A stretch of 64,000 nt of DNA, from assembly GCF_012272835.1 (NCBI RefSeq), contig NZ_JAAWWK010000001.1:310001-374000 (forward strand). The letters run 5' to 3'. The translations under genes and the position numbers were made by a program. Positions 1-64,000 of this stretch are shown here, one piece after another (position 1 is the stretch's first letter; every line of letters begins with the position of its first letter). This DNA is from Spongiibacter thalassae. Lineage in GTDB: Bacteria > Pseudomonadota > Gammaproteobacteria > Pseudomonadales > Spongiibacteraceae. The notes under the pieces are model-generated. The model searched no databases and was not told where the DNA came from. It saw only the letters and a program-made list of their open reading frames with translations.

Positions 1-177
1 CTTTCGGTGATAGTAGAAGTGGGTATGCAGAATGGATTGCTGGCAATAGTCGTTGCAACGACGGTAATAGGTGATCCTCGGTTAGCGCTGTTCCCCTCGG
101 CGTACGGGATGATAAGCCTGCTTGTGGTTGGGCTCTTGTCGCTGCTATACACATACTTACAGCCGCGTACGCGTTAA
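1..177 (+). CDS. C-terminal fragment of a bile acid:sodium symporter (BASS)-like transporter
   Basis: The reading frame is open from base 1 and stops at TAA 175-177, giving 58 residues of a gene cut by the window edge. The fragment begins LSVIVEVGMQNGLLAIVVAT. The EVGMQN motif followed by a hydrophobic helix resembles the late transmembrane region of BASS/ACR3-type secondary transporters, and a second hydrophobic stretch ends shortly before the stop. These proteins usually move organic anions such as bile acids with sodium. The family call rests on one motif and the hydrophobic pattern, so the substrate is unknown. The next gene is convergent, and 178-435 shows no gene. Confidence 0.5.
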   Translation, partial: LSVIVEVGMQNGLLAIVVATTVIGDPRLALFPSAYGMISLLVVGLLSLLYTYLQPRTR

Positions 178-435
178 CTTCCAGTTCAAGGTAACTATTT
201 ATTGGGACTCCATCGCCACAGCTTTAAGCTGAGGTTGACGGTGCGTGATTTAAGAAGTAATAAAAGAACATCGATTTTCGTCTGTGGATGGCCCCGCTCG
301 AATTCAATCAGGTATTAGCTGATTTCCGCCGTCGCGCGCTCGGTCGACCCAGTGTGCATACTAAGCTTTGGTGCCAGACACCTGTGTCACGACGTGCAGG
401 TGGCTGGTTGTTGCTCAAGCAGCACTACTTAAGGG

Positions 436-2754
436 TCAATAAGCCCATTCTAACTTCGCGCCTGCTGACATGGGTGGCGCAACTGTTCCCAGCGTTCCGA
501 AGTCTGTTTGGTAGCGATTGTAGTAATATAATTCGTCGTTGAGATTTTTGCCGAACACAGTAAAGCGTATTCCGGTATCCTCGTGGAAATAGCTAAAACG
601 CGCGTTTATCAGGTAATACTCTGGCTGCTCGGCAACGTTTTGTGTGTCGTAGAAGTATCCTGAATTGTAGTAGCCGTCAACGACGCTCTCCAGCGTGCCT
701 CCCGGTACGGCGAAGGTATAGCTTAAACTGGCGTTAGCAGACCACTCTGGCGTTCTTACCGTACTATTTCCGGTTAAATCCAGTGTGTTGGTGTAAGTGC
801 CGGTCCCTGGTTCATATCCACTCGCATTTTTAAAATCCGTATATACACCGTCCAAATACGCCGCGCCTGCGTTAAACGCCAGTTGGTCTGTGATATGCCA
901 TGTCAGGTCAAACTCGGCGCCTTCGATCTCAAGGCCCCCGGCGTTTTCGAGCTGAGTGATGCCCCCTGAAAACAAGGAAATGAACTGTTGCTGGGAGTTT
1001 TGAACTTCATTGTGAAATATCGCCGCATTAAGTCGAACGGCGGAGTCAAACAACTCGGATTTCACGCCAAATTCGTAGGAGGTAACAACTTCGGGATGTA
1101 CGTAATTTGACGGTACAAGTATGTTGACAAGATTGAATGTACCGCTTTTGTAACCCTTTGCCCATGTCGTATAAATCAATAAGCTGTCGTTGGGCGCATA
1201 ATCCAATGTTGCTTTTGGAGAGAAATTTGTTTCCTCCTCGGAGAATGAAGAGGGATTGCAGCAAATAGTCTGCGACTGTGGGTCGTCGTCAAACTCCATT
1301 ACTGAAGACGTTTCTGAAATCGCTCGTTCTTCTTCCTGATAGCGACCACCAAGAGTCAGGCTCAGGGTGTCAGTCATCGCCCAGGTAGCTTGCCCAAAGA
1401 CTGAGGTTGATTTGGTCTTCATAAGACCAAACATCTGTAAAGTGGATTGTGGAATTAAATCCAGATCACTGAGGGCATCACCTAACGGGGGTATGGAAAC
1501 ATAGATTGAATCCGTAGAAAAAGGCGCCAACTGAGGGTTAAAACTCGCTTCACTCACATCCATATAGTAAGCACCTACTATCCACTCCAGCCATTCTGGC
1601 GCATCAGTTGACAGTAGTTGGATTTCCTGAGAAAAAGATTTTAGTATCGCAGTTCCATCAAATGCCGCGATAGGCATATTTGATCCATCAAAATCCGTCA
1701 GCGTGAAGTATTGGGTATCTTGCCAGCCACTGATTGACTTAAATGTCGCCCAGCCCAGATCGTATTCAATATTTAGAATACCGACGCTCACGTCGGTAGT
1801 GCTGTATTGTGGAGCATCAGTATGATCGTGGTAGGGGCTTGATGCGGGCGCTACGCCGGCAGTCGCTCCTGCCGGTTTCGCCTCGGCCACGGTCATATTA
1901 AACTTGCTGGTCTCGGATGATAATGCGTAATAGGTTAGCAATATTTCAAGTTCGTCAGTTGGCATCCACAGGAGTTTTGCTCGAAGCCCATCTTCTTTCG
2001 CGTCTTCCAGCTTCCCCTCAATTGGCGGGCCTTCATTTTTGTAGTAGTTTTCCGATCTATTCGCGATAATGCCAATGTTTGCCATCAAGCTTTCGGTTAT
2101 TGGCCCGCCCACGTTAGCCGAAAATCGAATATCTTCGAATCGCGCATAACTTCCGCTCAGCTCTGCGGTAAACTCTTCGGTAGGTGACTTCGTGGTGACG
2201 TTAATAGCGCCGCCCGTGGTGTTTCTCCCAAAAAGCGTACCTTGCGGCCCCTTCAAAATTTCCAGGCGTTCGATTGAGCCGAAAGATTGTGCCAGCCCGG
2301 CATTTAAGGGGAAATAAACGCCATCTACGTAGGTGGCGACACTTGCTTCACCATTCGGTAAAAAAACATCTGAACCGACTCCTCGAATATAGACCAGAGT
2401 AAAGCCGGTGATGGCGCTGTACGTCATGCCGGGGGTTATAGTGGGGAGGTCTATAGGGTCGTTGATTCCCTTGGCCGCCAGCAAGTCACCGGAAAAGGCC
2501 TGAATTGAAATGGGGACATCCTGAATGTTTTCTTCTCTTTTCTGGGCTGTGACCACAACCTCTTCTAGCAATCGATTTCTTATTTTAGGTGTATCGCTAT
2601 TGATGGGGCTTGTCTCTTGAGCAATGACTACAGATGCTGAAAGTAGTACCGTGGCGAAAATTATTCCAGGGATAGCACGTTCGGATACTGGTTTAGGGGC
2701 TGAATCAGTGAATGGTTCTGGCGCTGTGCCGAGTCTACTTTCCATAATTGCCAA
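436..2754 (-). CDS. TonB-dependent outer membrane receptor (paralogue 1 of 5)
   Basis: This 772-residue protein should be a ligand-gated outer membrane channel powered by TonB-ExbBD. A hydrophobic segment near residues 28-45 ending in A-Q fits a signal peptide, although the N-terminus before it is unusually long, so the true start could lie further in. The TonB box and plug begin at LLEEVVVTAQKREE, followed by the plug signature LKGPQGTLFGRNTTGGAIN. A 22-strand barrel follows, ending in the aromatic residue Y as expected for an outer membrane barrel. No siderophore-synthesis genes are near. The lipid-degradation context suggests uptake of a hydrophobic organic compound, but the ligand is inferred. 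A palindromic site lies 121 bases upstream at 2875-2890. Four close paralogues are in this window. Confidence 0.93.
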   Translation of the reverse strand: MAIMESRLGTAPEPFTDSAPKPVSERAIPGIIFATVLLSASVVIAQETSPINSDTPKIRNRLLEEVVVTAQKREENIQDVPISIQAFSGDLLAAKGINDPIDLPTITPGMTYSAITGFTLVYIRGVGSDVFLPNGEASVATYVDGVYFPLNAGLAQSFGSIERLEILKGPQGTLFGRNTTGGAINVTTKSPTEEFTAELSGSYARFEDIRFSANVGGPITESLMANIGIIANRSENYYKNEGPPIEGKLEDAKEDGLRAKLLWMPTDELEILLTYYALSSETSKFNMTVAEAKPAGATAGVAPASSPYHDHTDAPQYSTTDVSVGILNIEYDLGWATFKSISGWQDTQYFTLTDFDGSNMPIAAFDGTAILKSFSQEIQLLSTDAPEWLEWIVGAYYMDVSEASFNPQLAPFSTDSIYVSIPPLGDALSDLDLIPQSTLQMFGLMKTKSTSVFGQATWAMTDTLSLTLGGRYQEEERAISETSSVMEFDDDPQSQTICCNPSSFSEEETNFSPKATLDYAPNDSLLIYTTWAKGYKSGTFNLVNILVPSNYVHPEVVTSYEFGVKSELFDSAVRLNAAIFHNEVQNSQQQFISLFSGGITQLENAGGLEIEGAEFDLTWHITDQLAFNAGAAYLDGVYTDFKNASGYEPGTGTYTNTLDLTGNSTVRTPEWSANASLSYTFAVPGGTLESVVDGYYNSGYFYDTQNVAEQPEYYLINARFSYFHEDTGIRFTVFGKNLNDELYYYNRYQTDFGTLGTVAPPMSAGAKLEWAY

Positions 2755-2874
2755 TCTCGTTACTTTATTTTTATAGTGAAATTTTTATGGTGAAGATTAT
2801 GCTCGTGCCCCTGTTCTCACCTTAGGGTAGTTATGCTGGCAAGGTGAGGCTAGCAAAGTATTCTTTGTGATAGC

Positions 2875-2890
2875 TCGTCTATTGCGACGA
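2875..2890. promoter_or_regulatory. Palindromic operator candidate, TCGTCT-ATTG-CGACGA (one mismatch)
   Basis: This is a 16-base inverted repeat with four central bases, in the gap between the DHH gene and the TonB receptor gene transcribed away from it. It matches TCGTCG-N4-CGACGA sites at 29277, 34604, 35348 and 42820, apart from one mismatch in the left arm. Its position upstream of the receptor suggests a transcription-factor site. Confidence 0.45.
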
Positions 2891-2940
2891 TATTTCATTG
2901 CTAACAGGGGCCCGTTGTTGTTAATAATATTCTGCCATGT

Positions 2941-3900
2941 CTATCCGTAGCGCTTCTCAAACTCTTGCAGAAAACGATCGAGGTCGGCCTTTTCAAGATC
3001 ATTAATCCCCGCAGCACCGGCTCGTCCACCGCCTGTCGGAAACATTCTGCATAGTTCGTCTGCGCCGGACTTGTTCTCAAGTGGGGCGCGGATGCTGACC
3101 AGATAACTTCCTGTAGGCTTCTCGGTTAGTACCGCATGTGCTCGTTGCGGATATTGATTGGTAAGGTCGTTGCTAAAGACGCCGCTCACACGGCGTGCCC
3201 AGGGGGTGTCGGGAAGAACATAGACAGCAGTTTTGGATGAGTGGGAGAAAGGCCCCAGACTACCGGCGGCGTGCATGTCGCCCTCGTAGCCGTTTTTGAG
3301 TTTATTAAACGTCTTTGTTGAGCTGGAAATGAATTCCTGTGGCGTTTTAAAGCGAACGAGCTCTTTGAACAGATCTTCGGGTCGGTAATGCAGGTCTTCA
3401 AGGTTACTGCCGTATCCATTGTAATTAATATAAATACCCAGATTTTCGAGAGCTTCAAGGTCGGTGGTATTGATGTCACACTGTTTCGCAATGCGAATCG
3501 CTGACTGTTTGAGGTTGTCGCCGTAAGCGCCGACGAGTGCCCACTCAGCATACTTCCCTTTTAAATGGCCGTTTACCAGTAGACTCGTGCAAACATCTGC
3601 GGCGGTATTGATGTTGGCGTCCAGCCGGGCTGAATCCGGTATGTCTCCTGAGTAGTGGTGGTCGAAGTATTTAACTTCCACGCCGCTTTCCAGAAGCCGC
3701 TCCAGCGCCGAGCGGTTTTTGTCCATTGAAATGTCAAGCACTGTAACGGTGTCACCTGAAGTAGCAGTTACGCGATCCAGAAGTGCAATATCCCGTTTCA
3801 CGCCGGTGACCAGAGTACTCGTTCTGGGACAGTCCAAATGTAATTGTATCAGTGCGCAGATGCCGTCGGCATCTCCGTTAAAAACGTCGATAAAAGACAT
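2941..3900 (-). CDS. DHH family phosphoesterase
   Basis: This 319-residue protein has the DHH superfamily layout. An N-terminal motif NGDADG (residues 8-13) supplies metal-binding aspartates, a second aspartate motif VLDIS is near 54-58, and the naming motif FDHH is at 79-82. A C-terminal DHHA1-like domain ends with the glycine-rich substrate-binding GGGRAGAAGI near 290. Family members hydrolyse phosphodiester bonds using manganese: RecJ nuclease, nano-RNases, cyclic-dinucleotide phosphodiesterases and oligoribonucleases. The protein is too short for RecJ and has no obvious membrane or PAS domain, so a soluble small-substrate phosphoesterase fits best. It is transcribed toward the TonB receptor gene, 186 bases away, with no evident functional link. 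Confidence 0.82.
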   Translation of the reverse strand: MSFIDVFNGDADGICALIQLHLDCPRTSTLVTGVKRDIALLDRVTATSGDTVTVLDISMDKNRSALERLLESGVEVKYFDHHYSGDIPDSARLDANINTAADVCTSLLVNGHLKGKYAEWALVGAYGDNLKQSAIRIAKQCDINTTDLEALENLGIYINYNGYGSNLEDLHYRPEDLFKELVRFKTPQEFISSSTKTFNKLKNGYEGDMHAAGSLGPFSHSSKTAVYVLPDTPWARRVSGVFSNDLTNQYPQRAHAVLTEKPTGSYLVSIRAPLENKSGADELCRMFPTGGGRAGAAGINDLEKADLDRFLQEFEKRYG

Positions 3901-4545
3901 AACTTTTCCTCAAATTAATATGTTTATTTTCCGGCAGAAGCCTTGTTCGATAGACGCACGGCATGGGCACGTCGAGATGATGCCAATTCCGGGCCTGCGG
4001 CCGTCTTTCTTCTGGTCTATCCTGGCGGCCGCTGAATGACGGTCGGTTGTACGGGTTGTTGATGATAGGTCCGTCACAAAATCAGCGTTGACCGTTGCTG
4101 AGTTCAATTGTAAACTCACAAATATTGGATTGTCTATACCTATAATCCTGACTGAAGCTCAGAAGAACGTCTTACAAAAATGCCAATAAGAGTGCGTGAG
4201 AGCCGCGCTGGATTGTTTCTAACTTGTGGTTGGGTAAAGCAAGCTTGCCTTGGCTGGGAATAACGCGGCAGGGAATAACGCAGCGCCAGTCATCTGCTAA
4301 AAAAAGAATAAGTAAATTGATTGAAAAAAAGTAATCTAATTGACTATTGACATCATCCGCTAAGAGAGTTAGCTTGTTTTTAAATTAGTAGTTACTATTT
4401 TAGGTTTCAGCGAATAGTGTCTAAAGGTGGCGTTGCGAGTGTAAGTGCTGGTAATGATCGCTAGGCAGACGCTGGTAGCAGGGTCATTACTAATAAGGTG
4501 TAGGGCGAACCCCCAGCCCTTCTATAGATTCCTGAGGAGCTTGCA
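3901..4545. other. Intergenic region, no gene seen
   Basis: This 645-base divergent region separates the DHH gene (minus) from module A (plus). No frame has a convincing coding signature. There are short direct repeats of GGGAATAACGC around 4256-4282. From about 4300 the sequence becomes AT-rich, which suits promoters for the module. Confidence 0.5.
4347..4375 (+). promoter_or_regulatory. Weak sigma70-like promoter candidate for module A
   Basis: A perfect -35 hexamer TTGACA (4347-4352) is followed after 17 bases by TAGCTT (4370-4375), which matches only half of the -10 consensus. It lies about 170 bases before the first module A gene in AT-rich sequence. It is a candidate only. Confidence 0.28.
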
Positions 4546-5364
4546 ATGACAAGTACTGATATACCACTCACAAGCAGCAACGATGTGTACGTTGATGATG
4601 AAAAAATTACTATCAAAGGTAAAAAGCTAAGTAACACCCAGTTGCTGCATTTAGCGTGTATTCTGACGGGTATTCCCTTCCTTATAATGCTATTCGGCGG
4701 CTCATGGGCCATCGCCGATTTTATTCCGGCGCATTCTCCGAGTGCGAGCGCAGAAGTCATTGCGGCGTTTTACCGTGAGAATGTCTTGGCGATTCGCTTT
4801 GGCCTCGCGCTGGCATTCCTCGGATTTAGTTTTATTCTGCCAATCGGCTCTGTTATTGCCGCTCAAACCAGAAGAATCGAGGGCGTTTCTCCGGTACTGA
4901 GTAATATTCAGATCGCTTCTTTCTCGTCGGGTTCTCTTGTTTTTATTACCACATGGATCTGCTGGCTAACCGCGGCATTCCGCCCGGAGAGAGACGACCA
5001 GCTTATATATCTGTTAAATGATCTGGGTTGGGTATTCTTCGTTACTACATTTATTGCGTACACTGTCTGGAACTTCGCCATTGGTATTGCAATTCTGTTC
5101 GATAACCGTGAAGAACCAATTTATCCCCGCTGGGTGGGATATTTCAATGTGTTCGTTGGCGTATCCTTCGTTCCTGATATCTGCACGCCATTTTTCCACA
5201 CCGGACCGTTTGCCTGGGATGGAATATTTACCTTCTATATACCCTATTTCACATTCTTTATCTGGGTCCTGGTGATGATGTGGTCCACGTCAAAGGCAAT
5301 CATCAACGACAAGAATTTGCAGTCAGACAATAAAGACTGTCTGGTGGATGCGAGAGCGCGCTAA
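4546..5364 (+). CDS. Multi-pass membrane protein of unknown function, first gene of module A
   Basis: This 272-residue protein is a polytopic inner-membrane protein with about six hydrophobic helices, starting near residues 32-52, 82-102, 120-140, 160-182, 196-212 and 222-245. Polar tails lie at both ends. I do not recognise a named family. Proline and aromatic residues are frequent in the loop before the last helix (PDICTPFFHTGPFAWDG). GAGGAG lies eight bases before the ATG and supports this start. The gene is 45 bases upstream of a COX3/NorE-like gene in the same direction, so an operon with that subunit and the COX4-like gene is likely. It may be a membrane partner of those subunits. Confidence 0.75.
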   Translation: MTSTDIPLTSSNDVYVDDEKITIKGKKLSNTQLLHLACILTGIPFLIMLFGGSWAIADFIPAHSPSASAEVIAAFYRENVLAIRFGLALAFLGFSFILPIGSVIAAQTRRIEGVSPVLSNIQIASFSSGSLVFITTWICWLTAAFRPERDDQLIYLLNDLGWVFFVTTFIAYTVWNFAIGIAILFDNREEPIYPRWVGYFNVFVGVSFVPDICTPFFHTGPFAWDGIFTFYIPYFTFFIWVLVMMWSTSKAIINDKNLQSDNKDCLVDARAR

Positions 5365-5409
5365 GCATTGCTTCTCGGGAAAAATTATAATTGGATTTGA
5401 GGAATTGAT

Positions 5410-6027
5410 ATGAGCATTGGAGAAGGTACCCTCTCAAGCAGCTACCTTAAGCTGGGTAAGTTGAAAGAAAAGCCGACGAGTATTCCGGGCGAAGGTGGTA
5501 TATGGGTGTTTCTGTTTGGTGATCTTTCTATATTTACCGCGCTATTTGGTTCATGGATGTACTATCGAGCCTATAACGTTGAAGAGTTCCTAACTTCGCA
5601 GGCAACTCTGAGCGAAACATTGGCAACGCTGAATACTATATTGTTGTTGATGAGTTCCTGGTGCGTGGTGATGGCTATCGAATCCGCGCGATCGCAAAAG
5701 TTGGTTCAAGCGCGGCAGCTATTGATCGGCGCAGCTTCATGTGGGATAGGGTTTTCAGTGGTGAAAATATACGAGTATTGGACGAAGTTCGATGCCGGAA
5801 TAACCATTGTAACCAATGATTTCTACATGCTTTATTTTATGGCGACCGGGATGCATTTCATCCATGTCATTATAGGCCTTTGTGTGCTCGGCTTGATGTG
5901 GCTCCAGCTGACCAAAAGTAGAGTGGGGGAGCGTGAAATTAAATTCCTGGAAACAGGTGCCACGTACTGGCATATGGTTGACCTGCTTTGGATTATCCTT
6001 TTTCCACTTATTTACTTAATGGGGTGA
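5410..6027 (+). CDS. Cytochrome c oxidase subunit III / NorE-like membrane protein
   Basis: This 205-residue protein has five transmembrane helices, the length and fold of short COX3 relatives such as NorE rather than the seven-helix oxidase subunit. COX3 hallmarks include GIWVFLFGDLSIF near 29-41, TGMHFIHVIIGL near 146-157, and the C-terminal YWHMVDLLWIILFPLIYL. COX3 and NorE carry no redox cofactor; they stabilise or help assemble a catalytic subunit. No COX1, NorB or NorC is encoded in the window, so its partner is unknown. The gene sits between a membrane protein gene and a COX4-like gene four bases downstream. A close paralogue is at 39386-40024. Confidence 0.87.
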   Translation: MSIGEGTLSSSYLKLGKLKEKPTSIPGEGGIWVFLFGDLSIFTALFGSWMYYRAYNVEEFLTSQATLSETLATLNTILLLMSSWCVVMAIESARSQKLVQARQLLIGAASCGIGFSVVKIYEYWTKFDAGITIVTNDFYMLYFMATGMHFIHVIIGLCVLGLMWLQLTKSRVGEREIKFLETGATYWHMVDLLWIILFPLIYLMG

Positions 6028-6031
6028 GTAA

Positions 6032-6337
6032 ATGAAAGACCTGATAATGAACAGACAGAGTGCGACGCTATTCGTACTTGGCTCGGCAACCGCACTGTCC
6101 TGGGTTGTAAGTGAGATGTCGAGAGTTGATGTTGGCGCGATCTCATTTGGCGCAGTGTGTATGTTAATGGTAGTGACTTTTATTAAAGTGAAAATCGTGA
6201 TGTCAAACTTTATGGAAGTGTCACACGGGCCATTTGTTCTTAAGACTGCTTGTAATATTTGGTTATTTGTGTCGCTGTCTACAATTTTAGTCATGTATTG
6301 GCTTACGTCAACCGGGAATATGATATTCCTGAGCTAG
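6032..6337 (+). CDS. Prokaryotic cytochrome c oxidase subunit IV / NorF-like small membrane protein
   Basis: This 101-residue protein has three hydrophobic helices, typical of the COX4_pro/NorF family. The characteristic middle segment FIKVKIVMSNFMEVSHGP corresponds to the 'K(A/V)...FMEv.h.P' signature seen also in the paralogue at 39060-39344. These subunits accompany COX3/NorE and have an accessory role. The start is four bases after the stop of the COX3-like gene and uses GGGGTGAG within that overlap as ribosome binding site; an internal ATG at 6047 is possible. It is probably the last gene of a three-gene unit, since a strong inverted repeat follows at 6361. Confidence 0.8.
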   Translation: MKDLIMNRQSATLFVLGSATALSWVVSEMSRVDVGAISFGAVCMLMVVTFIKVKIVMSNFMEVSHGPFVLKTACNIWLFVSLSTILVMYWLTSTGNMIFLS

Positions 6338-6360
6338 GTGCAGGGATAAGGGCGATACGA

Positions 6361-6419
6361 ACGCGCTTTTCGAATTCTCTACATCCTTATGTTGTGATTT
6401 AGTTTGACGAAAAGCGCGT
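6361..6419. repeat. Perfect 12-base inverted repeat downstream of the COX4-like gene
   Basis: ACGCGCTTTTCG (6361-6372) and its exact reverse complement (6408-6419) are separated by 35 bases. The structure lies 23 bases after the stop of the COX4-like gene. No T-run follows on the plus strand, so it is not a clear intrinsic terminator. It could stabilise the message end or bind a regulator. The rest of 6420-6730 is AT-rich with no gene. Confidence 0.6.
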
Positions 6420-6733
6420 GCACACCCCATATGTAAGGGTAGAAAAATACGACCCGATCAGGAATAAAGGCGGTAAGAATCTATCGCTCTGTATGTAAGC
6501 TTTAAAGGGTCGGAAAAGTATATTTCAAGAATGTTTTGTAAATAATATTTTAGCTAAATTAATAGAATATAAGTCTAAAAATTATGTTTGCCTGCGGTCG
6601 AATTGCCGATCTATAAATTTACTTTTGTTTGGGTTGGGCGTTAAGAGGCATATGGGTGATTGCGATTGGCTTATTAATTGAATGAATTATTTCTTTGTCG
6701 TTTTGTCGCGGCTAATAGGTAGGAGTGTTTGGT

Positions 6734-9037
6734 ATGAAGAGTATAAAAATAGGTATGTTCGCATGCGTGGCGGCGATGGTTCCGTACGCCGCGTACGCTC
6801 AGAATGTCAATGGTGAGGCGAGCAGCGCGGAGCCTTTGAAAAGAAAATCGACCAGCAGGGTGCTTGAAGAGGTAATGGTAACCGCTCAGAAGCGAGAGGA
6901 ATCCATGGCGAGTGTTCCGATTTCGGTTTCGGCTCACTCCGGTGAAAAGCTGGAAGCGCTTGGGGTAGACGACATTCAGGGGTTGCCCTCCATCACTCCG
7001 GGTTTGCAGATTGAAAATCTCGTCGGTTACACCATTATATTCCTGCGGGGCGTCGGCTCGGACATATTTCTTCCCTCCGCTGATAGTAGCGTGGCGACCT
7101 ACATAGATGGAATATACACCCCATTCGCGCATGGTCTGGCTCAGGATCTGGGTAAGATCAGCAGAATTGAGGTGTTGAAAGGCCCACAGGGTACGTTGTT
7201 TGGTCGAAACACTACCGGTGGTGCGATCAACACTATCACTGAAAAGCCCAGTGACGAGTTTTATTTTTCCTTGGGAATTGATAAAGGTAATTACGATCGC
7301 GAAAACTATAAAGCCTATATTGCCGGCCCTCTGACAGAGAACATTAAAGCGGGACTGTCGGTATTTAGAAATGGCGAGGAAAGTTACTATAACAGGCCCG
7401 CGGATGCACAAACGCAGGAGCCGTTTGGCGACGATGTCTCCAGAGGTTTCCAGGTACGCGTTACCTGGGATATATCAGACACAATGGATATCACCGCGAC
7501 GACACTGCAGTCTCGGTTCGATGGTGTTACGCAACAGTTGCTAACCTCGAAAGAGACGCGTCCGACTTTTCAGGCGATTCTGCAGAATAGGGACGCCTAT
7601 GAGGCAGACCCGGACGACCCGGTTTTTGGTAAAAACGTGAATGAATTGTCATATCTGGAATACAACTGGGCGTCGGAATTGCCGTTTGATACCAAGCTGC
7701 TTGCCAGTTACCAAAGTATAAGAACCGACTTCAGTGTTGATTTCGATGGAGACAATGCGCCTTTAGCGAGATTTGCCCCCACTGATCAGGGCGCGCGGTA
7801 TGTCACCGCAGAGGCGCAACTTATCTCTAATGAGAACTCGTGGAACTCAGACGAGCTAAAGTGGATCGCAGGCTATTTCTTCTATCGGCAACGAGAAGCC
7901 GGATTCCGGAATATCGAACTTGCCGTAGCGGGTAGCGCTACCGATATAGCAGCCCCGGTATTAGTGCCGCTGGCTACTATTGCAGGTGCGGCTGGAGTGC
8001 CGCTACCCGCAAGTGGCACGGTGTATTTTAATGGGCTGGTCGACACAGATGCTCATGCCGTATTTTCGGAAGTCACTCAAAACCTGTTCCAGGATAGAGT
8101 CGGCATTACTCTGGGTGCGCGTTATCAAACCGAGTTGAAGAAAATCACTCAGTCTGAACTTGGCTTTGTTGGCGGAGATGGCACGAATTCAGAACCCCTT
8201 ATTGAATATGAGCCAGACGAAAGAGACAGCGACGATGAAAGCTTCAAGTTAACTATAGATTACCGCCTTGATAATGGCTTGATATTTTTTACAGGATCGA
8301 AAGGCGTGAAATCGGGCGCGTTTCAGGTCGCTAATATCACCACTGAGCCTGAGTTTGTTGAGCCCGAAAAGGCCAACTCTCTTGAGGTAGGCGCCAAGCT
8401 AGAGCTATTTGATAGTGCGTTACGCATGAATTTCGGTGTGTTCAAGAACGAAGTTGATAACGTTCAGGTGGCAATAATTGCATTGCAAAATGGTGGTGCA
8501 ATAAGTTTTGAAAACGCTGGTGCGGCAGAAATAAAAGGCGCCGATGGGGATTTCCTTTGGGTGCCATTTATGGAGGCAGTTCCAGGTTTTGTGGTAAGTG
8601 GCTCTTTCTCCTATCTCGACGGGGTATATACCGATTATCAGAATGCCTCAGGGTTTAATGAAGTAGGCACTTTTGCGAGTCGTACTGAGGATTACACAGG
8701 AAACAGAACAGTAAGAACTCCGGAGTGGAGTTATAACTTTGGCATGAATTATTCATTCTTTGCTTTGGGGGGCGAGTTTGAACTGGGTGCGGGTTATTAC
8801 TTTAACGATGGATTCTTTTTTGATGCACAAAATGCTGCCGTTCAACCTCAGTACTCTTTAGTGAATGCGCAGATCTCTTACTACCATGAAGACACCAAAA
8901 TAAGAGTTACCGGATACGGTTCTAACCTTGAGGGGTCAGAATACTTCTCAAGTCGCTTCCCCGTTGATTTCAATATCAGTGGCCGCTACGCGCCGCCAAA
9001 AATGTACGGTGTGCGTTTGAAGTGGGAGGCGTTCTAG
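6734..9037 (+). CDS. TonB-dependent outer membrane receptor (paralogue 2 of 5)
   Basis: This 767-residue receptor has a clear signal peptide ending AAYAQ near residue 23. A plug begins with the LEEVMVTAQKREE box, contains LKGPQGTLFGRNTTGGAIN, and leads into a beta barrel that ends in phenylalanine. AGGAG at 6721-6725 lies eight bases before the ATG at 6734, favouring it over the GTG at 6725. It is the outer-membrane importer embedded in module A, between the COX3/COX4-like genes and two DUF1214 genes, so it likely imports the module's substrate. It shares the motif RGVGSDIFLPSADSSVATY with the other four receptors. Confidence 0.93.
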   Translation: MKSIKIGMFACVAAMVPYAAYAQNVNGEASSAEPLKRKSTSRVLEEVMVTAQKREESMASVPISVSAHSGEKLEALGVDDIQGLPSITPGLQIENLVGYTIIFLRGVGSDIFLPSADSSVATYIDGIYTPFAHGLAQDLGKISRIEVLKGPQGTLFGRNTTGGAINTITEKPSDEFYFSLGIDKGNYDRENYKAYIAGPLTENIKAGLSVFRNGEESYYNRPADAQTQEPFGDDVSRGFQVRVTWDISDTMDITATTLQSRFDGVTQQLLTSKETRPTFQAILQNRDAYEADPDDPVFGKNVNELSYLEYNWASELPFDTKLLASYQSIRTDFSVDFDGDNAPLARFAPTDQGARYVTAEAQLISNENSWNSDELKWIAGYFFYRQREAGFRNIELAVAGSATDIAAPVLVPLATIAGAAGVPLPASGTVYFNGLVDTDAHAVFSEVTQNLFQDRVGITLGARYQTELKKITQSELGFVGGDGTNSEPLIEYEPDERDSDDESFKLTIDYRLDNGLIFFTGSKGVKSGAFQVANITTEPEFVEPEKANSLEVGAKLELFDSALRMNFGVFKNEVDNVQVAIIALQNGGAISFENAGAAEIKGADGDFLWVPFMEAVPGFVVSGSFSYLDGVYTDYQNASGFNEVGTFASRTEDYTGNRTVRTPEWSYNFGMNYSFFALGGEFELGAGYYFNDGFFFDAQNAAVQPQYSLVNAQISYYHEDTKIRVTGYGSNLEGSEYFSSRFPVDFNISGRYAPPKMYGVRLKWEAF

Positions 9038-9071
9038 GTGACAACTCTTTAACTAAAGCTGTCGGACTATC

Positions 9072-9106
9072 GCGAGGCTGTGTACTAAAAGCTTGTATAG
9101 CCTCGC
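9072..9106. terminator. Hairpin downstream of TonB receptor, possible terminator
   Basis: GCGAGGCTGT (9072-9081) pairs with ATAGCCTCGC (9097-9106) over ten positions including one G-T pair, with a 15-base loop. It starts 35 bases after the stop of the receptor gene. There is no T-run after it, so factor-independent termination is uncertain. Confidence 0.4.
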
Positions 9107-9209
9107 AAAGGCAGTATAGCGGTATCAAGTTGATCGGTTCCAATGCGTGATTTGCTCAAGGGTTGTCGTTCATGCGTAGGCTATCTTCCCTTGTAGGCAT
9201 TATGAAAGG

Positions 9210-9247
9210 CGCTATTTCATCGCTCCTGGATCAGACGGGAAATAGCG
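9210..9247. repeat. Nine-base perfect inverted repeat
   Basis: CGCTATTTC (9210-9218) and GAAATAGCG (9239-9247) are separated by 20 bases in the 394-base gap between the TonB receptor gene and the DUF1214 genes. Its function is unknown. It is followed by a short AT-rich stretch but no clear T-run. Confidence 0.45.
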
Positions 9248-9350
9248 TTGAAATTAAATAGACACAGTATTTTTTATGTGTTTAAAATTGAACTCATGGC
9301 GTAAGCGTAGTTTTCAGCTTTCATGCATGTCGCATACAGTGTTGTTTGAA

Positions 9351-9381
9351 GGCCGATCGCTACACGGTGATCAGATCGGCC
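9351..9381. promoter_or_regulatory. Inverted repeat GGCCGATC...GATCGGCC before the DUF1214 pair
   Basis: Two perfect eight-base arms (9351-9358, 9374-9381) are separated by 15 bases and end 50 bases before the start at 9432. The position fits either an operator or a leader hairpin for the DUF1214-sulfotransferase unit. Confidence 0.4.
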
Positions 9382-9431
9382 CATGTAAGAAGAATATGCG
9401 GCCGGGCGTTGACTAAATGGCAGGAGTTGGT

Positions 9432-10781
9432 ATGTCGGTAAACAAAAATAAGACGGAATATGGTGTTGGGGCTAGCGGTTCAAACTTTTCAATTCCGGAA
9501 GACGAGACAAATAAGGTTAGGAAGGCATTGATGGACGCGCCTCCCGCTTCATTGACTGCCAGGCCGGATCAGGCGAGCCCAGCGCTAAGAAGTGCATGGC
9601 AAAGCTATCATTCCGCTGTCGATGAGATGCGCTTCTTACTCGAGAAGTCCTCGATGTTTAAAAACCCGCGATATCGAGCCAAGGCGTTTCACGTCATGAT
9701 GGAGATACAGGCTATTGCCTATAGTATGACCATCGCTCCGCGTACCGCTACGCCACGAATTCACACCAACTCAGGTTGGCACGACGACATTTTTTCGTTG
9801 GGACTAGTGGGTGCGGATTGGCACTACGGCCTTCTCTATCTGGACGGCGCCTATGCTTACAAGCTGTCCGGCAGAAAAGGCGAAAATGAATTGCTTCTCC
9901 TCCAGGTTTGCAGCGATTCCCTCGGCATGCCGGACCATAGAACTATTGGTATGCATGACTTTAACGATATTGTCGATTTCGACGAAAATGGCAATTATGA
10001 GGTCATTATCGGCGGTCCGCCAAGAGAGCGAAATTGGGTTGCGTTAGACAATAATTCAAACTGGAACTTGTTATACATTCGAACCCAAATCAAGAAATTT
10101 GGTAATGAAGACATTGGCGAGTATCGAATCGAACATTTAGCGCCGGTAGAAGCTGACCTTTACGAGCAGGAAGAGTTTGATGAGGCGGTGATGGCAGAGC
10201 GAATTCATCGCGCAGAAATGCTAATGCGCATTTACATCAAGGAATTCACTATCGGCATTTGGGACTTTGCCAACGCCGGAAGCCAGGGCAAGCCAAATGT
10301 TATGTCGCCGCAGCCAGGGCTGACATTTGTGGGTGGTAGTTCATTCAGTGTCTACGCGCAAGGCGCGTTCTCCATAGATGAGGACGAGGCGCTTATCATT
10401 GAGCTTAAAGAGGCACCTACCAGTCCTTACTGGGGGATCATGTTGGGTGATACCTGGTCGCGTGCGCTCCCCTTCAGTCGCTACCAGACTTCCTTGAATA
10501 ACGCGCAAGCTGTACAGGATTCTGACGGGGGTTATCGATTTGTACTCTCAATCAAGGATCCCGGCGTCGCCAATTGGCTGGATCCTACCAAGCACAATCA
10601 TGGCGAGATGTTTTTCAGAAATTACTTCACTACGGAAACTGTCGTTCCTGATGTAATGAAAGTAAAGCTCGACAAGCTACTCGATTACCTGCCCGGTGAT
10701 ACGGCACTGGTGAGTCCCGAAGAACGCAAGGCGGCAATTCGGTACAGGCGAGAGGGATTCGTGAGAATGTACGGCGAGTAG
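9432..10781 (+). CDS. DUF1214-type protein (first of a tandem pair)
   Basis: This 449-residue soluble protein has no signal peptide or membrane segment. Its C-terminal third has the DUF1214 pattern: SPYWGIMLGDTWSRALPF, then YQTSLNNAQAVQDSDGGYRF, then SIKDPGVANWLDPT. This pattern is shared with the next gene. DUF1214 proteins lack an agreed biochemical function and are frequent in mycobacteria and sphingomonads that degrade hydrophobic compounds. AGGAG at 9422-9426 sits five bases before ATG 9432, making it a better start than ATG 9417. The paralogue begins 56 bases after the stop, so the two probably form one operon and may act as a pair. The reaction is unknown. Confidence 0.7.
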   Translation: MSVNKNKTEYGVGASGSNFSIPEDETNKVRKALMDAPPASLTARPDQASPALRSAWQSYHSAVDEMRFLLEKSSMFKNPRYRAKAFHVMMEIQAIAYSMTIAPRTATPRIHTNSGWHDDIFSLGLVGADWHYGLLYLDGAYAYKLSGRKGENELLLLQVCSDSLGMPDHRTIGMHDFNDIVDFDENGNYEVIIGGPPRERNWVALDNNSNWNLLYIRTQIKKFGNEDIGEYRIEHLAPVEADLYEQEEFDEAVMAERIHRAEMLMRIYIKEFTIGIWDFANAGSQGKPNVMSPQPGLTFVGGSSFSVYAQGAFSIDEDEALIIELKEAPTSPYWGIMLGDTWSRALPFSRYQTSLNNAQAVQDSDGGYRFVLSIKDPGVANWLDPTKHNHGEMFFRNYFTTETVVPDVMKVKLDKLLDYLPGDTALVSPEERKAAIRYRREGFVRMYGE

Positions 10782-10837
10782 AGCGGTTGGCCAATCTCAC
10801 AAATTTGTTCAGTTATAAGATCAAGAGGTTCTAAAAT

Positions 10838-12184
10838 ATGAAAAATATAACGTCCTTTGACGAAGTTGGATCAAAATGTCTGGGTGCTACAGATGTCCTG
10901 GACCTGAATGATCCCCATTTTCTGTCCCCGAATAATCACACCGCGACGCTAGACCAAAAGGAAATAGAAGAGCTCGCTCTCGAGATGATGAGTCATCCAC
11001 GTGTGCTCGCCGCGAAGCAGGCCGCAGCGCGTCGTTGGAGAATGATGTGCACTGATGAGGTTCCCAGCGAGGCTTGGGTTAGTTTTGAGAAGAAAATGGA
11101 AGAATGGACATTCCACTATTTGCTGTTGGCGATAAATGGCGACTCTAATTACCCGAAAGTTCTGGATCACGGTTATGGGCCACCGCACAACTGGTTCGGA
11201 ATGGATGTGCCGGGTTGCCGTGGGCCTGGTACCGCTGAAAATCCGGATAACAACTATAGCTGGATTCCGGTTGATGGGCGCTCTCATTTTGAATTGCACG
11301 GTAAACTCAGCGATAAGCCTGTAGGTGAGTGCCCATTTCATATTGTCGGCAATCTCTCAATGGGGATGAACCTTGCATGCCTCGACTGGCAGGACGTCGA
11401 AATTGATGAAGATGGCAACTTTGTTATAACCATTAGTCCTGAGCCTGCCAACGGTCGTAAAAACCATATACAAACAATGATTAACGCGCGGTATATATTC
11501 GTTCGGGCGAGCCGAGTGAATTGGGATCAAAAGCCCCATGCGTTGCGAATCAAACGGGTTACACCCCCGACTGCGCCACCTCAATCCATTGACCAGATTG
11601 CCGAACTCGCGAATCGCTACATTATCGACGATATATCCGAGAATTTTTGGTTCCACCGGATGGTGGCCTGCGTTGATATAAATACCTGTACCGAGCCCGA
11701 AACCACGACTTTTTTTGGCGGTATGGCTATTCAGAAGTTGGCGCGGGGGCATTTAAAGCTTAATGACAACGAAGCATTTGTACTCACGCTAAAGCCAGGC
11801 GGCTCAAAATATTTTGTCACTGTGCTTTACGATTATTGGTTGATGAGCGGTAACTACTGGAGCCGGCAGAGTACCCTCAACAATGATCAAAGTATTGCCA
11901 ATGAAGACGGCTCCTACACCTATGTGTTTTCGCTGAAAGACCCGGGTGTGCACAACTGGATAGACATGTTGGATACCTACGAACCACTGTTTATGATTCG
12001 TCTGAACCAGTTGCCGCAAACCAAAGATCATGATTTTGGTGAGACTGAAATACATACCCAGGTTGTTAAGCTTTGCGATCTAAAGGACGTTCTGCCGAAA
12101 GAAACAAAGTGGGTATCCCCTGAAGAGCGCGAGCAGGCCCTAAGCAAGCGCCTCGAGCAGTTTAATAATCGATACGTGGTGTAA
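10838..12184 (+). CDS. DUF1214-type protein (second of a tandem pair)
   Basis: This 448-residue paralogue of the preceding protein shows the same C-terminal layout: NYWSRQSTLNNDQSIANEDG, YTYVFSLKDPGVHNWIDM, and an end of the form 'WVSPEEREQALSKRLEQF', like 'LVSPEERKAAIRYRREGF' in its neighbour. The N-terminal half is more divergent, with its own PHNWFGMDVPGCRGPGTAENP loop, suggesting the two copies have specialised. No transmembrane or export signal is visible. It lies 31 bases upstream of the sulfotransferase gene on the same strand, so co-transcription is likely. The catalytic role is unknown. Confidence 0.68.
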   Translation: MKNITSFDEVGSKCLGATDVLDLNDPHFLSPNNHTATLDQKEIEELALEMMSHPRVLAAKQAAARRWRMMCTDEVPSEAWVSFEKKMEEWTFHYLLLAINGDSNYPKVLDHGYGPPHNWFGMDVPGCRGPGTAENPDNNYSWIPVDGRSHFELHGKLSDKPVGECPFHIVGNLSMGMNLACLDWQDVEIDEDGNFVITISPEPANGRKNHIQTMINARYIFVRASRVNWDQKPHALRIKRVTPPTAPPQSIDQIAELANRYIIDDISENFWFHRMVACVDINTCTEPETTTFFGGMAIQKLARGHLKLNDNEAFVLTLKPGGSKYFVTVLYDYWLMSGNYWSRQSTLNNDQSIANEDGSYTYVFSLKDPGVHNWIDMLDTYEPLFMIRLNQLPQTKDHDFGETEIHTQVVKLCDLKDVLPKETKWVSPEEREQALSKRLEQFNNRYVV

Positions 12185-12215
12185 CGTCTAAATTAGATCG
12201 ATAGAGGTATTACAA

Positions 12216-13493
12216 GTGAATAACTTAAAGAATGATCATCGCGCGGAATGGACACCGCCAGCCAGACCTGATTGGGTAGCTCGAGTTATCGAGGAAGGTC
12301 ACACTATGGATATTAAAAGCGTAGTGCCTTTGGATGAGAACTCTCTGCTTGAGGCCGCAAAGCGTAATACCGGCCTCTCAGATTTCGGTGATGATGAATG
12401 GTACGAGCCTTTCAAAGTGCTGATTAAATCGCTCGATGAAGAGGCCGATCTGCATCTTATGGGGCGCCTGGTGGCCAGGTCCGAGATTCTCATGCTGCTG
12501 GAAGGCCGCCTTAAGATTGAAGACACCTATAAAAAGCATCCGGAAATAGAGGATGAAGAGATCGTTCGACCTGTGATTATCATCGGACAGGGACGGTCGG
12601 GTACTTCTTTCATGCAGAATCTTTTGTCGCACAACGTTGATTTTGGTGGATTGATGCATTGGGAGGCAATGTTCCCTTGTCCTCCTCCAGAGCAGGAGAC
12701 TTATCTCTCTGACCCGCGCATAGAGGTAGCAGATAAACGCATTTGTCAGTGGTCACGCATCACGCCTGAATTGGATTCAATGCACGAGTTTTCAGCCCGT
12801 CTACCCCACGAGGATATGGCGGTTATGGGCTTTAATTTTATGTCACCATCACTGTTTGACTGTATGGGGCAGGTAGCGAGCTACGACGCGATGGTATTCA
12901 ATCCGGAATGGGATTGGGAGCCTGCATTCCGCTACCATAAAAAAGTGCTTAAGTTACTTCAGTGGAAAAATCCAAGGAAACACTGGGTGCTTAAAGACCC
13001 GCTTCACTTCGATCGGATGAAATCGATTCTGAAAGTATATCCAGATGCCTGCTTTGTTTGGCCTCACCGCGATCCTGTACGTGCACTTGCATCCCTTGTC
13101 AGTATTATTGGGACGATTCAATGGGGGCGCTCTGAACACCCGTTTAAAGGCGGTTCATTGGAATACATGACCGACTCGGCAACGTCGGCGGCGCGTTTTA
13201 ATGCCGTTATATCACAGATTGAAAATGGAGAAATTCCATCATCGCAGATTTTCAATCTGACTTATAAGGATTTTGTCGCGAGTCCAATTACTCAAGTGGA
13301 GAAAATGCTGGAACACTTCGGCATTGGTTTGTCCGCAGAAGGTAAGGCAAGTATGGAGAAATACTTAAGTGATAATCCCCGCGATTCACGGCCGCCCCAT
13401 AGATTCAACCCTGGTACTCCAGAGTCTATCGCAAAAGCCGAGCGGGATTTCAAAAAATACATCGATTACTTCGACGTTCCCAGTGAACACTGA
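12216..13493 (+). CDS. PAPS-dependent sulfotransferase family protein
   Basis: This 425-residue protein carries the sulfotransferase 5'-phosphosulfate loop GQGRSGTSFMQNLL (residues 124-137) and a 3'-phosphate motif region WPHRDPVRALASLVSI near 284-299. These proteins transfer sulfate from PAPS to hydroxyl groups of lipids, steroids or carbohydrates. This one is of the longer bacterial Sulfotransfer_3-like type that often occurs next to lipid and sterol degradation genes. The start codon is GTG, with AGAGGT upstream. It follows the DUF1214 pair in one apparent operon. The acceptor is unknown; a hydroxylated hydrophobic compound would suit the context. No PAPS-synthesis gene is nearby. Confidence 0.82.
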   Translation: MNNLKNDHRAEWTPPARPDWVARVIEEGHTMDIKSVVPLDENSLLEAAKRNTGLSDFGDDEWYEPFKVLIKSLDEEADLHLMGRLVARSEILMLLEGRLKIEDTYKKHPEIEDEEIVRPVIIIGQGRSGTSFMQNLLSHNVDFGGLMHWEAMFPCPPPEQETYLSDPRIEVADKRICQWSRITPELDSMHEFSARLPHEDMAVMGFNFMSPSLFDCMGQVASYDAMVFNPEWDWEPAFRYHKKVLKLLQWKNPRKHWVLKDPLHFDRMKSILKVYPDACFVWPHRDPVRALASLVSIIGTIQWGRSEHPFKGGSLEYMTDSATSAARFNAVISQIENGEIPSSQIFNLTYKDFVASPITQVEKMLEHFGIGLSAEGKASMEKYLSDNPRDSRPPHRFNPGTPESIAKAERDFKKYIDYFDVPSEH

Positions 13494-13517
13494 GCTTAAT
13501 TGGTGAAATTTGTCTGT

Positions 13518-13570
13518 CGCGCTATACGTGAATACTGTTTCAATTCATGGATAGCTTTGCGTGTAGTGCG
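13518..13570. repeat. Imperfect hairpin after the sulfotransferase gene
   Basis: CGCGCTATACG (13518-13528) can pair with CGTGTAGTGCG (13560-13570) over eleven positions with two G-T pairs across a 31-base loop. It starts 25 bases after the sulfotransferase stop. There is no T-run, so it is only a weak terminator candidate. Confidence 0.3.
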
Positions 13571-13708
13571 ATTGATTAAGACCAAGATGGTAAATAGCAC
13601 TTAAAGGTTCGTTAGTTCGGTCGGTTCCAGAGTCACCTTAAGGGAAATTACATTATTAATCTTGTCGCGGTATCGCTGTGATACTCGTGAGGGTTTGTGC
13701 AGGGAATT

Positions 13709-14983
13709 ATGATAAAAATACTGATCGGTACATTTATCGCGCTGTTGTTGAGTTCATTAACCTATGCAGGTAATGGAATCAACGACTTTGCTTATGGCGC
13801 GATTTCCGCAGGTTTGGGGGGCGCGGACATCGCTATAAATAGCGGCGCCTTTGCGTTGAATATTAATCCGGCAGCTCTGGCCTATACCGATAAGACTAAA
13901 ACGGAATTTAATGTACAGCCTTTTTACTATTTTAATTCTCATGACGACCAGTATGGCCCTCGTGAGGACCTCGATCCACAGGCCTCGGCGGTCTTCGGCG
14001 TAGCACATGCTCATCCTTTGAAGGACTCTGGATTCACACTGGGCCTTGGTTTGTTTGCACAGGGTGGGGTCGGTTTTACGTACAAAGACATAAACACTGC
14101 CTTCGGTAACGAAGATACTGTGTCGTCCTCATTTGGTTCTTTTAAGCTACAAAGTGCACTGGCATGGGAGTCATTGGACGGCCGTCTGAGGTTGGGAGGG
14201 GCGTTTGGCTTTCTCTATTCAGAGGCAGCTCAAGAACTTTTCCCTGATACCTCTGTCGACGACGGCAATGGAAACGTCTTTTATGGGATTAAAGTGGACG
14301 GAGTTTCCGGCGAATCATTCAGCAGTAGAATTGGCTTTCAGTATGACATCGATCCTGTGTTGACTGTCGGCGCGTCCTATGCCACCGATTCAGAGATCAA
14401 ACTGGAAGATGGGTATGCTGTTCTCGACCAGAGCGCAAGTGGCTTTGGTAAAGTCCGCTACAACAATGCGTCGATTAAAGGGCTCAATATTGCCAGTGAC
14501 TTCGGTGTCGGATTGGCATACAGGGGGTTTGACAAATGGACGGTCTCTGCGGATTACAAAATTGTGATGTGGTCCAAGGCGATGAAGTCCTCGGTGCTGA
14601 ATCTGTCCGAGCCCGTTTCACCAGCAGCGACCGATAGTGAATTGAGCTACAAGTCTGTGCTTGATTGGCGAGACCAGAAAGTGATTGCTATAGGTGCGCA
14701 GTACAGGATTAACGATTTTTCAAACCTGTATTTGGGCTACAACTATGGCAGAAACCCGTTGCCAGAGTCGCGTACAGATCCCTTGCTGGCGGTAACAGCG
14801 GAAGAGCATTTTACTATAGGGTATTCAAATAAAATAACGCAGGATATCGAGGTGGTTGGCACATATATTTATCAGCCGCCAGTTAAGGTTGTCTATACCA
14901 ATGAAAGTTTGCCGTATGGCGAGAACGCCGAAAACAGGTGGGAGGTTATGGTCGCCCAATTGATGCTGGTATATCGCTGGTAG
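13709..14983 (+). CDS. FadL/OmpP1/TodX-type outer membrane porin (first of three)
   Basis: This 424-residue protein has a signal peptide (MIKILIGTFIALLLSSLTYAG), then the FadL-type start of the mature chain with small-residue turns GLGGADIA and NPAALAYTDKTKTEF. Repeated amphipathic strands continue to a C-terminal tryptophan. FadL-family channels pass hydrophobic molecules such as fatty acids, toluene or alkanes through a lateral opening. AGGGA at 13701-13705 is placed for the ATG at 13709, so the upstream GTG at 13697 is less likely. It lies between the sulfotransferase and the FAD oxidoreductase genes in module A. A FadL-type gene also occurs in module B, which argues for a hydrophobic substrate in both. 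Confidence 0.87.
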   Translation: MIKILIGTFIALLLSSLTYAGNGINDFAYGAISAGLGGADIAINSGAFALNINPAALAYTDKTKTEFNVQPFYYFNSHDDQYGPREDLDPQASAVFGVAHAHPLKDSGFTLGLGLFAQGGVGFTYKDINTAFGNEDTVSSSFGSFKLQSALAWESLDGRLRLGGAFGFLYSEAAQELFPDTSVDDGNGNVFYGIKVDGVSGESFSSRIGFQYDIDPVLTVGASYATDSEIKLEDGYAVLDQSASGFGKVRYNNASIKGLNIASDFGVGLAYRGFDKWTVSADYKIVMWSKAMKSSVLNLSEPVSPAATDSELSYKSVLDWRDQKVIAIGAQYRINDFSNLYLGYNYGRNPLPESRTDPLLAVTAEEHFTIGYSNKITQDIEVVGTYIYQPPVKVVYTNESLPYGENAENRWEVMVAQLMLVYRW

Positions 14984-15060
14984 TTTAAAACCTGATTAAC
15001 AGAGCGTTCGTTCACGCTGGTTTATTTGTGCAGCCATTTTGTTACGTAGCAGGAACTTAT

Positions 15061-16644
15061 ATGTCAGATAAAAAATATGATGTTGCAGTCATCGGTGCAG
15101 GGCATAATGGCCTCGTCGCGGCAAATTATCTTGTGGACGCTGGTTTACGGGTTATCGTCATAGAAGCTTGCGACGAAATTGGCGGTCTGACGGCGACTCG
15201 ATATCCATTTACCCTGGCACCCGACCACGCGTCCAATCCATACTCCGTAGATGCTTTTTTTTGGGACTCCTTTCCGCCTTCCTGGGAACTCGAGTTACAC
15301 AATTACGGATTGCAGCGTGTAGCGGTTGATCCCGGACACGTATACCTTCATCCCAGTGGTGCGTCTATTGGCTATTGGAAGGACGCCTCAAAGACCATCG
15401 CAGAAATACGTCGTTACTCAGAGCAGGACGCTCACGCCTATGCGAGGTTTGCCGATGTTTTGGGCAAGCTATCGGATATATTTTTAACTCTGGCGAAAAC
15501 AAGCCCGGTAAAGCCAGAGCCAGCCGTGTTATGGCAGGCTGCCAAGCTGGCCGTAAGGAATCGAAAGGACCTCAAGGAAATTGGCAGCTTTTTGGCGCTA
15601 TCCGTAAGTGAAATTATCGATGAGCGCTTTAAGCACCCCGTCGTCAGAGATGCCATGCACGCGACTGCCGGCGCTACCATTCCAAATAACGCGAGTAGTA
15701 CCGGAATTTGCTTTCTTTGGCTGGGAACCATGCATCGGCATGTTTCCAGTAGACCAATCGGCGGCGTACAGGCTATTCCCAATGCCCTGGCGAAGCGACT
15801 CCAGTCGAAAGGTGGTGAAATTCAAACCGGCGCCAAGGTCGTTGATATTCAGATGCAAGGTGGCAGGGCGACTGGAGTCATACTTGAAGATGGACAGGTC
15901 ATTTCGGTAAACAAAGCGGTACTGGCCTCCTGTGACCCCGTTACCACTCTGTCCAAACTCCTGCCCTCCGGTGCTCTACCGGAAGATATACAACGCAAAG
16001 TAGACAGTATTCCTCAGGACAACCTTGGGATCGGTCAGATGAAGGTTGACGTCGCCCTGTCAGGTCGTTTGTCACTGGAGCGCCATCAGAAGGAGCGAAA
16101 AGACGACGTTGATCTGCGTATACCCTCCCACATGATAGGCACCGAAGCCGGTATGGCTCGTACATTCGCACGATCCCAAGCGGGTCTACTGCCGCTGCAC
16201 GGCGATTTTTCGCTATGGCCTGTTATTACCACCGCAGCTGACCCCTCTCAGGGGCCTGAGGGGCAGGACAGTCTTTATATTTATAGTGCCGTTGCGCCCT
16301 TGAATCCGGAAGGGGGCTGGGAAGCCCGTCGAGACGAAGCAGCGCAGACCATTATAGAGACTGCGAGCGAATACTATGAGGGTCTCAAGGAGCTGGAGTT
16401 GGATCGTGCGGTATTAAGTAATGAAGATATCGGTCGTCTGGCACATGTTTCCGCTGGAAATATCACCCATGTGGACATGACGTTGAGCAGGACCGGGCCA
16501 TTGCGGCCAGCGGTGGGCTTATCGGACTACAAAACTCCAATTGAAGGCCTGTTTATTACCGGTGCCGGTACTCACCCGGGCGGCGGCATCACAGGGGGGC
16601 CTGGCTATGTCAGCGCCAAACGATTATTGAAAAGTATTAGGTAA
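15061..16644 (+). CDS. CrtI/phytoene-desaturase-like FAD oxidoreductase (module A copy)
   Basis: This 527-residue protein has an N-terminal dinucleotide-binding motif VAVIGAGHNGLVAANYLVDAG with the acidic partner VIEACDEIGG. The C-terminal FAD motif is GLFITGAGTHPGGGITGGPG. The family includes phytoene desaturases, retinol saturase and PYROXD2-like proteins, which oxidise or saturate conjugated or hydrophobic substrates. No phytoene synthase or other carotenoid gene is nearby, so a carotenoid role is unlikely. AGGAACTT directly before ATG 15061 supports that start. It is 77 bases after the FadL gene and 134 bases before the AveC-like gene. A paralogue at 40962-42575 sits in the equivalent place in module B. 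Its substrate is unknown. Confidence 0.88.
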   Translation: MSDKKYDVAVIGAGHNGLVAANYLVDAGLRVIVIEACDEIGGLTATRYPFTLAPDHASNPYSVDAFFWDSFPPSWELELHNYGLQRVAVDPGHVYLHPSGASIGYWKDASKTIAEIRRYSEQDAHAYARFADVLGKLSDIFLTLAKTSPVKPEPAVLWQAAKLAVRNRKDLKEIGSFLALSVSEIIDERFKHPVVRDAMHATAGATIPNNASSTGICFLWLGTMHRHVSSRPIGGVQAIPNALAKRLQSKGGEIQTGAKVVDIQMQGGRATGVILEDGQVISVNKAVLASCDPVTTLSKLLPSGALPEDIQRKVDSIPQDNLGIGQMKVDVALSGRLSLERHQKERKDDVDLRIPSHMIGTEAGMARTFARSQAGLLPLHGDFSLWPVITTAADPSQGPEGQDSLYIYSAVAPLNPEGGWEARRDEAAQTIIETASEYYEGLKELELDRAVLSNEDIGRLAHVSAGNITHVDMTLSRTGPLRPAVGLSDYKTPIEGLFITGAGTHPGGGITGGPGYVSAKRLLKSIR

Positions 16645-16778
16645 TTGGCAGCGAGCTGCTTCGGTACCGGGATGTTCGCCCCCGGACCCTCAAGACAGCT
16701 TGCTCCAAGTACATGATAAGAGCGTTACTTTCTAAATAATAAGTGGTTAAGTCAGGTTTAACGACGAAGGACAATACT

Positions 16779-17930
16779 ATGACATCAACAGCTAATGCAG
16801 GAAAGAATGTCGGCGGTGCGGCAGAGCCAGATAAGGCGGTCGCGATTACGTGGTGGGCTGCTCTCGGTTTTAGTTTTCTCGCGTTTGCGGCCTATATGAT
16901 TATCAGTTGGATCGCCGCAGGCGACCCTCAGCGCGTGCTTCCGGGGGATACACCCCTGCCTGGGTGGATGATGGTGTGTCTTGAGGTTCAGCAATGGGGC
17001 TTGTTTTTAGGCATGCTGGCTTTACTCTGGTTCAAGGCGTTTCGTCCGCGTTTACAAACCGGATCTTTTACCTTTGACGGCCTAATGGTGATGACATTTT
17101 CACTGATGTGGTGGTCTGATCCGTTCTACAACTATTTTACACCCGGCTTTAACTACAACGCCTACTTCATAAATCTGGGGTCCTGGGTCGGACACGCACC
17201 GGGTTGGATGTCGCCCAACTCGACCCAAATCGCTCAGCCCTTGATTTGGTTGCCCGGGGTGTATACTTGCGCCTTCTTCGCCATGGTGCTGATCGTTAAC
17301 TGGATTTTCCGTAAAACCCGTGAAAGATGGCCGTCGATGAGCCCTGTTGGTATGTGGTTGGTCGCCTTTTTCCCGATGGTCGTTGCCGGCACCATATGGG
17401 AAGCATCTTTCATGGTAATGGGCTCTCATTCCTACGCATCGACTATCCGTAGTTTTAGTCTTAACCCCGGCCATTATTACGCCTTCCCGATTTATCAGGG
17501 GATTACCGCGAGCTTGTTGTACACGACTTGGGGCGCAATGCGATTTTATCGTAACGACCGTGGTTTGAGCTTTGCTGAAAACGGCATTGAGCGATTGAAT
17601 GTTTCCAACCATGTGAAGGGCTGGATGCGATTCTTTGCGGTGTCCGGTGCAATCACGGGAATATTTTTCGTCTTTTACCATATCCCCAATGCCATGATTG
17701 CTCTTCGAGGAGACGCGTGGTCAGAGGATGTGCAGTCGCGTTCATACTTTGTTACCGAGCTGTGTGGCCCCTGGAGCGATGTGGCGTGCCCGGACCCCCG
17801 AATTCCCTTTCCCCGCGGTGAGCAGTCGCTTTATATAGGCCCGGATGGCCGGTTGGTTATTCCTGAAGGCGTGTCACTTCCTTCAGTAGCTAATGATCTT
17901 AAGTCAGGAACTCTCACGCGAGAGCAGTGA
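16779..17930 (+). CDS. AveC-like (spirocyclase family) integral membrane protein
   Basis: This 383-residue polytopic protein has about six or seven hydrophobic helices after a polar N-terminus. It resembles the AveC-like family found in actinobacteria and some hydrocarbon-degrading proteobacteria, with blocks such as WWSDPFYNYFTPGFNYNAYF, GSWVGHAPGWM, YYAFPIYQG and a C-terminal VQSRSYFVTELCG. Streptomyces AveC, the family's namesake, acts in avermectin spiroketal formation; most members are uncharacterised. AAGGA sits before ATG 16779, favouring it over GTG 16743. Its stop overlaps the start of the NorD-like gene, implying translational coupling. Several conserved histidines (VGHAPGW, GSHSY, PGHYYAF, FYHIPN) could bind a metal, which would explain the neighbouring NorQ/NorD pair; that is inference. 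Confidence 0.72.
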   Translation: MTSTANAGKNVGGAAEPDKAVAITWWAALGFSFLAFAAYMIISWIAAGDPQRVLPGDTPLPGWMMVCLEVQQWGLFLGMLALLWFKAFRPRLQTGSFTFDGLMVMTFSLMWWSDPFYNYFTPGFNYNAYFINLGSWVGHAPGWMSPNSTQIAQPLIWLPGVYTCAFFAMVLIVNWIFRKTRERWPSMSPVGMWLVAFFPMVVAGTIWEASFMVMGSHSYASTIRSFSLNPGHYYAFPIYQGITASLLYTTWGAMRFYRNDRGLSFAENGIERLNVSNHVKGWMRFFAVSGAITGIFFVFYHIPNAMIALRGDAWSEDVQSRSYFVTELCGPWSDVACPDPRIPFPRGEQSLYIGPDGRLVIPEGVSLPSVANDLKSGTLTREQ

Positions 17931-19597
17931 TGCGCGAGTTGGAGGGGGATAAGCGGAGTCACCTGAGAGTGCTGGCAACGGCAATTGCCGGGCGCACTCT
18001 TGAGGTTGACTCCGCTGACAGCGATACCTCCTGGACTGACGGCCAAACGATTTATCTGGCTGCGGACGATGGCCCTCATACGGTAGTCATTCAGGCTGCG
18101 CTTGTCGGTGTTGGCTGTTTCGCAACGATGGGTGTGTTAAAAACCTTGGGACGTCTTCGCACCCAGAGGCGCTATATGCTGTTGGAGGTGGTACGCGCTC
18201 TGCACGTCTATCGGGGGATTGCCCCCCCGGCAGTTGTCAGGGCGGTCGATAATTTGCAGATTGCCGACATTCCGGACTCCCAGTCTCACTCCTTGCATCG
18301 CGCCAAAGGTTCCGAAGCCTTGCCGGAAATGCCCTCATGGTTTGGCACGATAAAGCCCACCCAGGTGCTCGCACATTCCTTACGGCATAAGCCGCCCGCT
18401 GCCGATGCGCAGGCCAAAGGTGAACGTTCTTCGTCAAAGGATGAGGGATCTGATTCAGCAGAGGACGATACTTCAGAAAAGCAAAAAAATGATGGTGCGG
18501 GGATGAGCAACCCGCTCGCCAATTTACTTAGGTGGATGCTTGGCAGTTCACGGAGCGGTACTACTTTTTCGACCGGTGGGGTAGAGCTTCCCGGGGTTGT
18601 CGGTAGAGTCTCGGCGCGCACAGGTACTCAGATTCATACACAGATTAATCGTTCTGAGGAGCCGGCTAGCGAGGAGCCGTCGTTCAAGCAGCACAGCTAC
18701 CCTGAATGGGATAGTCGCTGTGGTGTATTCAGGCCTCACTGGTGTTCAGTTTTTGAGCGCAACGTCGATGTGCCCACGGGGACCCAGCCGGTCGAACTGC
18801 GAAGAGATGAGCGCCTGCGCCGAGCCCTGGCTACCCTTGGTCTCGCCTACGAGCGCCATCGACGCCAACCCTATGGCGATGGCATCGATGTGACAGCATT
18901 GGTCGATTACGCGGTGGACCGCACTCTGGGTAGCGCAGCAGATACCCGAGTGTATGAGATGCGCCGTCGCACAGCCAGAGACCTCAGCGCTTTAGTCCTG
19001 CTGGATGCCTCTGGATCGACGGCTAAGGAAGCGGATGAAGGCGGCGTTTTCGAGGCACAACGCCGCGTCGCGGCGGGTCTGGTTTCGATATTGGATGATC
19101 TTGGAGACCGCGTCGCCGCCTATGGTTTTCGATCCTGGGGGCGACACAATGTGCAACTCTTGAAGATTAAGGAATTTGGCGAGGTATTTGATGCGGGTGC
19201 TCGCCGGAAAATGTCGGCGCTTTCTCCCGGCGGATTCACCCGGCTCGGTGCCGCGATTCGCCATGGCACCCAAACCCTTAAACACCAGGGTGGTACAGAT
19301 AATCGCCTGCTGATTGTCGTTGGAGATGGTTTTCCCTTTGATGACGGCTACGAGTCTGATTATGCGCAGGATGATGTTTCCAAGGCACTTTCCGAAGCGG
19401 TTGAATCGGGAGTAGGCTGCGTTTGTGTCGCGGTTAATAGCGACACGGATGAAGTGGTTTTAGCTCGCGCATGGGGAGGGGTTCCCTATTTGCGCTTAAC
19501 CGACACCAACGAGCTGCATAGAGTTGTTATGCCGGTATTTCGCGGCGGATTGCACCAGGCAGCGTCGATGGGTCGTGACGGCCGTCAACGGCAATAA
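17930..19597 (+). CDS. NorD-like von Willebrand factor A domain protein
   Basis: This 555-residue protein has a variable N-terminal region, a low-complexity charged linker near 160-195, and a C-terminal VWA domain beginning ALVLLDASGST. Its DxSxS MIDAS motif (residues 359-363) binds a divalent metal. This is the architecture of NorD/CbbO, the partner of the MoxR-type AAA+ ATPase NorQ/CbbQ. Such pairs remodel an enzyme so that a metal cofactor is inserted or an inhibitor is removed. Here norQ follows 38 bases downstream and the AveC-like gene overlaps upstream (stop TGA and ATG share a base; a GTG at 17927 is an alternative start). No norB or norC gene is present, so the client is probably not nitric oxide reductase. 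Confidence 0.85.
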   Translation: MRELEGDKRSHLRVLATAIAGRTLEVDSADSDTSWTDGQTIYLAADDGPHTVVIQAALVGVGCFATMGVLKTLGRLRTQRRYMLLEVVRALHVYRGIAPPAVVRAVDNLQIADIPDSQSHSLHRAKGSEALPEMPSWFGTIKPTQVLAHSLRHKPPAADAQAKGERSSSKDEGSDSAEDDTSEKQKNDGAGMSNPLANLLRWMLGSSRSGTTFSTGGVELPGVVGRVSARTGTQIHTQINRSEEPASEEPSFKQHSYPEWDSRCGVFRPHWCSVFERNVDVPTGTQPVELRRDERLRRALATLGLAYERHRRQPYGDGIDVTALVDYAVDRTLGSAADTRVYEMRRRTARDLSALVLLDASGSTAKEADEGGVFEAQRRVAAGLVSILDDLGDRVAAYGFRSWGRHNVQLLKIKEFGEVFDAGARRKMSALSPGGFTRLGAAIRHGTQTLKHQGGTDNRLLIVVGDGFPFDDGYESDYAQDDVSKALSEAVESGVGCVCVAVNSDTDEVVLARAWGGVPYLRLTDTNELHRVVMPVFRGGLHQAASMGRDGRQRQ

Positions 19598-19635
19598 ATT
19601 CGGTACGATCATATGAAATTTGACAGGAGAACGTC

Positions 19636-20445
19636 ATGAGCGCAGCCCCATTATCTGAGGCCAAAAGCAATACTCCCTTCTATATCGCTACCGGGCGCGA
19701 GGTCGAGGCCTTTCAGGCGGCTTATAATAGCTGTTTGCCGGTTATGCTCCAGGGGCCGACCGGTTGCGGCAAAACCCGCTTAGTGGAATATATGGCTCAC
19801 CGCTTCGGTGTGCCGTTGTATACGGTATCCTGTCATGAAGACATGACGGCCTCTGATCTTCTGGGAAGGTATGTCCTGGTAGATGGAAACACAGAGTGGG
19901 TTGATGGGCCTTTAACGAAAGCCGTTCGTGACGGAGGGATCTGTTATCTCGACGAAATTGTAGAAGCACGTCAGGACGCAACGGTTGCCATTCATTCACT
20001 TACGGATCATCGGCGAGAATTATTTCTTGAACGTAAGGGGGGAGAAGTGTTGCGCGCCTCCAAGGATTTCAGCCTAGTTGTCTCCTATAATCCCGGCTAT
20101 CAAAGCGTTCTAAAGGATCTAAAAACAAGTACGCGTCAGCGGATGGTGGCTATTGAACTGGGTTTTCCCGAGCCGGATATTGAAGAGAAAATACTCATTG
20201 AGTCAGGCGTAGAGGCAGATTCAGCCGTAGCCCTTGTCCGTTTGGGAGCGGTGATCAGGCGGGGCTCTATCACAGGGCTTCGCGAGGTGGCGTCTACCCG
20301 TACCCTGATTGCCGCAGGAAAACTTATGGCGCACGGTCTGTCGTTTAAAGAAGCCGCGACACTTGCCATCGCAGGCCCCTTGACCGACGACATAGAGCTG
20401 CGTGCAGGGCTTGAGGCCTTAATAGACACTTATCAGCCAGCTTAG
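19636..20445 (+). CDS. NorQ/CbbQ-type MoxR AAA+ ATPase
   Basis: This 269-residue ATPase has Walker A GPTGCGKT (residues 40-47), Walker B ICYLDE (102-107), and sensor regions typical of the CbbQ/NirQ/NorQ branch of MoxR ATPases. Together with the VWA protein it would form a hexameric remodelling machine that activates a metalloenzyme. AGGAG precedes the ATG by about six bases. It closes module A and is followed by a strong inverted repeat at 20463-20505. Family placement by motifs and the adjacent NorD is secure; the client protein is unknown and could be the AveC-like protein or a membrane enzyme associated with the NorE/NorF-like subunits. Confidence 0.9.
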   Translation: MSAAPLSEAKSNTPFYIATGREVEAFQAAYNSCLPVMLQGPTGCGKTRLVEYMAHRFGVPLYTVSCHEDMTASDLLGRYVLVDGNTEWVDGPLTKAVRDGGICYLDEIVEARQDATVAIHSLTDHRRELFLERKGGEVLRASKDFSLVVSYNPGYQSVLKDLKTSTRQRMVAIELGFPEPDIEEKILIESGVEADSAVALVRLGAVIRRGSITGLREVASTRTLIAAGKLMAHGLSFKEAATLAIAGPLTDDIELRAGLEALIDTYQPA

Positions 20446-20462
20446 CTGTAGTAATTCAGGCT

Positions 20463-20505
20463 TGACCTGACAGCCGAGGACGTTTTCCAGAAGCCTGTCA
20501 GGTCA
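20463..20505. terminator. Eleven-base hairpin between convergent norQ-like and TonB receptor genes
   Basis: TGACCTGACAG (20463-20473) and its exact complement (20495-20505) flank a 21-base loop, 17 bases after the norQ stop. A T-run occurs only further on (about 20525), so classic intrinsic termination is uncertain. The placement between convergent genes fits a transcription end. Confidence 0.5.
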
Positions 20506-20594
20506 TCACGCTTGCCAAGTGGCCTCTTTTTGGCGTTTTCAGCCAGAAAAACTTTCCAAAAAAGTTATCTGCAAACCCCATTCAGACATGCCAT

Positions 20595-22868
20595 TTACAA
20601 ATTCCACTCCAGCCTCAGGCTGTATTGGGTTTCGTATGCGAGACTGCTATTTATGCCGAAGTCTGTTTGAAATAGCCCTATATGGTAGTCTTCGTTCAAG
20701 GCATTTTTGACCAGTGCCGTCAGCTTGATGTCTGAAGGAATATGGAAATAGCTGAGTCGAAGGTCGAGCAGGGAGTATGAATCTTCTCGATAGTTCTCTG
20801 AATTTTGAGCGCTGTAGTAGAAGCCGGAGTTATAGTACCAATCTGCCGCTATTTCCAATTCAGAGTCGTGGGGAAGGTTTATTAACTGACTAACTCCAAG
20901 TCCTCCACTGACGTCAGGCGTCCTTTCTACTTTGTTTCCGGAGAAGTCCAGTCCGTTCTGATAAAGCCCGTTTTCTTCGTCAAAGCCAGGTGCGTTGGTA
21001 TACTTGATGTAGTTGGCGTCCAAATACGCTGCGTTAGCCGTGATAGCAAACCCGGAGTTTGAATTTATAAACGGAACCCCGGTGAGATCGGCTTCAATGC
21101 CGTCAATTCTGGTGCTCTTCGCGTTATAGAACTCGATTACGCCGCCGCTTGTTAACGACACGATCGAGGTTTGCTTGTTTTCGATATCGTTCCTGAAAAT
21201 TGAGGCATTTAGCTTCAAGCTTCGGTCGAAAAGGGAAGACTTTAGCCCTAATTCATAGGCTTCGACTTCTTCCGGTAGCACTAACTCTGGAGGGGTCGCC
21301 AGATTAACGATATTGTAGGTCGCGCTTTTATAGCCCTGAGAATACGACGTGTAAATCATAAGGTCATCTATTGGTGTGTAGCTTACCGCCGCCTTGGTAA
21401 TCAAATTGTCTCTGCTATCACTCTCCAGAGGGAAGGGTTCAACAGGGTCTGTCTGTTCGCCGCCATCGTTGGAATAGGAAAGTTCGCCTTTTGTCAGAAA
21501 TCGTTTCTCATCCTGATAACGCCCTCCCAGTGTAAAAGACAATTCCGCTGTAGCGTGCCATGTTGCCTGGGCAAAGCCGGATATTGATTCAGTTCCCAGT
21601 AACCCTGTGGCAATTATCGTTGGGCTTATGGCGCTGTTTAAGTCCACACCGACGGTGTCCAATAGGCCTGATATGCCCAGGGTATTTAGTGAGGGGCCGG
21701 TGAGTGGAATGTTTATATCGGCAAAGCCGCCTTCACTTTCGAGATAATAGGCGCCGACTACCCAGTCCAGTTTATCAGAAGCCCAGCTGAACTCATTTGA
21801 TAGGGCCTGCAATTCCAGAGACTTTGCATCTGTGAATTCCTTTGGGGTGACAACAAAGGCTACCAATGGCTGGGGTGAGCCGTCGTAATCAAAAGCCGTA
21901 TAGCTTGTATTAATAAGCTGATCACTGGCTATTAACTTGGTATCAAACCATGGTAATTCCAGAAAAATGCTCGCAGCGTAGACCTCGTGAGTGCCTCGCA
22001 GGCCTGCTGGAAAGTCAGAGTTGGCCTCGCGATTATCTGGTTCGTCGGGAATAGTGGCGCCCAATGATGAACTTGGGTCGGTGTTTTTTGTCAGCAGGGT
22101 TCCCTGGCCTTTCTGTTCGGATTTAAAATATGAAAGATCTATCTCAAAGCTATCTACTGGGTGAAAGTTAAGTCGGAATCGACCGGAACGAGATTTCTCT
22201 GCAGGTATTTTCCTCGAAACGTGGGTATATTGATGGTCAATGGTGTCCTTTAATAAGTCAGCACTGACGCCCAGCCATTCGGTAACCGGCGCGCTGATGA
22301 ATCCCTTTAGTCGCTTTTCGTGGTAGTTGCCGACAACACCGGAAATATTCGCCTCAATTTCGTTGCCTGGTGTTTTAGTGATGACGTTGATCGCGCCGCC
22401 AGTGGAATTTCGACCAAAAAGTGTACCCTGAGGGCCTTTCAATACTTCAACGCGTTCAATGCCACCGAAAGAGGTCAGAAGCCCCTGTGATGTCGGAACG
22501 TAAATACCGTCTACGTAGGTGGTGACGCTGGGGTCGGCTGACGGTATAAAACTATCGGAACCGACGCCGCGAATATAGATAAACGTAAAGCCACCAAATT
22601 CTGTTATTGACAGTGCGGGTGTAATTGTTGCCAGATCCTTGGTATCAGTCGCGCCTCGCGCGGCAAGACCTTCGGAAGTGTAGGCAGCAATGGAAATTGG
22701 CACGTCCTGCAAATTTTCTTCGCGTTTTTGGGCAGTAACTACAACCTCTTCTATTAATGCGTTGCGCTTTTTGGGGCTACTTTCCGGGGTGGCATCGGCA
22801 GCATTGGCGTGGCTGGAAATTAACACGGCCGATATCGACACCATCATTAGCATGTGGTTGCAGTGCAT
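20595..22868 (-). CDS. TonB-dependent outer membrane receptor (paralogue 3 of 5)
   Basis: This 757-residue receptor has a signal peptide ending SSHANAA near residue 24, the plug start LIEEVVVTAQKREENLQDVP, and LKGPQGTLFGRNSTGGAIN. The long barrel ends LRLEWNL, with leucine where its paralogues have an aromatic residue. GGAGAG seven bases before the ATG supports the start. It is convergent with module A and transcribed alone; the gap upstream to 23300 contains inverted repeats but no gene. In sequence style it is closest to the receptor at 25560-27872, for example in the shared insert 'LGISGLLDTVGVDLNSA'-type region before the lid. Its ligand is unknown. Confidence 0.92.
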   Translation of the reverse strand: MHCNHMLMMVSISAVLISSHANAADATPESSPKKRNALIEEVVVTAQKREENLQDVPISIAAYTSEGLAARGATDTKDLATITPALSITEFGGFTFIYIRGVGSDSFIPSADPSVTTYVDGIYVPTSQGLLTSFGGIERVEVLKGPQGTLFGRNSTGGAINVITKTPGNEIEANISGVVGNYHEKRLKGFISAPVTEWLGVSADLLKDTIDHQYTHVSRKIPAEKSRSGRFRLNFHPVDSFEIDLSYFKSEQKGQGTLLTKNTDPSSSLGATIPDEPDNREANSDFPAGLRGTHEVYAASIFLELPWFDTKLIASDQLINTSYTAFDYDGSPQPLVAFVVTPKEFTDAKSLELQALSNEFSWASDKLDWVVGAYYLESEGGFADINIPLTGPSLNTLGISGLLDTVGVDLNSAISPTIIATGLLGTESISGFAQATWHATAELSFTLGGRYQDEKRFLTKGELSYSNDGGEQTDPVEPFPLESDSRDNLITKAAVSYTPIDDLMIYTSYSQGYKSATYNIVNLATPPELVLPEEVEAYELGLKSSLFDRSLKLNASIFRNDIENKQTSIVSLTSGGVIEFYNAKSTRIDGIEADLTGVPFINSNSGFAITANAAYLDANYIKYTNAPGFDEENGLYQNGLDFSGNKVERTPDVSGGLGVSQLINLPHDSELEIAADWYYNSGFYYSAQNSENYREDSYSLLDLRLSYFHIPSDIKLTALVKNALNEDYHIGLFQTDFGINSSLAYETQYSLRLEWNL

Positions 22869-23299
22869 TGAATAGCTCTCCGAAATATTATTATGTCATT
22901 TATGCTTATGAGTTCAAATATAAACCCATGAGGCGATGTTGTCTAGTTTACGTTTTGGTGTGCCCCCCGGCCCCAGTAAAACCAAGGGTTGTAGATTATG
23001 TTTGGTGTGAAAGCAGGTTCAGGGAAGCGTCGGGAAGGGTGGTTCGCCTTAATTTATGGCGCTTGGATATCGTTGGCCGAAACCTTTGAGATCGTTTTTT
23101 CTAGGCCAACGAAACCGAGCAATTGACTGGCGCGTTGACGGTGCGCCGGAATGCTTGGTACGGGTGGAACGGAAGGATTCGGCCTTTACGTCGGTGGCGA
23201 GCCTGTTTAACTGTATCCCCGATACCATTGGCGCGCCCTGGGCTTTATCCGCTATCAACCCCAGGGGCATTGCGGTAGTGAATTCCGTTGAGGCTGCAT
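22869..23299. other. Intergenic region with inverted repeats, no convincing gene
   Basis: Overlapping short frames exist on both strands but none shows a protein family or a good start. Two inverted repeats are visible: TCGTTGGCC (23070-23078) with GGCCAACGA (23104-23112), and CCCTGGG with CCCAGGG near 23236-23267. Base composition changes about here from AT-richer sequence on the left to GC-richer sequence on the right. Confidence 0.5.
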
Positions 23300-23650
23300 T
23301 CAATCAGCCACAAACCGGTGTTTGGGGTTGAGTAGCAGAAAGTACACCAGAAAGCCCAGACCTGGAAATACCACATAACTCACCAGCCAAACCGGGAATT
23401 TCCAGCTGTGACGTTCTTCTTTCGGTGTTTCGGCCCACATCCACACAAAACTTACGATAATCACCAGCATAAAATCCGTGAGACCCGCCATAAGCAGGCC
23501 GTTGCCCCAATGCAGGGCGAAATACTGGGGGAAGGCGTTCCAGAAACCATAGGTCTCGACGATGCCGTTGCTGGGGTTAAAGGTCCAATAGGCTTGCATC
23601 AACAGGAAGGGCACGCCAAGTGTCCACAGGAAGGCTTTTCTAATATTCAT
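23300..23650 (-). CDS. Small three-helix membrane protein, DUF2834-like
   Basis: This 116-residue protein has an N-terminal hydrophobic helix (residues 6-24), a second near 50-72 containing TDFMLVIIVSFVWMW, and a third near 86-107 ending FLVYFLLLNPK. The layout of an acidic 'DF/DL' start of helix two and a final helix ending before a short basic tail resembles DUF2834 proteins, whose function is unknown. GGGAG before ATG supports the start. It is 33 bases downstream of a 7-TM protein gene and likely co-transcribed with it and the AraC regulator gene. I cannot assign a reaction. Confidence 0.6.
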   Translation of the reverse strand: MNIRKAFLWTLGVPFLLMQAYWTFNPSNGIVETYGFWNAFPQYFALHWGNGLLMAGLTDFMLVIIVSFVWMWAETPKEERHSWKFPVWLVSYVVFPGLGFLVYFLLLNPKHRFVAD

Positions 23651-23683
23651 TGTTTTTCTCCCGAAAGATAATTTATAGGGCTA

Positions 23684-24493
23684 TCAGACCTTGGCGGGCG
23701 ATGCAGCGGCGTGTGCAATAGCGCGGGTGTCATTGCTCAACAACCGTGCGCACAGTGCGACGATGACAAGCGCGGTGAACACCGAGAGCAGGGCGCAAAC
23801 CTCTACCAGCCACTGTGGTGAACCGGAATTGACCACGTTGTAGATGAAAAAGCCCGCCCCAAAATGCCCCATAAAGCCACCGGCAGGGACCAGAATAATG
23901 ACCAATGCGGCCTTCCAGCCCCGGAGTAGCGGGTAGCAAATTTTAACCAGAGTCACCGAAACGAGTACGCAGCAGGCGTTGACGAAGGTCCAGAACAGGG
24001 GCATGCCGCCGCGCCAGATCCACAGTCCCTGATTGTCGTAGTAGACCCACAGGCCAATGCTAACTGGTATGATTTCCAGTAAATATGCCAATACGCAGGT
24101 AATAAAATAGGACTTCCAGACATAGCCAGCGTCAAAGGACTGCTTGTGAATGCGGCTGTACATCGCAAAAAAAGCGGTGCAGAAATACACCGGATAAATC
24201 AGCGCAATATGCAGAGGAATCGCGCGATTATTTGTTTTGAATAAGCTGATTTGCCCGATTTCAGGGTGAATGACGTGACCCAGATGGGTGATGACCGGTT
24301 CCATCAGACAGGCAGCGAAGCCGCCAACCAGCAGAAATAAGGGTAGTGAGGAGTTGTATTTCCTCGCGAGTACCAGGGCGTACACGCTATAGGCAGCCAG
24401 GGCGATAACGACGAGGGTAAGCAAAACATTTTGCGCTGTGGCGGGCATCACCGCATCGAAGGGCGCAAGTGGGTAATCGACGGTATAGTTCAT
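23684..24493 (-). CDS. Seven-helix membrane protein, paralogue of 36847-37671 and 40087-40917
   Basis: This 269-residue protein has about seven hydrophobic helices. It shares a pattern with two other proteins in the window: a helix ending in 'G...C/LxEPvxxxLGxxxxP' (here CLMEPVITHLGHVIHPEIGQ), then 'WKSY', 'E.iP....vYY' (LEIIPVSIGLWVYYDNQG), 'W.fvN', and 'P.L(R/K)G.k.A'. The conserved glutamates, proline and histidine within membrane segments hint at a binding or catalytic site. The helix order and these features recall AveC-like proteins, but that link is inference. It lies between the AraC regulator gene and a small membrane protein gene in one minus-strand unit. Function unknown. Confidence 0.65.
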   Translation of the reverse strand: MNYTVDYPLAPFDAVMPATAQNVLLTLVVIALAAYSVYALVLARKYNSSLPLFLLVGGFAACLMEPVITHLGHVIHPEIGQISLFKTNNRAIPLHIALIYPVYFCTAFFAMYSRIHKQSFDAGYVWKSYFITCVLAYLLEIIPVSIGLWVYYDNQGLWIWRGGMPLFWTFVNACCVLVSVTLVKICYPLLRGWKAALVIILVPAGGFMGHFGAGFFIYNVVNSGSPQWLVEVCALLSVFTALVIVALCARLLSNDTRAIAHAAASPAKV

Positions 24494-24515
24494 TGCGAAA
24501 TCCTGTATTCAATAA

Positions 24516-25517
24516 TCAATGTGTTCGGCGATAGTCGCTGACGGTTTGGCCCGTCCAGTTTTTGAAGGCGCGGCTCAGTGATTTGGCGTCACTGTAGCCC
24601 GTCAGTAGCGCGACTTTCTCCAGTGGCAGGCTTTTGTTGCTTTCAATATATTTTTTGACCAGATCGCAGCGGAATTCACTGAGTAATTCGTTAAAATTGA
24701 CCCCCTCTTGCTGTAATTTTCGCTTGAATGTGCGCGAACTCATATGCAATAGCTCAGCGGTCGTCTCCAGATTGGGCAGGTTTCCCGCGCTGTTAAGGAA
24801 GATCTGTCTAACCTTGAAGCTTAGCGGGCGCCCCTCGGTAATTTCACGCATCACTTCGTGGCAATAACTCTGACACAGGTTAAAAAACTCGGTGTCGCGG
24901 TGGTCGGGGCAAGGCTGGTAAAGCGACGGTGATGCGACGTTGACCGCGGTTACCGGTGCATCGAAAATGACGGGTGCATTAAAGACTCTCTCATAGCGTT
25001 CGATATTGTCCGGCGTAGGGTAGGCGAACTCGACGCTTTCGTAATGGATGTCGTCGCGGATGACCGTGCAGCTGAGCCAATCCCCCGCGGACAGGGTTTC
25101 TTCTGCGCAGAAGCGTAACAGCGGGCCGAGGGGAACACTTTCATTGAAAGTGACCCGCCAGCGCCCGCCGCCACGCTCCTCCAGTTGCAGAGTCAGGTGA
25201 GAGCCGACAAGGGTTGGCCCGAATGCGGCCCAGGTGTCGAACACGTCTTTAAGATGTCGGCAGCACATCAGCGCGTAGCCGGCAATGCCAAAGTCGTCGA
25301 AGTTGGCGTCGAGACCGATATCAAAACCTAGTTCGTCGTTACCGGTCAGCGAAATCATATTACTCACCACCCGCTGAGACTGGCTGGTGTCGATCAGGTA
25401 GGCGGGATCGTCGAGCATATCGTGTTGTATGCGCGTGTCGGCTAGAACGCGTTTTGCGTCAAAGCCTAGACGCTCCATATAGCGAAGATAATGTTTTATT
25501 TTTGTCGGTCTGAACAT
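24516..25517 (-). CDS. AraC family transcriptional regulator
   Basis: This 333-residue protein has an N-terminal ligand-binding region of the type seen in OruR/ArgR-like regulators (residues about 10-200) and a C-terminal double helix-turn-helix (about 235-333). The latter contains MSSRTFKRKLQQEGVNFNELL and GYSDAKSLSRAFKNWTGQTVSDYRR. Such regulators usually activate neighbouring catabolic genes when their inducer binds. Two membrane protein genes follow 22 and then 33 bases downstream, so it may control its own operon. The TonB receptor gene upstream (25560-27872) runs in the same direction, only 42 bases away. The inducer is unknown. Confidence 0.9.
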   Translation of the reverse strand: MFRPTKIKHYLRYMERLGFDAKRVLADTRIQHDMLDDPAYLIDTSQSQRVVSNMISLTGNDELGFDIGLDANFDDFGIAGYALMCCRHLKDVFDTWAAFGPTLVGSHLTLQLEERGGGRWRVTFNESVPLGPLLRFCAEETLSAGDWLSCTVIRDDIHYESVEFAYPTPDNIERYERVFNAPVIFDAPVTAVNVASPSLYQPCPDHRDTEFFNLCQSYCHEVMREITEGRPLSFKVRQIFLNSAGNLPNLETTAELLHMSSRTFKRKLQQEGVNFNELLSEFRCDLVKKYIESNKSLPLEKVALLTGYSDAKSLSRAFKNWTGQTVSDYRRTH

Positions 25518-25559
25518 CTCGTCGATCTCCCTGTACTTATTGTCATTTTACCGATGATA

Positions 25560-27872
25560 TCAGTAGCTCCACTGCAATCTCAGACCGTATTTGGCAGGGG
25601 CTGCCAGAGTCTGGTTCACGCCGAAATCGGTTTGGAACTTGCCGTAGTGATACACCTCGTCAGTCAGGTTTTTGGCGAAGCCGGTCACCCGTATATTGGT
25701 CGGTATGTGCAGGTAGCTGAGGCGCGCGTTAATCAAGGTGTACGCGGGTTCTGTAACAGTGTTCTGCGGCGTGTAGGCAAAGCCTGAGTTGTAGTAGCCA
25801 TCGGTGGCAATTTCAAACTCGTGATTAAAGCCCACTGACAGGGTCTGGGTCAGGCTCAACCCTGCGGTAATTTCCGGTGCGCGAACGATATTGTTGCCGG
25901 TGAAGTCGAGGTTGTTGGTGAATGCGCCCGTTTCTTCATCGTAGCCTGCACCGTTGCGGTAATCGGTGTAAATGGCATCGAGGTAGCCCGCATTGGCGGC
26001 GATAACAAAGCCGGGGTTCCAGTTCGGCATAGGCACCCACAGGGTGTCGATTTCCGCCCCTTCGATTTGCGCCTGGCCGGCATTTTCCAAAGTCACGGCG
26101 CCACCGGCCAGCAGGGAAACAAAGCCGGATTGCAGATCGTCAATAGTGGTCTGGAAGATGGCGCCGTTTACCCTTAGCTGGCCATCCCTGAACTCAGACT
26201 TCAAACCCAGCTCGTAAAGGGTAACCTCTTCGGGGCGCACATAGTCGGGGTCTTCGTAGATGTTGACGATATTATAGGTGGCACTTTTGAAGCCCTTTGA
26301 CCATGAGGCGTATACCATCATGTTTTCTGCAGGATAAGTTGAAAAGACCACCTTGGGTGAAAAGTTGGTGACTTCACTGGATTCCAGCGGGAAGAAAAAG
26401 AGTGGTGTCGTGCTCTCGCCATCGGCAGACAACACTCCGGTTTGGGATTTTATGAGGAAACGTTCCTCGTCCTGATAGCGGCCGCCCAGTGTGATGTCGA
26501 GCCACGAGGTGGCATTGATCGTCGTCTGAAAAAAGGCCGACAGACTTTTGGTGCCAAGTAGACCGCGGAACTCAAAGTTCAGCCCATCTTCCCCTAAAGG
26601 TGTTGACCCAACAGGAAGTTGGCTCAGGGCGTCGAGCAGCCGGTCGGTGACAGTGTCGGGCAGACCCAGAGTGCCTGCGAGAATCTGACCGGTAAAGCCG
26701 GGGCCAAGGCGAAGGTGTGCGGGGTCGTAGCCAACTTCACTTTCCAGATAGTACAACCCGGTAATCCAGTTAAAGTGGCTGGCACCCCAGCTATTTTCAT
26801 TGGATAACAGTTGCAGTTCGGCGGTCTGGTAGTCCGAGTACTGATTGGTACTGTCAAAGGAGGCGATAGGCTGCGCCGACGCGTCAAAGTCGGTGGAGGC
26901 GAAGTCGGTCAATGCAAGAATGTCACTGCCGATAAGTTTTACATCGAACCAAGGCGCGTACCAAGTGAGAGTGCCATAGGTCACATCCTGATGGGTGAGC
27001 AGCTCGGCGGGAAAATCCATTTCGGTGTAGTAGTCGTCTTCGGGGGTGGGCTCAATGCCCGCAGCTCGACCCAGTGCGCTGGGGTTGTTGTTCTCCGATA
27101 GTACGGATGACAGTATGGTTTGGCGCGACTGAAAGTGGGCGAGGTTGATTTCCAGGGACTCTGTAGGCCGCGCATTAATCTTGATGCGCCCCGCGGTGGT
27201 GCTGATATCCGGTAGGTCACGGTTGGCCTGACGGTAGTACTCGCGCTCAGTATGGCTGATTGCCGACAGACTTACTGCCAGCCAGTCTGTGACCGGGGTG
27301 CTGAAATAGCCTTTGAATGCGCGTTTGTCATAGCTGGCACGCTCGATAGATAAATCAGCTTCGATTTCTTCGGGATGAGGGTCTTTGGTGACTACGCTGA
27401 TCGCCCCACCGGTCGAGTTACGACCAAACAGAGTGCCCTGAGGGCCCTTCAGTACCTCTACCCGCTCAACCCCGCCAAAGGATTGGAAAACACCGTGTCC
27501 CGCAGGCATGTATACGCCATCGACGTAGGTCGCAACACTGGGGTCTGAGGAGGGGGCAAAGGCGTCGGTGCCAACTCCGCGCAGGTACACCAGGGTGTAG
27601 CCGACAACGCCGGTAAACTGCAGTGAGGGAATCACCTGGCCCAGTTGGGTGGTGTCCTCGATACCGAAAGCCTCCAGCGCTTCACCGCCATAAGCCTGAA
27701 TTGCGATGGGTACGTCCTGTTGTGATTCCTCGCGCTTTTGCGCGGTAACCAGCACCTCCTCCATTACCCGGTTGCGTGGTTTCCCTTCAGGGGGCTGGGC
27801 AAAGGTGTTGTAGCTGGCAGAGGCGATGAGCGCAGCAGCGCACATCCTTGTGTAGTGGTTGATATTCAACAT
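25560..27872 (-). CDS. TonB-dependent outer membrane receptor (paralogue 4 of 5)
   Basis: This 770-residue receptor starts at ATG 27872, preceded by AGGTGG, rather than at the in-frame start 45 bases upstream; this places a normal signal peptide (MLNINHYTRMCAAALIASAS...TFAQ) at the N-terminus. The plug starts VMEEVLVTAQKREESQQDVP and contains LKGPQGTLFGRNSTGGAIS; the barrel ends in tyrosine. The lengthy loop regions differ from the other paralogues, so the ligands probably differ. It is read toward the AraC regulator gene 42 bases downstream, suggesting joint transcription and a shared substrate with the AraC/7-TM unit. Confidence 0.92.
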   Translation of the reverse strand: MLNINHYTRMCAAALIASASYNTFAQPPEGKPRNRVMEEVLVTAQKREESQQDVPIAIQAYGGEALEAFGIEDTTQLGQVIPSLQFTGVVGYTLVYLRGVGTDAFAPSSDPSVATYVDGVYMPAGHGVFQSFGGVERVEVLKGPQGTLFGRNSTGGAISVVTKDPHPEEIEADLSIERASYDKRAFKGYFSTPVTDWLAVSLSAISHTEREYYRQANRDLPDISTTAGRIKINARPTESLEINLAHFQSRQTILSSVLSENNNPSALGRAAGIEPTPEDDYYTEMDFPAELLTHQDVTYGTLTWYAPWFDVKLIGSDILALTDFASTDFDASAQPIASFDSTNQYSDYQTAELQLLSNENSWGASHFNWITGLYYLESEVGYDPAHLRLGPGFTGQILAGTLGLPDTVTDRLLDALSQLPVGSTPLGEDGLNFEFRGLLGTKSLSAFFQTTINATSWLDITLGGRYQDEERFLIKSQTGVLSADGESTTPLFFFPLESSEVTNFSPKVVFSTYPAENMMVYASWSKGFKSATYNIVNIYEDPDYVRPEEVTLYELGLKSEFRDGQLRVNGAIFQTTIDDLQSGFVSLLAGGAVTLENAGQAQIEGAEIDTLWVPMPNWNPGFVIAANAGYLDAIYTDYRNGAGYDEETGAFTNNLDFTGNNIVRAPEITAGLSLTQTLSVGFNHEFEIATDGYYNSGFAYTPQNTVTEPAYTLINARLSYLHIPTNIRVTGFAKNLTDEVYHYGKFQTDFGVNQTLAAPAKYGLRLQWSY

Positions 27873-28010
27873 GTAGCCACCTGTGTTTTTTATAGTTGGT
27901 AAATGTACAGGTATCACTATATGGCGATTAGGTTAATGTAAAAACCACATAAAAGGCCACATATTCAGCATTATAGGCCATCGAATTTTTAGGGCGGGAG
28001 TGGGTGAGTT

Positions 28011-28040
28011 AAAAAAAGCGGCACCGGGGAGTGGTGCCGC
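28011..28040 (-). terminator. Intrinsic terminator of the acyl-CoA dehydrogenase gene
   Basis: GCGGCACC (28018-28025) and GGTGCCGC (28033-28040) form a perfect eight-base stem with a seven-base loop. Read on the minus strand, the stem is followed directly by seven T residues (28017-28011). It lies 19 bases after the stop of the 28059-29210 gene. Confidence 0.9.
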
Positions 28041-28058
28041 AAAGGGCATGTAAAAAGC

Positions 28059-29210
28059 TTAAAGATTGCGACCAATCAGGTCTTTCAGAACTTCGTTTGC
28101 ACCGGCATAGATTGCTTCTATTCGAGCATCGACATACATTCGGGCGATCGGGTATTCCAGAATATAGCCGTGGCCGCCGTGCAGTTGCAGGCAGCGATTA
28201 ATAATCTCTGAGTGAGTGTCACTCATCCACCATTTGCTCATCGACGCGAGATCGCTGGTCATGGTGCCGTTGATCATGCGTTCCACGGTGAAATCGACAA
28301 ATACTCGGGCGATGGTGGCCAGTGTTTTCACTTCTGCCAGTTCCAGGCGGGTGTTTTGCAGGTCGATTAGTTTGCCGCCGAAAATGCTGCGGTCCTTGGT
28401 GTATTCGGTAGTCACCTTAAGCGCGTGTTCCATCACCGCGGCGCAGTTCACACCGGTCAGGGCCCGCTCATAGGTGAGGTCTTTCATCATTTGATAAAAG
28501 CCCTGGCCTTCAACTTCACCAAGTAATCTGTCGGCGGGAACCACGCAATCGTCGAAAAATAACTCTGCGGTGTCGGAACCGTGCAGGCCGATTTTCTTCA
28601 GTCGTTTGCTGACGGCAAATCCCGGCGTGCTGGTTTCAAAAATGAATAGTGAAACGCCCTTGGCCTTCTGGCTGGGATCGGTTTTGGTGGCGAGGATCAG
28701 AATGTCGGCAGTCGAACCGTTGGTAATAAAGGTTTTTGCGCCGCTAATGCGGTAATTGTCGCCATCGCGAATGGCTTTGGTGCGCATGTTTTGCAGGTCA
28801 GTGCCACCGTTGGGCTCGGTCATGCCCATACCGGCAATCAGTTCACCGCTGCAAATGCCGGGAAGCCATTTTTGCTTCTGGGCTTCGGTGCCGTATTTTT
28901 CAATGTAGTGGGCGGCGATAACATGAATTTGTTTGCAGGTACGCCAGCTGGAGTCGCCGGCTACGCAAAGCTCGTGGCCAATCACCGCTTCGTGACCGAA
29001 ATGACCGCCGGAGCCTCCGTACTCCACGCTGATATCCGGCGCGAGAATGCCCAGCTCGCCCGCCTGCCGCCATACATCACGGTCGGTATAGCCCTGTTCG
29101 TACCACTGTTCCTGCCGGGGCGTGATTTGCTCGGCAACAAAGCGGCGTGTCATGGTTTGTACGGCTTCGAGCTCGTCGTCCATCCAGCCGGGGCGATAAT
29201 TATCAATCAT
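28059..29210 (-). CDS. Acyl-CoA dehydrogenase (FadE type)
   Basis: This 383-residue flavoprotein has the three-domain acyl-CoA dehydrogenase layout. FAD-binding segments are GMGMTEPNGGTDLQNM (about 127-142) and ITNGSTADILILATK. The C-terminal helix bundle has LQLHGGHGYILEYPIARMY and IYAGANEVLKDLIGR. The position of the usual catalytic glutamate near the C-terminus is alanine (IYAG). The base is therefore probably E248 in TYERALTG, as in isovaleryl- and long-chain-type enzymes. It introduces the alpha-beta double bond in an acyl-CoA. ATG 29210 with AGG upstream is a better start than TTG 29216. The gene is divergent from an acyl-CoA synthetase across a shared palindromic site. Confidence 0.92.
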   Translation of the reverse strand: MIDNYRPGWMDDELEAVQTMTRRFVAEQITPRQEQWYEQGYTDRDVWRQAGELGILAPDISVEYGGSGGHFGHEAVIGHELCVAGDSSWRTCKQIHVIAAHYIEKYGTEAQKQKWLPGICSGELIAGMGMTEPNGGTDLQNMRTKAIRDGDNYRISGAKTFITNGSTADILILATKTDPSQKAKGVSLFIFETSTPGFAVSKRLKKIGLHGSDTAELFFDDCVVPADRLLGEVEGQGFYQMMKDLTYERALTGVNCAAVMEHALKVTTEYTKDRSIFGGKLIDLQNTRLELAEVKTLATIARVFVDFTVERMINGTMTSDLASMSKWWMSDTHSEIINRCLQLHGGHGYILEYPIARMYVDARIEAIYAGANEVLKDLIGRNL

Positions 29211-29275
29211 GTGCAACCTGTTTTCGCGTGTGTTCTGAATATGGAACCATCATAGGAAGCGAGGCCGAGCTTGTT

Positions 29276-29293
29276 ATCGTCGCTTCCGACGAT
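29276..29293. promoter_or_regulatory. 18-base palindrome ATCGTCGCTTCCGACGAT, operator candidate
   Basis: Seven-base arms ATCGTCG and CGACGAT flank CTTC in the divergent region between the acyl-CoA dehydrogenase and acyl-CoA synthetase genes. It is one of five sites of the form TCGTCG-N4-CGACGA in the window, so it could control both genes from one site. Confidence 0.6.
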
Positions 29294-29404
29294 TCAATTA
29301 CGCGGCGTCTTTTCAACAATTAGCCTATGGAGATTGAACCGCAATTTGCGGAATTCGAGTTATTCAGCGGGTAAGGTCGCGGCGGCGACCGCAGGAGGAA
29401 GACT

Positions 29405-30961
29405 GTGAGTCAGCAAAATAATGAAGCAAAATTGTACCCGGGGGCGCTGGTGCCAAGGCTCGCGGATAAAGCCGCCGCCATTATGGCCGAGTCGGGAGTG
29501 TCCATCAGCTATGGTGAGCTTGACGCCTATGCCAACCGTCTGGGTCGAATGTACCAATGGCTGGGCCTGAAAACCGGAGAGCACGTTGCTTACCTGGTGG
29601 AAAATCGCCTGGACTGTCTCGCAATTCAGTGGGGCGCCCACTATGCCGGGCTGTACTACACCTTTGTCAGCACTCGACTCACCTCGGGCGAGGTGGCCTA
29701 TATAGTTGGCGACTGCAACGCGAAGGTGGTGGTGGTCAGCGCCCAAACCGCCGAGCCGGTGCTGGATGCGCTGCGCGCGCTGAAAAATCCGCCGAAGATC
29801 TATAGCCTCGACCCGGTGGCGGGCCTGCCGGTGTTGGAGGATGAAATTTCCGCCTTTGAAGACAGCCCGATCAAGGGCACGCTGGAGGGGAGCGATATGT
29901 TGTACTCCTCCGGAACAACCGGCAAGCCCAAAGGTGTCAAGCCGCAAATGACCGGCCTGCCGCTGGGCAGCACCTCCACCATTGCCATGCTGTTGCAAAA
30001 GGGCTTTGGCGTTGACGAGAACACGGTTTACCTGTCGCCAGCTCCTCACTATCACGCTGCGCCGATGAAGTGGGGCCAGGCCGTCACCTGTATTGGTGGC
30101 ACTGTTGTCGTGATGGAAAAATTCGATGCCGAGGGCGCGCTGGCGGCCATTGAGCGCTATCGCGTAACCCACAGTCAGTGGGTGCCGACCATGTTCCATC
30201 GGTTACTTGGCTTGCCGAAGGATGTTCGCAATAAGTACGACCTGTCCTCCCAGAAAGTGGCTGTGCATGCGGCAGCGCCGTGTCCAATAGAGACCAAGCA
30301 GTTGATGATCGACTGGTGGGGCCCGATAGTTTTTGAATACTATTCCTGTACCGAAGCTATTGGCATGACCTTCACCGACAGCGCAGCCTGGTTGTCTCGC
30401 CCGGGAACTGTCGGTCGTCCGCTACTGGGTGTGCCCCATATTCTGGATGAAGCCGGTAATGAATTGCCTGCCGGTCAGGACGGTCTGGTGTACTTTGCCG
30501 ATGGTGTACCATTCAGCTATCACAATGACGACAGCAAGACGGCCGAAGCCTATAACGAAAAAGGTTGGGCGACCGTGGGTGATATTGGTCATCTGGATGA
30601 AGACGGCTTTCTGTATCTGACTGACCGCAAGAGCAATATGATTATTTCCGGTGGGGTGAATGTTTACCCCCAGGAAACCGAGAACCTGCTAATCACTCAC
30701 CCGAAGGTTTTCGATGTGGCGGTCATTGGCACGCCTCACCCGGACTTTGGTGAAGAGGTGCGGGCGGTTGTGCAGCTCGAAGCAGGTGTTGCTGGCGATG
30801 ACGCGCTGGTGGAAGAGCTGATCGCCTTTTGCAAGGAGCGCTTGTCTTCTATCAAGTGTCCGCGAAAAATTGATTTCCGCGACACCCTGCCGAGAGAGCC
30901 AAATGGTAAATTGCTGAAGCGCCTGTTGATCCAGGAGTATCGGGAAGCACTCGCCTCCTGA
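29405..30961 (+). CDS. Acyl-CoA synthetase (AMP-forming)
   Basis: This 518-residue ANL-superfamily enzyme has the phosphate loop LYSSGTTGKPKGVKP (about 166-180), an adenine-binding motif FEYYSCTEAIGMTF near 311-324, the hinge region YLTDRKSNMIISGGVNVYP near 406-424, and the C-terminal lysine motif PREPNGKLLKR. It activates a carboxylic acid with ATP and CoA. The substrate is not evident; fatty acids, or steroid or other alicyclic acids, fit the neighbours. AGGAGGA lies before the GTG start at 29405. It is divergent from an acyl-CoA dehydrogenase and convergent with the LuxR-type regulator gene, with a hairpin between them. Confidence 0.92.
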   Translation: MSQQNNEAKLYPGALVPRLADKAAAIMAESGVSISYGELDAYANRLGRMYQWLGLKTGEHVAYLVENRLDCLAIQWGAHYAGLYYTFVSTRLTSGEVAYIVGDCNAKVVVVSAQTAEPVLDALRALKNPPKIYSLDPVAGLPVLEDEISAFEDSPIKGTLEGSDMLYSSGTTGKPKGVKPQMTGLPLGSTSTIAMLLQKGFGVDENTVYLSPAPHYHAAPMKWGQAVTCIGGTVVVMEKFDAEGALAAIERYRVTHSQWVPTMFHRLLGLPKDVRNKYDLSSQKVAVHAAAPCPIETKQLMIDWWGPIVFEYYSCTEAIGMTFTDSAAWLSRPGTVGRPLLGVPHILDEAGNELPAGQDGLVYFADGVPFSYHNDDSKTAEAYNEKGWATVGDIGHLDEDGFLYLTDRKSNMIISGGVNVYPQETENLLITHPKVFDVAVIGTPHPDFGEEVRAVVQLEAGVAGDDALVEELIAFCKERLSSIKCPRKIDFRDTLPREPNGKLLKRLLIQEYREALAS

Positions 30962-30985
30962 GAACTTGATGACGGAGTGAAGGTT

Positions 30986-31009
30986 GCGCCGCTCATTGCT
31001 GAGTGGCGC
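30986..31009. terminator. Short-loop hairpin between convergent genes
   Basis: GCGCCGCTCA pairs with TGAGTGGCGC over ten positions (one G-T pair) with a four-base loop. The right arm ends at the last base of the regulator gene's stop codon. T-runs on both sides are weak, so termination is plausible but not certain. Confidence 0.5.
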
Positions 31010-33654
31010 TAGTTAACCAGCTTGAGTCGTCGGGCGATAACCACTGCTTCGGTGCGGTTTTTTGCATCCAGTTTGAGATTAATACTGCGCAGGTGGGTGC
31101 GCACTGTTGATTCTGATACAAACAGTTTTTCGGCCATGGCGATATTCGACAGCCCTTCAGCGAGCAGGCTAAGCACCTGCATTTCCTTGGGTGTCAGGGG
31201 GTCGTTAAGTACGTTGCCAACGGCGTGGGCCGGTTCTGCTGGTGCTAGTGAGGGCGCGTCCTCGCCACCATCGTGGCCGGCTTGAATATCATTGATCAGG
31301 CCGGCGATATTGTTGCCTTCCTCGGTCAGGCAGCGCATGAATCCCTCGCTATGGGCCATTTTCAGCGCCTTGCCCATGGTTCTGCGCGCCAGGTTGGTTT
31401 GCCCGTCTTCCTGGTAGGCTTCGGCCAATAGAAGCCTGAGTTTCAGGGCACGGCGGTTGTGCTGACTGCGCTCGGCCTCCCGAGTGGCGTCGCGTAACTG
31501 AGGCAGGGCAGTGTTTACCTTGCCCGTGCGTAGCATCCAGCGCAAGCGGCATATTTCCGGTGTCAGATAGTCGTTGGCCACGTACCAGCATTGGTTTAAA
31601 TCAGGCCATTCAAACAGTTGCTCCGCGATACGAATTTGCTCTTCGGCGCCGCTGTCGTTGCCCTCCGCCAGCCAGAAATTGGCCCGTTGCAAGCGGGCGG
31701 TCGCCACGACACGGGGAAGTTTGAGTATGCGCCCCCGTTCTTCAAGCTCCAGCAGCAACTCCATTGCGCGATTGCGGTCCTGTTCGTAAACAATTTTGGC
31801 ATGCACTACGCTGGCGCTGATAAGGGCATCGGCGGGCCCGATTTCCTGAACCAGCGGAGAGTAGGCATCGACCAGTTTCAGCGCGTCATCGACCTTGCCG
31901 GCTTCGTAGAGGGCTTCGGCCAACTGTATGGCGGCAAGGGTGATGCCCCGGCGGTCGCCCTCGCGGGAAGAGGCGAAGGTGTCCATGGCGTGTTGCAGCC
32001 GAGTAATCGCCTGGCTGAGTTGTCCCTTCATCAGGTCGAGTAGACCTTCTGCTGATTCGGCTAAAACAGCGCCGAACAGTCCGCTTTTTATACTGCCGCC
32101 GCGAATTTTATCGACATATTTTCGAGCGTTGTCGTGCTCGCCGAGAATGATGCTGGTTTGGGTGAGCGACTGGTAAAGCATGGACAGGGCGAAGTGATGG
32201 CTGCCATCAATTTTTGGCAGCACGCCCAGGGCGATGGTGTGGGATTCTTCAATGCGATCGGTCATCGCCAATAACATCGGCTGCAACACCAACAGATTCG
32301 CCCGACCATTGCTGTCCAGCTTTTCCGCTTGAATACCGCTGACGATCGCCAGTGCCTCATTGGGGCCTCGGGTAAATGCGATACACCATGCTCGTACCAG
32401 TTGGAGATAGGAGTGTTCCGCCAATACGGAGCCAGGGAGGGTGTCGATAAGTCGCAGTGTCAGACGTAGCCTGCCATCGTCAAGCAGCTTGGGTAAATGT
32501 GCTTGCAGCAAGGCTATTGCCCGGGTGTAGTCGCGGGATCGGAAGCGATGATGCAAGGCTGGAATAGGGCGTTTGCGCTGCAGATAAGCCTCCGCTGCGC
32601 GATGGTGAAGGTCGGCGATGTCGGCGTCGCTGCACTGTCGTTCCAGCTGGGTTCTGAGGAAGTCCCGAAACAGCGCATGAAAGCTGTAGTTGCTCTGGCC
32701 TTCATCTTCCAATTGCACAAAGAGACCCTGTTGATGCAGGGTTGTCAGCAGATCTGCGCTATCGCGGCGTCGGGTAACGGCGTCGCAGAGCTCGGGCGTC
32801 AGTTCGTCGAGCACACTGATGCGCAGTAAAAATTGGCGTAATTCCTCGCTCAGACCGCGCAGAACGTCCTCGGCAAGATACGACGCTACGGCGGCGTTAG
32901 AGCCTGAAAACGACTGTATAAAGGTTTCGGCGTCCGTTTTATCACGCAATGCCATTGAGGCTAGCCAGAGTGCGGCAGCCCAGCCCTCGGTGCTGCGGTA
33001 GAGGCGCTCATGCTGGGAGGCTGTCAGCGTGCTGCCCAGTGCCCGGTTTATCAGCTCTGCCGCTTCCTCGCTGGAGAAGCGCAGGTGACTGGCATCAAAT
33101 TCGATCAGCTCGCCCCTGGCTCGGAGTTTGGCAAGACCGAGTTCCGCTTGCTTGCGGCTGGCGATGATGGCGCGGGAGCCCGGTGGCAGCGACTGAATGC
33201 CGCGCTGGATCAACCCCAGCACCACCGGATTGTGCACCGCTTCGAAATTGTCGAAGTAGATGCTGGTGGGCTGCTGTGCATCCTCAATGGTTGCAATGAT
33301 CCAATCCGCCAGATCGGCGTTGCGGCTGTGATCGCTGTCCATGGGGGCGGCAGGGTTGGCATTGTGCAGAGCGAGAGCGAACCCGCGCAAAAAGCGCGTC
33401 ACGTCGTTGTCGGCTTCTTCGAGGGTCAACCACGCGACCAGATTGCCACTGCGCTGGTCAGCGTCAATCAGCTGCATCATCGCGGTGGTCTTGCCGAACC
33501 CTGCGGGTGCCTGGATTACGACAAGGCGCGCTCGGGATAAATCGCCCTCGCGGTCGCTGATGGCCTGACGCTGAAGGTTGATGGCTGAGCGTCGCGGAGG
33601 CAGTGTTTTTGCCTTGGCGATGCGCGTTGTGTAGTTTCTGCGTTCTGCTGCCAT
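31009..33654 (-). CDS. MalT-like large LuxR family (LAL) transcriptional regulator
   Basis: This 881-residue protein has an N-terminal STAND-type ATPase domain with Walker A QAPAGFGKTT (48-57) and a conserved IYFDNFEAVHNP region. A long helical TPR-like region spans roughly 340-780, and a C-terminal LuxR helix-turn-helix runs LTPKEMQVLSLLAEGLSNIA to SESTVRTHLRSINLKL. MalT-type regulators bind ATP and an inducer, multimerise and activate promoters. It sits among acyl-CoA metabolism genes and is a likely activator for some of them, but no direct link is visible. It is transcribed alone in the minus direction, 81 bases from the next gene. Confidence 0.92.
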   Translation of the reverse strand: MAAERRNYTTRIAKAKTLPPRRSAINLQRQAISDREGDLSRARLVVIQAPAGFGKTTAMMQLIDADQRSGNLVAWLTLEEADNDVTRFLRGFALALHNANPAAPMDSDHSRNADLADWIIATIEDAQQPTSIYFDNFEAVHNPVVLGLIQRGIQSLPPGSRAIIASRKQAELGLAKLRARGELIEFDASHLRFSSEEAAELINRALGSTLTASQHERLYRSTEGWAAALWLASMALRDKTDAETFIQSFSGSNAAVASYLAEDVLRGLSEELRQFLLRISVLDELTPELCDAVTRRRDSADLLTTLHQQGLFVQLEDEGQSNYSFHALFRDFLRTQLERQCSDADIADLHHRAAEAYLQRKRPIPALHHRFRSRDYTRAIALLQAHLPKLLDDGRLRLTLRLIDTLPGSVLAEHSYLQLVRAWCIAFTRGPNEALAIVSGIQAEKLDSNGRANLLVLQPMLLAMTDRIEESHTIALGVLPKIDGSHHFALSMLYQSLTQTSIILGEHDNARKYVDKIRGGSIKSGLFGAVLAESAEGLLDLMKGQLSQAITRLQHAMDTFASSREGDRRGITLAAIQLAEALYEAGKVDDALKLVDAYSPLVQEIGPADALISASVVHAKIVYEQDRNRAMELLLELEERGRILKLPRVVATARLQRANFWLAEGNDSGAEEQIRIAEQLFEWPDLNQCWYVANDYLTPEICRLRWMLRTGKVNTALPQLRDATREAERSQHNRRALKLRLLLAEAYQEDGQTNLARRTMGKALKMAHSEGFMRCLTEEGNNIAGLINDIQAGHDGGEDAPSLAPAEPAHAVGNVLNDPLTPKEMQVLSLLAEGLSNIAMAEKLFVSESTVRTHLRSINLKLDAKNRTEAVVIARRLKLVN

Positions 33655-33735
33655 ACCCGCAGAGACTCCTGATTATTATTGAAAATCGAGTGTTGCAGAA
33701 TCACCTTTATTGGTCAACGAGGTATCGCGATGGGG

Positions 33736-34494
33736 CTATCGCTTTTCAATTCGGTGCACGATTTTCCACACCAGACCGGGGATCCAGCGACGCAGCCGCC
33801 AGCTGGTGGCTGTCATCGGGCCGGGGAAGACCCACAATCCCTTGCCCTTTAGTTTGCGCTCTATCGCGTCGAGGACATCTTCGGGGGTAATGGGCGGAAA
33901 CACATCGAAGATTTTTGGCCAGCAATCCCGGGCCTGTTCCAGTAGAGGTGTCGCGACAATCGGTGGACAGACACATACGATACGAACACCGCTATTGCGG
34001 GTTTCGTGATACAGCACTTCGGTGTAGGCGGCGACGGCGTGCTTCGAGGCGTTGTAGGCGCCCATATACAGGATGGGCCAGTGCCCGGCCATTGACGCAT
34101 AGTTGACGAACTGTCCCTGTTTGCGAGCAAGCAGGCGGGGCAGGGCGGCCTGGCTGACGTTGACCATGCCGCCATAGTTGATGGCCATTATCTTGTGAAT
34201 TGTATCGCGGCCCTGATCCATAATCTCCGCCAACGGCATAATTGCCGCTGCATTGACCAGCTTGAAAATCGGGCCCAGCTCGGTTTCGCAGCGGGCGACG
34301 GCCTCTTCAACCGCGCGGGCGTCAGTGATATCACAGACCAGTTTTAATAACGCGGGGCTGTTGCCAAGCTGATCGAGGCCCTTCTGGTTAACGTCGATGG
34401 CGGCGACTTTCCAGCCCTCCGCCAGTGCGCGCTTTGCAGAAAGCTGGCCTATGCCGCTACCAGCGCCAGTAATAAACAGAACCTGCCCGGTCAT
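33736..34494 (-). CDS. Short-chain dehydrogenase/reductase
   Basis: This 252-residue SDR has the NAD(P)-binding motif TGAGSGIG near the N-terminus, NAAAIMP at the NNAG position, and the catalytic set SMAGHWPILYMGAYNASK, with serine 13 residues before tyrosine and the lysine four after. AGAGAGGAA directly before ATG 34494 sets the start. A hydrophobic, basic C-terminal tail (WRLRRWIPGLVWKIVHRIEKR) suggests membrane association, as in some lipid-acting SDRs. The acidic AIDVN after strand two favours NAD over NADP. A palindromic site at 34603-34620 lies 109 bases upstream, next to the TetR gene. The substrate is unknown. Confidence 0.88.
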   Translation of the reverse strand: MTGQVLFITGAGSGIGQLSAKRALAEGWKVAAIDVNQKGLDQLGNSPALLKLVCDITDARAVEEAVARCETELGPIFKLVNAAAIMPLAEIMDQGRDTIHKIMAINYGGMVNVSQAALPRLLARKQGQFVNYASMAGHWPILYMGAYNASKHAVAAYTEVLYHETRNSGVRIVCVCPPIVATPLLEQARDCWPKIFDVFPPITPEDVLDAIERKLKGKGLWVFPGPMTATSWRLRRWIPGLVWKIVHRIEKR

Positions 34495-34602
34495 TTCCTC
34501 TCTCCAAAAAACATGCACAGCCGTCCCGCGCTCCTGTGATGGTCGGAGCGGGGTGGCCAATTATTCAATGGAGTAATAGTAAACGGCGTTATGAAAGCCA
34601 CA

Positions 34603-34620
34603 CTCGTCGGATGCGACGAG
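34603..34620. promoter_or_regulatory. Palindrome CTCGTCGGATGCGACGAG, operator candidate
   Basis: Seven-base perfect arms surround GATG, upstream of the SDR gene and six bases beyond the TetR gene's stop. It is one of five TCGTCG-N4-CGACGA sites and one of three within about 6 kb around this TetR gene. Confidence 0.58.
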
Positions 34621-34625
34621 ATAGC

Positions 34626-35258
34626 TTAGTGTTTGCTGGACTTTATAAAGTCGATGACCACTTCGACAAAGGCGGCGCGGTTGTTGCTGGTAAAGGCGGC
34701 GATCTGTTCGCCTTTGAGGTGACGGATCACCGGGCTCATGGTGACAAAGCCCAGAATCATGGAAAAGATTGCCACGGGGGTAATGCCGTTGCCTTTTCCA
34801 GGCGAGTACTGGTTAAGCAGTAGCTTGAGTTCATCGACCACGCCTTGCAGCGACAGCTCCACCAGGAAGGCCTGGTTTTCTTCCCAGCCATCAACCAGGT
34901 TGCGTTGTAATAATTTGAGGTAATCGGGGTTGCTGTCCAGTCGTTCAAACATGGCGACAATAAATTTTCGCAGGCGCTCTTCGGTTGAGGCGTCAGATTG
35001 AATTTCATGCAACAGGGTTTGCGCGTGGGCGCTGTACATTTCGGTTTCGACAGCTTTAAACAGATCTTCTTTATTGCCGAAGTGGTGATAGATTGACGGC
35101 ATCGACAAACCGGATTCCTTGGAAATCTGTCGCATGGTGACAGCATCAAAACCGTGTTTGGCAAACAGGCGGGTCGATACGTCGAGAATCTTTTTGCGCG
35201 CGTTGCTGGCGCCGGGTCTTTTCGCTGGCAATGGGGGTTCCCTGACTGTTGCGGACAA
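34626..35258 (-). CDS. TetR family transcriptional regulator
   Basis: This 210-residue regulator has a TetR helix-turn-helix near residues 22-68 (TRLFAKHGFDAVTMRQISKE, then YHHFGNKEDLFKAV) and a helical ligand-binding C-terminus. No ATG is available in frame; TTG 35258 is the probable start, with TTG 35231 as an alternative. TetR proteins repress nearby and unlinked genes until they bind a ligand, often an acyl-CoA in lipid regulons. Two candidate operators lie in its upstream region: an ACAAAG...CTTTGT repeat overlapping its own start, and a TCGTCG-N4-CGACGA site at 35348 that recurs at four more places. It is divergent from the WS/DGAT gene. Confidence 0.9.
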   Translation of the reverse strand: MSATVREPPLPAKRPGASNARKKILDVSTRLFAKHGFDAVTMRQISKESGLSMPSIYHHFGNKEDLFKAVETEMYSAHAQTLLHEIQSDASTEERLRKFIVAMFERLDSNPDYLKLLQRNLVDGWEENQAFLVELSLQGVVDELKLLLNQYSPGKGNGITPVAIFSMILGFVTMSPVIRHLKGEQIAAFTSNNRAAFVEVVIDFIKSSKH

Positions 35259-35275
35259 AGAGTTTAAGACTTTGT
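35255..35275. promoter_or_regulatory. Inverted repeat ACAAAG...CTTTGT over the TetR gene start
   Basis: Six-base perfect arms (35255-35260, 35270-35275) flank nine bases whose centre (TTTAA) is also partly symmetric. It overlaps the probable TTG start of the TetR gene, a location suited to autorepression. Confidence 0.35.
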
Positions 35276-35347
35276 TGAGTGCGATTATTTTAACCCAAGT
35301 GACGGCGATTTCCTTGTTTTAAGCGTATTTTTTCTGTTGTCGGCGAA

Positions 35348-35363
35348 TCGTCGATTGCGACGA
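35348..35363. promoter_or_regulatory. Palindrome TCGTCG-ATTG-CGACGA, operator candidate
   Basis: A 16-base palindrome in the divergent region between the TetR gene and the WS/DGAT gene. The central ATTG is the same as at 2875. Its place fits control of both genes. Confidence 0.6.
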
Positions 35364-35476
35364 ATGCAACGGCGAATAACCCTGCTACGGTGTTGCGCTG
35401 GCCCGCCATGTGCATAGTGTTTTGGGCTTGTTTATGTTCGCCAACGGATTGATATGACGGATCTAATGAGGTGTAG

Positions 35477-36850
35477 ATGGAAACGGTAGCAATAAATCCA
35501 ATGGATGCCGCGTGGCTGTATATCGAGAAGCGCGAAGCCCCGGCGCATTTCGGGCCGCTTATTTTTATGAGCTGTCCAGAGGGGGAGCCGGATTTTGTCG
35601 CGCGTCTGGTCAGCGAGTGGCGCAAATCCCAGCAGTTTGCCCCGCCGTTTAACTACCGTCTGGCCAAGGGTCTGGTGCCCAAATGGGAGATTGTGCCCAA
35701 TGACGAGCTGGATATGGAATACCACCTCATGCACGTGGGCTTGCCCGCGCCGGGGGGAGAGCAGCAGTTGGGTGTGCTGGTGTCGCGCCTGCACTCACAC
35801 CGTCTTGATCGCCGTCGGCCACTGTGGCAGGTCTACATCATTGAAGGTCTGGAGGACAATCGCTTTGCGCTCTATCTCAAGCTGCATCACTCCCAACTCG
35901 ATGGTATGGGCGCGGCCAGGCTAATGGCGCGTTGTTTCAGTAGTGACCCCGGGCAACGGGGTTTGGTGCCCCCCTGGAGCGTGGGCCTCAGCGCGCGTAA
36001 ATCATCACCTAAAGCCGACGCGAAGGCCCTTTCGTTGGCCAACGGCGTAAAGCAGGGCAAGCGGTTGATGAATATAGCGGGAGCCTTGGGCACACTTGGC
36101 AAGCACTCCTATTTTACCCGCGACCACGCCTTGTTCGCCCCGTATCAAGGGCCCAAGTCGGTGCTCAACTCCCGTATTCGCGGTCATCGTCGCTATGCCA
36201 CCCAGCGTTTTGAGCTGGACGAGTTAAAAGCGGTCGCCGGCGCGGCAGAAGCAAAGGTGAACGATGTATTTCTCGCGATTACCGGCGCGGCACTGCGGCG
36301 CTATCTCAGTGAGATTTCCGCCTTGCCCCGCCACTCGCTTGTGGGCCAAGTGCCGGTAAGTATTCGTCCCGCCGGTGATGGCAGTGTGGGGAATGCCCTG
36401 AGTTTTGTTTATGCCACCCTTGGCACAGACCTTGAAGACCCCATCGAGCGTCTTCACGCGGTGCGGGCCTCTACGGAGTCTGCCAAGGCCTTGCAGAGCC
36501 AGCTTTCTGCCGATGCCATAGAGGCCTACACCGCCATTGTGCTGGCGCCCTATATCACCGAGACGATATTAAATCTGGGTGGCCATTTGCGGCCCGCGGC
36601 CAATCTGGTGATTTCCAATGTGCAGGGGCCTCGCGAGCGTTTGTATTTTAATGGTGCGCGGGTGGAGCATATTTATGGGCCATCGGTGCTGTTCCATGGG
36701 CAGGCATTGAATATCACCATGGCCAGCTATGCCGATGAGGTGAATATCGGCTATACCGCGTGCCGTGACACCCTGCCGTCAATGCAGAAAATCGCTGTTT
36801 ATACCCGCGAAGCCTTCGACGAATTGGCAGCGTTGGTCGGCGCGAATTAG
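35477..36850 (+). CDS. Wax ester synthase / acyl-CoA:diacylglycerol acyltransferase (WS/DGAT)
   Basis: This 457-residue acyltransferase has the condensing motif HHSQLDG (residues 137-143; family HHxxxDG), whose second histidine is the catalytic base, and the C-terminal conserved segment NLVISNVQGPRERLYFNGAR. These membrane-associated enzymes esterify acyl-CoA with fatty alcohols or diacylglycerol to make storage wax esters or triacylglycerols. The length agrees with the family. GAGGTG lies just upstream of ATG. It is divergent from the TetR gene, with two candidate operators between, and its end overlaps the convergent 7-TM protein gene by four bases. Storage of surplus acyl-CoA is the likely role. 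Confidence 0.92.
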   Translation: METVAINPMDAAWLYIEKREAPAHFGPLIFMSCPEGEPDFVARLVSEWRKSQQFAPPFNYRLAKGLVPKWEIVPNDELDMEYHLMHVGLPAPGGEQQLGVLVSRLHSHRLDRRRPLWQVYIIEGLEDNRFALYLKLHHSQLDGMGAARLMARCFSSDPGQRGLVPPWSVGLSARKSSPKADAKALSLANGVKQGKRLMNIAGALGTLGKHSYFTRDHALFAPYQGPKSVLNSRIRGHRRYATQRFELDELKAVAGAAEAKVNDVFLAITGAALRRYLSEISALPRHSLVGQVPVSIRPAGDGSVGNALSFVYATLGTDLEDPIERLHAVRASTESAKALQSQLSADAIEAYTAIVLAPYITETILNLGGHLRPAANLVISNVQGPRERLYFNGARVEHIYGPSVLFHGQALNITMASYADEVNIGYTACRDTLPSMQKIAVYTREAFDELAALVGAN

Positions 36851-37671
36851 CGCCGTGGCAGGTCGATAATTGCCATCACTACCCAGACTACCAGAAGGGA
36901 TAACAGCACACTGAGTAAACTGGAACCCTGAATTATCCACTGGGGGAAATTCAGGGTGTCGGTGCCCAGGGCGTTGTACATGGGCCAACCGGCAGCGGCG
37001 TGGCCCATAAATGCGCCGCTGGGCATTATCAGTACCAAAGCGATTTGTTTTAAACCCTTGAGTTTGGGTATCAGTGCATAGGTGAGCAGGAAGGGCACAA
37101 TCACCGCAGTGGTGTTGACGAAGAACCACCAGGACGGCATATAGCCCAGCTTGAAGGGCTGGTAGCCGTAGTACACCCACACCCCGAAATGCAGGGGTAT
37201 TTGTTCGACCAGGGCTGCGGTGAACACAACTGCTGCGTAGCTTTTCCAGACAAAGTTTTGCTTAAGTGTGCGCGCTCTTATTTTGTCAAAACACAGCAGC
37301 GGCAGGGCTGCGAAATACCAAATGTAGCCGACCAAAACCGCGAGGGGGACGGGGTGCCCATTGGTAGTTAGTACATTGTACTGGGCAATCTGCGGGTGCA
37401 CCGCATTGCCCAATAAATCTACCACTGGTTCCAGGTAGAGGGTCAGCACGGAGCCGAGCAATAGTAACAGGGGCACCGCGCTGCGATGTCGCTTGCTCAG
37501 GTAAAGGGCGTAAATAACAAAAATCACCGCGCCGATGCCATAGGCCACCGTAGTGATAAGCTGCGGCAGTGCCGGCATGACCAGATCTGCCGGTGCCTGG
37601 GTGTGGGAAAGGGTATGAGAAAGAGTGTGGGAGAGGGGGTAAGAAAGAGTGTCAGTGCGTGGCTCGTTCAT
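36847..37671 (-). CDS. Seven-helix membrane protein with N-terminal SHTL repeats (module B)
   Basis: This 274-residue protein has a polar N-terminus with tandem 'LSHT' units (residues about 9-24), then about seven hydrophobic helices. It shares with 23684-24493 and 40087-40917 the signatures YLEPVVDLLGNAVHPQIAQ, WKSY, VEQIPLHFGVWVYYGYQ, FFVN and PKLKGLKQIALV. Its start overlaps the stop of the upstream FadL gene by four bases (ATGA), so translation is probably coupled. It is the last gene of module B and converges with the WS/DGAT gene. Conserved membrane-embedded Glu, Pro and Tyr residues suggest a shared ligand or activity; none is known. Confidence 0.7.
   Translation of the reverse strand: MNEPRTDTLSYPLSHTLSHTLSHTQAPADLVMPALPQLITTVAYGIGAVIFVIYALYLSKRHRSAVPLLLLLGSVLTLYLEPVVDLLGNAVHPQIAQYNVLTTNGHPVPLAVLVGYIWYFAALPLLCFDKIRARTLKQNFVWKSYAAVVFTAALVEQIPLHFGVWVYYGYQPFKLGYMPSWWFFVNTTAVIVPFLLTYALIPKLKGLKQIALVLIMPSGAFMGHAAAGWPMYNALGTDTLNFPQWIIQGSSLLSVLLSLLVVWVVMAIIDLPRR
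37601..37655. repeat. Imperfect 12-base tandem repeats inside a coding region
   Basis: Four to five units alternate between forms such as GTGTGGGAAAGG and GTATGAGAAAGA (37601, 37613, 37625, 37637, and a partial unit at 37649). On the minus strand they encode (L)SHT / (L)SYP units at the N-terminus of the 7-TM protein. The unit length of 12 keeps the frame, so copy number could vary without breaking the gene. Confidence 0.75.
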
Positions 37672-38963
37672 AGCGGGCGGCTCCCCTGGTTTATCTGGCT
37701 AAAGGTGAAGTGCAGTGCCAATGACTCGTTAATTTCCGACGAAGGCCCAAAGGGTGTTTCGGGGTTGTGATAGCGGGTTTCGGTACGAGGCTGATAGGCC
37801 AGAGCGGTATTTATCAGCCAACGTCTATTCAGTTTACTGGTATACCCTACTGACAAATCGTGACGGGGGGTGAGAGCAAAAGTAGGGGACAGGCTGGCCT
37901 TGTCGAGAATCAGGCTGTGGTAGGAGTATCCTGCGCGCAGCGTGCGGTTATTGCCCAGGTGTTTTTCCACCCCGATGCTGTAAACAATCTGGCTGTGCAT
38001 TTTCGTTGAACTGCTGAATTCCAGCTCGTCGGCCGGTGCAGTCCTGTCGGGGTCACTTGCGGATAGTGTCAACCGTCGTGTTGAGCCTGCCCAGTCGAAC
38101 CAGTTTGCTTCAGCGGAAAGCCCCCAATCCGCGCGGGGCTTCCAGAATACGCCAATGCCGAATTCCCTCGGGGTTTCCAGTCCCTCCATGGAAACGTCCT
38201 GATAGGTCACTCGACCGGCACCTATCGCCTCGTAGTTGACGGTCATTGAGCCGCCATCAAGATCAATCTTCGATTCTGTGGTGTAATTTGCACCCACGAT
38301 AACTTGTTCATTAACCTGATACTGCATGCCCAGCTTTACATCGCCGCCCCAGCCACTCAAGTCCCGCACTTTTACGCCGAAAAAGGTTTGCTCGGCAGTG
38401 GCGACAGATGTGTCTTCAAACAGGCTCTGTTCTGCACCCGCATAGGTGGCCGCAACGACGACTCCAAGCCTTAGCTTGTCACTGTAGTTCCAGGCGAGTC
38501 CACCGGAAAACCGGAATAGTGAAAATAATGAGGTGGCGTCGTCAACGGTGCCGTATACGTTATCGAGATTGTTATAAACATAACCCAGACCTCCGGCAAC
38601 GTTCACCCCGGCGCCCCATACAAATTGGCTTTCGGAATTGAACCGGCGGGCATGGCCTGCGCCGACGACAGACCCCAGCTCGTTGCTAACGCGGGTACGA
38701 CCGCTGTAGCCGTCTTTGTGGCCAGTGCGCGCAATAGAGAAGGCGGTTGCGCTGTAGTCAGTGCGGCTGTTAGCAATATTGGCGAGTCCGGCGGGGTTGG
38801 CGATCAGTGCGCCGGTGTCACTGACAGCAGCGATTTCCGCGCCACCCATAGCAGTGGCTTCAGCGCCATAGGCGGTAAGGTAAATGCCATTGGCGGCCTG
38901 TGCAGACAAAACCGAGCACAGACCGCCCGATAGAACGGCGTGGTAAGCGAAGTTTTTCAGCAT
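37668..38963 (-). CDS. FadL/OmpP1/TodX-type outer membrane porin (second of three)
   Basis: This 431-residue protein has a signal peptide (about residues 1-23, ending AQAAN) and the FadL-type mature start with YGAEATAMGGAEIA and NPAGLANIANSRTDY. Many alternating amphipathic strands follow. The fold suggests passage of hydrophobic molecules. It belongs to the module B operon, 96 bases after the COX4-like gene and overlapping the final 7-TM gene by four bases. The equivalent module A gene is 13709-14983, with a similar GLGGADIA turn and similar strand motifs such as SSFGSFKLQSALAW and SLFRFSGGLAWN, so the two are clear paralogues. Confidence 0.86.
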   Translation of the reverse strand: MLKNFAYHAVLSGGLCSVLSAQAANGIYLTAYGAEATAMGGAEIAAVSDTGALIANPAGLANIANSRTDYSATAFSIARTGHKDGYSGRTRVSNELGSVVGAGHARRFNSESQFVWGAGVNVAGGLGYVYNNLDNVYGTVDDATSLFSLFRFSGGLAWNYSDKLRLGVVVAATYAGAEQSLFEDTSVATAEQTFFGVKVRDLSGWGGDVKLGMQYQVNEQVIVGANYTTESKIDLDGGSMTVNYEAIGAGRVTYQDVSMEGLETPREFGIGVFWKPRADWGLSAEANWFDWAGSTRRLTLSASDPDRTAPADELEFSSSTKMHSQIVYSIGVEKHLGNNRTLRAGYSYHSLILDKASLSPTFALTPRHDLSVGYTSKLNRRWLINTALAYQPRTETRYHNPETPFGPSSEINESLALHFTFSQINQGSRPL

Positions 38964-39059
38964 AATTATTCCGTGGTGTTGGCGCGATCTGGCTGCGCGG
39001 CGGCGAAGATGTGTTGGTTATTCGTAGCGTCGTTTGGTACGGTGGCGCGGTAGTTACTG

Positions 39060-39344
39060 TCAGAGGGACAGCTGTCCGCTATTGGCGAGCAGTAAACCTA
39101 CGCAGCTGAATAACACCCAGCTTTCACAGGACACGCGTAATGTGCTTGGTGCGTGCCCCACTTCCATAAAGTGGATGATGACCAGCCGCGCCTTGAAAAA
39201 AGCCAGAATCAGAATAGCCGCAGATTCAATAAAATGATCGGCAAACAGCATTCCGTGGTGACTGCCTACTGCCCACGAAAAAAAGGTAATGGCGGTGAGC
39301 AGTAACCAGATTGCAGTTTCCTTGGAGAGTATCAGTTCACGCAT
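39060..39344 (-). CDS. COX4_pro/NorF-like small membrane protein (module B copy)
   Basis: This 94-residue protein has three hydrophobic helices and the middle signature FFKARLVIIHFMEVGHAPSTLR, matching the 'FIKVKIVMSNFMEVSHGP' segment of the module A copy. It starts 41 bases after the stop of the COX3-like gene, as expected for a NorE-NorF-like pair. Known family members are accessory subunits of haem-copper oxidases or nitric oxide reductases. No catalytic subunit of either is encoded here. The ribosome binding site is weak, so coupling to the upstream gene is likely. Confidence 0.8.
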   Translation of the reverse strand: MRELILSKETAIWLLLTAITFFSWAVGSHHGMLFADHFIESAAILILAFFKARLVIIHFMEVGHAPSTLRVSCESWVLFSCVGLLLANSGQLSL

Positions 39345-39385
39345 GGCGGGTCCGTTATTTTTTTGAGTGCTTCAACAACACCGTG

Positions 39386-40024
39386 TCAGGGAATAAGGTA
39401 TATCAGTGGAAAAATAATAATCCACAGCAGGTCAACCATATGCCAGTAAATGCCACCGCATTCCATGTTGGCATAGGCGGTGTCATCTACCTTGTCGGTT
39501 CGGTAAAGACTGAAAGCAAAATACAACAGCATCGGCACGCCAAGCAGTACGTGAAAATAATGCATGCCGGTAATCAGGTAGTAAAATACCCAGAAGTTAT
39601 TGCTGAGATAGTCAATTTCCAGGGCGGCTTTGTCGCTGTATTCCATGCCCTTGAGAACAAGAAAGCCAGTTCCTAAAGCAGCGGCAACCACTAACATGTG
39701 AGCGGCTTGGCGACAAAGTTGACGCTTTACCGCCTTCAGTGCCAAAACCACCAGCCAGGAGCTGCACAATAAAAGCAGTGTATTCACCGAGCCGATATGA
39801 ATATCGAGTAGGGCCTGTGACTCGCGGAATAGCTCCAATGCCTCGCTGCGATAGTAGGCGAACATACCAAAGAAAAGCGAAAAACAGGCCATATCACCTA
39901 ACAGGAACAACCACACCATTTCATCGCCGGGCATGTGCGGGGCAACACCATTGGCATCGTTGGCGGGTGACTTGCTCACGTTGGCTGATCCAGGTTGTTG
40001 TGGTGAAGGTTCAAAAGCAGTCAT
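39386..40024 (-). CDS. COX3/NorE-like membrane protein (module B copy)
   Basis: This 212-residue protein has a polar N-terminus with proline and asparagine, then five helices. COX3 hallmarks are MVWLFLLGDMACFSLFFGMFAYY, ITGMHYFHVLLGVPML and the final GGIYWHMVDLLWIIIFPLIYL, nearly the same as the module A copy. An in-frame extension upstream to 40225 overlaps the preceding gene and lacks family features, so ATG 40024 is chosen. It lies between a 7-TM gene and the COX4-like gene. As in module A there is no partner oxidase, so this subunit may serve a different membrane enzyme, for example the 7-TM protein beside it. Confidence 0.87.
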   Translation of the reverse strand: MTAFEPSPQQPGSANVSKSPANDANGVAPHMPGDEMVWLFLLGDMACFSLFFGMFAYYRSEALELFRESQALLDIHIGSVNTLLLLCSSWLVVLALKAVKRQLCRQAAHMLVVAAALGTGFLVLKGMEYSDKAALEIDYLSNNFWVFYYLITGMHYFHVLLGVPMLLYFAFSLYRTDKVDDTAYANMECGGIYWHMVDLLWIIIFPLIYLIP

Positions 40025-40086
40025 AGCAATCGATGAATTTATCAGGGCACCGGACAGCCCGAAGACTGCCGGTGCATTGGAGCGGG

Positions 40087-40917
40087 TTATGCGGGTTGTG
40101 TGCGCAGTGCGGCAGCGGGGTTTTCCGCAGACACTGACTTGTCGGCGACCAGTGCCGCGACAAAGCGAACAACGAGCAGACACAGAGCGAGTGACAGCAA
40201 GGTCAGCAGGCGAGTGGCGATCCACGGCATGTCGTGGTTAAGCGACATGAAGTAGGGCCATGCGGTAATGCCGTAGGATGCGCCCATGGCGACCACTGAA
40301 ACCAGCGCCAAAGCAATACGGTTGCGACCTTTCAGGTAGGGCTCTACCAGATACAGCAGGAAACCTACCATCAGCATTGAGGTGCCGTTCAGCCAGCCCC
40401 AGGCCAGCGGGAAGCCAAAGATTTTGAACGAGGCATCGCCGTAGTAGATATAGGCCTGCGTGGCTGTGCCAGGCATTTCCATAATGACGTCGGTCATCGC
40501 GATAAGGAACCAGGTGATAAACACGCCTTTCACGGTCAGGCCCTGTTTCATTCGGGTATAGGCCCAGTAGCCGGTCATCGAAATAAAGAAGACATAGCAG
40601 GGTGGTATCAGCGCCGGAATATTCAGGTCATAGCCGATAAACGCAGGCCCGGGCAGGTTGGTGGGGTACCACAGGTGTCCCAGGTGGTCGAGCATCGGCT
40701 CGATCAGCGAGCAAATCAAACCGCCGAGAATCATCCACAGTGGAATATCGTTGCCTTTCTTCATATAGCAATAGATGGCCCAGGGTATTACGGCGATACC
40801 GAAGCCCCCGGCCCATACAGTGAATAAATTACCGACCAGCTCATTGGCCATATAGTCTGCGGGAACCGGCAGCCGCTCGGCGACTACCGGTGTCATCCAC
40901 TTCTCGATTAGTGACAT
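40087..40917 (-). CDS. Seven-helix membrane protein (module B, third paralogue)
   Basis: This 276-residue protein has about seven transmembrane helices. Family signatures shared with 23684-24493 and 36847-37671 are SLIEPMLDHLGHLWYPTNLPG, a membrane segment with MEMPGTATQAYIYYGDASFK, and EPYLKGRNRIALALV. AGAGGAAAAC before ATG supports the start. The gene lies between the FAD oxidoreductase and COX3-like genes, where module A has the AveC-like gene beside its own oxidoreductase. This location, plus similar acidic and YxYYG-type motifs, suggests it may be the functional counterpart of the AveC-like protein; sequence alone does not prove homology. Confidence 0.7.
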   Translation of the reverse strand: MSLIEKWMTPVVAERLPVPADYMANELVGNLFTVWAGGFGIAVIPWAIYCYMKKGNDIPLWMILGGLICSLIEPMLDHLGHLWYPTNLPGPAFIGYDLNIPALIPPCYVFFISMTGYWAYTRMKQGLTVKGVFITWFLIAMTDVIMEMPGTATQAYIYYGDASFKIFGFPLAWGWLNGTSMLMVGFLLYLVEPYLKGRNRIALALVSVVAMGASYGITAWPYFMSLNHDMPWIATRLLTLLSLALCLLVVRFVAALVADKSVSAENPAAALRTQPA

Positions 40918-40961
40918 GGTGTTTTCCTCTCTTGTGATTATCTCTACAAATGAAGCGTGGT

Positions 40962-42575
40962 TTACTTCATATTCTTAATGGCGGTCAGGGCCGAGTTCCG
41001 TCCCGGCATACCGCAGATGCCTGCACTGGGGTGGGTTCCGGAACCACTGAGGAACAAACCGGGTACAGGGGTTTTATAGCCGCCAAGGGCAAAGGCCGGG
41101 CGGCCAGGTCCAAACCGGGTAACGTAGGGGTCAACGTGGTACACGCTGCCGTCTATGGCATGGAAGCGTTTTTCGATATCGGGCGGCGCCAGAGGACGAC
41201 GGGCGATTTCAAGTTCCTCGATGCCGTCGTAGTACTTGGCTGAATCCTTGGTAATCATGTCGCTGATCTGATCTCGAGCTTTCTCCCAGCCGATATTTGG
41301 ATTGAAGGGCACGAGACCCGACCAGAACCAGTAAGTGTCGTGGCCTTCGGGGGCCATTTTGGGGTCGAAGGCGGTGGTTACCTGGCCGAGGCCAGCGATG
41401 ATTTCCGGAATTTCGCCACGAATACAGTCCTGATACGCCTTTAGACCCTGTTCGTAGGTGGCCCATTGCAGCGTGGGCAGGCGCAGATCGGCATCCCAGC
41501 CCCGTTTGCGGCGCCACTCAGAGTGTCGGCGGGGTTCAATCTTGCCCTTGAGTGCGATATTCAATTTGAAATCGGCAATACCGCGGCTGGCGGTGGGGAT
41601 GTGCTTGGCGGTTACGGCGGTTTTGTGGTCAAGGATGCCATCTGGTAGCAGGTGGTTGAGCACCATTTTCGGGCTGAAGGCGGTCACGACCCCTTTCCTG
41701 GCGAAAATCTCTTCGCCGCTAGTGAGGCGAACTCCGGCAGCGCGACCGTCCTTGATAATAATTTCGTCGATTTTGGCGCTGGTACGAACAGAACCGCCGT
41801 GGTCTTCAAGGCAGCGGATCAGGGCTTTGGGGAAGGCGCCGGTGCCACCTTCAAACATGGTAATGCCCGTGCTCTGCAAAGCAGAAAGATAAATCATGCA
41901 GAACGAGCTGAGGTCAGAGCGGAATTCCATAAAGGGCAGGCCGGTCAGCAGGCAGGCGCGCACCATATCGGTTTCAAACAGCTCTTCAAGCACGGCGGCG
42001 TGGGAATTGGTCATCAGCTTGACAATGGCCGGAATATGCCGGGCGTGGCGAATGGCCCCGCCCATAGTGCGCAGCACCGCCGCAGGACTGGGGCGGTGAG
42101 CGTTAGTGTTCATCAGCGGCAGGCCGATCTTCATCGCCCGATCAATTGTATTGGAGAGGTCGAGCCACGCGGCGGCGTCCTTTTTGGAGAAATACTTGAT
42201 CTCTTCCGCGGTTTTGCGGGGGTCGTTCCACATACCAATGGACTCGTCGCCGTCCTGACTCAGTTGCACGTGGCAGGGGTCGATGCGGCGCTGGCGCAAA
42301 CCGTACTTGGTCTCCAGTTCCAGCTCCTGGGCGATGGGCGAAAGGCGGAACAGTGACGCGTGAATAGACGCTTCGTTGATGATGTGCTCGGGAGCTTCCG
42401 GTGCCATGGGATTGGTGGCGGTCATGCCGCCGGCGGTTTCATGGGCCTCAACAACCAGGGTCTTGAGGCCGGCCTTGGCCAGGTAACAGGATGCCACCAG
42501 GCCGTTATGGCCAGCGCCGGCGACGATGACGTCGATGTCTTTATAGTCGCCCTGGGGGCTTGCATGCTCTTGCAT
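40962..42575 (-). CDS. CrtI/phytoene-desaturase-like FAD oxidoreductase (module B copy)
   Basis: This 537-residue flavoprotein has the motif DVIVAGAGHNGLVASCYLAKAG, the acidic VVEAHETAGGMTATN, and the C-terminal FAD motif GLFLSGSGTHPSAGICGMPG. It is a clear paralogue of the protein at 15061-16644, with shared blocks such as 'ALxxxGxxMFxGGxGAxPxAL' and 'GxGQxKxxxAL'-like central strands. It should oxidise a hydrophobic or conjugated substrate; no carotenoid-biosynthesis genes support the phytoene name. AGAGGACC precedes ATG. It is the first gene of module B, with a 44-base gap to the 7-TM gene. Two palindromes lie in the divergent region shared with the TonB receptor gene. Confidence 0.88.
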   Translation of the reverse strand: MQEHASPQGDYKDIDVIVAGAGHNGLVASCYLAKAGLKTLVVEAHETAGGMTATNPMAPEAPEHIINEASIHASLFRLSPIAQELELETKYGLRQRRIDPCHVQLSQDGDESIGMWNDPRKTAEEIKYFSKKDAAAWLDLSNTIDRAMKIGLPLMNTNAHRPSPAAVLRTMGGAIRHARHIPAIVKLMTNSHAAVLEELFETDMVRACLLTGLPFMEFRSDLSSFCMIYLSALQSTGITMFEGGTGAFPKALIRCLEDHGGSVRTSAKIDEIIIKDGRAAGVRLTSGEEIFARKGVVTAFSPKMVLNHLLPDGILDHKTAVTAKHIPTASRGIADFKLNIALKGKIEPRRHSEWRRKRGWDADLRLPTLQWATYEQGLKAYQDCIRGEIPEIIAGLGQVTTAFDPKMAPEGHDTYWFWSGLVPFNPNIGWEKARDQISDMITKDSAKYYDGIEELEIARRPLAPPDIEKRFHAIDGSVYHVDPYVTRFGPGRPAFALGGYKTPVPGLFLSGSGTHPSAGICGMPGRNSALTAIKNMK

Positions 42576-42818
42576 CTGAAACGGTCCTCTATTCGCTATA
42601 CGTCGGAGTCAGTAAAAATCCAATATATTCAACTGTTTAATGGATGGTGTTAGCTGCTTTTGGTCTCGATTGTATATAGCGCTCGTTATAGTATTTTGGC
42701 TAGTCTACGCCCGCGCCGGGCGGAGTGTCAATTGCTACCGGTAACCAAGCTTACGCTTATATCAATCGAAGCCTGCTCAGGCCACGTGGCAAGGTTCGCC
42801 CAATGGTGGCCAAAGAAA

Positions 42819-42836
42819 ATCGTCGGTTCCGACGAT
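42819..42836. promoter_or_regulatory. 18-base palindrome ATCGTCGGTTCCGACGAT, operator candidate
   Basis: Eight-base perfect arms surround TT in the 392-base divergent region between module B and the TonB receptor gene. It is the most symmetric of five TCGTCG-N4-CGACGA sites and could control both units. Confidence 0.62.
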
Positions 42837-42851
42837 CAGCATAAATATAGT

Positions 42852-42863
42852 TAGCGTACGCTA
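42852..42863. promoter_or_regulatory. Perfect 12-base palindrome TAGCGTACGCTA
   Basis: It lies 15 bases after the preceding palindrome and overlaps a TATAGT hexamer (42862-42867) that could be a -10 element for the TonB receptor gene. A related half-site (CGTTATAGTA) occurs near 42673. Its role is uncertain. Confidence 0.4.
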
Positions 42864-42967
42864 TAGTAAAGCTAACATGATTAGGTAGCTGGAATTGACG
42901 GGTTGCTTGCCCTGATGGGTGGATACCTGGCGATAGAGAATAAAAAAATCATCTGGAGTTCAAAATA

Positions 42968-45304
42968 ATGGCTTTAAAAGCACTGGGTCGCATGTCGACG
43001 GGGCTCGCTGTAGCATTTTTGGTTGCCCCGCTCTGTTACGCGCAGAACAACGGCGAACAGAATGGTGGTGAAAAGAAACGCAGTAGCAATCGCTTGCTCG
43101 AAGAGGTTGTGGTTACGGCCCAAAAGCGCGAAGAAAAAGCCCAGGATATCCCACTCGCTATACAGGCCTTTAGCGCGGATAAACTGGATGCCTTCGGTAT
43201 AGAAAGCGCCCAGCAGCTGGAGAAAATTACCCCAGGACTCACTATCACCAATGCGGTGGGTTTTAATGTCGCTTATCTCCGTGGTGTGGGTACCGATGCC
43301 TTTCTGCCCGGCGCTGATCCCAGTGTGCCGTTCTATCTTGATGGCGTGGCCTTGCTGGGCGCTCAGGGTAGTACTGACACCCTGGGGCGGGTGCTGCGGG
43401 TCGAAGTGTTAAAGGGGCCGCAGGGTACCCTGTTTGGCCGCAATGCCACGGGTGGTGCAATCAATATTATCACCCCGGACCCGGGGGTGGAGCTGGAGCT
43501 GGATGTTAAATTGGAGAAGGCCGACTACGACGAGAAGAACGTGTTGCTCTATGCCAGTGTGCCGCTGGCAGATACCTTCGCGGTAAGCCTGTCATATTTT
43601 GATACTGGTCGCGACAACTACTATGTCAACGAAGTGGGGCCGATCATTGATGTGTATTCAAAGGGCGGACGGGCTAAAGCTCGATGGGATATCTCCGAGG
43701 ATATCGCGCTGACCTTTGCGGCATCCATTCAGGAAGGCAGTAATAACGGTGGGTTGGCCTTCGAGAATACTCGGGTGGCTCCGGTGTTTGCAGGGACAAT
43801 AAAGCAGGACCCCAAGGCCGACCGTCGCGTGCGTTTTGACACCATGGCGGGTGCTCAGTCAGAAGCCGAACTCATGTCGCTGATTCTGGACTGGCGCACG
43901 GATTTTGCCGATATCAAGGTAATCGTTTCCGATCAGGAAGTTGCGGCACCTTTTGTGCGAGCCGACTTCGACAAAAGTGAAGACCCGATCGTGAATATCG
44001 AGTCCATCGTACAGGAGTCCTTTCAGAAAACAGCAGAGCTGCAGATCCTTTCCAACGCTGATTCGCCACTTTCCCAATACATGGAGTGGGTGGCGGGCCT
44101 TTACTATATTGAGTCCAGCGGCGGCTTTAACCCTATTGCCTTTGATATCGCGCCCAATATTCTTGATGTATTGGGTGTGCCCGCCAGTCAGCAGTTGGGC
44201 GGTGTGCTCAACCTTGTGACAACGAGCCTGGGGCAACAGGGCTTGTCTGATGGGGCGAGGGTACTTGCCTACGGTGTGCTGGATAGCGAGGCCTACTCAG
44301 CTTACACCCAGGCGACGGTATTTATTGGCACCGATATCGATCTCACTATTGGCTTGCGCCACCAGGAAGAGAAGCGAAACTTGCTCAACGCGAAAGCGGA
44401 GTTCGAAGGGGAGGATGGCAACAACACCTTGATCCGGGAAGACAATCCACCGGAGTTGTCGTCGACCCAGTTTTCGCCCAAGGTGGCATTGCAATGGCGG
44501 CCAATGGGCGACGACAATCAAATCTATGCCTCCTGGTCCCGGGCCTTCAAGAGCCCTACGTACAACACGGTAAACCTGATTGACGAGCCGGAGAGAGTTG
44601 ACGAGGAGCAGGTGGATTCCTATGAACTCGGCTTCAAAAGCCAGTGGTTTGACGGTGGTTTAACCCTTAATGGCGCGTTGTTCCATATCGTGCAGGAAAA
44701 TCTGCTGACCGGATTTGTGGCATTGGCCTCTGGTGGGGTGGTGAACTACGACAACGCCGGCAACTCCGAAATTTCCGGTGCGGAGCTGGACTTCCTGTGG
44801 ACACCGATGCCCGAGTGGAACCCCGGCCTGGTGTTGTTCGGCGCGGCGACCTATCTCGATTCTGAGTACACCAAATACGAAGAAGGTCGCGGTTATGACG
44901 AGGAGACTGGTCTGGCCTTTGGTAACGGCGGCACCTTCCCCCTGCCTGCCCGGGATTTCACCGGTAACGACATCGTGCGTACCCCTGAGCTGACCTACAC
45001 CTTTGGCTTCAACCAAAGTATTCCCCTGGGTGAAGGTGCGCTGGAACTGGGAGCGGATATCTACTACAACGATGGCTTTTATTTCCTGCCGCAGAACTCG
45101 GATCTCTATGCCCGTGAGTCCTACAGCCTGATTAATGCCCGGGTGAGCTATTTCTACGATCCCTGGGGCCTGCAGCTGACGGTGTTCGGTGAAAACGTGA
45201 CCGATGAGGTCTACAACGAAGTAGTGTTTGTCGATGACTTCGGCCGGAATCAGGTGTTGAACTCGCCGAGAATTGTCGGTGCCAGATTGAACTGGACTTA
45301 TTAA
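42968..45304 (+). CDS. TonB-dependent outer membrane receptor (paralogue 5 of 5)
   Basis: This 778-residue receptor has a signal peptide (residues about 1-26, ending PLCYAQ), the TonB/plug start LLEEVVVTAQKREEKAQDIP, and LKGPQGTLFGRNATGGAINI. The 22-strand barrel ends in RLNWTY. GGAG lies ten bases upstream of ATG. It is divergent from module B and shares an upstream region containing two palindromes, so it probably imports the substrate of that module, as the 6734 receptor would for module A. It has a longer acidic insert in the second half (ARDFTGNDIVRTPEL preceded by AFGNGGTFPLP) than its paralogues. Confidence 0.93.
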   Translation: MALKALGRMSTGLAVAFLVAPLCYAQNNGEQNGGEKKRSSNRLLEEVVVTAQKREEKAQDIPLAIQAFSADKLDAFGIESAQQLEKITPGLTITNAVGFNVAYLRGVGTDAFLPGADPSVPFYLDGVALLGAQGSTDTLGRVLRVEVLKGPQGTLFGRNATGGAINIITPDPGVELELDVKLEKADYDEKNVLLYASVPLADTFAVSLSYFDTGRDNYYVNEVGPIIDVYSKGGRAKARWDISEDIALTFAASIQEGSNNGGLAFENTRVAPVFAGTIKQDPKADRRVRFDTMAGAQSEAELMSLILDWRTDFADIKVIVSDQEVAAPFVRADFDKSEDPIVNIESIVQESFQKTAELQILSNADSPLSQYMEWVAGLYYIESSGGFNPIAFDIAPNILDVLGVPASQQLGGVLNLVTTSLGQQGLSDGARVLAYGVLDSEAYSAYTQATVFIGTDIDLTIGLRHQEEKRNLLNAKAEFEGEDGNNTLIREDNPPELSSTQFSPKVALQWRPMGDDNQIYASWSRAFKSPTYNTVNLIDEPERVDEEQVDSYELGFKSQWFDGGLTLNGALFHIVQENLLTGFVALASGGVVNYDNAGNSEISGAELDFLWTPMPEWNPGLVLFGAATYLDSEYTKYEEGRGYDEETGLAFGNGGTFPLPARDFTGNDIVRTPELTYTFGFNQSIPLGEGALELGADIYYNDGFYFLPQNSDLYARESYSLINARVSYFYDPWGLQLTVFGENVTDEVYNEVVFVDDFGRNQVLNSPRIVGARLNWTY

Positions 45305-45315
45305 TAGCAACCGTT

Positions 45316-45345
45316 GGGCATCCCGTTGTGAAAATGTGGGTGCCC
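45316..45345 (+). terminator. Probable terminator of the TonB receptor gene
   Basis: GGGCATCC (45316-45323) pairs with GGGTGCCC (45338-45345), eight positions with one G-T pair and a 14-base loop, followed by the T-rich TGTTTGGTTTG. It starts 12 bases after the receptor stop. Confidence 0.55.
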
Positions 45346-45417
45346 TGTTTGGTTTGTCGCTATGTTAAATAAGTTTCGCGCTGTGGCCAGTTCAGCCGCA
45401 GCGCGCCCTCTGTATGT

Positions 45418-46272
45418 CTATTCCCGCAATGTCATCCAGCCATTGTTGACGGCCACTGTGCCCCGCTGTTTGACGGTCGCGCGAAAGCCAATACGACCCT
45501 CAAGTCGCCAGCCTTCGATAAGCAAGGTTTCTCCGGGGTAGACCGGGGCGCTGAAGCGCAGTCCGAGGGAGGCGGCGCGTTCGACGTTGTAGTCGAGTAC
45601 TTTGCGGGTTAGTGTCAGGCCGCACATCCCATAGGTGCACAGGCCGTGAAGTATAGGTTTGCTGAAGCCTGCCTTTTGTGCGATGTCCGGGTCGGCGTGG
45701 AGGGGGTTGCGGTCGCCGTTCAATCGGTAGAACAGTGCGGCCCGGGGATCGATGGTCACCTCCTCGGTGAAATCCGCAGGGGTGTCCGGTAGCGCCTCAA
45801 GGGGGGCGGGTGCTTGACCGAAGCTGCCGCAGCCCCCATCGGCGCGAAGGAAGTATGAGGCGCTCACGGTACACAGTTTTTCCTCGGTGTTTTGGTCGTA
45901 AATCACTTTGTCGAAATACATTAAGGCGCCTTTGTCGGCGCCTTTGTCGACTACCGCTGGCACGTGATATTCGCAACGAATATCACCGGTGGGTGGCAGC
46001 GGTGCGTGGAACTGAATGCGTTGTTCGCCGTGCAGCAGCTTGGTCATGGTGACGTCGAATTTCTTCGCGCTCATCCACGCCCCGGGGTGGCCCAGCACGG
46101 CGGCGATGGTCGGCAGGCATTTGAGATTCTTCTCGTAAACCAGCGGCAGATCAGCGGTGTCGTAAGGTGGGCTGGCGGCGCCGAGGCTCAACGCATAGAG
46201 CATGGTATCCCGATCAGAGTAAGAGGCCAGCTTGGCGTCGAATTGGTGATGGCGAAGGGCGTCGAGGTTCAT
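45418..46272 (-). CDS. MaoC-like (R)-specific enoyl-CoA hydratase
   Basis: This 284-residue protein has the double hot-dog layout of hydratase-2 enzymes. The C-terminal half carries the signature YRLNGDRNPLHADPDIAQKA followed by PILHGLCTYG; the aspartate and histidine are the catalytic pair. These enzymes hydrate trans-2-enoyl-CoA in beta-oxidation, including steroid side chains, as in the hydratase part of peroxisomal MFE-2. The gene is seven bases downstream of a MarR gene in the same direction, so they form an operon. On the opposite strand, starting at 47100, is an SDR of the MFE-2 dehydrogenase type; together they would supply hydration and oxidation. Confidence 0.9.
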   Translation of the reverse strand: MNLDALRHHQFDAKLASYSDRDTMLYALSLGAASPPYDTADLPLVYEKNLKCLPTIAAVLGHPGAWMSAKKFDVTMTKLLHGEQRIQFHAPLPPTGDIRCEYHVPAVVDKGADKGALMYFDKVIYDQNTEEKLCTVSASYFLRADGGCGSFGQAPAPLEALPDTPADFTEEVTIDPRAALFYRLNGDRNPLHADPDIAQKAGFSKPILHGLCTYGMCGLTLTRKVLDYNVERAASLGLRFSAPVYPGETLLIEGWRLEGRIGFRATVKQRGTVAVNNGWMTLRE

Positions 46273-46279
46273 AGTCGTT

Positions 46280-46822
46280 TCATTCCGCTTTTGTAGAGGT
46301 AAAGGTAGAGGTTGCTTCAGGGCGGGTTGAGGCCGTCGGCGATTCCATTTCCAGCAGGTTGCGTTTCATGGCAGAAAGTAACTCTGCCAATTGCGCTTCT
46401 TGTTCCGGCGTCATGTTTTTTAATATCTCGCCATTCAATTTTGCGGAAATGGCTTCTATCTGTTGCATGACGTCAGCTCCTTTCGGGGATATCAGTAGTC
46501 GCTTCGACCGACGGTCGCGCGCGTCGGCTACCCGCGATACAAAGCCGGCTTCTTCCAGACGATCGATCAAACCGCCCAGAGTCACTTTGCCCAGATCCAT
46601 TTGTCGGGCCAGTTCGACCTGCGTGTAATCCCCTCTGTTGCGGCGCGACAAATTGACCAGTACCCACCACTGCGAGCGAGTGATGCCAAGGGGTTTCAGA
46701 TACTGGTCGTAAATGGTCCGGCGCAGGCGGGAGACGTCGTGGATCAAAAATCCAATTTTAAGCCGTTGTTTGTTGATCTGCTGTTGCGCTTGGGGTTGGC
46801 AATGTTTATTCACGGCTGGCAC
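46280..46822 (-). CDS. MarR family transcriptional regulator (first of two)
   Basis: This 180-residue protein has a winged helix-turn-helix typical of MarR: LGITRSQWWVLVNLSRR, then VELARQMDLGKVTLGGLIDRLEEAGFVSRV, and the wing DARDRRSKRLLISPKG. The start codon is GTG. It is similar to the MarR protein at 57394-57912, notably 'DLGKVTLxGLIDRLE', indicating paralogues. It probably represses its own operon with the MaoC gene and the divergent SDR-thiolase operon, releasing DNA when an acyl-CoA or aromatic ligand binds. An inverted repeat TTGTCCA...TGGACAA between the two operons is a candidate site. Confidence 0.9.
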   Translation of the reverse strand: MPAVNKHCQPQAQQQINKQRLKIGFLIHDVSRLRRTIYDQYLKPLGITRSQWWVLVNLSRRNRGDYTQVELARQMDLGKVTLGGLIDRLEEAGFVSRVADARDRRSKRLLISPKGADVMQQIEAISAKLNGEILKNMTPEQEAQLAELLSAMKRNLLEMESPTASTRPEATSTFTSTKAE

Positions 46823-46965
46823 CTGCTTTGTCGGTCTTTCTGGCCCGAATTTTTATGATTAATAAGTTATCGGTTTGCATGCGTATATAAAATATGAGCG
46901 ATCGTTGGCATGGGGTATGGCGAATAAACTGGTCACATATCACTGTTTTTCTGCAATTTTACCCT

Positions 46966-46987
46966 TTGTCCAAATGGCTCTGGACAA
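46966..46987. promoter_or_regulatory. Inverted repeat TTGTCCA...TGGACAA, MarR operator candidate
   Basis: Seven-base perfect arms are separated by eight bases, in the AT-rich divergent region between the MarR-MaoC and SDR-thiolase operons. Arm length and spacing suit a dimeric regulator such as the adjacent MarR. Confidence 0.5.
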
Positions 46988-47067
46988 CAAATATTTAATT
47001 ACTATAAGCTAGAGAACAGTTAGCAATATAACGTAAATGCCGAATACTGGCCAGTCGATTCACAGAA

Positions 47068-47088
47068 TCGCGCCAGAATCTGGCGCGA
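47068..47088. promoter_or_regulatory. 21-base inverted repeat just before the SDR gene
   Basis: TCGCGCCAG (47068-47076) and CTGGCGCGA (47080-47088) flank AAT, ending 11 bases before ATG 47100 and overlapping the approach to the GGAG ribosome binding site. As RNA it would form a tight hairpin; as DNA it could be an operator. Confidence 0.5.
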
Positions 47089-47099
47089 GGGGAGTGGAA

Positions 47100-48011
47100 A
47101 TGCCTGATTTATTAAAAGACAAGGTGGTAGTGATAACCGGGGCCGGTCGCGGTGTGGGGCAGTGTATTGCTGAGTATTGTTCCCAACAGGGTGCCAGGGT
47201 TGTAGTCAACGACCTCGCCAGAGACGAGGATGGCAAGCCGATCGCCGAAGCAGTGGCAGAGGGCATTCGTCAGAACGGTGGGCAAGCTATCGCCTCTACC
47301 GCAAATATCGCGCAGCGCGTTGAAGTCGAAGAGATGATTCAAACCACCGTTGATCTTTGGGGGCGAGTTGATGGATTGGTGAACAATGCGGGCATACTCC
47401 GCGACCGCATTTTTCACAAGATGTCTGAAGAGGAATGGGACCAGTCGATAGCGGTCAATCTCAAGGGCTGCTTTAACACCGCTCGTGCGGTCGCTCCCTT
47501 TATGAAGGAGCAGGGGTCCGGGGCAATGGTGCACATGACTTCGACATCGGGCCTGATCGGCAACTTTGGCCAATCCAATTACGCGGCGGCCAAAATGGGA
47601 CTGGTGGGATTGTCCAAGTCGATTGCTCTGGATATGCAGCGATTCAATGTCCGTTCCAACTGCATCGCGCCTTTCGCCCTCACGCCGATGATTATGGCGG
47701 GAATACCCCGGGATACGGAAGAGGGTCGCGAGCGCTGGAAAATACTTGAAAAAATGGAGCCCGAGAAAGTCGCTCCGCTGGTATGCGCGCTGATTGCTGA
47801 CGGCGGCGCCCATATCAATGGCCAAATTTTCGGTGCTCGGGGCAATGAGGTGTACTTCTTCAGTCAACCGCGCCCGGTGCGCACCGCTCATATCGGCGAC
47901 GGCGAGGGCATCAATGCCGAGGCCATCATCGACAGGGTCTTTCCTATGTTTAAAGACGACCTGTACCCCCTGCATCGGTCGATGGATATTTTTAGCTGGG
48001 ATCCGGTTTAA
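47100..48011 (+). CDS. SDR family 3-hydroxyacyl-CoA dehydrogenase-like protein
   Basis: This 303-residue SDR begins MPDLLKDKVVVITGAGRGVG, with glycine motif TGAGRGVG, NNAG at VNNAGILRD, and the catalytic set STSGLIGNFGQSNYAAAK (serine 13 before tyrosine). Its extended C-terminus and sequence style match the dehydrogenase domain of MFE-2/HSD17B4-type enzymes that oxidise 3-hydroxyacyl-CoA. GGAG before ATG 47100 and the inverted repeat upstream favour this start over ATG 47037. It leads an operon with an HMG-CoA-synthase-like protein, a thiolase and a CoA-transferase, and faces a MaoC hydratase operon. Confidence 0.9.
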   Translation: MPDLLKDKVVVITGAGRGVGQCIAEYCSQQGARVVVNDLARDEDGKPIAEAVAEGIRQNGGQAIASTANIAQRVEVEEMIQTTVDLWGRVDGLVNNAGILRDRIFHKMSEEEWDQSIAVNLKGCFNTARAVAPFMKEQGSGAMVHMTSTSGLIGNFGQSNYAAAKMGLVGLSKSIALDMQRFNVRSNCIAPFALTPMIMAGIPRDTEEGRERWKILEKMEPEKVAPLVCALIADGGAHINGQIFGARGNEVYFFSQPRPVRTAHIGDGEGINAEAIIDRVFPMFKDDLYPLHRSMDIFSWDPV

Positions 48012-48058
48012 GGGATTCGCCGCTGGAGCTTCTGGCGCCGTACATTTTGGAGATCTAC

Positions 48059-49519
48059 ATGAACACACAGCAGCCGATAGGTATCCGCTCGTTTGGAGCC
48101 TATATACCCGCAAGGCGCATGTTGCGCAGTGAAATTGCCAAGGCCCACGCTTGGGCGTTGCCGGGTCTGCGTGGCCTGGGTAAAGGGGAAAAGGCGTTTT
48201 GCTCGTGGGACGAGGATGTCATTACCATGGCGGTGGAGGCGGCGCGTGACTGCCTGCGCGGTGAAGCCACCGAGGCATTGGCCCGAGTGAGCCTGGCCAG
48301 CACCAGCGCGCCCTTTGGCGATGTGCAGAATGCGGCGTTGATTGCCAGTGCGATAAGCGCCCCCCGAAACGTTGCGGTCAGCGATCAAAGCGCGTCGATT
48401 CGCGCCAGCTTGAATGCCGTCAGTCAGGCCTGCGAAAGCGGCTGTGGGCTGCAGTTATTGATTGCCAGTGAGCAGCGTAAGGCAAAGCCGGGCAGCGCGC
48501 AGGAAATGTTGTTCGGCGACGGTGCAGGGGCTTTGCTGGTCGACTCCGGTGACGACCTGCTGGCGCATTATCTGGGTAGCGAATCAATCTCCGTGCCCTT
48601 TATCGACCATTTTCGTGCCACCCGCGAAAGCTATGAATACGGCTGGGAGGAACGGTGGATTCGCGACGAGGGTGTGGCCAAGCTGGTTCCCGAAGCGGTC
48701 AAGGGGTTGTTGCAACGCCTGGGCAAAGAGGCAAGTGATGTGGCCCATTTTGGTCTCAGTGGTGGCGGCCCCAGGGCCGATTCCTTTGCGGCGAAGAAAA
48801 TGGGCATCGACGCGCAGGCGGTATTGCCGGATCTGCGCGACCGAGTGGGCGACACCGGTGCCGCCCATGCCTCGCTGTTGTTGATTTCGGCGCTGGAACG
48901 CGCAGTGCCGGGCGACCTTATTGTGATTGCCGCCTTTGGTCAGGGCTGTGAGGCCATCGCCTTTGAAATGATACGGGCGCCGAACAGCACTGACCGCCGA
49001 GGGCTGGCGGGCAGCCTTGAGCGTCGTCTGGAAGAAACGGCGTATATGAAAATGCTCAGCTTTGGCGGCGAAATCGACATTGATTGGGGCATGCGCGCCG
49101 AGACAGATCAAAAAACCGCACTGACCCAGCAGTATCGGGTGGCCGATCAGGTGTTTGGGTTTATCGGCGGTCAGTGCAGTGACTGTGGCACGATCCAGTT
49201 CCCGCGTTTGCCGAACTGTGTCAGCTGCGGCGGCTTTGAAAGTCAGCAGCCTGTGCCGATGGCTGACGAGAAGGCGACAGTGCTGACCTGTACCGCCGAT
49301 TGGCTGATGTTCTCGGTGGCACCGCCGCTGTATATGGGCCTGGCCCAGTTCGATAACGGTGCCCGTTTATTGATGGAAATTGTTGATGTCGGCCCCGAGG
49401 GGGTCGATGTGGGTACGCCGCTGGAAATGTCTTTCCGTATCAAGGAGCGTGATCGCACGCGCCATTATCAGCGATATTTCTGGAAGGCCAGGCCACGTGC
49501 CGCGGCAGAGGGGAAGTAA
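48059..49519 (+). CDS. HMG-CoA-synthase-like protein fused to a DUF35 zinc-ribbon/OB-fold domain
   Basis: This 486-residue protein has an N-terminal thiolase-fold domain with the nucleophile region VSQACESGCG (C125 is the probable catalytic cysteine) and FGDGAGALLV. The C-terminal domain carries the zinc-ribbon CSDCGTIQFPRLPNCVSCG (CX2C-X10-CX2C) and OB-fold of DUF35. DUF35 partners normally assist thiolases, so fusion to an HMG-synthase-like domain is notable. It may condense, cleave or bind acyl-CoA in beta-oxidation or beta-ketoacyl metabolism. TTGGAG before ATG 48059 sets the start. It is two bases upstream of the thiolase gene. Confidence 0.82.
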   Translation: MNTQQPIGIRSFGAYIPARRMLRSEIAKAHAWALPGLRGLGKGEKAFCSWDEDVITMAVEAARDCLRGEATEALARVSLASTSAPFGDVQNAALIASAISAPRNVAVSDQSASIRASLNAVSQACESGCGLQLLIASEQRKAKPGSAQEMLFGDGAGALLVDSGDDLLAHYLGSESISVPFIDHFRATRESYEYGWEERWIRDEGVAKLVPEAVKGLLQRLGKEASDVAHFGLSGGGPRADSFAAKKMGIDAQAVLPDLRDRVGDTGAAHASLLLISALERAVPGDLIVIAAFGQGCEAIAFEMIRAPNSTDRRGLAGSLERRLEETAYMKMLSFGGEIDIDWGMRAETDQKTALTQQYRVADQVFGFIGGQCSDCGTIQFPRLPNCVSCGGFESQQPVPMADEKATVLTCTADWLMFSVAPPLYMGLAQFDNGARLLMEIVDVGPEGVDVGTPLEMSFRIKERDRTRHYQRYFWKARPRAAAEGK

Positions 49520-49521
49520 TT

Positions 49522-50724
49522 ATGGCAACAGGCATCAAGGACAAGGTCGCGATTGTCGGCATGGGCTGTACCCGGTTTGGCGAGCGTTGGAACGCCGGGA
49601 CAGAGGATTTGCTGGCAGAGGCCTTTAACGAGGCTCTTGCCGACGCGGGCATTGAAAAGGCGCGCATCGGCGCCGCCTGGTTTGGCTCAGCGGCGGACAA
49701 AATCAATGTGGGGAACTCGGCCATTCCCCTTTCCACGGCGCTGCGGCTCGACGGAATTCCGGTAACGCGAGTAGAAAATATGTGTGCTACCGGCACCGAA
49801 GCCCTGCGCGGTGCCGCCTATGCGGTAGCCTCGGGAGCGGTGGATATCGCCTTGGCCATCGGTGCAGAAAAGCTCAAGGACACCGGCTACGGCGGTCTGC
49901 CCCATATGCCCAAGGGTACCTTCAATGACCTTTGGCTGCCCTATGGCTCAGCCCCGGCGGGTTTTGCCCAGTTGGCCGCAGGCTATCGCACCAAATTCGG
50001 CGTCGATAAGGCTGAGTTGAAACAGGCGATGGCGCGGGTGTCGTGGAAGAGTCACCAGAATGGGGCCAAAAACCCCAAGGCCCATTTGCGCAAAGCGGTT
50101 GATATGGACACGATTCTCAACGCGCCACTGATCGCTGATCCGCTGGGGGTCTTTGATTGCTGCGGTGTTTCCGATGGCGCCGCCTGTGCCATTGTCACTA
50201 CACCGGAAATTGCCCGCAGTTTGGGTAAGGCCGATCTGGTGACAATCAAGTCCTTGCAGCTGTCGGCCAGCTCGGGCCGTGAGCAAGGGTACAAGGAGTG
50301 GGATGGCAGTTATGTGCAGAATACCCGCAATGCGGCACAGGCGGCCTACCGGGAGGCTGGTATCAGTAATCCTCGGCAAGAACTGAGCAGCCTTGAAGTT
50401 CACGACTGCTTTTCCATCACCGAATTGGTGACCATGGAGGATCTGGGTGTATCCGCGCCGGGTCAGGGCTGGCGCGATGTACTGGAAGGTGTGTTCGACG
50501 CCGACGGCGAGTTGCCCTGCCAGATTGATGGCGGCCTGAAGTGTTTCGGGCATCCGATTGCCGCTTCCGGTTTGCGCATGGTCTACGAGCACTACCTGCA
50601 ATTGCAGGGGCGAGCGGGCGATCGGCAACTGCCAAACCCTAAGCTTGGGCTTAGTCACAATCTCGGTGGCGTGCCTTATAACGGCGTGTGTGCGATCAGT
50701 ATTGTGGGTTTGGAGGGTGCTTGA
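49522..50724 (+). CDS. Thiolase (acetyl-CoA acetyltransferase, SCP-2-like)
   Basis: This 400-residue enzyme has the nucleophilic cysteine in RVENMCATGTEALRGAAYAV (C88), a catalytic HDCFSITEL segment in the middle and CFGHPIAASGLRM near the C-terminus. The variant GHPIA in place of the classical GHPxG, and HDCF, are typical of SCP-2-type thiolases used for bulky acyl-CoAs such as steroid side chains. It cleaves 3-ketoacyl-CoA. It follows the DUF35 fusion gene by two bases; in known systems such thiolases need a DUF35 partner, which fits. Gene order supports one operon with the CoA-transferase gene. Confidence 0.9.
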   Translation: MATGIKDKVAIVGMGCTRFGERWNAGTEDLLAEAFNEALADAGIEKARIGAAWFGSAADKINVGNSAIPLSTALRLDGIPVTRVENMCATGTEALRGAAYAVASGAVDIALAIGAEKLKDTGYGGLPHMPKGTFNDLWLPYGSAPAGFAQLAAGYRTKFGVDKAELKQAMARVSWKSHQNGAKNPKAHLRKAVDMDTILNAPLIADPLGVFDCCGVSDGAACAIVTTPEIARSLGKADLVTIKSLQLSASSGREQGYKEWDGSYVQNTRNAAQAAYREAGISNPRQELSSLEVHDCFSITELVTMEDLGVSAPGQGWRDVLEGVFDADGELPCQIDGGLKCFGHPIAASGLRMVYEHYLQLQGRAGDRQLPNPKLGLSHNLGGVPYNGVCAISIVGLEGA

Positions 50725-50751
50725 TGCACTCGAGCAGGTGAGGGTGGTGCG

Positions 50752-51996
50752 ATGACGGCGATCAGCGTCGAGCGAATGGTGCAATCCCTGCGTGCGGGGG
50801 AAAAGGTTTTTGTATCGGGCAGTGCCGGAGAGCCACGGGCCTTGACCGAGTGTATTGCCAGTCGTCCCGACCTGGCCGTTGGTGTGGAATTTTTCTGCAG
50901 TTTTATTCCCGGTGTCAACGTGCAAAATCTGGCCGGTGAAGGGCGCACCATGACGGTCAGCTTTATGCAGGGTGCTTATCGAAAAGGGCTGGCGGCGGGG
51001 CAGGTAAAATTCGCGCCTATGTCCTATAGCAATACTCAGCAGCAACTGTGCACCCCCGGGGCTATTGATACGGTGCTGGTACAGGTGTCGCCGCCGAATG
51101 AGTTGGGTTGGTGTTCACTGGGGCCTCAGGGCGAGTTTTTGCCCGGACTGTTGAAAAACCGCCCGCGAGTTCTGGCGGTGTTTAACCCACAGGTCCCCGT
51201 GTTTCCCGGCGCGCCGAAAATTCGCCTGGCGGATATCGATGCTTATTGTGAGAGCGACCTGGCGCTGGCCAGCTACGATGCGGGCAAGCCCAATAGTGTG
51301 TCTGAGCGTATAGCGGAAAATATTGCCGCCATCATTCCCGATGGAGCCACCCTGCAATGTGGCCTTGGCAAGGTGCCTAACTTGCTGGCCAAGGCGCTGG
51401 AGAATCACCGCCATTTACGAATTCACAGCGGCATGGCCAGCGATGGTATGTCGACGTTGCTGGCTGCGGGGGCATTGGACAGCGCCGCGCCGATCACCAG
51501 TATTGTTGCGCTGGGCTCGCCCGGGCTCTATGGGCAGTTGGCCGATATCGACGGACTGACAATCTGTGGTGTTGAAGACTGTCATACTCCGCAGGCGTTG
51601 GCCGGTGTGCCGCGTTTGCATGCGGTAAATTCCGCTCTGGAGATCGACCTGTCGGGTCAGGTCAATGCCGAAATGCTGGGTGGCCGCTACGTCAGTGGCC
51701 CCGGTGGCTTGCCGGATTTTGCCGCGGGTGCCCGGGCGCAACAGCTGGGCTGTTCGATCATCGCCCTGCCGGCGGCTGACCCCAGTGGCGAGCAGTCCCG
51801 TATTGTTGCGCAACTGGCTGTGGGCAGTGCGATTTCTGTGCCCCAATATTTAGTTGATGTCGTGGTGACAGAGTACGGTTGCGCTCATTTGCGCGGTGCG
51901 GACTTCATCACTCGGGGGCGGCGCTTGATCGAAATCGCTCACCCGAATCATCGCGACCGGCTGGCGGCGGAATTTGAGCATCGCTGGTTGCGTTAA
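50752..51996 (+). CDS. Acetyl-CoA hydrolase/CoA-transferase family protein
   Basis: This 414-residue protein has the family I CoA-transferase layout: an N-terminal domain with PPNELGWCSLGPQGEF, and a C-terminal domain with VVTEYGCAHLRGADFITRGRRLIEIAHPNHRDRL, matching the acetyl-CoA hydrolase/4-hydroxybutyrate CoA-transferase group. It would move CoA between an acyl-CoA and a free acid. GAGGGTGG before ATG supports the start. It is the last gene of the 47100-51996 operon, with a short AAGTGCT...AGCACTT inverted repeat at its stop. It may activate an acid substrate or release products of the pathway. Confidence 0.87.
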   Translation: MTAISVERMVQSLRAGEKVFVSGSAGEPRALTECIASRPDLAVGVEFFCSFIPGVNVQNLAGEGRTMTVSFMQGAYRKGLAAGQVKFAPMSYSNTQQQLCTPGAIDTVLVQVSPPNELGWCSLGPQGEFLPGLLKNRPRVLAVFNPQVPVFPGAPKIRLADIDAYCESDLALASYDAGKPNSVSERIAENIAAIIPDGATLQCGLGKVPNLLAKALENHRHLRIHSGMASDGMSTLLAAGALDSAAPITSIVALGSPGLYGQLADIDGLTICGVEDCHTPQALAGVPRLHAVNSALEIDLSGQVNAEMLGGRYVSGPGGLPDFAAGARAQQLGCSIIALPAADPSGEQSRIVAQLAVGSAISVPQYLVDVVVTEYGCAHLRGADFITRGRRLIEIAHPNHRDRLAAEFEHRWLR

Positions 51997-52061
51997 GTGC
52001 TTCTATGTTGTCGAGCACTTATCATGCAAAATGGTTCGTATTAGAACAATATACATGCTAA

Positions 52062-52067
52062 TATAAT
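52062..52067 (+). promoter_or_regulatory. TATAAT -10 element candidate before the acyl-CoA dehydrogenase gene
   Basis: A perfect -10 hexamer lies 40 bases before the gene in AT-rich sequence, but no good -35 hexamer is seen at 16-19 bases. It is a weak call. Confidence 0.3.
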
Positions 52068-52106
52068 TTTCAGTGCAATGACTGAATACTTTGAGAGGTG
52101 GCTACA

Positions 52107-53273
52107 GTGGACTTGAATCTCACTGAATTGCAGAAAGAAATCGACGAGAGCGTACGCAAGGTCTGCGGGGAATTCACCGACGACTACTGGATGGACTGCG
52201 ATGAGCACGCGCGTTTTCCCGAAGAGTTTTACAGCGCAATGGCCCAGTCCGGCTGGCTGGGCATTACCATGCCCGAGGAGCTGGGTGGCGCGGGTTTGGG
52301 CGTGACCGAAGCGGCAATTATGATGCACGCCGTGGCGGCCAGTGGCGGCGGCCAATCTGCGGCCTCGGCGATCCATATCAACCTGTTTGGGCCACATTCC
52401 ATTGTGGTTCACGGCAGCCCTGAACAGAAAAAACGCTGGCTTGAACCGCTGATCAAAGGTGAGGAAAAGGCCTGCTTTGGAGTGACCGAACCGGATGCCG
52501 GACTGGACACCACAAGTATTAAAACCTTCGCCAAAAAGGTGGATGGCGGCTACATCGTCAACGGTCGCAAAATGTGGACCTCGACCGGCCAGGAAGCCCA
52601 TAAAATTGTGCTGTTGGCGCGCACTACCCCCAAGGAAGAGTGCAAACGTCCGACCGATGGCATGACCTTGTTCTATGCCGACCTCGATCGCAGCAAGATT
52701 GAAGTGCGTCGAATCAAAAAACTCGGTCGCAACGCGGTCGACTCGAACGCCACCTATATCGACGACTACTTTATTCCCGACTGTGACAGGATCGGCGAGG
52801 AGGGCAAGGGCTTCTATTATATCCTCGACAGCCTCAACCCCGAGCGCGTGCTGGTGGGCATTGAAGCGGTCGGTATTGGCCGAGCCGCTCTCGACAAGGC
52901 CGCACAATACGCCCGTGAGCGGGTGGTGTTTGGGCGACCGATTGGCCAGAACCAGGGGATTCAACACCCCTTGGCGGAAGCGTGGACCTACCTCGAATCC
53001 GCCTACTGGATGTGTCTGCGCGCTGCCGACTTGTACGACAAGGGCCACGCCTGTGGCGCCGAAGCCAATGCGGCGAAATTCCTCAGTGCCCGCGCCGCCT
53101 TTGACGCTTGTACCAAAGCGGTGCTCACCCACGGGGGCATGGGTTACGCGCGGGAATACCACGTTGAGCGTTTGTTCCGTGAGTCCATCCTGCCGCGAAT
53201 TGCCCCGGTGACCGAACAAATGATTCTGTCGTTTATTGGCGAGAAAGTACTGGGTATGCCCAAGTCGTACTAG
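52107..53273 (+). CDS. Acyl-CoA dehydrogenase (second copy)
   Basis: This 388-residue flavoprotein has CFGVTEPDAGLDTTSI (FAD and substrate region), MWTSTGQEAHKIVLLA, RERVVFGRPIGQNQGIQHPLAE, and HGGMGYAREYHVERLFRE. The usual C-terminal glutamate position is not conserved (IAPVTEQM); the base is probably the glutamate in LNPERVLVG, as in isovaleryl-CoA-type enzymes. GAGAGG lies eight bases before GTG 52107; an upstream GTG 52098 is possible. It is a single-gene unit between the CoA-transferase operon and a strong terminator. It differs considerably from the enzyme at 28059-29210, so substrates probably differ. Confidence 0.9.
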   Translation: MDLNLTELQKEIDESVRKVCGEFTDDYWMDCDEHARFPEEFYSAMAQSGWLGITMPEELGGAGLGVTEAAIMMHAVAASGGGQSAASAIHINLFGPHSIVVHGSPEQKKRWLEPLIKGEEKACFGVTEPDAGLDTTSIKTFAKKVDGGYIVNGRKMWTSTGQEAHKIVLLARTTPKEECKRPTDGMTLFYADLDRSKIEVRRIKKLGRNAVDSNATYIDDYFIPDCDRIGEEGKGFYYILDSLNPERVLVGIEAVGIGRAALDKAAQYARERVVFGRPIGQNQGIQHPLAEAWTYLESAYWMCLRAADLYDKGHACGAEANAAKFLSARAAFDACTKAVLTHGGMGYAREYHVERLFRESILPRIAPVTEQMILSFIGEKVLGMPKSY

Positions 53274-53281
53274 CGTGTCGG

Positions 53282-53303
53282 CCTGAAGGTGTATGCCTTC
53301 AGG
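53282..53303. repeat. Eight-base hairpin CCTGAAGG...CCTTCAGG
   Basis: A perfect stem with a six-base loop starts eight bases after the acyl-CoA dehydrogenase stop, followed by TTTGGG. It is a secondary terminator or an mRNA-end structure ahead of the stronger hairpin at 53323. Confidence 0.5.
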
Positions 53304-53322
53304 TTTGGGCTGGAAGAGAATC

Positions 53323-53354
53323 AAACCGCGACTTCCTCGAGTCGCGGTTTTTTT
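53323..53354 (+). terminator. Intrinsic terminator of the acyl-CoA dehydrogenase gene
   Basis: AAACCGCGACT (53323-53333) and AGTCGCGGTTT (53340-53350) form an 11-base perfect stem with a six-base loop and run into seven T residues (53348-53354). On the minus strand a shorter T-stretch follows, so it may also serve the FadL gene at 53433. Confidence 0.92.
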
Positions 53355-53432
53355 ATGTCTGTTGATACAGTTTTAGCGGAAGCAATGCAGTGAGTCCCGG
53401 TGTGTTATCAATCGTTCCTGTTTGCCGAGTTG

Positions 53433-54749
53433 TCAGAACCCCTGTCGCCAACCGATATCCAGGGAAAAAAGAGTGTTGCTCAGGGTAATCGTTTGATCGG
53501 GAACGCCGGGGTTAACGCCGGTGATTTTTTTCTTTGGTACGTAGTTGAGGGCGATATCGAAGGTGCCTTTAGCCATGGCGCGGCTTAAGCCCATGTTGAT
53601 ACGCTCGTCGAAGACGGCGGTGGACACCAGATTGTTCAGCACCTGATCCCGGCCAAAGGGTTTGCGTTGAATATCTGCGAAGCCCAGGCGAAGCGTGGTG
53701 CGGTCGCTGGCGCGGTAATGCAAACCCAGTTTAATCACCGTCAGGTCGTCCCAGCCAAAGCCGGGGCCGTCGCGATCGCCGTACCTCCCCGGTGCATTGC
53801 CGGGGTTGGCCAGGGATTTCACTTTGGAAAAATAGATGCGTTGGAAATCCGCTAACAGAGTCAGTGTCGCACTGGCCTGCCAGGCAATACCGGACTGAAT
53901 ATAGGGTGCGACGTCCAGCGAGCCCTGTTCTGCGAGCAGCCCGGCGTATTCACTGTGTTTTTGCATACGCCCCCGTGATTGCACAGTGAGTCCGGCACGC
54001 AAAGTGTCGCTGAAATCTAGGTCGGCTCCCGCCTTTAGCGCGTAGCCGATACTGCCGGAGTGGCCGTTGTTACTAATCTTGTCAGGTGCCCGCGAGGCGG
54101 GTGCGAAAATGCTGAAGCCATTGATTTCTATCGTTTGGTAAATAACAGTTGGGCTCAAGCCAAGGCGCAGATGCTCATTGGCGGTATAGGCCCAGGTCGG
54201 GGAAATAAACAACTGGGCGATATCGGAGCCAGTGTCGCCAAAGCAAAGATAACCCTGTTGCGGTGTACCCTGTGGGCAGTTGGGATTGTCGAAGGTCTTG
54301 TAGTTGATGTTGATGCCGCCATTGCCGTAAAACACAAGGCCCATAGCATGGCGTTCGTCAATGCGCCGGTGAATTGCCCCGAAGGGGATGGGGAAGACGC
54401 CTTCAATTTCGGCGGGCACATCGGGCTCCGCGGTACGCTTGCCCGGTGCTATTACCAATCCCCCGGAGGGGGAGCTTCCTGCCGAAACATCACTGGCGTA
54501 GGCAGTTTGTTCCGCGGTGAGGAAGATGCTACCAATCTGCCAGCCATCTCGCGTCAATGAGGCCAGGCCGGCGGGGTTGGTGGCCATGCCCATACCGTCT
54601 TCGGCGAAGGCGACGCCAGCCCCGGACAATGCACGATTATTCGTACCCGCTCCGTTGAGATAGCTGCCCAGTCCGGCAATAGCGTGGCTGCTGACCGTTG
54701 TCATTGCGATAAGTAAGCCTAGGGTAAAACCAGAAGCATGATGCGCCAT
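53433..54749 (-). CDS. FadL/OmpP1-type outer membrane porin (third of three)
   Basis: This 438-residue protein has a signal peptide (residues about 1-26, ending AIAGLG) and the FadL mature start NRALSGAGVAFAEDGMGMATNPAGLA. Strand motifs continue to a terminal phenylalanine (IGWRQGF). GGAG lies five bases before ATG. A two-cysteine loop NCPQGTPQQGYLCF near residues 151-164 suggests a disulfide outside the membrane. It sits beside the AlkB-like gene but is separated from it by a terminator, so it has its own promoter. Uptake of alkanes or long-chain fatty acids for AlkB is a reasonable inference. Confidence 0.88.
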   Translation of the reverse strand: MAHHASGFTLGLLIAMTTVSSHAIAGLGSYLNGAGTNNRALSGAGVAFAEDGMGMATNPAGLASLTRDGWQIGSIFLTAEQTAYASDVSAGSSPSGGLVIAPGKRTAEPDVPAEIEGVFPIPFGAIHRRIDERHAMGLVFYGNGGININYKTFDNPNCPQGTPQQGYLCFGDTGSDIAQLFISPTWAYTANEHLRLGLSPTVIYQTIEINGFSIFAPASRAPDKISNNGHSGSIGYALKAGADLDFSDTLRAGLTVQSRGRMQKHSEYAGLLAEQGSLDVAPYIQSGIAWQASATLTLLADFQRIYFSKVKSLANPGNAPGRYGDRDGPGFGWDDLTVIKLGLHYRASDRTTLRLGFADIQRKPFGRDQVLNNLVSTAVFDERINMGLSRAMAKGTFDIALNYVPKKKITGVNPGVPDQTITLSNTLFSLDIGWRQGF

Positions 54750-54827
54750 AGCGACTCCGCTTTTTATTGTTAAGGTGTCGAGTTGCGTGTTCTTGTACTT
54801 TGCTCGCGACCGGTGTGGTCAACACGC

Positions 54828-54854
54828 AAAAAAAGGGCAGCGATAGCGCTGCCC
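54828..54854 (-). terminator. Intrinsic terminator of the AlkB-like gene
   Basis: GGGCAGCG (54835-54842) and CGCTGCCC (54847-54854) form a perfect stem with a four-base loop. On the minus strand this is followed by seven T residues (54834-54828). It lies 29 bases after the gene's stop. Confidence 0.92.
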
Positions 54855-54882
54855 GAAGGGTTGGGATAGTCAGTGGCCAGTA

Positions 54883-55992
54883 TCAGGCGTTGCTCATTTG
54901 TGCCTGAGGCGCTTCGGCGAACCAGTCTGGCCAGCCGGCGGCGAGGTTCTGCTGTCGAGCCAGTTCCCGTTCTTCCGCACTGGCGAAGTTCAGGTCCCAT
55001 TCTTTCAGCGCTGGCATGATGACGAAGCGGTGCCATAGCGGCGGAACCAATGCCGTCAGGAAGCAGATGAATACATTGGGAACTTTTACCGCAGAGGTGT
55101 CCGGCTTCAGACGGTAGTAGGGAATATAGGCATCCAGATGGTGGTCGGCATGATTGGTAATTTCAAAGGCAACCAGGCGGCTTAAGGGCTGGAGGTGATT
55201 CCATACATGGCGGCGACCGATAGGCTTGCCGGCTACGCGCACCTGACCGTAGTGCTGGAAGTAGTTAAAGGTTTCTACCCACAGGCGTGCCAGTGCTGCG
55301 CCCAGCAGACCAAAGCCCATTGCTGTAGCGCCACCCAGGGCATACATCGCTGCAGCGAACACGATCAGGGCAATCAGTGCCTTCCATACCTGATGGTGAA
55401 TCGACCAGCGTGAATAGCCGCGCTTCATCAGTGCTTCGCTTTCCAGGCGCCAGGCCGTCTTGGTGCTTTCGATCACTGCTGCCGGGGCAAAGGTGTAGAG
55501 GGTTTTGCCGCGCTCAGCGGTATCGCAATCTTCCGGGGTGCCCACGTCGAGGTGATGACCTACCATATGAGCGATGTTCCGCGTGGAGTCGAGATAAATT
55601 ACCTGGCAGTAGGTGCCGATGAATTTCTTCACGGCGCCTTGCTTGTGGTAAAGCTCGTGGGTCGTGGGTACACCGATAATAACGCCCAGCCATGATGCCG
55701 ACAGCATGCCGCCGACAATCTCAATCGTGCTCATGCCGCCCTGGCCGATTTGCCAGGCAAGTATCAGGTACAGACCGACGGCCATAATCGCCCCCAGCCA
55801 AATGGGAATGAGGGCCAGGTTGTCGTTGCGAATGGATCGCGAGCGCATATCCCGTGGCAGGACGCCATCGAGAAATGCGAGAATAAACAGTGTGGACAGG
55901 CCGGTCCAGGTATAGATGCCGCCAGCAATAATGCCGATGGCAGCAGCAACTTGAAGCAATGGCCCGAAATAATATCGCAGGTAGTCAAACAT
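54883..55992 (-). CDS. AlkB-like membrane di-iron monooxygenase
   Basis: This 369-residue protein has about six hydrophobic helices and the histidine boxes of the membrane di-iron family: HELYHK (112-117), AHMVGHH (141-147), NYFQHYG (243-249) and NHADHH (280-285). AlkB has the equivalent HELGHK, EHxxGHH, NYxEHYG and LQRHSDHH, so this is an AlkB relative with altered boxes, and it is shorter than many AlkBs. It should hydroxylate a terminal or methyl carbon with O2 and an electron carrier such as rubredoxin; none is adjacent. AGAGGTGA precedes ATG. A divergent AraC regulator and a FadL gene complete an alkane-type cassette. Confidence 0.88.
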   Translation of the reverse strand: MFDYLRYYFGPLLQVAAAIGIIAGGIYTWTGLSTLFILAFLDGVLPRDMRSRSIRNDNLALIPIWLGAIMAVGLYLILAWQIGQGGMSTIEIVGGMLSASWLGVIIGVPTTHELYHKQGAVKKFIGTYCQVIYLDSTRNIAHMVGHHLDVGTPEDCDTAERGKTLYTFAPAAVIESTKTAWRLESEALMKRGYSRWSIHHQVWKALIALIVFAAAMYALGGATAMGFGLLGAALARLWVETFNYFQHYGQVRVAGKPIGRRHVWNHLQPLSRLVAFEITNHADHHLDAYIPYYRLKPDTSAVKVPNVFICFLTALVPPLWHRFVIMPALKEWDLNFASAEERELARQQNLAAGWPDWFAEAPQAQMSNA

Positions 55993-56158
55993 CTTGGTTC
56001 ACCTCTAAAAATTATTGTCGGTGGCGTGGGGTTTTCCTCAGCCGTGGATTCATTATGGAGAAAAGCCTGTATTTGGGGAGGTCATTTGTTGCCATTGAGG
56101 GGTCATTTTGTGCCATACTCACAGGGTGATCGAAACCTGATGTGAACTGGGTCTGATA

Positions 56159-57235
56159 ATGGAATTTTCCGACAGCATAATGACCAATGCGGCGATCCCG
56201 ATGACCTACTCGCGGGTGGCTGCCCGTGCTTTGGGACTTAGTGAGCGACAGTTGGGCCTGCTGACAATGGGCGCAGGTATTGAAGGTAAGGACTTACTTC
56301 GCGACGACATCCATATCAATGGGCGTCAGCAAGTGCAGATTTTGAGTAATGCCCTGGATCTGGCGGGTGATCCCGCGTTTGGCCTGTATTACGGCCAGCG
56401 AATTACTCCGGCGACTCACGGCCCACTGGGGTTCCTGGTGAACAGCAGCCCGACTCTGATAGAAGCGCTGGAAGCCTTCGAAGATTACCTGCCTCTGCGT
56501 ATGAACCTCACCGCCATCACCCTGCGTCGAAGTGACAAGTGGCTGGAATGCCGCATGTTTGCCAGCCCCGGTGTCACACCCAAAGTGTATCGATTGTTTA
56601 TTGAAACTCTCAGTCTGGCGGTGATTGCCATCGCAGGATCGCTGCTGGGCAGGCCGCTCTCGGACGCCAGGCTGGAGTTGGATTACGCGCCGCCGGAATA
56701 CGCGGGGCGATACCGCGATGTTTACCCTCTGCCGGTCACTTTTGAGAGCAGCGAAAATGTGCTGCGCATTCCCATTGCTCTGGCGCCTACGCCGAATGTG
56801 TCCTCCGACCCTCGCAACTATGAGCTGGCCTTGCTTCAGTGCCGCGATCTCCTGCGCGATATGACCAGTGAATATCACAGTACGGCGGTACAGGTGCGCC
56901 GCCTGCTATTGTCCAACGTCAACCATCAAATGGCAGAGGTGGACGTTGCTGCCGCGCTATTCGTGAGTAAGCGAACTCTGGCGAGGCGGCTGAAAGAGGA
57001 GGGTACTGGCTTTCGAGAGGTGCGCGATCGAGTGTTAATTTCCCTCGCCGAGGGCTATTTATGCAACTCCCAGTTGAGCATTGACGCGGTGGCATCACTG
57101 TTGAACTATCATGACAGCTCGAATTTTCGACGCGCTTTCAAACGCTGGTTTGGTATGTCTCCCGATGAATTCAGGCAGCGTTCAAGGCGCGGCGAGAGTG
57201 TCGCGCTGGCGTTACCTTTCAGGGGTTCACCCTAG
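56159..57235 (+). CDS. AraC family transcriptional regulator (second copy)
   Basis: This 358-residue regulator has an N-terminal ligand-binding region (about 20-200) and a C-terminal double helix-turn-helix with ALFVSKRTLARRLKEEG and LNYHDSSNFRRAFKRWFG followed by MSPDEFRQR. It is divergent from the AlkB-like gene with a 166-base gap, the classic arrangement for an activator of alkane monooxygenase genes. It is in the same branch as the AraC protein at 24516-25517 but not a close copy. The inducer is probably the AlkB substrate; this is inferred. Confidence 0.9.
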   Translation: MEFSDSIMTNAAIPMTYSRVAARALGLSERQLGLLTMGAGIEGKDLLRDDIHINGRQQVQILSNALDLAGDPAFGLYYGQRITPATHGPLGFLVNSSPTLIEALEAFEDYLPLRMNLTAITLRRSDKWLECRMFASPGVTPKVYRLFIETLSLAVIAIAGSLLGRPLSDARLELDYAPPEYAGRYRDVYPLPVTFESSENVLRIPIALAPTPNVSSDPRNYELALLQCRDLLRDMTSEYHSTAVQVRRLLLSNVNHQMAEVDVAAALFVSKRTLARRLKEEGTGFREVRDRVLISLAEGYLCNSQLSIDAVASLLNYHDSSNFRRAFKRWFGMSPDEFRQRSRRGESVALALPFRGSP

Positions 57236-57393
57236 GCCGTCAGCGGTGTTGTCTGCTAACTGATCCTGTGTTGGTTACTGATAAAATTCTCCGACAAATA
57301 TGCGTACTTTCCGTATGGGAATTGTTACTATATGAAAGGTTAATATTTGGGTGTAAGTACAGTTTTCAAGCTGTCGATGATTGGAGTGTTGAT

Positions 57394-57912
57394 ATGGCTA
57401 AGCTGCCGAGTTCAAAGGGATATGATGCTGCGTTGTCCAGTGACGCGACGGTGTCCGATGAAGACGCCAAAATCCGTCTGGGGTTTATGATTCACGACTC
57501 CGCTCGCCTGCGTCGGATTGTCATTGACGAGATCTTTAAGCCATTGAAGGTGACGCGCTCCCAGGCGTGGGCGCTGGCTTATCTCTCTCGCCGCGATGGG
57601 CTCACCCAGTCTGATCTCGCCGACGACATGGATCTGGGAAAGGTTACCCTCAGTGGCCTGATTGACCGCCTTGAAGACGTGGGTATGGTTGAGCGCCGCC
57701 CCGACCCCAGCGACCGCCGTATCAAGCGGATTTTTATTACCAAGGAAGGTCGTCGGGTGATCAAGGAAATGCGTGTCATTACCCTTGAAAACAACAGGCA
57801 AATGTTGGAAGACATCAGTCTTGAAGAGGTGGTTCAAACCGTCGAGGTGCTCAAGAAGCTGAATCGTAATCTCAAGTCGATGAAGAGTGAGCTGCTGGTC
57901 AAGGACAAGTAA
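57394..57912 (+). CDS. MarR family transcriptional regulator (second of two)
   Basis: This 172-residue protein has the MarR winged-helix core LKVTRSQAWALAYLSRRDG, SDLADDMDLGKVTLSGLIDR and the wing PDPSDRRIKRIFITKEG. ATG 57394 with GGAG seven bases upstream is preferred over the earlier in-frame start. It is a paralogue of 46280-46822. It lies 418 bases upstream of the meta-cleavage operon on the same strand, so it may repress that operon in the absence of an aromatic ligand, as many MarR proteins do beside ring-cleavage genes. Confidence 0.9.
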   Translation: MAKLPSSKGYDAALSSDATVSDEDAKIRLGFMIHDSARLRRIVIDEIFKPLKVTRSQAWALAYLSRRDGLTQSDLADDMDLGKVTLSGLIDRLEDVGMVERRPDPSDRRIKRIFITKEGRRVIKEMRVITLENNRQMLEDISLEEVVQTVEVLKKLNRNLKSMKSELLVKDK

Positions 57913-58330
57913 TAGTATTTTTGGGCGGCTTTGATGCCTCTTGCCAGGTAGTCATCGTGGCCCAAAGATCACGCTCGCAGTGTTTGTCTCGTAACTTTCA
58001 GCCTTGTTCCGGGCGTGATCATTAATTGCGCTGGTTGTATCGTTGGCGAATCGGTTCCGAGACGCCTTGTTGCTCTCCCCTAACTCCCGTGCGGTGCAGT
58101 AAACGCCGCCCTGCCTCAATCACATAGCAAAGAATCGCAAGTGCTGGGTTATTGGCATATGTGGTGGCGTTGCATTGTCTTGCTGCACCTCTCCGCCGTT
58201 ACAGGCTCACCTGTTCCATCAAAAATAGTGTTGACAAAAGCTCTCTATTTAAAATACAGTTCGTTTACACGGTTTGTAAGTTTTTCTTCAAGCATCGACC
58301 TATTCAGAATAACGAGAAGGGCAGATCAAT
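57913..58330. other. Intergenic region upstream of the meta-cleavage operon
   Basis: There is no gene in this 418-base region. Two long-range inverted repeats are visible: TTTGGGC/GCCCAAA near 57922-57966, and GATCACGC (57967-57974) with GCGTGATC (58013-58020). They may mark the end of the MarR transcript. A promoter candidate follows at 58231. Confidence 0.5.
58231..58260 (+). promoter_or_regulatory. Sigma70-like promoter of the meta-cleavage operon
   Basis: Perfect -35 TTGACA (58231-58236), 18-base spacer, and -10 TACAGT (58255-58260, four of six). It lies 71 bases before the dioxygenase start, in an otherwise gene-free region. The intervening sequence is AT-rich and could carry a regulator site. 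Confidence 0.55.
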
Positions 58331-59236
58331 ATGGGTGCTCCATTTTTATATCGTCAGCTCAGCTACGTGGCGTTGAACGTCAGTGATCTGTCGGCCTCAA
58401 GGGCGTTTTATAGCGATTTACTGGGTTTGGAGGTCAGTGGTGAGCAGCCTGAGTGCGTTGCGCTGCGCTGCGACGACCATGCCGCCAGCTTGATTCTTTA
58501 TCAGGCGTCGGAGCCTGGCTTGCGCAGGGTGGGTTTTCAATTAGCTGCGAAGGCGGAACTGAATAAGGCCCGTCAGCACTTTGAGGGGCTGAATTATCAG
58601 GTGCGCGATATTCCCGCAGAGGAGCTTGGCTTTTTGCGGGTGGCGGAAGGTTTCAGGGTGTATGAGCCAACCACCGGTGTTGTGTTTGAGTATTTCGCTT
58701 CGGTAATGGAGCTGGGTCGGCCTTATCAACCGGGCCTTGCCAATATCCAGCGGCTGGGACATGTGGTGCTGCGGGTGGCAGACATCGACGCCTGCTGGGC
58801 GGTGCTGGAGCGGGATTTCGGCCTGTTAAGTTCAGACTTTGTCGAGGACAAGGCGGTGTGGGCGCGCTGTTACCCGAACCCCTTGCACCACAGTCTGGCT
58901 CTGGTGAAAAGTGCGGAAAACGGCCTGCACCACGTGAACTTTATGGTCAGTGAAATTGACGACATCGGGCGAACCCGCAATCGCCTGTTGGACGAAGGAG
59001 TGGAAATCGTCTTTGGCCCAGGTCGTCACAAGCCCTCGGGCAGTGTCTTTCTGTATTTCCTTGACCCCGACGGCATGACCGCCGAGTTCAGCTTTGGTAT
59101 GGAGGAGTTCCCCGTCGAGGGTGCCCGCGAACCGAGAATGCTGGAAAACTCCGCATCGACCATGGATCTCTGGGGTGGGCGGCCCAAACCGGAATTTTCC
59201 AGTGCCGGAAAAATTATCGGCGAGGACGCGGAATAA
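58331..59236 (+). CDS. Extradiol ring-cleavage dioxygenase (BphC/HsaC-like, type I)
   Basis: This 301-residue enzyme has two vicinal-oxygen-chelate repeats. The iron ligands are H144 (RLGHVVLRV), H201 (GLHHVNFMV) and E252 (GMTAEFSFG), and the supporting catalytic residues are visible as H187 (PLHHSLAL), H233 (GRHKP) and Y242 (FLYFLDPDG). It matches two-domain enzymes such as BphC and HsaC, which cleave catechols next to the diol (meta position). It is first in the operon, and its stop codon overlaps the next start (TAATG). The true substrate may be an aromatic steroid ring or another bicyclic catechol; sequence does not decide. Confidence 0.93.
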   Translation: MGAPFLYRQLSYVALNVSDLSASRAFYSDLLGLEVSGEQPECVALRCDDHAASLILYQASEPGLRRVGFQLAAKAELNKARQHFEGLNYQVRDIPAEELGFLRVAEGFRVYEPTTGVVFEYFASVMELGRPYQPGLANIQRLGHVVLRVADIDACWAVLERDFGLLSSDFVEDKAVWARCYPNPLHHSLALVKSAENGLHHVNFMVSEIDDIGRTRNRLLDEGVEIVFGPGRHKPSGSVFLYFLDPDGMTAEFSFGMEEFPVEGAREPRMLENSASTMDLWGGRPKPEFSSAGKIIGEDAE

Positions 59237-60006
59237 TGGCTGGGGATTCGCTTAAAAACAGACTCGCCATCGTCACCGGCGCCTGTAGTGATATCGGTCG
59301 TGCCATTGCGGCGACACTGGCTGAGCGGGGGGCGAATCTGGTGCTGGCCGATCTGGAGGCCGACAAATTGACTGCCCTGTCTGACGAATTGGCGGTGGTA
59401 GCAGAGAAGCTGGGTATTCGGGTTCGTACTTTGGCTGGCGACCTGTCGTCTCAGACTGACGCGCAGGCACTGGTGGCACTGGCTGAGGAACAGGGCGGGG
59501 CCGATATTCTGGTGAACAATGCCGGGGGTGGCATCATTCTGCCATTTTTGGAGCATACGCCGGAAACACTGGTAAAAACGGTTGAGCGCAATCTCTGGAC
59601 GGCACTGTGGTGTAGCTGGTGCGTACTGCCGGGAATGCGATCGCGACAGTATGGCCGCATTATAAACATCGGTGCCGATTCGGTGCGCAATGGCCTGGCC
59701 AATCACGCGGCCTACAACGCAGCTAAAGGTGGGGTTCACGGCATGACCACCGGGCTGGCACGGGAGTTTGCGCCTGACAACATCACCGTTAACACCGTGG
59801 CACCCTGTGCCGTGCAGACTGCAATTCTCGATAAATTTCTCAACGAGCAGCCAGACGTTGCCGAAAAATTCCTCAGTGTCATTCCCGCCGGGCGGGCGGC
59901 GAAAACCCGCGAAGTAGCGTCGATGGTGGCGTATCTGGCCAGTGAAGACGCCGCCTTTGTTACCGGTCAGGTTATCAGCGTGAACGGTGGCTCAACCATG
60001 CTGTGA
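59236..60006 (+). CDS. SDR family oxidoreductase with an unusual catalytic position
   Basis: This 256-residue SDR has TGACSDIG (13-20 region), DLEAD after strand two (NAD-type), NNAGGG, Y160 and K164 (AAYNAAKGG) and the end-segment GQVISVNGGSTML. The residue 13 before the tyrosine, normally serine, is A147 (INIGADSVRNG), with S149 two positions later. This would weaken the usual catalysis unless S149 substitutes. It overlaps the dioxygenase gene by one base and precedes the ferredoxin gene, so it could be a diol or alcohol dehydrogenase of the ring-degrading pathway. Confidence 0.85.
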   Translation: MAGDSLKNRLAIVTGACSDIGRAIAATLAERGANLVLADLEADKLTALSDELAVVAEKLGIRVRTLAGDLSSQTDAQALVALAEEQGGADILVNNAGGGIILPFLEHTPETLVKTVERNLWTALWCSWCVLPGMRSRQYGRIINIGADSVRNGLANHAAYNAAKGGVHGMTTGLAREFAPDNITVNTVAPCAVQTAILDKFLNEQPDVAEKFLSVIPAGRAAKTREVASMVAYLASEDAAFVTGQVISVNGGSTML

Positions 60007-60046
60007 TGCGGGGCATCACGACGACAAGTTTCAACAGGTGATAATA

Positions 60047-60424
60047 ATGAATAGTAAAGTCATCGCCACCGACAGTGCCCAGGCCGACGAGTGGAAATTC
60101 ATTGCAAAGGTCTCCGAGTTACCAAAGGGCGACATCGGCACTGCCAAACATCCCGGTGGGCGCCTTGATCTGGCCATCTACCAGGTTGATGGTGAGATAT
60201 ATGTGACATCCGACCGCTGTACCCATGGTGCGGCATCTCTCAGCGACGAGGGTGAACTCGACGGCTATCAGGTGGAATGTGCCTGGCATAACGGTCGCTT
60301 CGATGTGCGCACCGGTCAAGCCCTGACCATGCCCTGCCGAGCACCACTTCCCTATTTTGATGTGAAGGTGGTGGGCGACGATATTTATATTAATCCCCGT
60401 CCCAAACGGTTTAAACAACTATAA
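60047..60424 (+). CDS. Rieske-type [2Fe-2S] ferredoxin
   Basis: This 125-residue soluble protein has the Rieske cluster motif CTHG (C58, H60) and CAWH (C78, H81) with the usual 17-residue gap. Such ferredoxins pass electrons to ring-hydroxylating oxygenases. ATG 60047 with AGGTGA upstream is a better start than the earlier in-frame codon, which overlaps the SDR gene. No oxygenase alpha or beta subunit or reductase gene is in the window; they may be beyond the right edge or elsewhere. It lies between the SDR and hydrolase genes in the same operon. Confidence 0.92.
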   Translation: MNSKVIATDSAQADEWKFIAKVSELPKGDIGTAKHPGGRLDLAIYQVDGEIYVTSDRCTHGAASLSDEGELDGYQVECAWHNGRFDVRTGQALTMPCRAPLPYFDVKVVGDDIYINPRPKRFKQL

Positions 60425-60461
60425 ATCCCCTGACCCTTACGGGCTAACGCTTCGGGAGAAG

Positions 60462-61301
60462 ATGATGAGCAGCACTACCAATCCGGAAATAGGCAAGCGC
60501 GCAGAGCTGGGCAGCTATGGCGCGAATTATCTTGAGGCTGGCAGCCGGGAAAATCCCACTGTCATTCTGCTACATGGCTCTGGCCCCGGTGTAACCGGCT
60601 ACGCCAATTGGCGTCTGTTGATTCCCCAGCTAGAGCAGCACTTTCACGTGCTGGCCCCCGATGTCGTCGGTTTCGGCTACACCGATCATCCGGAAAATTT
60701 CGATTACAACATGGAAAACTGGCTGGCTTTCGTTTGCGACTTTATGGATGCCACCGGTGTTGAAAAAGCGCACTTTGTCGGTAATTCCTTTGGTGGTGCG
60801 CTGAGTCTGGCCATGGCGGCCCGCCATCCCGAGCGGGTGGAGCGCTTTGTCATGATGGGGGCGGCCGGCATCCGCTTCGAGATTACCGAAGGTCTGCGTA
60901 TTGTCTGGGGCTACAAGCCCTCGGTCGAAGCGATGCGCGAACTGATGTCGATATTTGCCTACCGCAAGGATCTGGTCAGTGACGAGATCATCAAGTCGCG
61001 CTACGAGGCGAGTATTCGCCCCGGGTATCAGGAGGCCTACGAAAAGCTGTTTCCCGAACCAATGCAGGAAAAACTCGATGGTCTATCGATTCCCGAAAGC
61101 GAAATCGAAAAAATTTCCCATCCGGTACTGCTAGTGCACGGACGGGAGGATGTGATTGTCCCTATGGATAATTCGATCAAGGCGCACCGTCTGCTGAAAA
61201 ATTCCGAGCTGCATATTTTCGGTGAGTGTGGCCACTGGACTCAGGTTGAAAAGCCCGCGGCCTTTGCTGATTTGGTGCGCGGCTTTTTGCTGAGAGACTG
61301 A
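60462..61301 (+). CDS. Meta-cleavage product hydrolase (BphD/HsaD-like alpha/beta hydrolase)
   Basis: This 279-residue alpha/beta hydrolase shows HGSGPGVTGYANW (oxyanion region), the nucleophile S109 in GNSFGG, D230 in HGREDVIVP and H258 in GECGHWTQ. Together with the extradiol dioxygenase upstream this is a C-C hydrolase that splits the ring-cleavage product into an acid and a 2-hydroxydienoate. GGGAG precedes ATG. It is followed after 50 bases by the acetaldehyde dehydrogenase gene. It matches the length of BphD, MhpC and HsaD, and the order of genes is typical of such pathways. Confidence 0.93.
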   Translation: MMSSTTNPEIGKRAELGSYGANYLEAGSRENPTVILLHGSGPGVTGYANWRLLIPQLEQHFHVLAPDVVGFGYTDHPENFDYNMENWLAFVCDFMDATGVEKAHFVGNSFGGALSLAMAARHPERVERFVMMGAAGIRFEITEGLRIVWGYKPSVEAMRELMSIFAYRKDLVSDEIIKSRYEASIRPGYQEAYEKLFPEPMQEKLDGLSIPESEIEKISHPVLLVHGREDVIVPMDNSIKAHRLLKNSELHIFGECGHWTQVEKPAAFADLVRGFLLRD

Positions 61302-61351
61302 GCTGTCGATGTACCACAGACCAATAACGCAACGGAATATATGGGTGAAAC

Positions 61352-62242
61352 ATGGCGGTTAAACAACGGGCTGCGATTATCGGCTCCGGCAATATCGGCA
61401 CCGACCTGCTAATGAAAATGAGTCGTTCTGAATGGGTCGAGCCAGTGTGGATGGTGGGTATTGATCCCGATTCCGAAGGGTTGAAAAGGGCAGAAAAACT
61501 GGGGGTGAAAACCACTTCTGATGGAGTGGACGGCCTGTTGCCAATGGTCGAGCGCGACGGCATTACATTAGCCTTTGATGCTACCTCGGCCTATGCCCAC
61601 GCAGAGAACAGCCGCAAGCTGAACGCCCTGGGGGTGACGATGATCGATCTGACACCGGCGGCCATCGGGCCGTTTTGTGTGCCGCCGGTCAACCTCGCCG
61701 CACTTGGGGGCGACACCGTAAACAATGTAAACATGGTCACCTGTGGTGGTCAGGCAACGATCCCGATGGTCGCGGCGGTGTCCCGTGTGCAGCGGGTGAC
61801 CTACGGGGAGATTGTGGCTACCGTGGCCTCGCGGTCGATAGGGCCGGGTACTCGAATGAATATCGACGAATTCACTCGCACCACGGCCAAAGCGGTAGAG
61901 CTGGTTGGCGGCGCTGAACAGGGCAAGGCGATTATTGTCATCAACCCCGCCGAGCCACCGCTGATGATGCGCGACACGGTGCATTGCCTTGTCGATGGCG
62001 AGCCACAGCAGGAAGCCATTACCCGGTCGGTGCACGCCATGGTGGCTGAGGTTCAGCGTTATGTGCCGGGCTATAAACTGGTCAATGGGCCAGTGTTTGA
62101 TGGCCAGCGGGTGTCACTGTTTCTTGAGGTTGAAGGGCTAGGGGATTTCCTGCCCAAGTATGCCGGCAATCTGGATATTATGACCGCAGCGGCTCTGCGC
62201 ACGGCGGAAATGTTGGTACAGCGTGCACAGGAGGCCGTGTAA
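61352..62242 (+). CDS. Acetaldehyde dehydrogenase (acylating), MhpF/BphJ/HsaG-type
   Basis: This 296-residue enzyme has the NAD motif [13 protein letters not shown] and the catalytic C131 in [13 protein letters not shown]. It converts acetaldehyde (or propanal) and CoA to acyl-CoA with NAD, and usually forms a channelling complex with the aldolase encoded next. The genes overlap by one base (TAATG), as in known mhpF-mhpE pairs. Its length is slightly below the usual 305-315 residues but both ends look complete. Confidence 0.94.
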
Positions 62243-63300
62243 TGAGCAGCGAATCAGCAATGCAACAGTCTCGGGTAAAGCTGCACGATATGAGCCTGCG
62301 CGATGGTATGCATTCCAAACAGCATCAGATTTCGATTGAGGAGATGGTCAATATTGCCACCGGCCTCGACGACGCGGGTATGCCTCTCATTGAGGTGACC
62401 CACGGCGACGGCCTGGGCGGTGCTTCCGTCAACTATGGTTTTCCCGCCCATACCGACGAAGATTATTTGCGTGCGGTAGTGCCGAAAATGAAGCAAGCAA
62501 AGGTTTCTGCATTGTTGCTACCGGGGATCGGCACAGTGGATCACCTGCGTATGGCGCAGGACTGTGGAGTGTCTACCATTCGTGTAGCTACCCATTGTAC
62601 CGAAGCGGATGTAAGCCAGCAGCATATCCAGTATGCCGCCGGGCAGGGCCTGGACACAGTGGGCTTTCTGATGATGGCCCATATGGTGTCCGCTGAAGCC
62701 CTGCTGGAACAGGCAAGTCTGATGGCCAGCTACGGTGCCAACTGTGTGTATTGCACTGACTCGGCCGGGTTTATGTTGCCCGAGGAGGTCAGTGAAAAAA
62801 TTGGCCTGCTGCGTGACAAATTGCCCGCCAATGTCGAAATCGGCTTTCACGGCCATCACAACCTGGCGATGGGAGTGGCCAATTCGGTGGCCGCCATTCG
62901 CGCCGGGGCCAGCCGCATCGACGGCTCGGTTGCCGGCTTGGGTGCCGGGGCGGGAAATACTCCGCTGGAGGTGTTGGTCGCGGTGATGCATCGCATGGGA
63001 ATGGCTACCGGTATCGATTTGTACAAGATCATGGACGTTGCCGAAGACCGGGTAGTGCCAATGATGGACCAGCCCATTCGCATTGATCGCGATGCCTTGA
63101 CCCTTGGCTACGCCGGTGTATACAGCTCCTTCCTGCTGTTCGCCAAGCGCGCCGAGCAGCGCTACGGTATCTCCGCACGGGATGTGCTGGTCGAACTGGG
63201 GCGCCGGGGCACTGTCGGGGGGCAGGAAGATATGATCGAAGACCTCGCGCTGACAATGGCCAGAGAGAAGGGACTGGTCGCAGCGGGAGCCGGCTCGTGA
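62242..63300 (+). CDS. 4-hydroxy-2-oxovalerate aldolase (MhpE/BphI/HsaF-type)
   Basis: This 352-residue enzyme has the class II pyruvate aldolase motif [12 protein letters not shown] (R20, D21), a metal-site segment [11 protein letters not shown] near 200-210, and a C-terminal region that interacts with the dehydrogenase. It cleaves 4-hydroxy-2-oxoacids into pyruvate and an aldehyde. Both partner genes overlap (MhpF-like before; class II aldolase-like after, TGATG), so the trio is co-translated. The length agrees with the family. Confidence 0.94.
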
Positions 63301-63989
63301 TGACGCCCGGCCTTGCCGAGCAGCAGCGCAAACTGCGCATGGCCGCCCGGGCAATGGCTCGGGCAGGGCTGGCCCATGCCTTTGGTCATTGCAGTTTCCG
63401 CGAAAACGACGACTACTTTTGGGTGTGCCCGCCATTGCCGATGGGGTGTATACCCGCCGGGGCCGACAATCAGCGGGTGGCCATTCGCGAGCCCTTGCCG
63501 GAAGGGGTGCTGGGCGAGGTGAGAATTCACCAGTACCTGTATCAGCGGCGCGCTGATGTCGGTGCGATAGGCCGAATGATGCCGCCGTCGATCATGGCGC
63601 TGTCTACTCAGGGGCTTACTCCGATGTGTCGCCACGGCATCGGCGCCTACTTCGCTAATTATATTCCCCTGTGGCACGACCCCAGACTGCTGCGCAATGA
63701 TGCCGCCGCCAGTGCCCTGGCTGAATTGATGGGCGATCGGCCTGCACTGGTGATGCGCGGCAATGGCGCGGTTGTCGCCGCGGCCTCGCTGGAGGAAATG
63801 CTGACCTACAGTTGGTTTCTTGAGGACAGCGCGCGCATTGAGCTACAAATTCGCGCGGCGGCATTTGACCCCCGCGAAGGTTTGCTTAATACCGAGGAGA
63901 TTCGCGACCGCCAGGTAAGAACCCCGGATGTCTTTCGGCGAATGTGGCTGCACCTGACCCATGACGATCCTGAATCCAGCGCAGCCTAG
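63300..63989 (+). CDS. Class II aldolase/adducin-like protein lacking zinc ligands
   Basis: This 229-residue protein has the class II aldolase fold signs: AFGHCSFR near 28-34 (usual GHxSxR), GEVRIHQYLYQRRADVGAI near 72-90, and a C-terminal helix. The usual zinc-binding HxH is replaced by R92-M93-M94 before PP, and the third histidine of 'RGHG' is N155 (MRGNGAVV). It is therefore unlikely to be a normal zinc aldolase, although the glutamate E73 is kept. It overlaps the preceding aldolase gene by one base (ATG 63300; GTG 63297 is the alternative). The last 11 bases of the window contain nothing recognisable. Its role in the meta pathway is unknown; it might be a decarboxylase-like or structural protein. 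Confidence 0.78.
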   Translation: MTPGLAEQQRKLRMAARAMARAGLAHAFGHCSFRENDDYFWVCPPLPMGCIPAGADNQRVAIREPLPEGVLGEVRIHQYLYQRRADVGAIGRMMPPSIMALSTQGLTPMCRHGIGAYFANYIPLWHDPRLLRNDAAASALAELMGDRPALVMRGNGAVVAAASLEEMLTYSWFLEDSARIELQIRAAAFDPREGLLNTEEIRDRQVRTPDVFRRMWLHLTHDDPESSAA

Positions 63990-64000
63990 CTGTGCTGGCA

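Follow-up and report, generated by a model that had tools for sequence, protein, structure and literature searches.

COX3/COX4-like genes linked to TM6 and AveC-superfamily genes in Spongiibacter thalassae: candidate parts of an undescribed inner-membrane system

The 64,000-nt stretch of the Spongiibacter thalassae genome analysed here (referred to as the window) carries two gene modules, A and B, in which COX3- and COX4-like subunits are encoded together with membrane proteins of other families. COX3 and COX4 are parts of respiratory oxidases. As a genetic association, a role for the subunits in the window outside haem-copper oxidases is supported, because the linkage of the COX3 genes with an unnamed membrane protein family (TM6) and the linkage within module B are conserved, and no COX1 or NorB gene was found in the examined stretches of the 78 TM6 loci. 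The two modules may belong to an inner-membrane system, as yet undescribed, that handles hydrophobic compounds resembling lipids or terpenoids, a proposal that, with the steps described below taken jointly, we regard as evenly poised between right and wrong. No published description of this gene combination was found in the open-access literature, as searched through titles and the openings of abstracts.

Gene organization of the two modules

All genes of module A lie on the forward strand. The first (4546..5364) encodes TM6 (272 aa) and heads a TM6-COX3-COX4 triad, which is completed by genes for a NorE-like COX3 (5410..6027; 205 aa; PF00510, 4.6e-16) and a NorF-like COX4 (6032..6337; 101 aa). 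The match of the latter to PF03626 (COX4_pro; 8.7e-4) is under the Pfam cut-off, and the protein is 30% identical to the module B copy at 39060-39344 (E 8e-12). The triad is followed by genes for a TonB-dependent receptor (6725..9037; PF00593 and PF07715), two paralogous DUF1214 proteins sharing 27% identity (9417..10781, PF06742 1.5e-6; 10838..12184, PF06742 2.6e-5), a sulfotransferase (12216..13493; PF13469 4.1e-31), a FadL-type outer-membrane porin (13697..14983; PF03349 1.6e-26), and a CrtO/CrtI-like FAD oxidoreductase with a GAGHNG motif (15028..16644). The best NCBIfam match of this flavoprotein, nearly full length, is the CrtO beta-carotene ketolase (3.1e-68), but because it scores 230.7 bits against an equivalog cut-off of 1000, the protein is a relative of CrtO and not a CrtO. 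The last three genes encode an AveC-like 7-TM protein (16743..17930; PF17198 1.4e-43; seven long helices in the structure model), a NorD-like (NorD/CoxE-like) VWA protein of a conserved family (17927..19597; PF00092 1.5e-6, PF05762 2.3e-4; MIDAS motif DASGS), whose gene shares 4 bases with that of the AveC-like protein, and a NorQ/CbbQ-like (CbbQ/NirQ/NorQ) MoxR AAA+ ATPase (19636..20445; PF07728 2.6e-34, PF08406 5e-21; Walker A GPTGCGKT). An additional 7-TM AveC-superfamily protein, 36% identical to that at 36847-37671, is encoded on the reverse strand at 23684..24493.

Module B is read from the reverse strand, in the order CrtO-7TM-COX3-COX4-FadL-7TM. It comprises genes for a CrtO-like FAD oxidoreductase (40962..42575; PF01593 5.7e-9; 35% identical to the copy at 15028), a 7-TM AveC-superfamily protein adjoining COX3 (40087..40917; assigned by the 7-TM family alignment and by hhalign to AveC), a NorE-like COX3 (39386..40024; PF00510 1.1e-12), a NorF-like COX4 (39060..39344; PF03626, COX4_pro, 1.5e-12), a FadL-type porin (37668..38963; PF03349 1.4e-24), and a final 7-TM AveC-superfamily protein (36847..37671; 7-TM family alignment), which is kept in the congeneric genomes G304, G311, and G317. 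The COX3 probably starts at the ATG at 40024 (212 aa) and not at the GTG of the longer ORF (39386-40225), because the longer ORF overlaps the 40087-40917 gene and the ATG follows the stop codon of that gene. No counterpart of TM6 is present in module B, where a 7-TM protein occupies the place held by TM6 elsewhere. A TonB-dependent receptor gene lies next to the module on the forward strand (42968..45304; PF00593 2.3e-31). As five TonB receptor paralogues occur in the 46 kb at the start of the window, these receptors are weak evidence of linkage. Small secreted IPxxGG ORFs, which are seen beside the TonB receptors of relatives, were not found in the window by a motif scan.

The preliminary description of the window had regarded the two modules as paralogous, and this was borne out by the identities between their COX3 (43%), CrtO-like (35%), FadL (31%), and COX4 (30%) proteins. 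Pfam and NCBIfam searches also confirmed the COX3, COX4, FadL, CrtI/CrtO-like, AveC_like, and TonB families that it had listed, but the VWA and AAA+ pair had been missed.

The TM6-COX3-COX4 triad

TM6 (4546-5364) had no Pfam or NCBIfam match at E <= 1, and six helices can be read from its AlphaFold model (pLDDT 91.5). In total, 223 relatives were found in genome contigs, and the best 80 of the 223, representing 78 loci, were kept; the stretches examined around these loci span 3.9 to 20.8 kb. A COX3 gene adjoins TM6 in 44 of the 78 loci, which are distributed over 5-6 phyla by label; both genes are on the same strand in 43 of the 44, and a COX4 gene lies within 400 bases in 43. The checks proposed in the preliminary description came out largely in its favour: linkage is conserved in distant lineages, as the TM6-COX3 loci show, and the gene order of module B is kept in the three congeners. 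In the host's own family, a NorE-like COX3 gene lies within 1.2 kb of 29 of 46 TM6 matches (excluding the stop-bearing fragment G306:C30, E 9.5e-4), and NorE-like COX3 (E below 1e-49) is present in 13 of 14 TM6-bearing genomes and in none of seven TM6-free genomes (hypergeometric 7e-5, kinship ignored). No adjacent COX3 was found at the remaining 34 of the 78 loci, a few of which are truncated by contig edges, and one mycobacterial genome contains 49 TM6 matches, suggesting that TM6 works without COX3 as well.

The preliminary description recognized two such loci, whereas the window genome contains five NorE-like COX3 loci, four of them with TM6. Among 42 NorE-like COX3 genes in the host's family, 28 adjoin TM6, four adjoin a 7-TM AveC relative, three have a TM6 gene 7.5-13 kb away, and seven are near neither. 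This set consists of 41 genes at E below 1e-49, one with an internal stop, and the fragment G317:C1:2998635 (E 6.7e-7), which adjoins TM6; the broken fragment G306:C107 was excluded. The suggestion that AveC-like or 7-TM proteins are the partners of the COX3-like subunits is thus only partly borne out: four copies lie next to a 7-TM gene, but TM6 is the commonest partner. The window COX3 proteins belong to the same profile family as subunit III of haem-copper oxidases and keep the GxHxxH and WHxVD stretches common to canonical COX3, but they have no COX1 nearby, are partnered by TM6 or a 7-TM protein, and fall into a tree group separate from five oxidase-linked COX3. In the tree, the "triad" group (63 rows) includes five COX3 proteins whose genes do not adjoin TM6 (L103, L130, L156, L157, and L158). 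Loci L103 and L113 of Pseudomaricurvus alkylphenolicus contain TM6, COX3/COX4, and AveC genes, and Novosphingobium pentaromativorans carries a triad on pLA3.

Two other ideas about TM6 were set aside: that it is a metal protein, because no His or Cys is among the residues conserved at >=75%, and that it is related to the 7-TM family, for which the hhalign probability was 0.6.

Absence of a haem-copper catalytic subunit

The preliminary description had noted that no COX1 or NorB is encoded in the window, and this was upheld: a profile search found no such ORF at E <= 10, and the genome's single COX1 match lies on a different contig (C8), together with a COX3 of its own. Nor was COX1 or NorB found at the same threshold in the examined stretches of the 78 TM6 loci, where its presence had been named as grounds for refutation, or in those of six plasmid loci; the control locus was detected in these searches. 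The profile was built from 12 proteins, three of which were taken as NorB or quinol-NOR types from their length and neighbours. A Pfam scan of 20 window ORFs gave no COX2 match at E <= 1.

AveC superfamily and the NorQ/NorD-like pair

The window AveC-like protein scores 149.4 bits against PF17198 (cut-off 26.6), the family of AveC of avermectin biosynthesis. Unlike the latter, it is paired with an AAA+/VWA couple, and no polyketide synthase was seen among the window ORFs examined. The 7-TM family aligns with AveC over 149 columns (hhalign probability 95.3, E 2.1e-8), with conserved residues in common, and by this profile comparison the AveC-like and 7-TM proteins, which had been put forward as alternatives, are one superfamily, of which the 23684-24493 gene is an extra copy. 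The positions of AveC proteins conserved at >=80% include no histidine, an unusual feature if they bind iron, and no metal-ligand set stands out; at three positions that are acidic in the family, the window protein has other residues (Q165, G216, and Q252). Streptomyces AveC is a spirocyclase/dehydratase according to the portions of the literature available to us; neither "metal" nor "cofactor" appears as a word in the available text of the one AveC paper searched.

The tightest linkage of AveC, and one that is strongly shown, is with the NorQ/NorD-like pair. Judged by ORF extent, 36 of the 39 loci of the VWA-AAA pair have an AveC gene within 5 kb, and an AAA partner is within 5 kb in all 39 VWA loci. 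By Pfam coordinates, AveC is near the pair in 32 of 36 loci, against 0.7 expected if the genes were spread evenly and 12.4 if they were all confined to a single 300-kb island; similarly, among the 150 TM6 genes listed out of 355 matches, 54 have an AveC gene within 5 kb (132 of 134 AveC rows used, the two weakest omitted), against 2.6 expected under uniform placement, and such even-placement figures are too low because catabolic islands raise chance neighbourhood. The VWA search covered 42 of the 78 loci, in 39 genomes, 20 of which had a match; the 36 rows used are near-full-length (E below 1e-100, 16 genomes), and 13 weaker rows were dropped. Within the genus, AveC-VWA-AAA was found in three genomes (the window genome, G317, and G314). 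In G314, a COX1 operon is 5.9 kb from the VWA gene.

The window pair shares the Walker A and MIDAS (DxSxS) motifs and the gene pairing of the known MoxR-VWA pairs CbbQ/CbbO, NorQ/NorD, and RavA/ViaA, but is predicted to have an AveC-like membrane protein as its client, a role for which no paper was found in the literature search. P450 and SDR proteins were rejected as clients: P450-like genes are within 6 kb in 15 and SDR-like genes in 16 of the 39 loci. These counts are possibly too low, because those families were assigned by visual inspection and connected through BLAST, whereas AveC (36 within 5 kb) was identified by HMM.

Proposed system and alternative explanations

In the proposed system, TM6, NorE-like COX3, and NorF-like COX4, which are often inherited as a three-gene unit without a haem-copper catalytic subunit, would assemble into a single membrane complex in which TM6 takes the position of COX1/NorB. 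The AveC-superfamily 7-TM proteins, whose genes are linked to the triad, appear to share its pathways and may be acid/base or metal-dependent enzymes acting on a hydrophobic substrate. The NorQ-like AAA+ and NorD-like VWA proteins appear, from their strong linkage, to be dedicated to the AveC-like protein and, by analogy with NorQD, which inserts FeB into cNOR (according to the accessible text of PMC9976466 and PMC13036017), may remodel it or load its cofactor. Judging from family functions, the CrtO-like flavoenzyme might oxidize or desaturate the same molecule, and the FadL and TonB porins might import it.

It is also possible that no joint system exists and that TM6-COX3-COX4, AveC-VWA-AAA, and CrtO-FadL are separate units accumulating in lipid- or steroid-catabolic islands, an explanation that we regard as rather unlikely. 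Many triads do stand alone, AveC and CrtO being found in only 5 and 11, respectively, of the 44 TM6-COX3 loci within the stretch examined. Four of the 19 plasmid records with TM6 were examined, and in Mycobacterium branderi and Rhodococcus the stretches examined around the plasmid triads lack AveC; islands raise chance proximity, as the 12.4 of 36 expected under the island model indicates. However, module B unites COX3/COX4, 7-TM, CrtO, and FadL genes in one run in four species (the window genome and the three congeners), the triad is approximately 10, 5, and 23 kb from AveC-VWA-AAA in the window genome, G317, and G314, respectively, and TM6 sits between VWA and AveC in one locus (L192).

We consider it unlikely that the NorE/NorF-like pairs instead assist the usual haem-copper oxidase of the cell as accessory proteins with genes located elsewhere, with TM6 as a further assembly or tuning factor and the catabolic setting reflecting regulation and not a joint enzyme. 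COX1 is present somewhere in all 43 triad-bearing genomes searched, three of the seven COX3 genes remote from both TM6 and 7-TM genes belong to orphan NorF-NorE pairs approximately 3 kb from COX1 (L228, L234, and L235), and NorE and NorF, according to the accessible text of PMC9976466, are outside the cNOR complex and have no effect on its heterologous expression. Against this, one COX1 match has to be set beside five NorE-like COX3 copies in the window genome, these copies adjoin differing catabolic genes that an oxidase factor would not need, and the 74 NorE-like COX3 rows of the tree are separate from five oxidase-linked COX3 (support 98/93). Decay of a denitrification operon, with loss of norC and norB and retention of the accessory genes, is close to refuted. 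Module A does share with norCBQDEF of Paracoccus denitrificans (cNOR) both the NorE/NorF-like pair, with its COX4 matching weakly, and the NorQ/NorD-like pair, in one gene run, and the same AAA and VWA families are matched by genes beside a COX1-family (NorB-type) gene at L233. It lacks norC, norB, and COX1, though, and has TM6, AveC-like, CrtO-like, and FadL genes instead; moreover, many lineages have AveC-VWA-AAA and TM6-COX3-COX4 sets that lack NorB, and the window genes are full-length ORFs of families that are duplicated and not decayed.

A bolder form of the proposed system, which we offer tentatively and hold to be doubtful, is that the AveC-superfamily 7-TM proteins constitute a new class of membrane metalloenzymes receiving their cofactor from a NorQ/NorD-type AAA+/VWA machine, with TM6-COX3-COX4 as a COX3-containing complex working with them on lipid-soluble substrates. 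Respiratory helpers would then have been reused outside respiration.

Implications

The occurrence of COX3-COX4 with another partner in several phyla provides a place to study the role of COX3 without a neighbouring oxidase gene, and TM6, with up to 49 matches per genome and no Pfam or NCBIfam entry found, is brought to notice as a family. Through the AveC-VWA-AAA linkage, an AAA+ family that has received little study would gain a new client, and PF17198, whose name derives from a spirocyclase of Streptomyces, would acquire a different function, open to experimental test, across many environmental bacteria.

Gene content of the two modules

Module A is a twelve-gene run on the forward strand (4546–20445) encoding TM6 (a 272-aa membrane protein without a family name, 4546–5364), a NorE-like COX3, a NorF-like COX4, a TonB receptor, two DUF1214 proteins, a sulfotransferase, a FadL porin, a CrtO-like flavoprotein, an AveC-like protein, a VWA protein and an AAA+ ATPase. 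Module B (42575–36847, reverse strand) encodes a CrtO-like protein, a 7-TM protein, COX3, COX4, FadL and a further 7-TM protein, with a TonB receptor gene beside it on the forward strand (42968). Intergenic gaps are shorter than 100 bases at 8 of the 11 junctions in module A and 5 of the 6 in module B, and the COX3, COX4, FadL and CrtO-like genes of the two modules are paralogues. The gene content reported in the preliminary description is thus real, but the VWA and AAA+ genes that end module A had been left out. Their products match the VWA/CoxE and CbbQ/NirQ/NorQ families, with intact MIDAS (DASGS) and Walker A (GPTGCGKT) motifs, respectively. In Paracoccus, the nor genes form the operon norCBQDEF, in which only norC and norB encode the enzyme proteins (PMC9976466). 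Module A therefore carries homologues of all four accessory genes, but no enzyme gene was found.

As judged by eye from translations, window positions 47037–63989 contain beta-oxidation-type genes, a gene for an AlkB-like membrane hydroxylase (54883–55992) and a meta-cleavage-like set (58331–63300). In congeners, small and apparently secreted ORFs adjoin TonB receptors (L152:8509-9009, L161:13982-14464 and L149:1703-2479), two of the three with IPxxGG-like stretches; a motif scan of the window yielded no small ORF of this kind.

TM6–COX3–COX4 triad

The genome (4.4 Mb, 13 contigs) contains a single COX1 match, on contig C8, which is accompanied by its own COX3. Five further COX3 genes, two inside and three outside the window, are all NorE-like, and TM6 lies within 400 bases of four of them. 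The three outside copies have different neighbours (genes for a Rieske oxygenase alpha subunit, acyl-CoA dehydrogenases, an enoyl-CoA hydratase, AraC regulators and a POR-domain oxidoreductase), and the common factor is therefore the triad TM6–COX3–COX4 rather than FadL or the TonB receptor.

TM6 is rare in the phylum, being matched only in the window's own genome among 299 sampled, and is present in 14 of 21 genomes of the family. Within the family, a NorE-like COX3 lies within 1.2 kb of 29 of the 46 TM6 matches; conversely, among 42 NorE-like COX3 genes, 28 adjoin TM6, four adjoin a 7-TM gene, three lie 7.5–13 kb from TM6 and seven are near neither. NorE-like COX3 (E below 1e-49) occurs in 13 of 14 TM6-bearing versus none of seven TM6-free genomes (hypergeometric 7e-5, ignoring kinship). 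Module B is kept gene for gene in three congeners (G304, G311 and G317), where a WS/DGAT-like ORF (identified by eye) stands outside it; two of them, G304 and G317, also have an AveC-like gene 5–6 kb from the CrtO-like gene of the module.

A TM6 alignment was scanned against named bacterial and archaeal genome contigs, and the best 80 of 223 relatives gave 78 loci, in which TM6, COX3 and COX4 genes were located by HMMs seeded with the proteins of the window. COX3 lies within 400 bases of TM6 in 44 of these 78 loci, farther away in one more, and was not found in the examined stretch of the other 33. The two genes share a strand in 43 of the 44 adjacent loci, and COX4 is likewise within 400 bases in 43. 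By record label, which may be wrong because many records are metagenome bins, the 44 loci belong to Pseudomonadota (24), Actinomycetota (14), Binatota (3), Myxococcota, Verrucomicrobiota and Campylobacterota (one each); the Campylobacterota record probably comes from a mislabelled bin of Binatota, among which the COX3 tree places it. Four of 19 TM6-bearing plasmid records were examined. Those of Mycobacterium branderi and Rhodococcus oxybenzonivorans carry triads annotated as 'hypothetical protein', 'cytochrome c oxidase subunit 3' and 'subunit IV', the latter triad beside an MCE operon. In Novosphingobium pLA3 the first two genes are annotated and an HMM detected COX4; the COX3/COX4 pair of Sphingobium herbicidovorans lies ~2.6 kb from TM6.

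Linkage of AveC genes to the AAA+/VWA pair

A search with the VWA alignment, covering 42 of the 78 loci (39 genomes), gave matches in 20 genomes, 16 of which contain 36 near-full-length VWA genes. Together with G317, G314 (both congeners) and the window, these formed a set of 39 neighbourhoods. The AAA+ partner lies within 5 kb of VWA in all 39, an AveC gene in 36 (by ORF extent), TM6 in 14 and a CrtO-like gene in 11; COX3 is in the examined stretch of nine, within 5 kb in four. The largest other neighbour clusters, named by eye and counted within 6 kb, were SDR-like (16 of 39) and P450-like (15 of 39). By Pfam coordinates, AveC lies within 5 kb of 32 of the 36 VWA genes. An even spread of the 134 AveC genes would predict 0.7 such cases, and a model that places all AveC genes of a genome in a single 300-kb island together with VWA predicts 12.4. 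Conversely, 43 of the 134 AveC genes have VWA within 5 kb, the majority having none nearby. Among 150 TM6 matches listed (of 355, 16 genomes), 54 have AveC within 5 kb (2.6 expected if evenly spread). TM6 is much expanded in these 16 VWA-bearing genomes, with up to 49 matches in one. In a Mycobacterium bin (L192, G353:C123), AveC, TM6, VWA and AAA+ genes form a single run, TM6 lying between AveC and VWA.

AveC-like or 7-TM proteins had been proposed as alternative partners of COX3/COX4. In a profile comparison of the two alignments (probability 95.3, E 2.1e-8), a conserved Glu lines up, as does a Tyr-x-Tyr-[Pro/Tyr]-Gly stretch; by this profile match, the two candidates constitute one superfamily. 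Two more tandem 7-TM genes of this superfamily, with a TonB receptor beside them, were found at L159 (G000:C1:29377-30967), next to an ORF that we take, by eye, to resemble a carotenoid-oxygenase-type protein.

Relationship to haem-copper oxidases

A profile of 12 COX1-family proteins, three of them taken for NorB or quinol-NOR types, matched no ORF at E <= 10 in the examined stretches of the 78 loci, six plasmid loci, own-genome loci or window, its sole match being the control locus L016. Maximum-likelihood analysis of 79 COX3 proteins separated five oxidase-linked ones from the 74 others (support 98/93); those of module B grouped together (100/85), next to four from orphan pairs, although long branches make such details unsure. 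Loci in congeners count against an oxidase-free picture: a COX1 operon lies 5.9 kb from the VWA gene in G314, and three orphan NorF–NorE pairs without TM6 (L228, L234 and L235, in G304, G311 and G315) lie ~3 kb from a COX1 gene. COX1 is present somewhere in all 43 triad-bearing genomes searched. At L233, the AAA+ profile (E 9e-121) and the VWA profile (E 7e-67) match neighbours of a COX1-family gene, in keeping with a norBQD locus. In all, seven orphan NorE/NorF-like pairs lack both TM6 and 7-TM genes: the three near COX1 and those at L229, L230, L231 and L232.

Possible function

RuBisCO is activated by CbbQ/CbbO. NorQ and NorD load the non-haem iron of NorB (PMC9976466; PMC13036017). By analogy, the AAA+/VWA pair may act on the AveC-like protein as NorQ/NorD act on NorB; metal loading and metal-free remodelling of the CbbQ/CbbO kind would be equally possible. 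Residues conserved in the AveC family are D126, N144, Y174, E220, D272, E279 and the cysteines C341 and C349, and no histidine reaches 80% conservation in AveC proteins. The positions that hold Glu, Asp and Glu in most AveC proteins are Q165, G216 and Q252 in the window protein. The structure of TM6, predicted with high confidence (pLDDT 91.5), reads as a six-helix bundle; the AveC model (pLDDT 87.5) shows seven long helices. The top 1000 PDB chains from Foldseek included no clear match to either.

Searches of an open-access library gave no description of these linkages. Their conservation is strong and supports in part the earlier proposal of a new membrane enzyme system, whose underlying observation stands with the corrections made here; the function of such a system is an inference. 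Judging from the FadL and CrtO-like genes and from the acyl-CoA and MCE genes nearby, its substrates would belong to a hydrophobic class.
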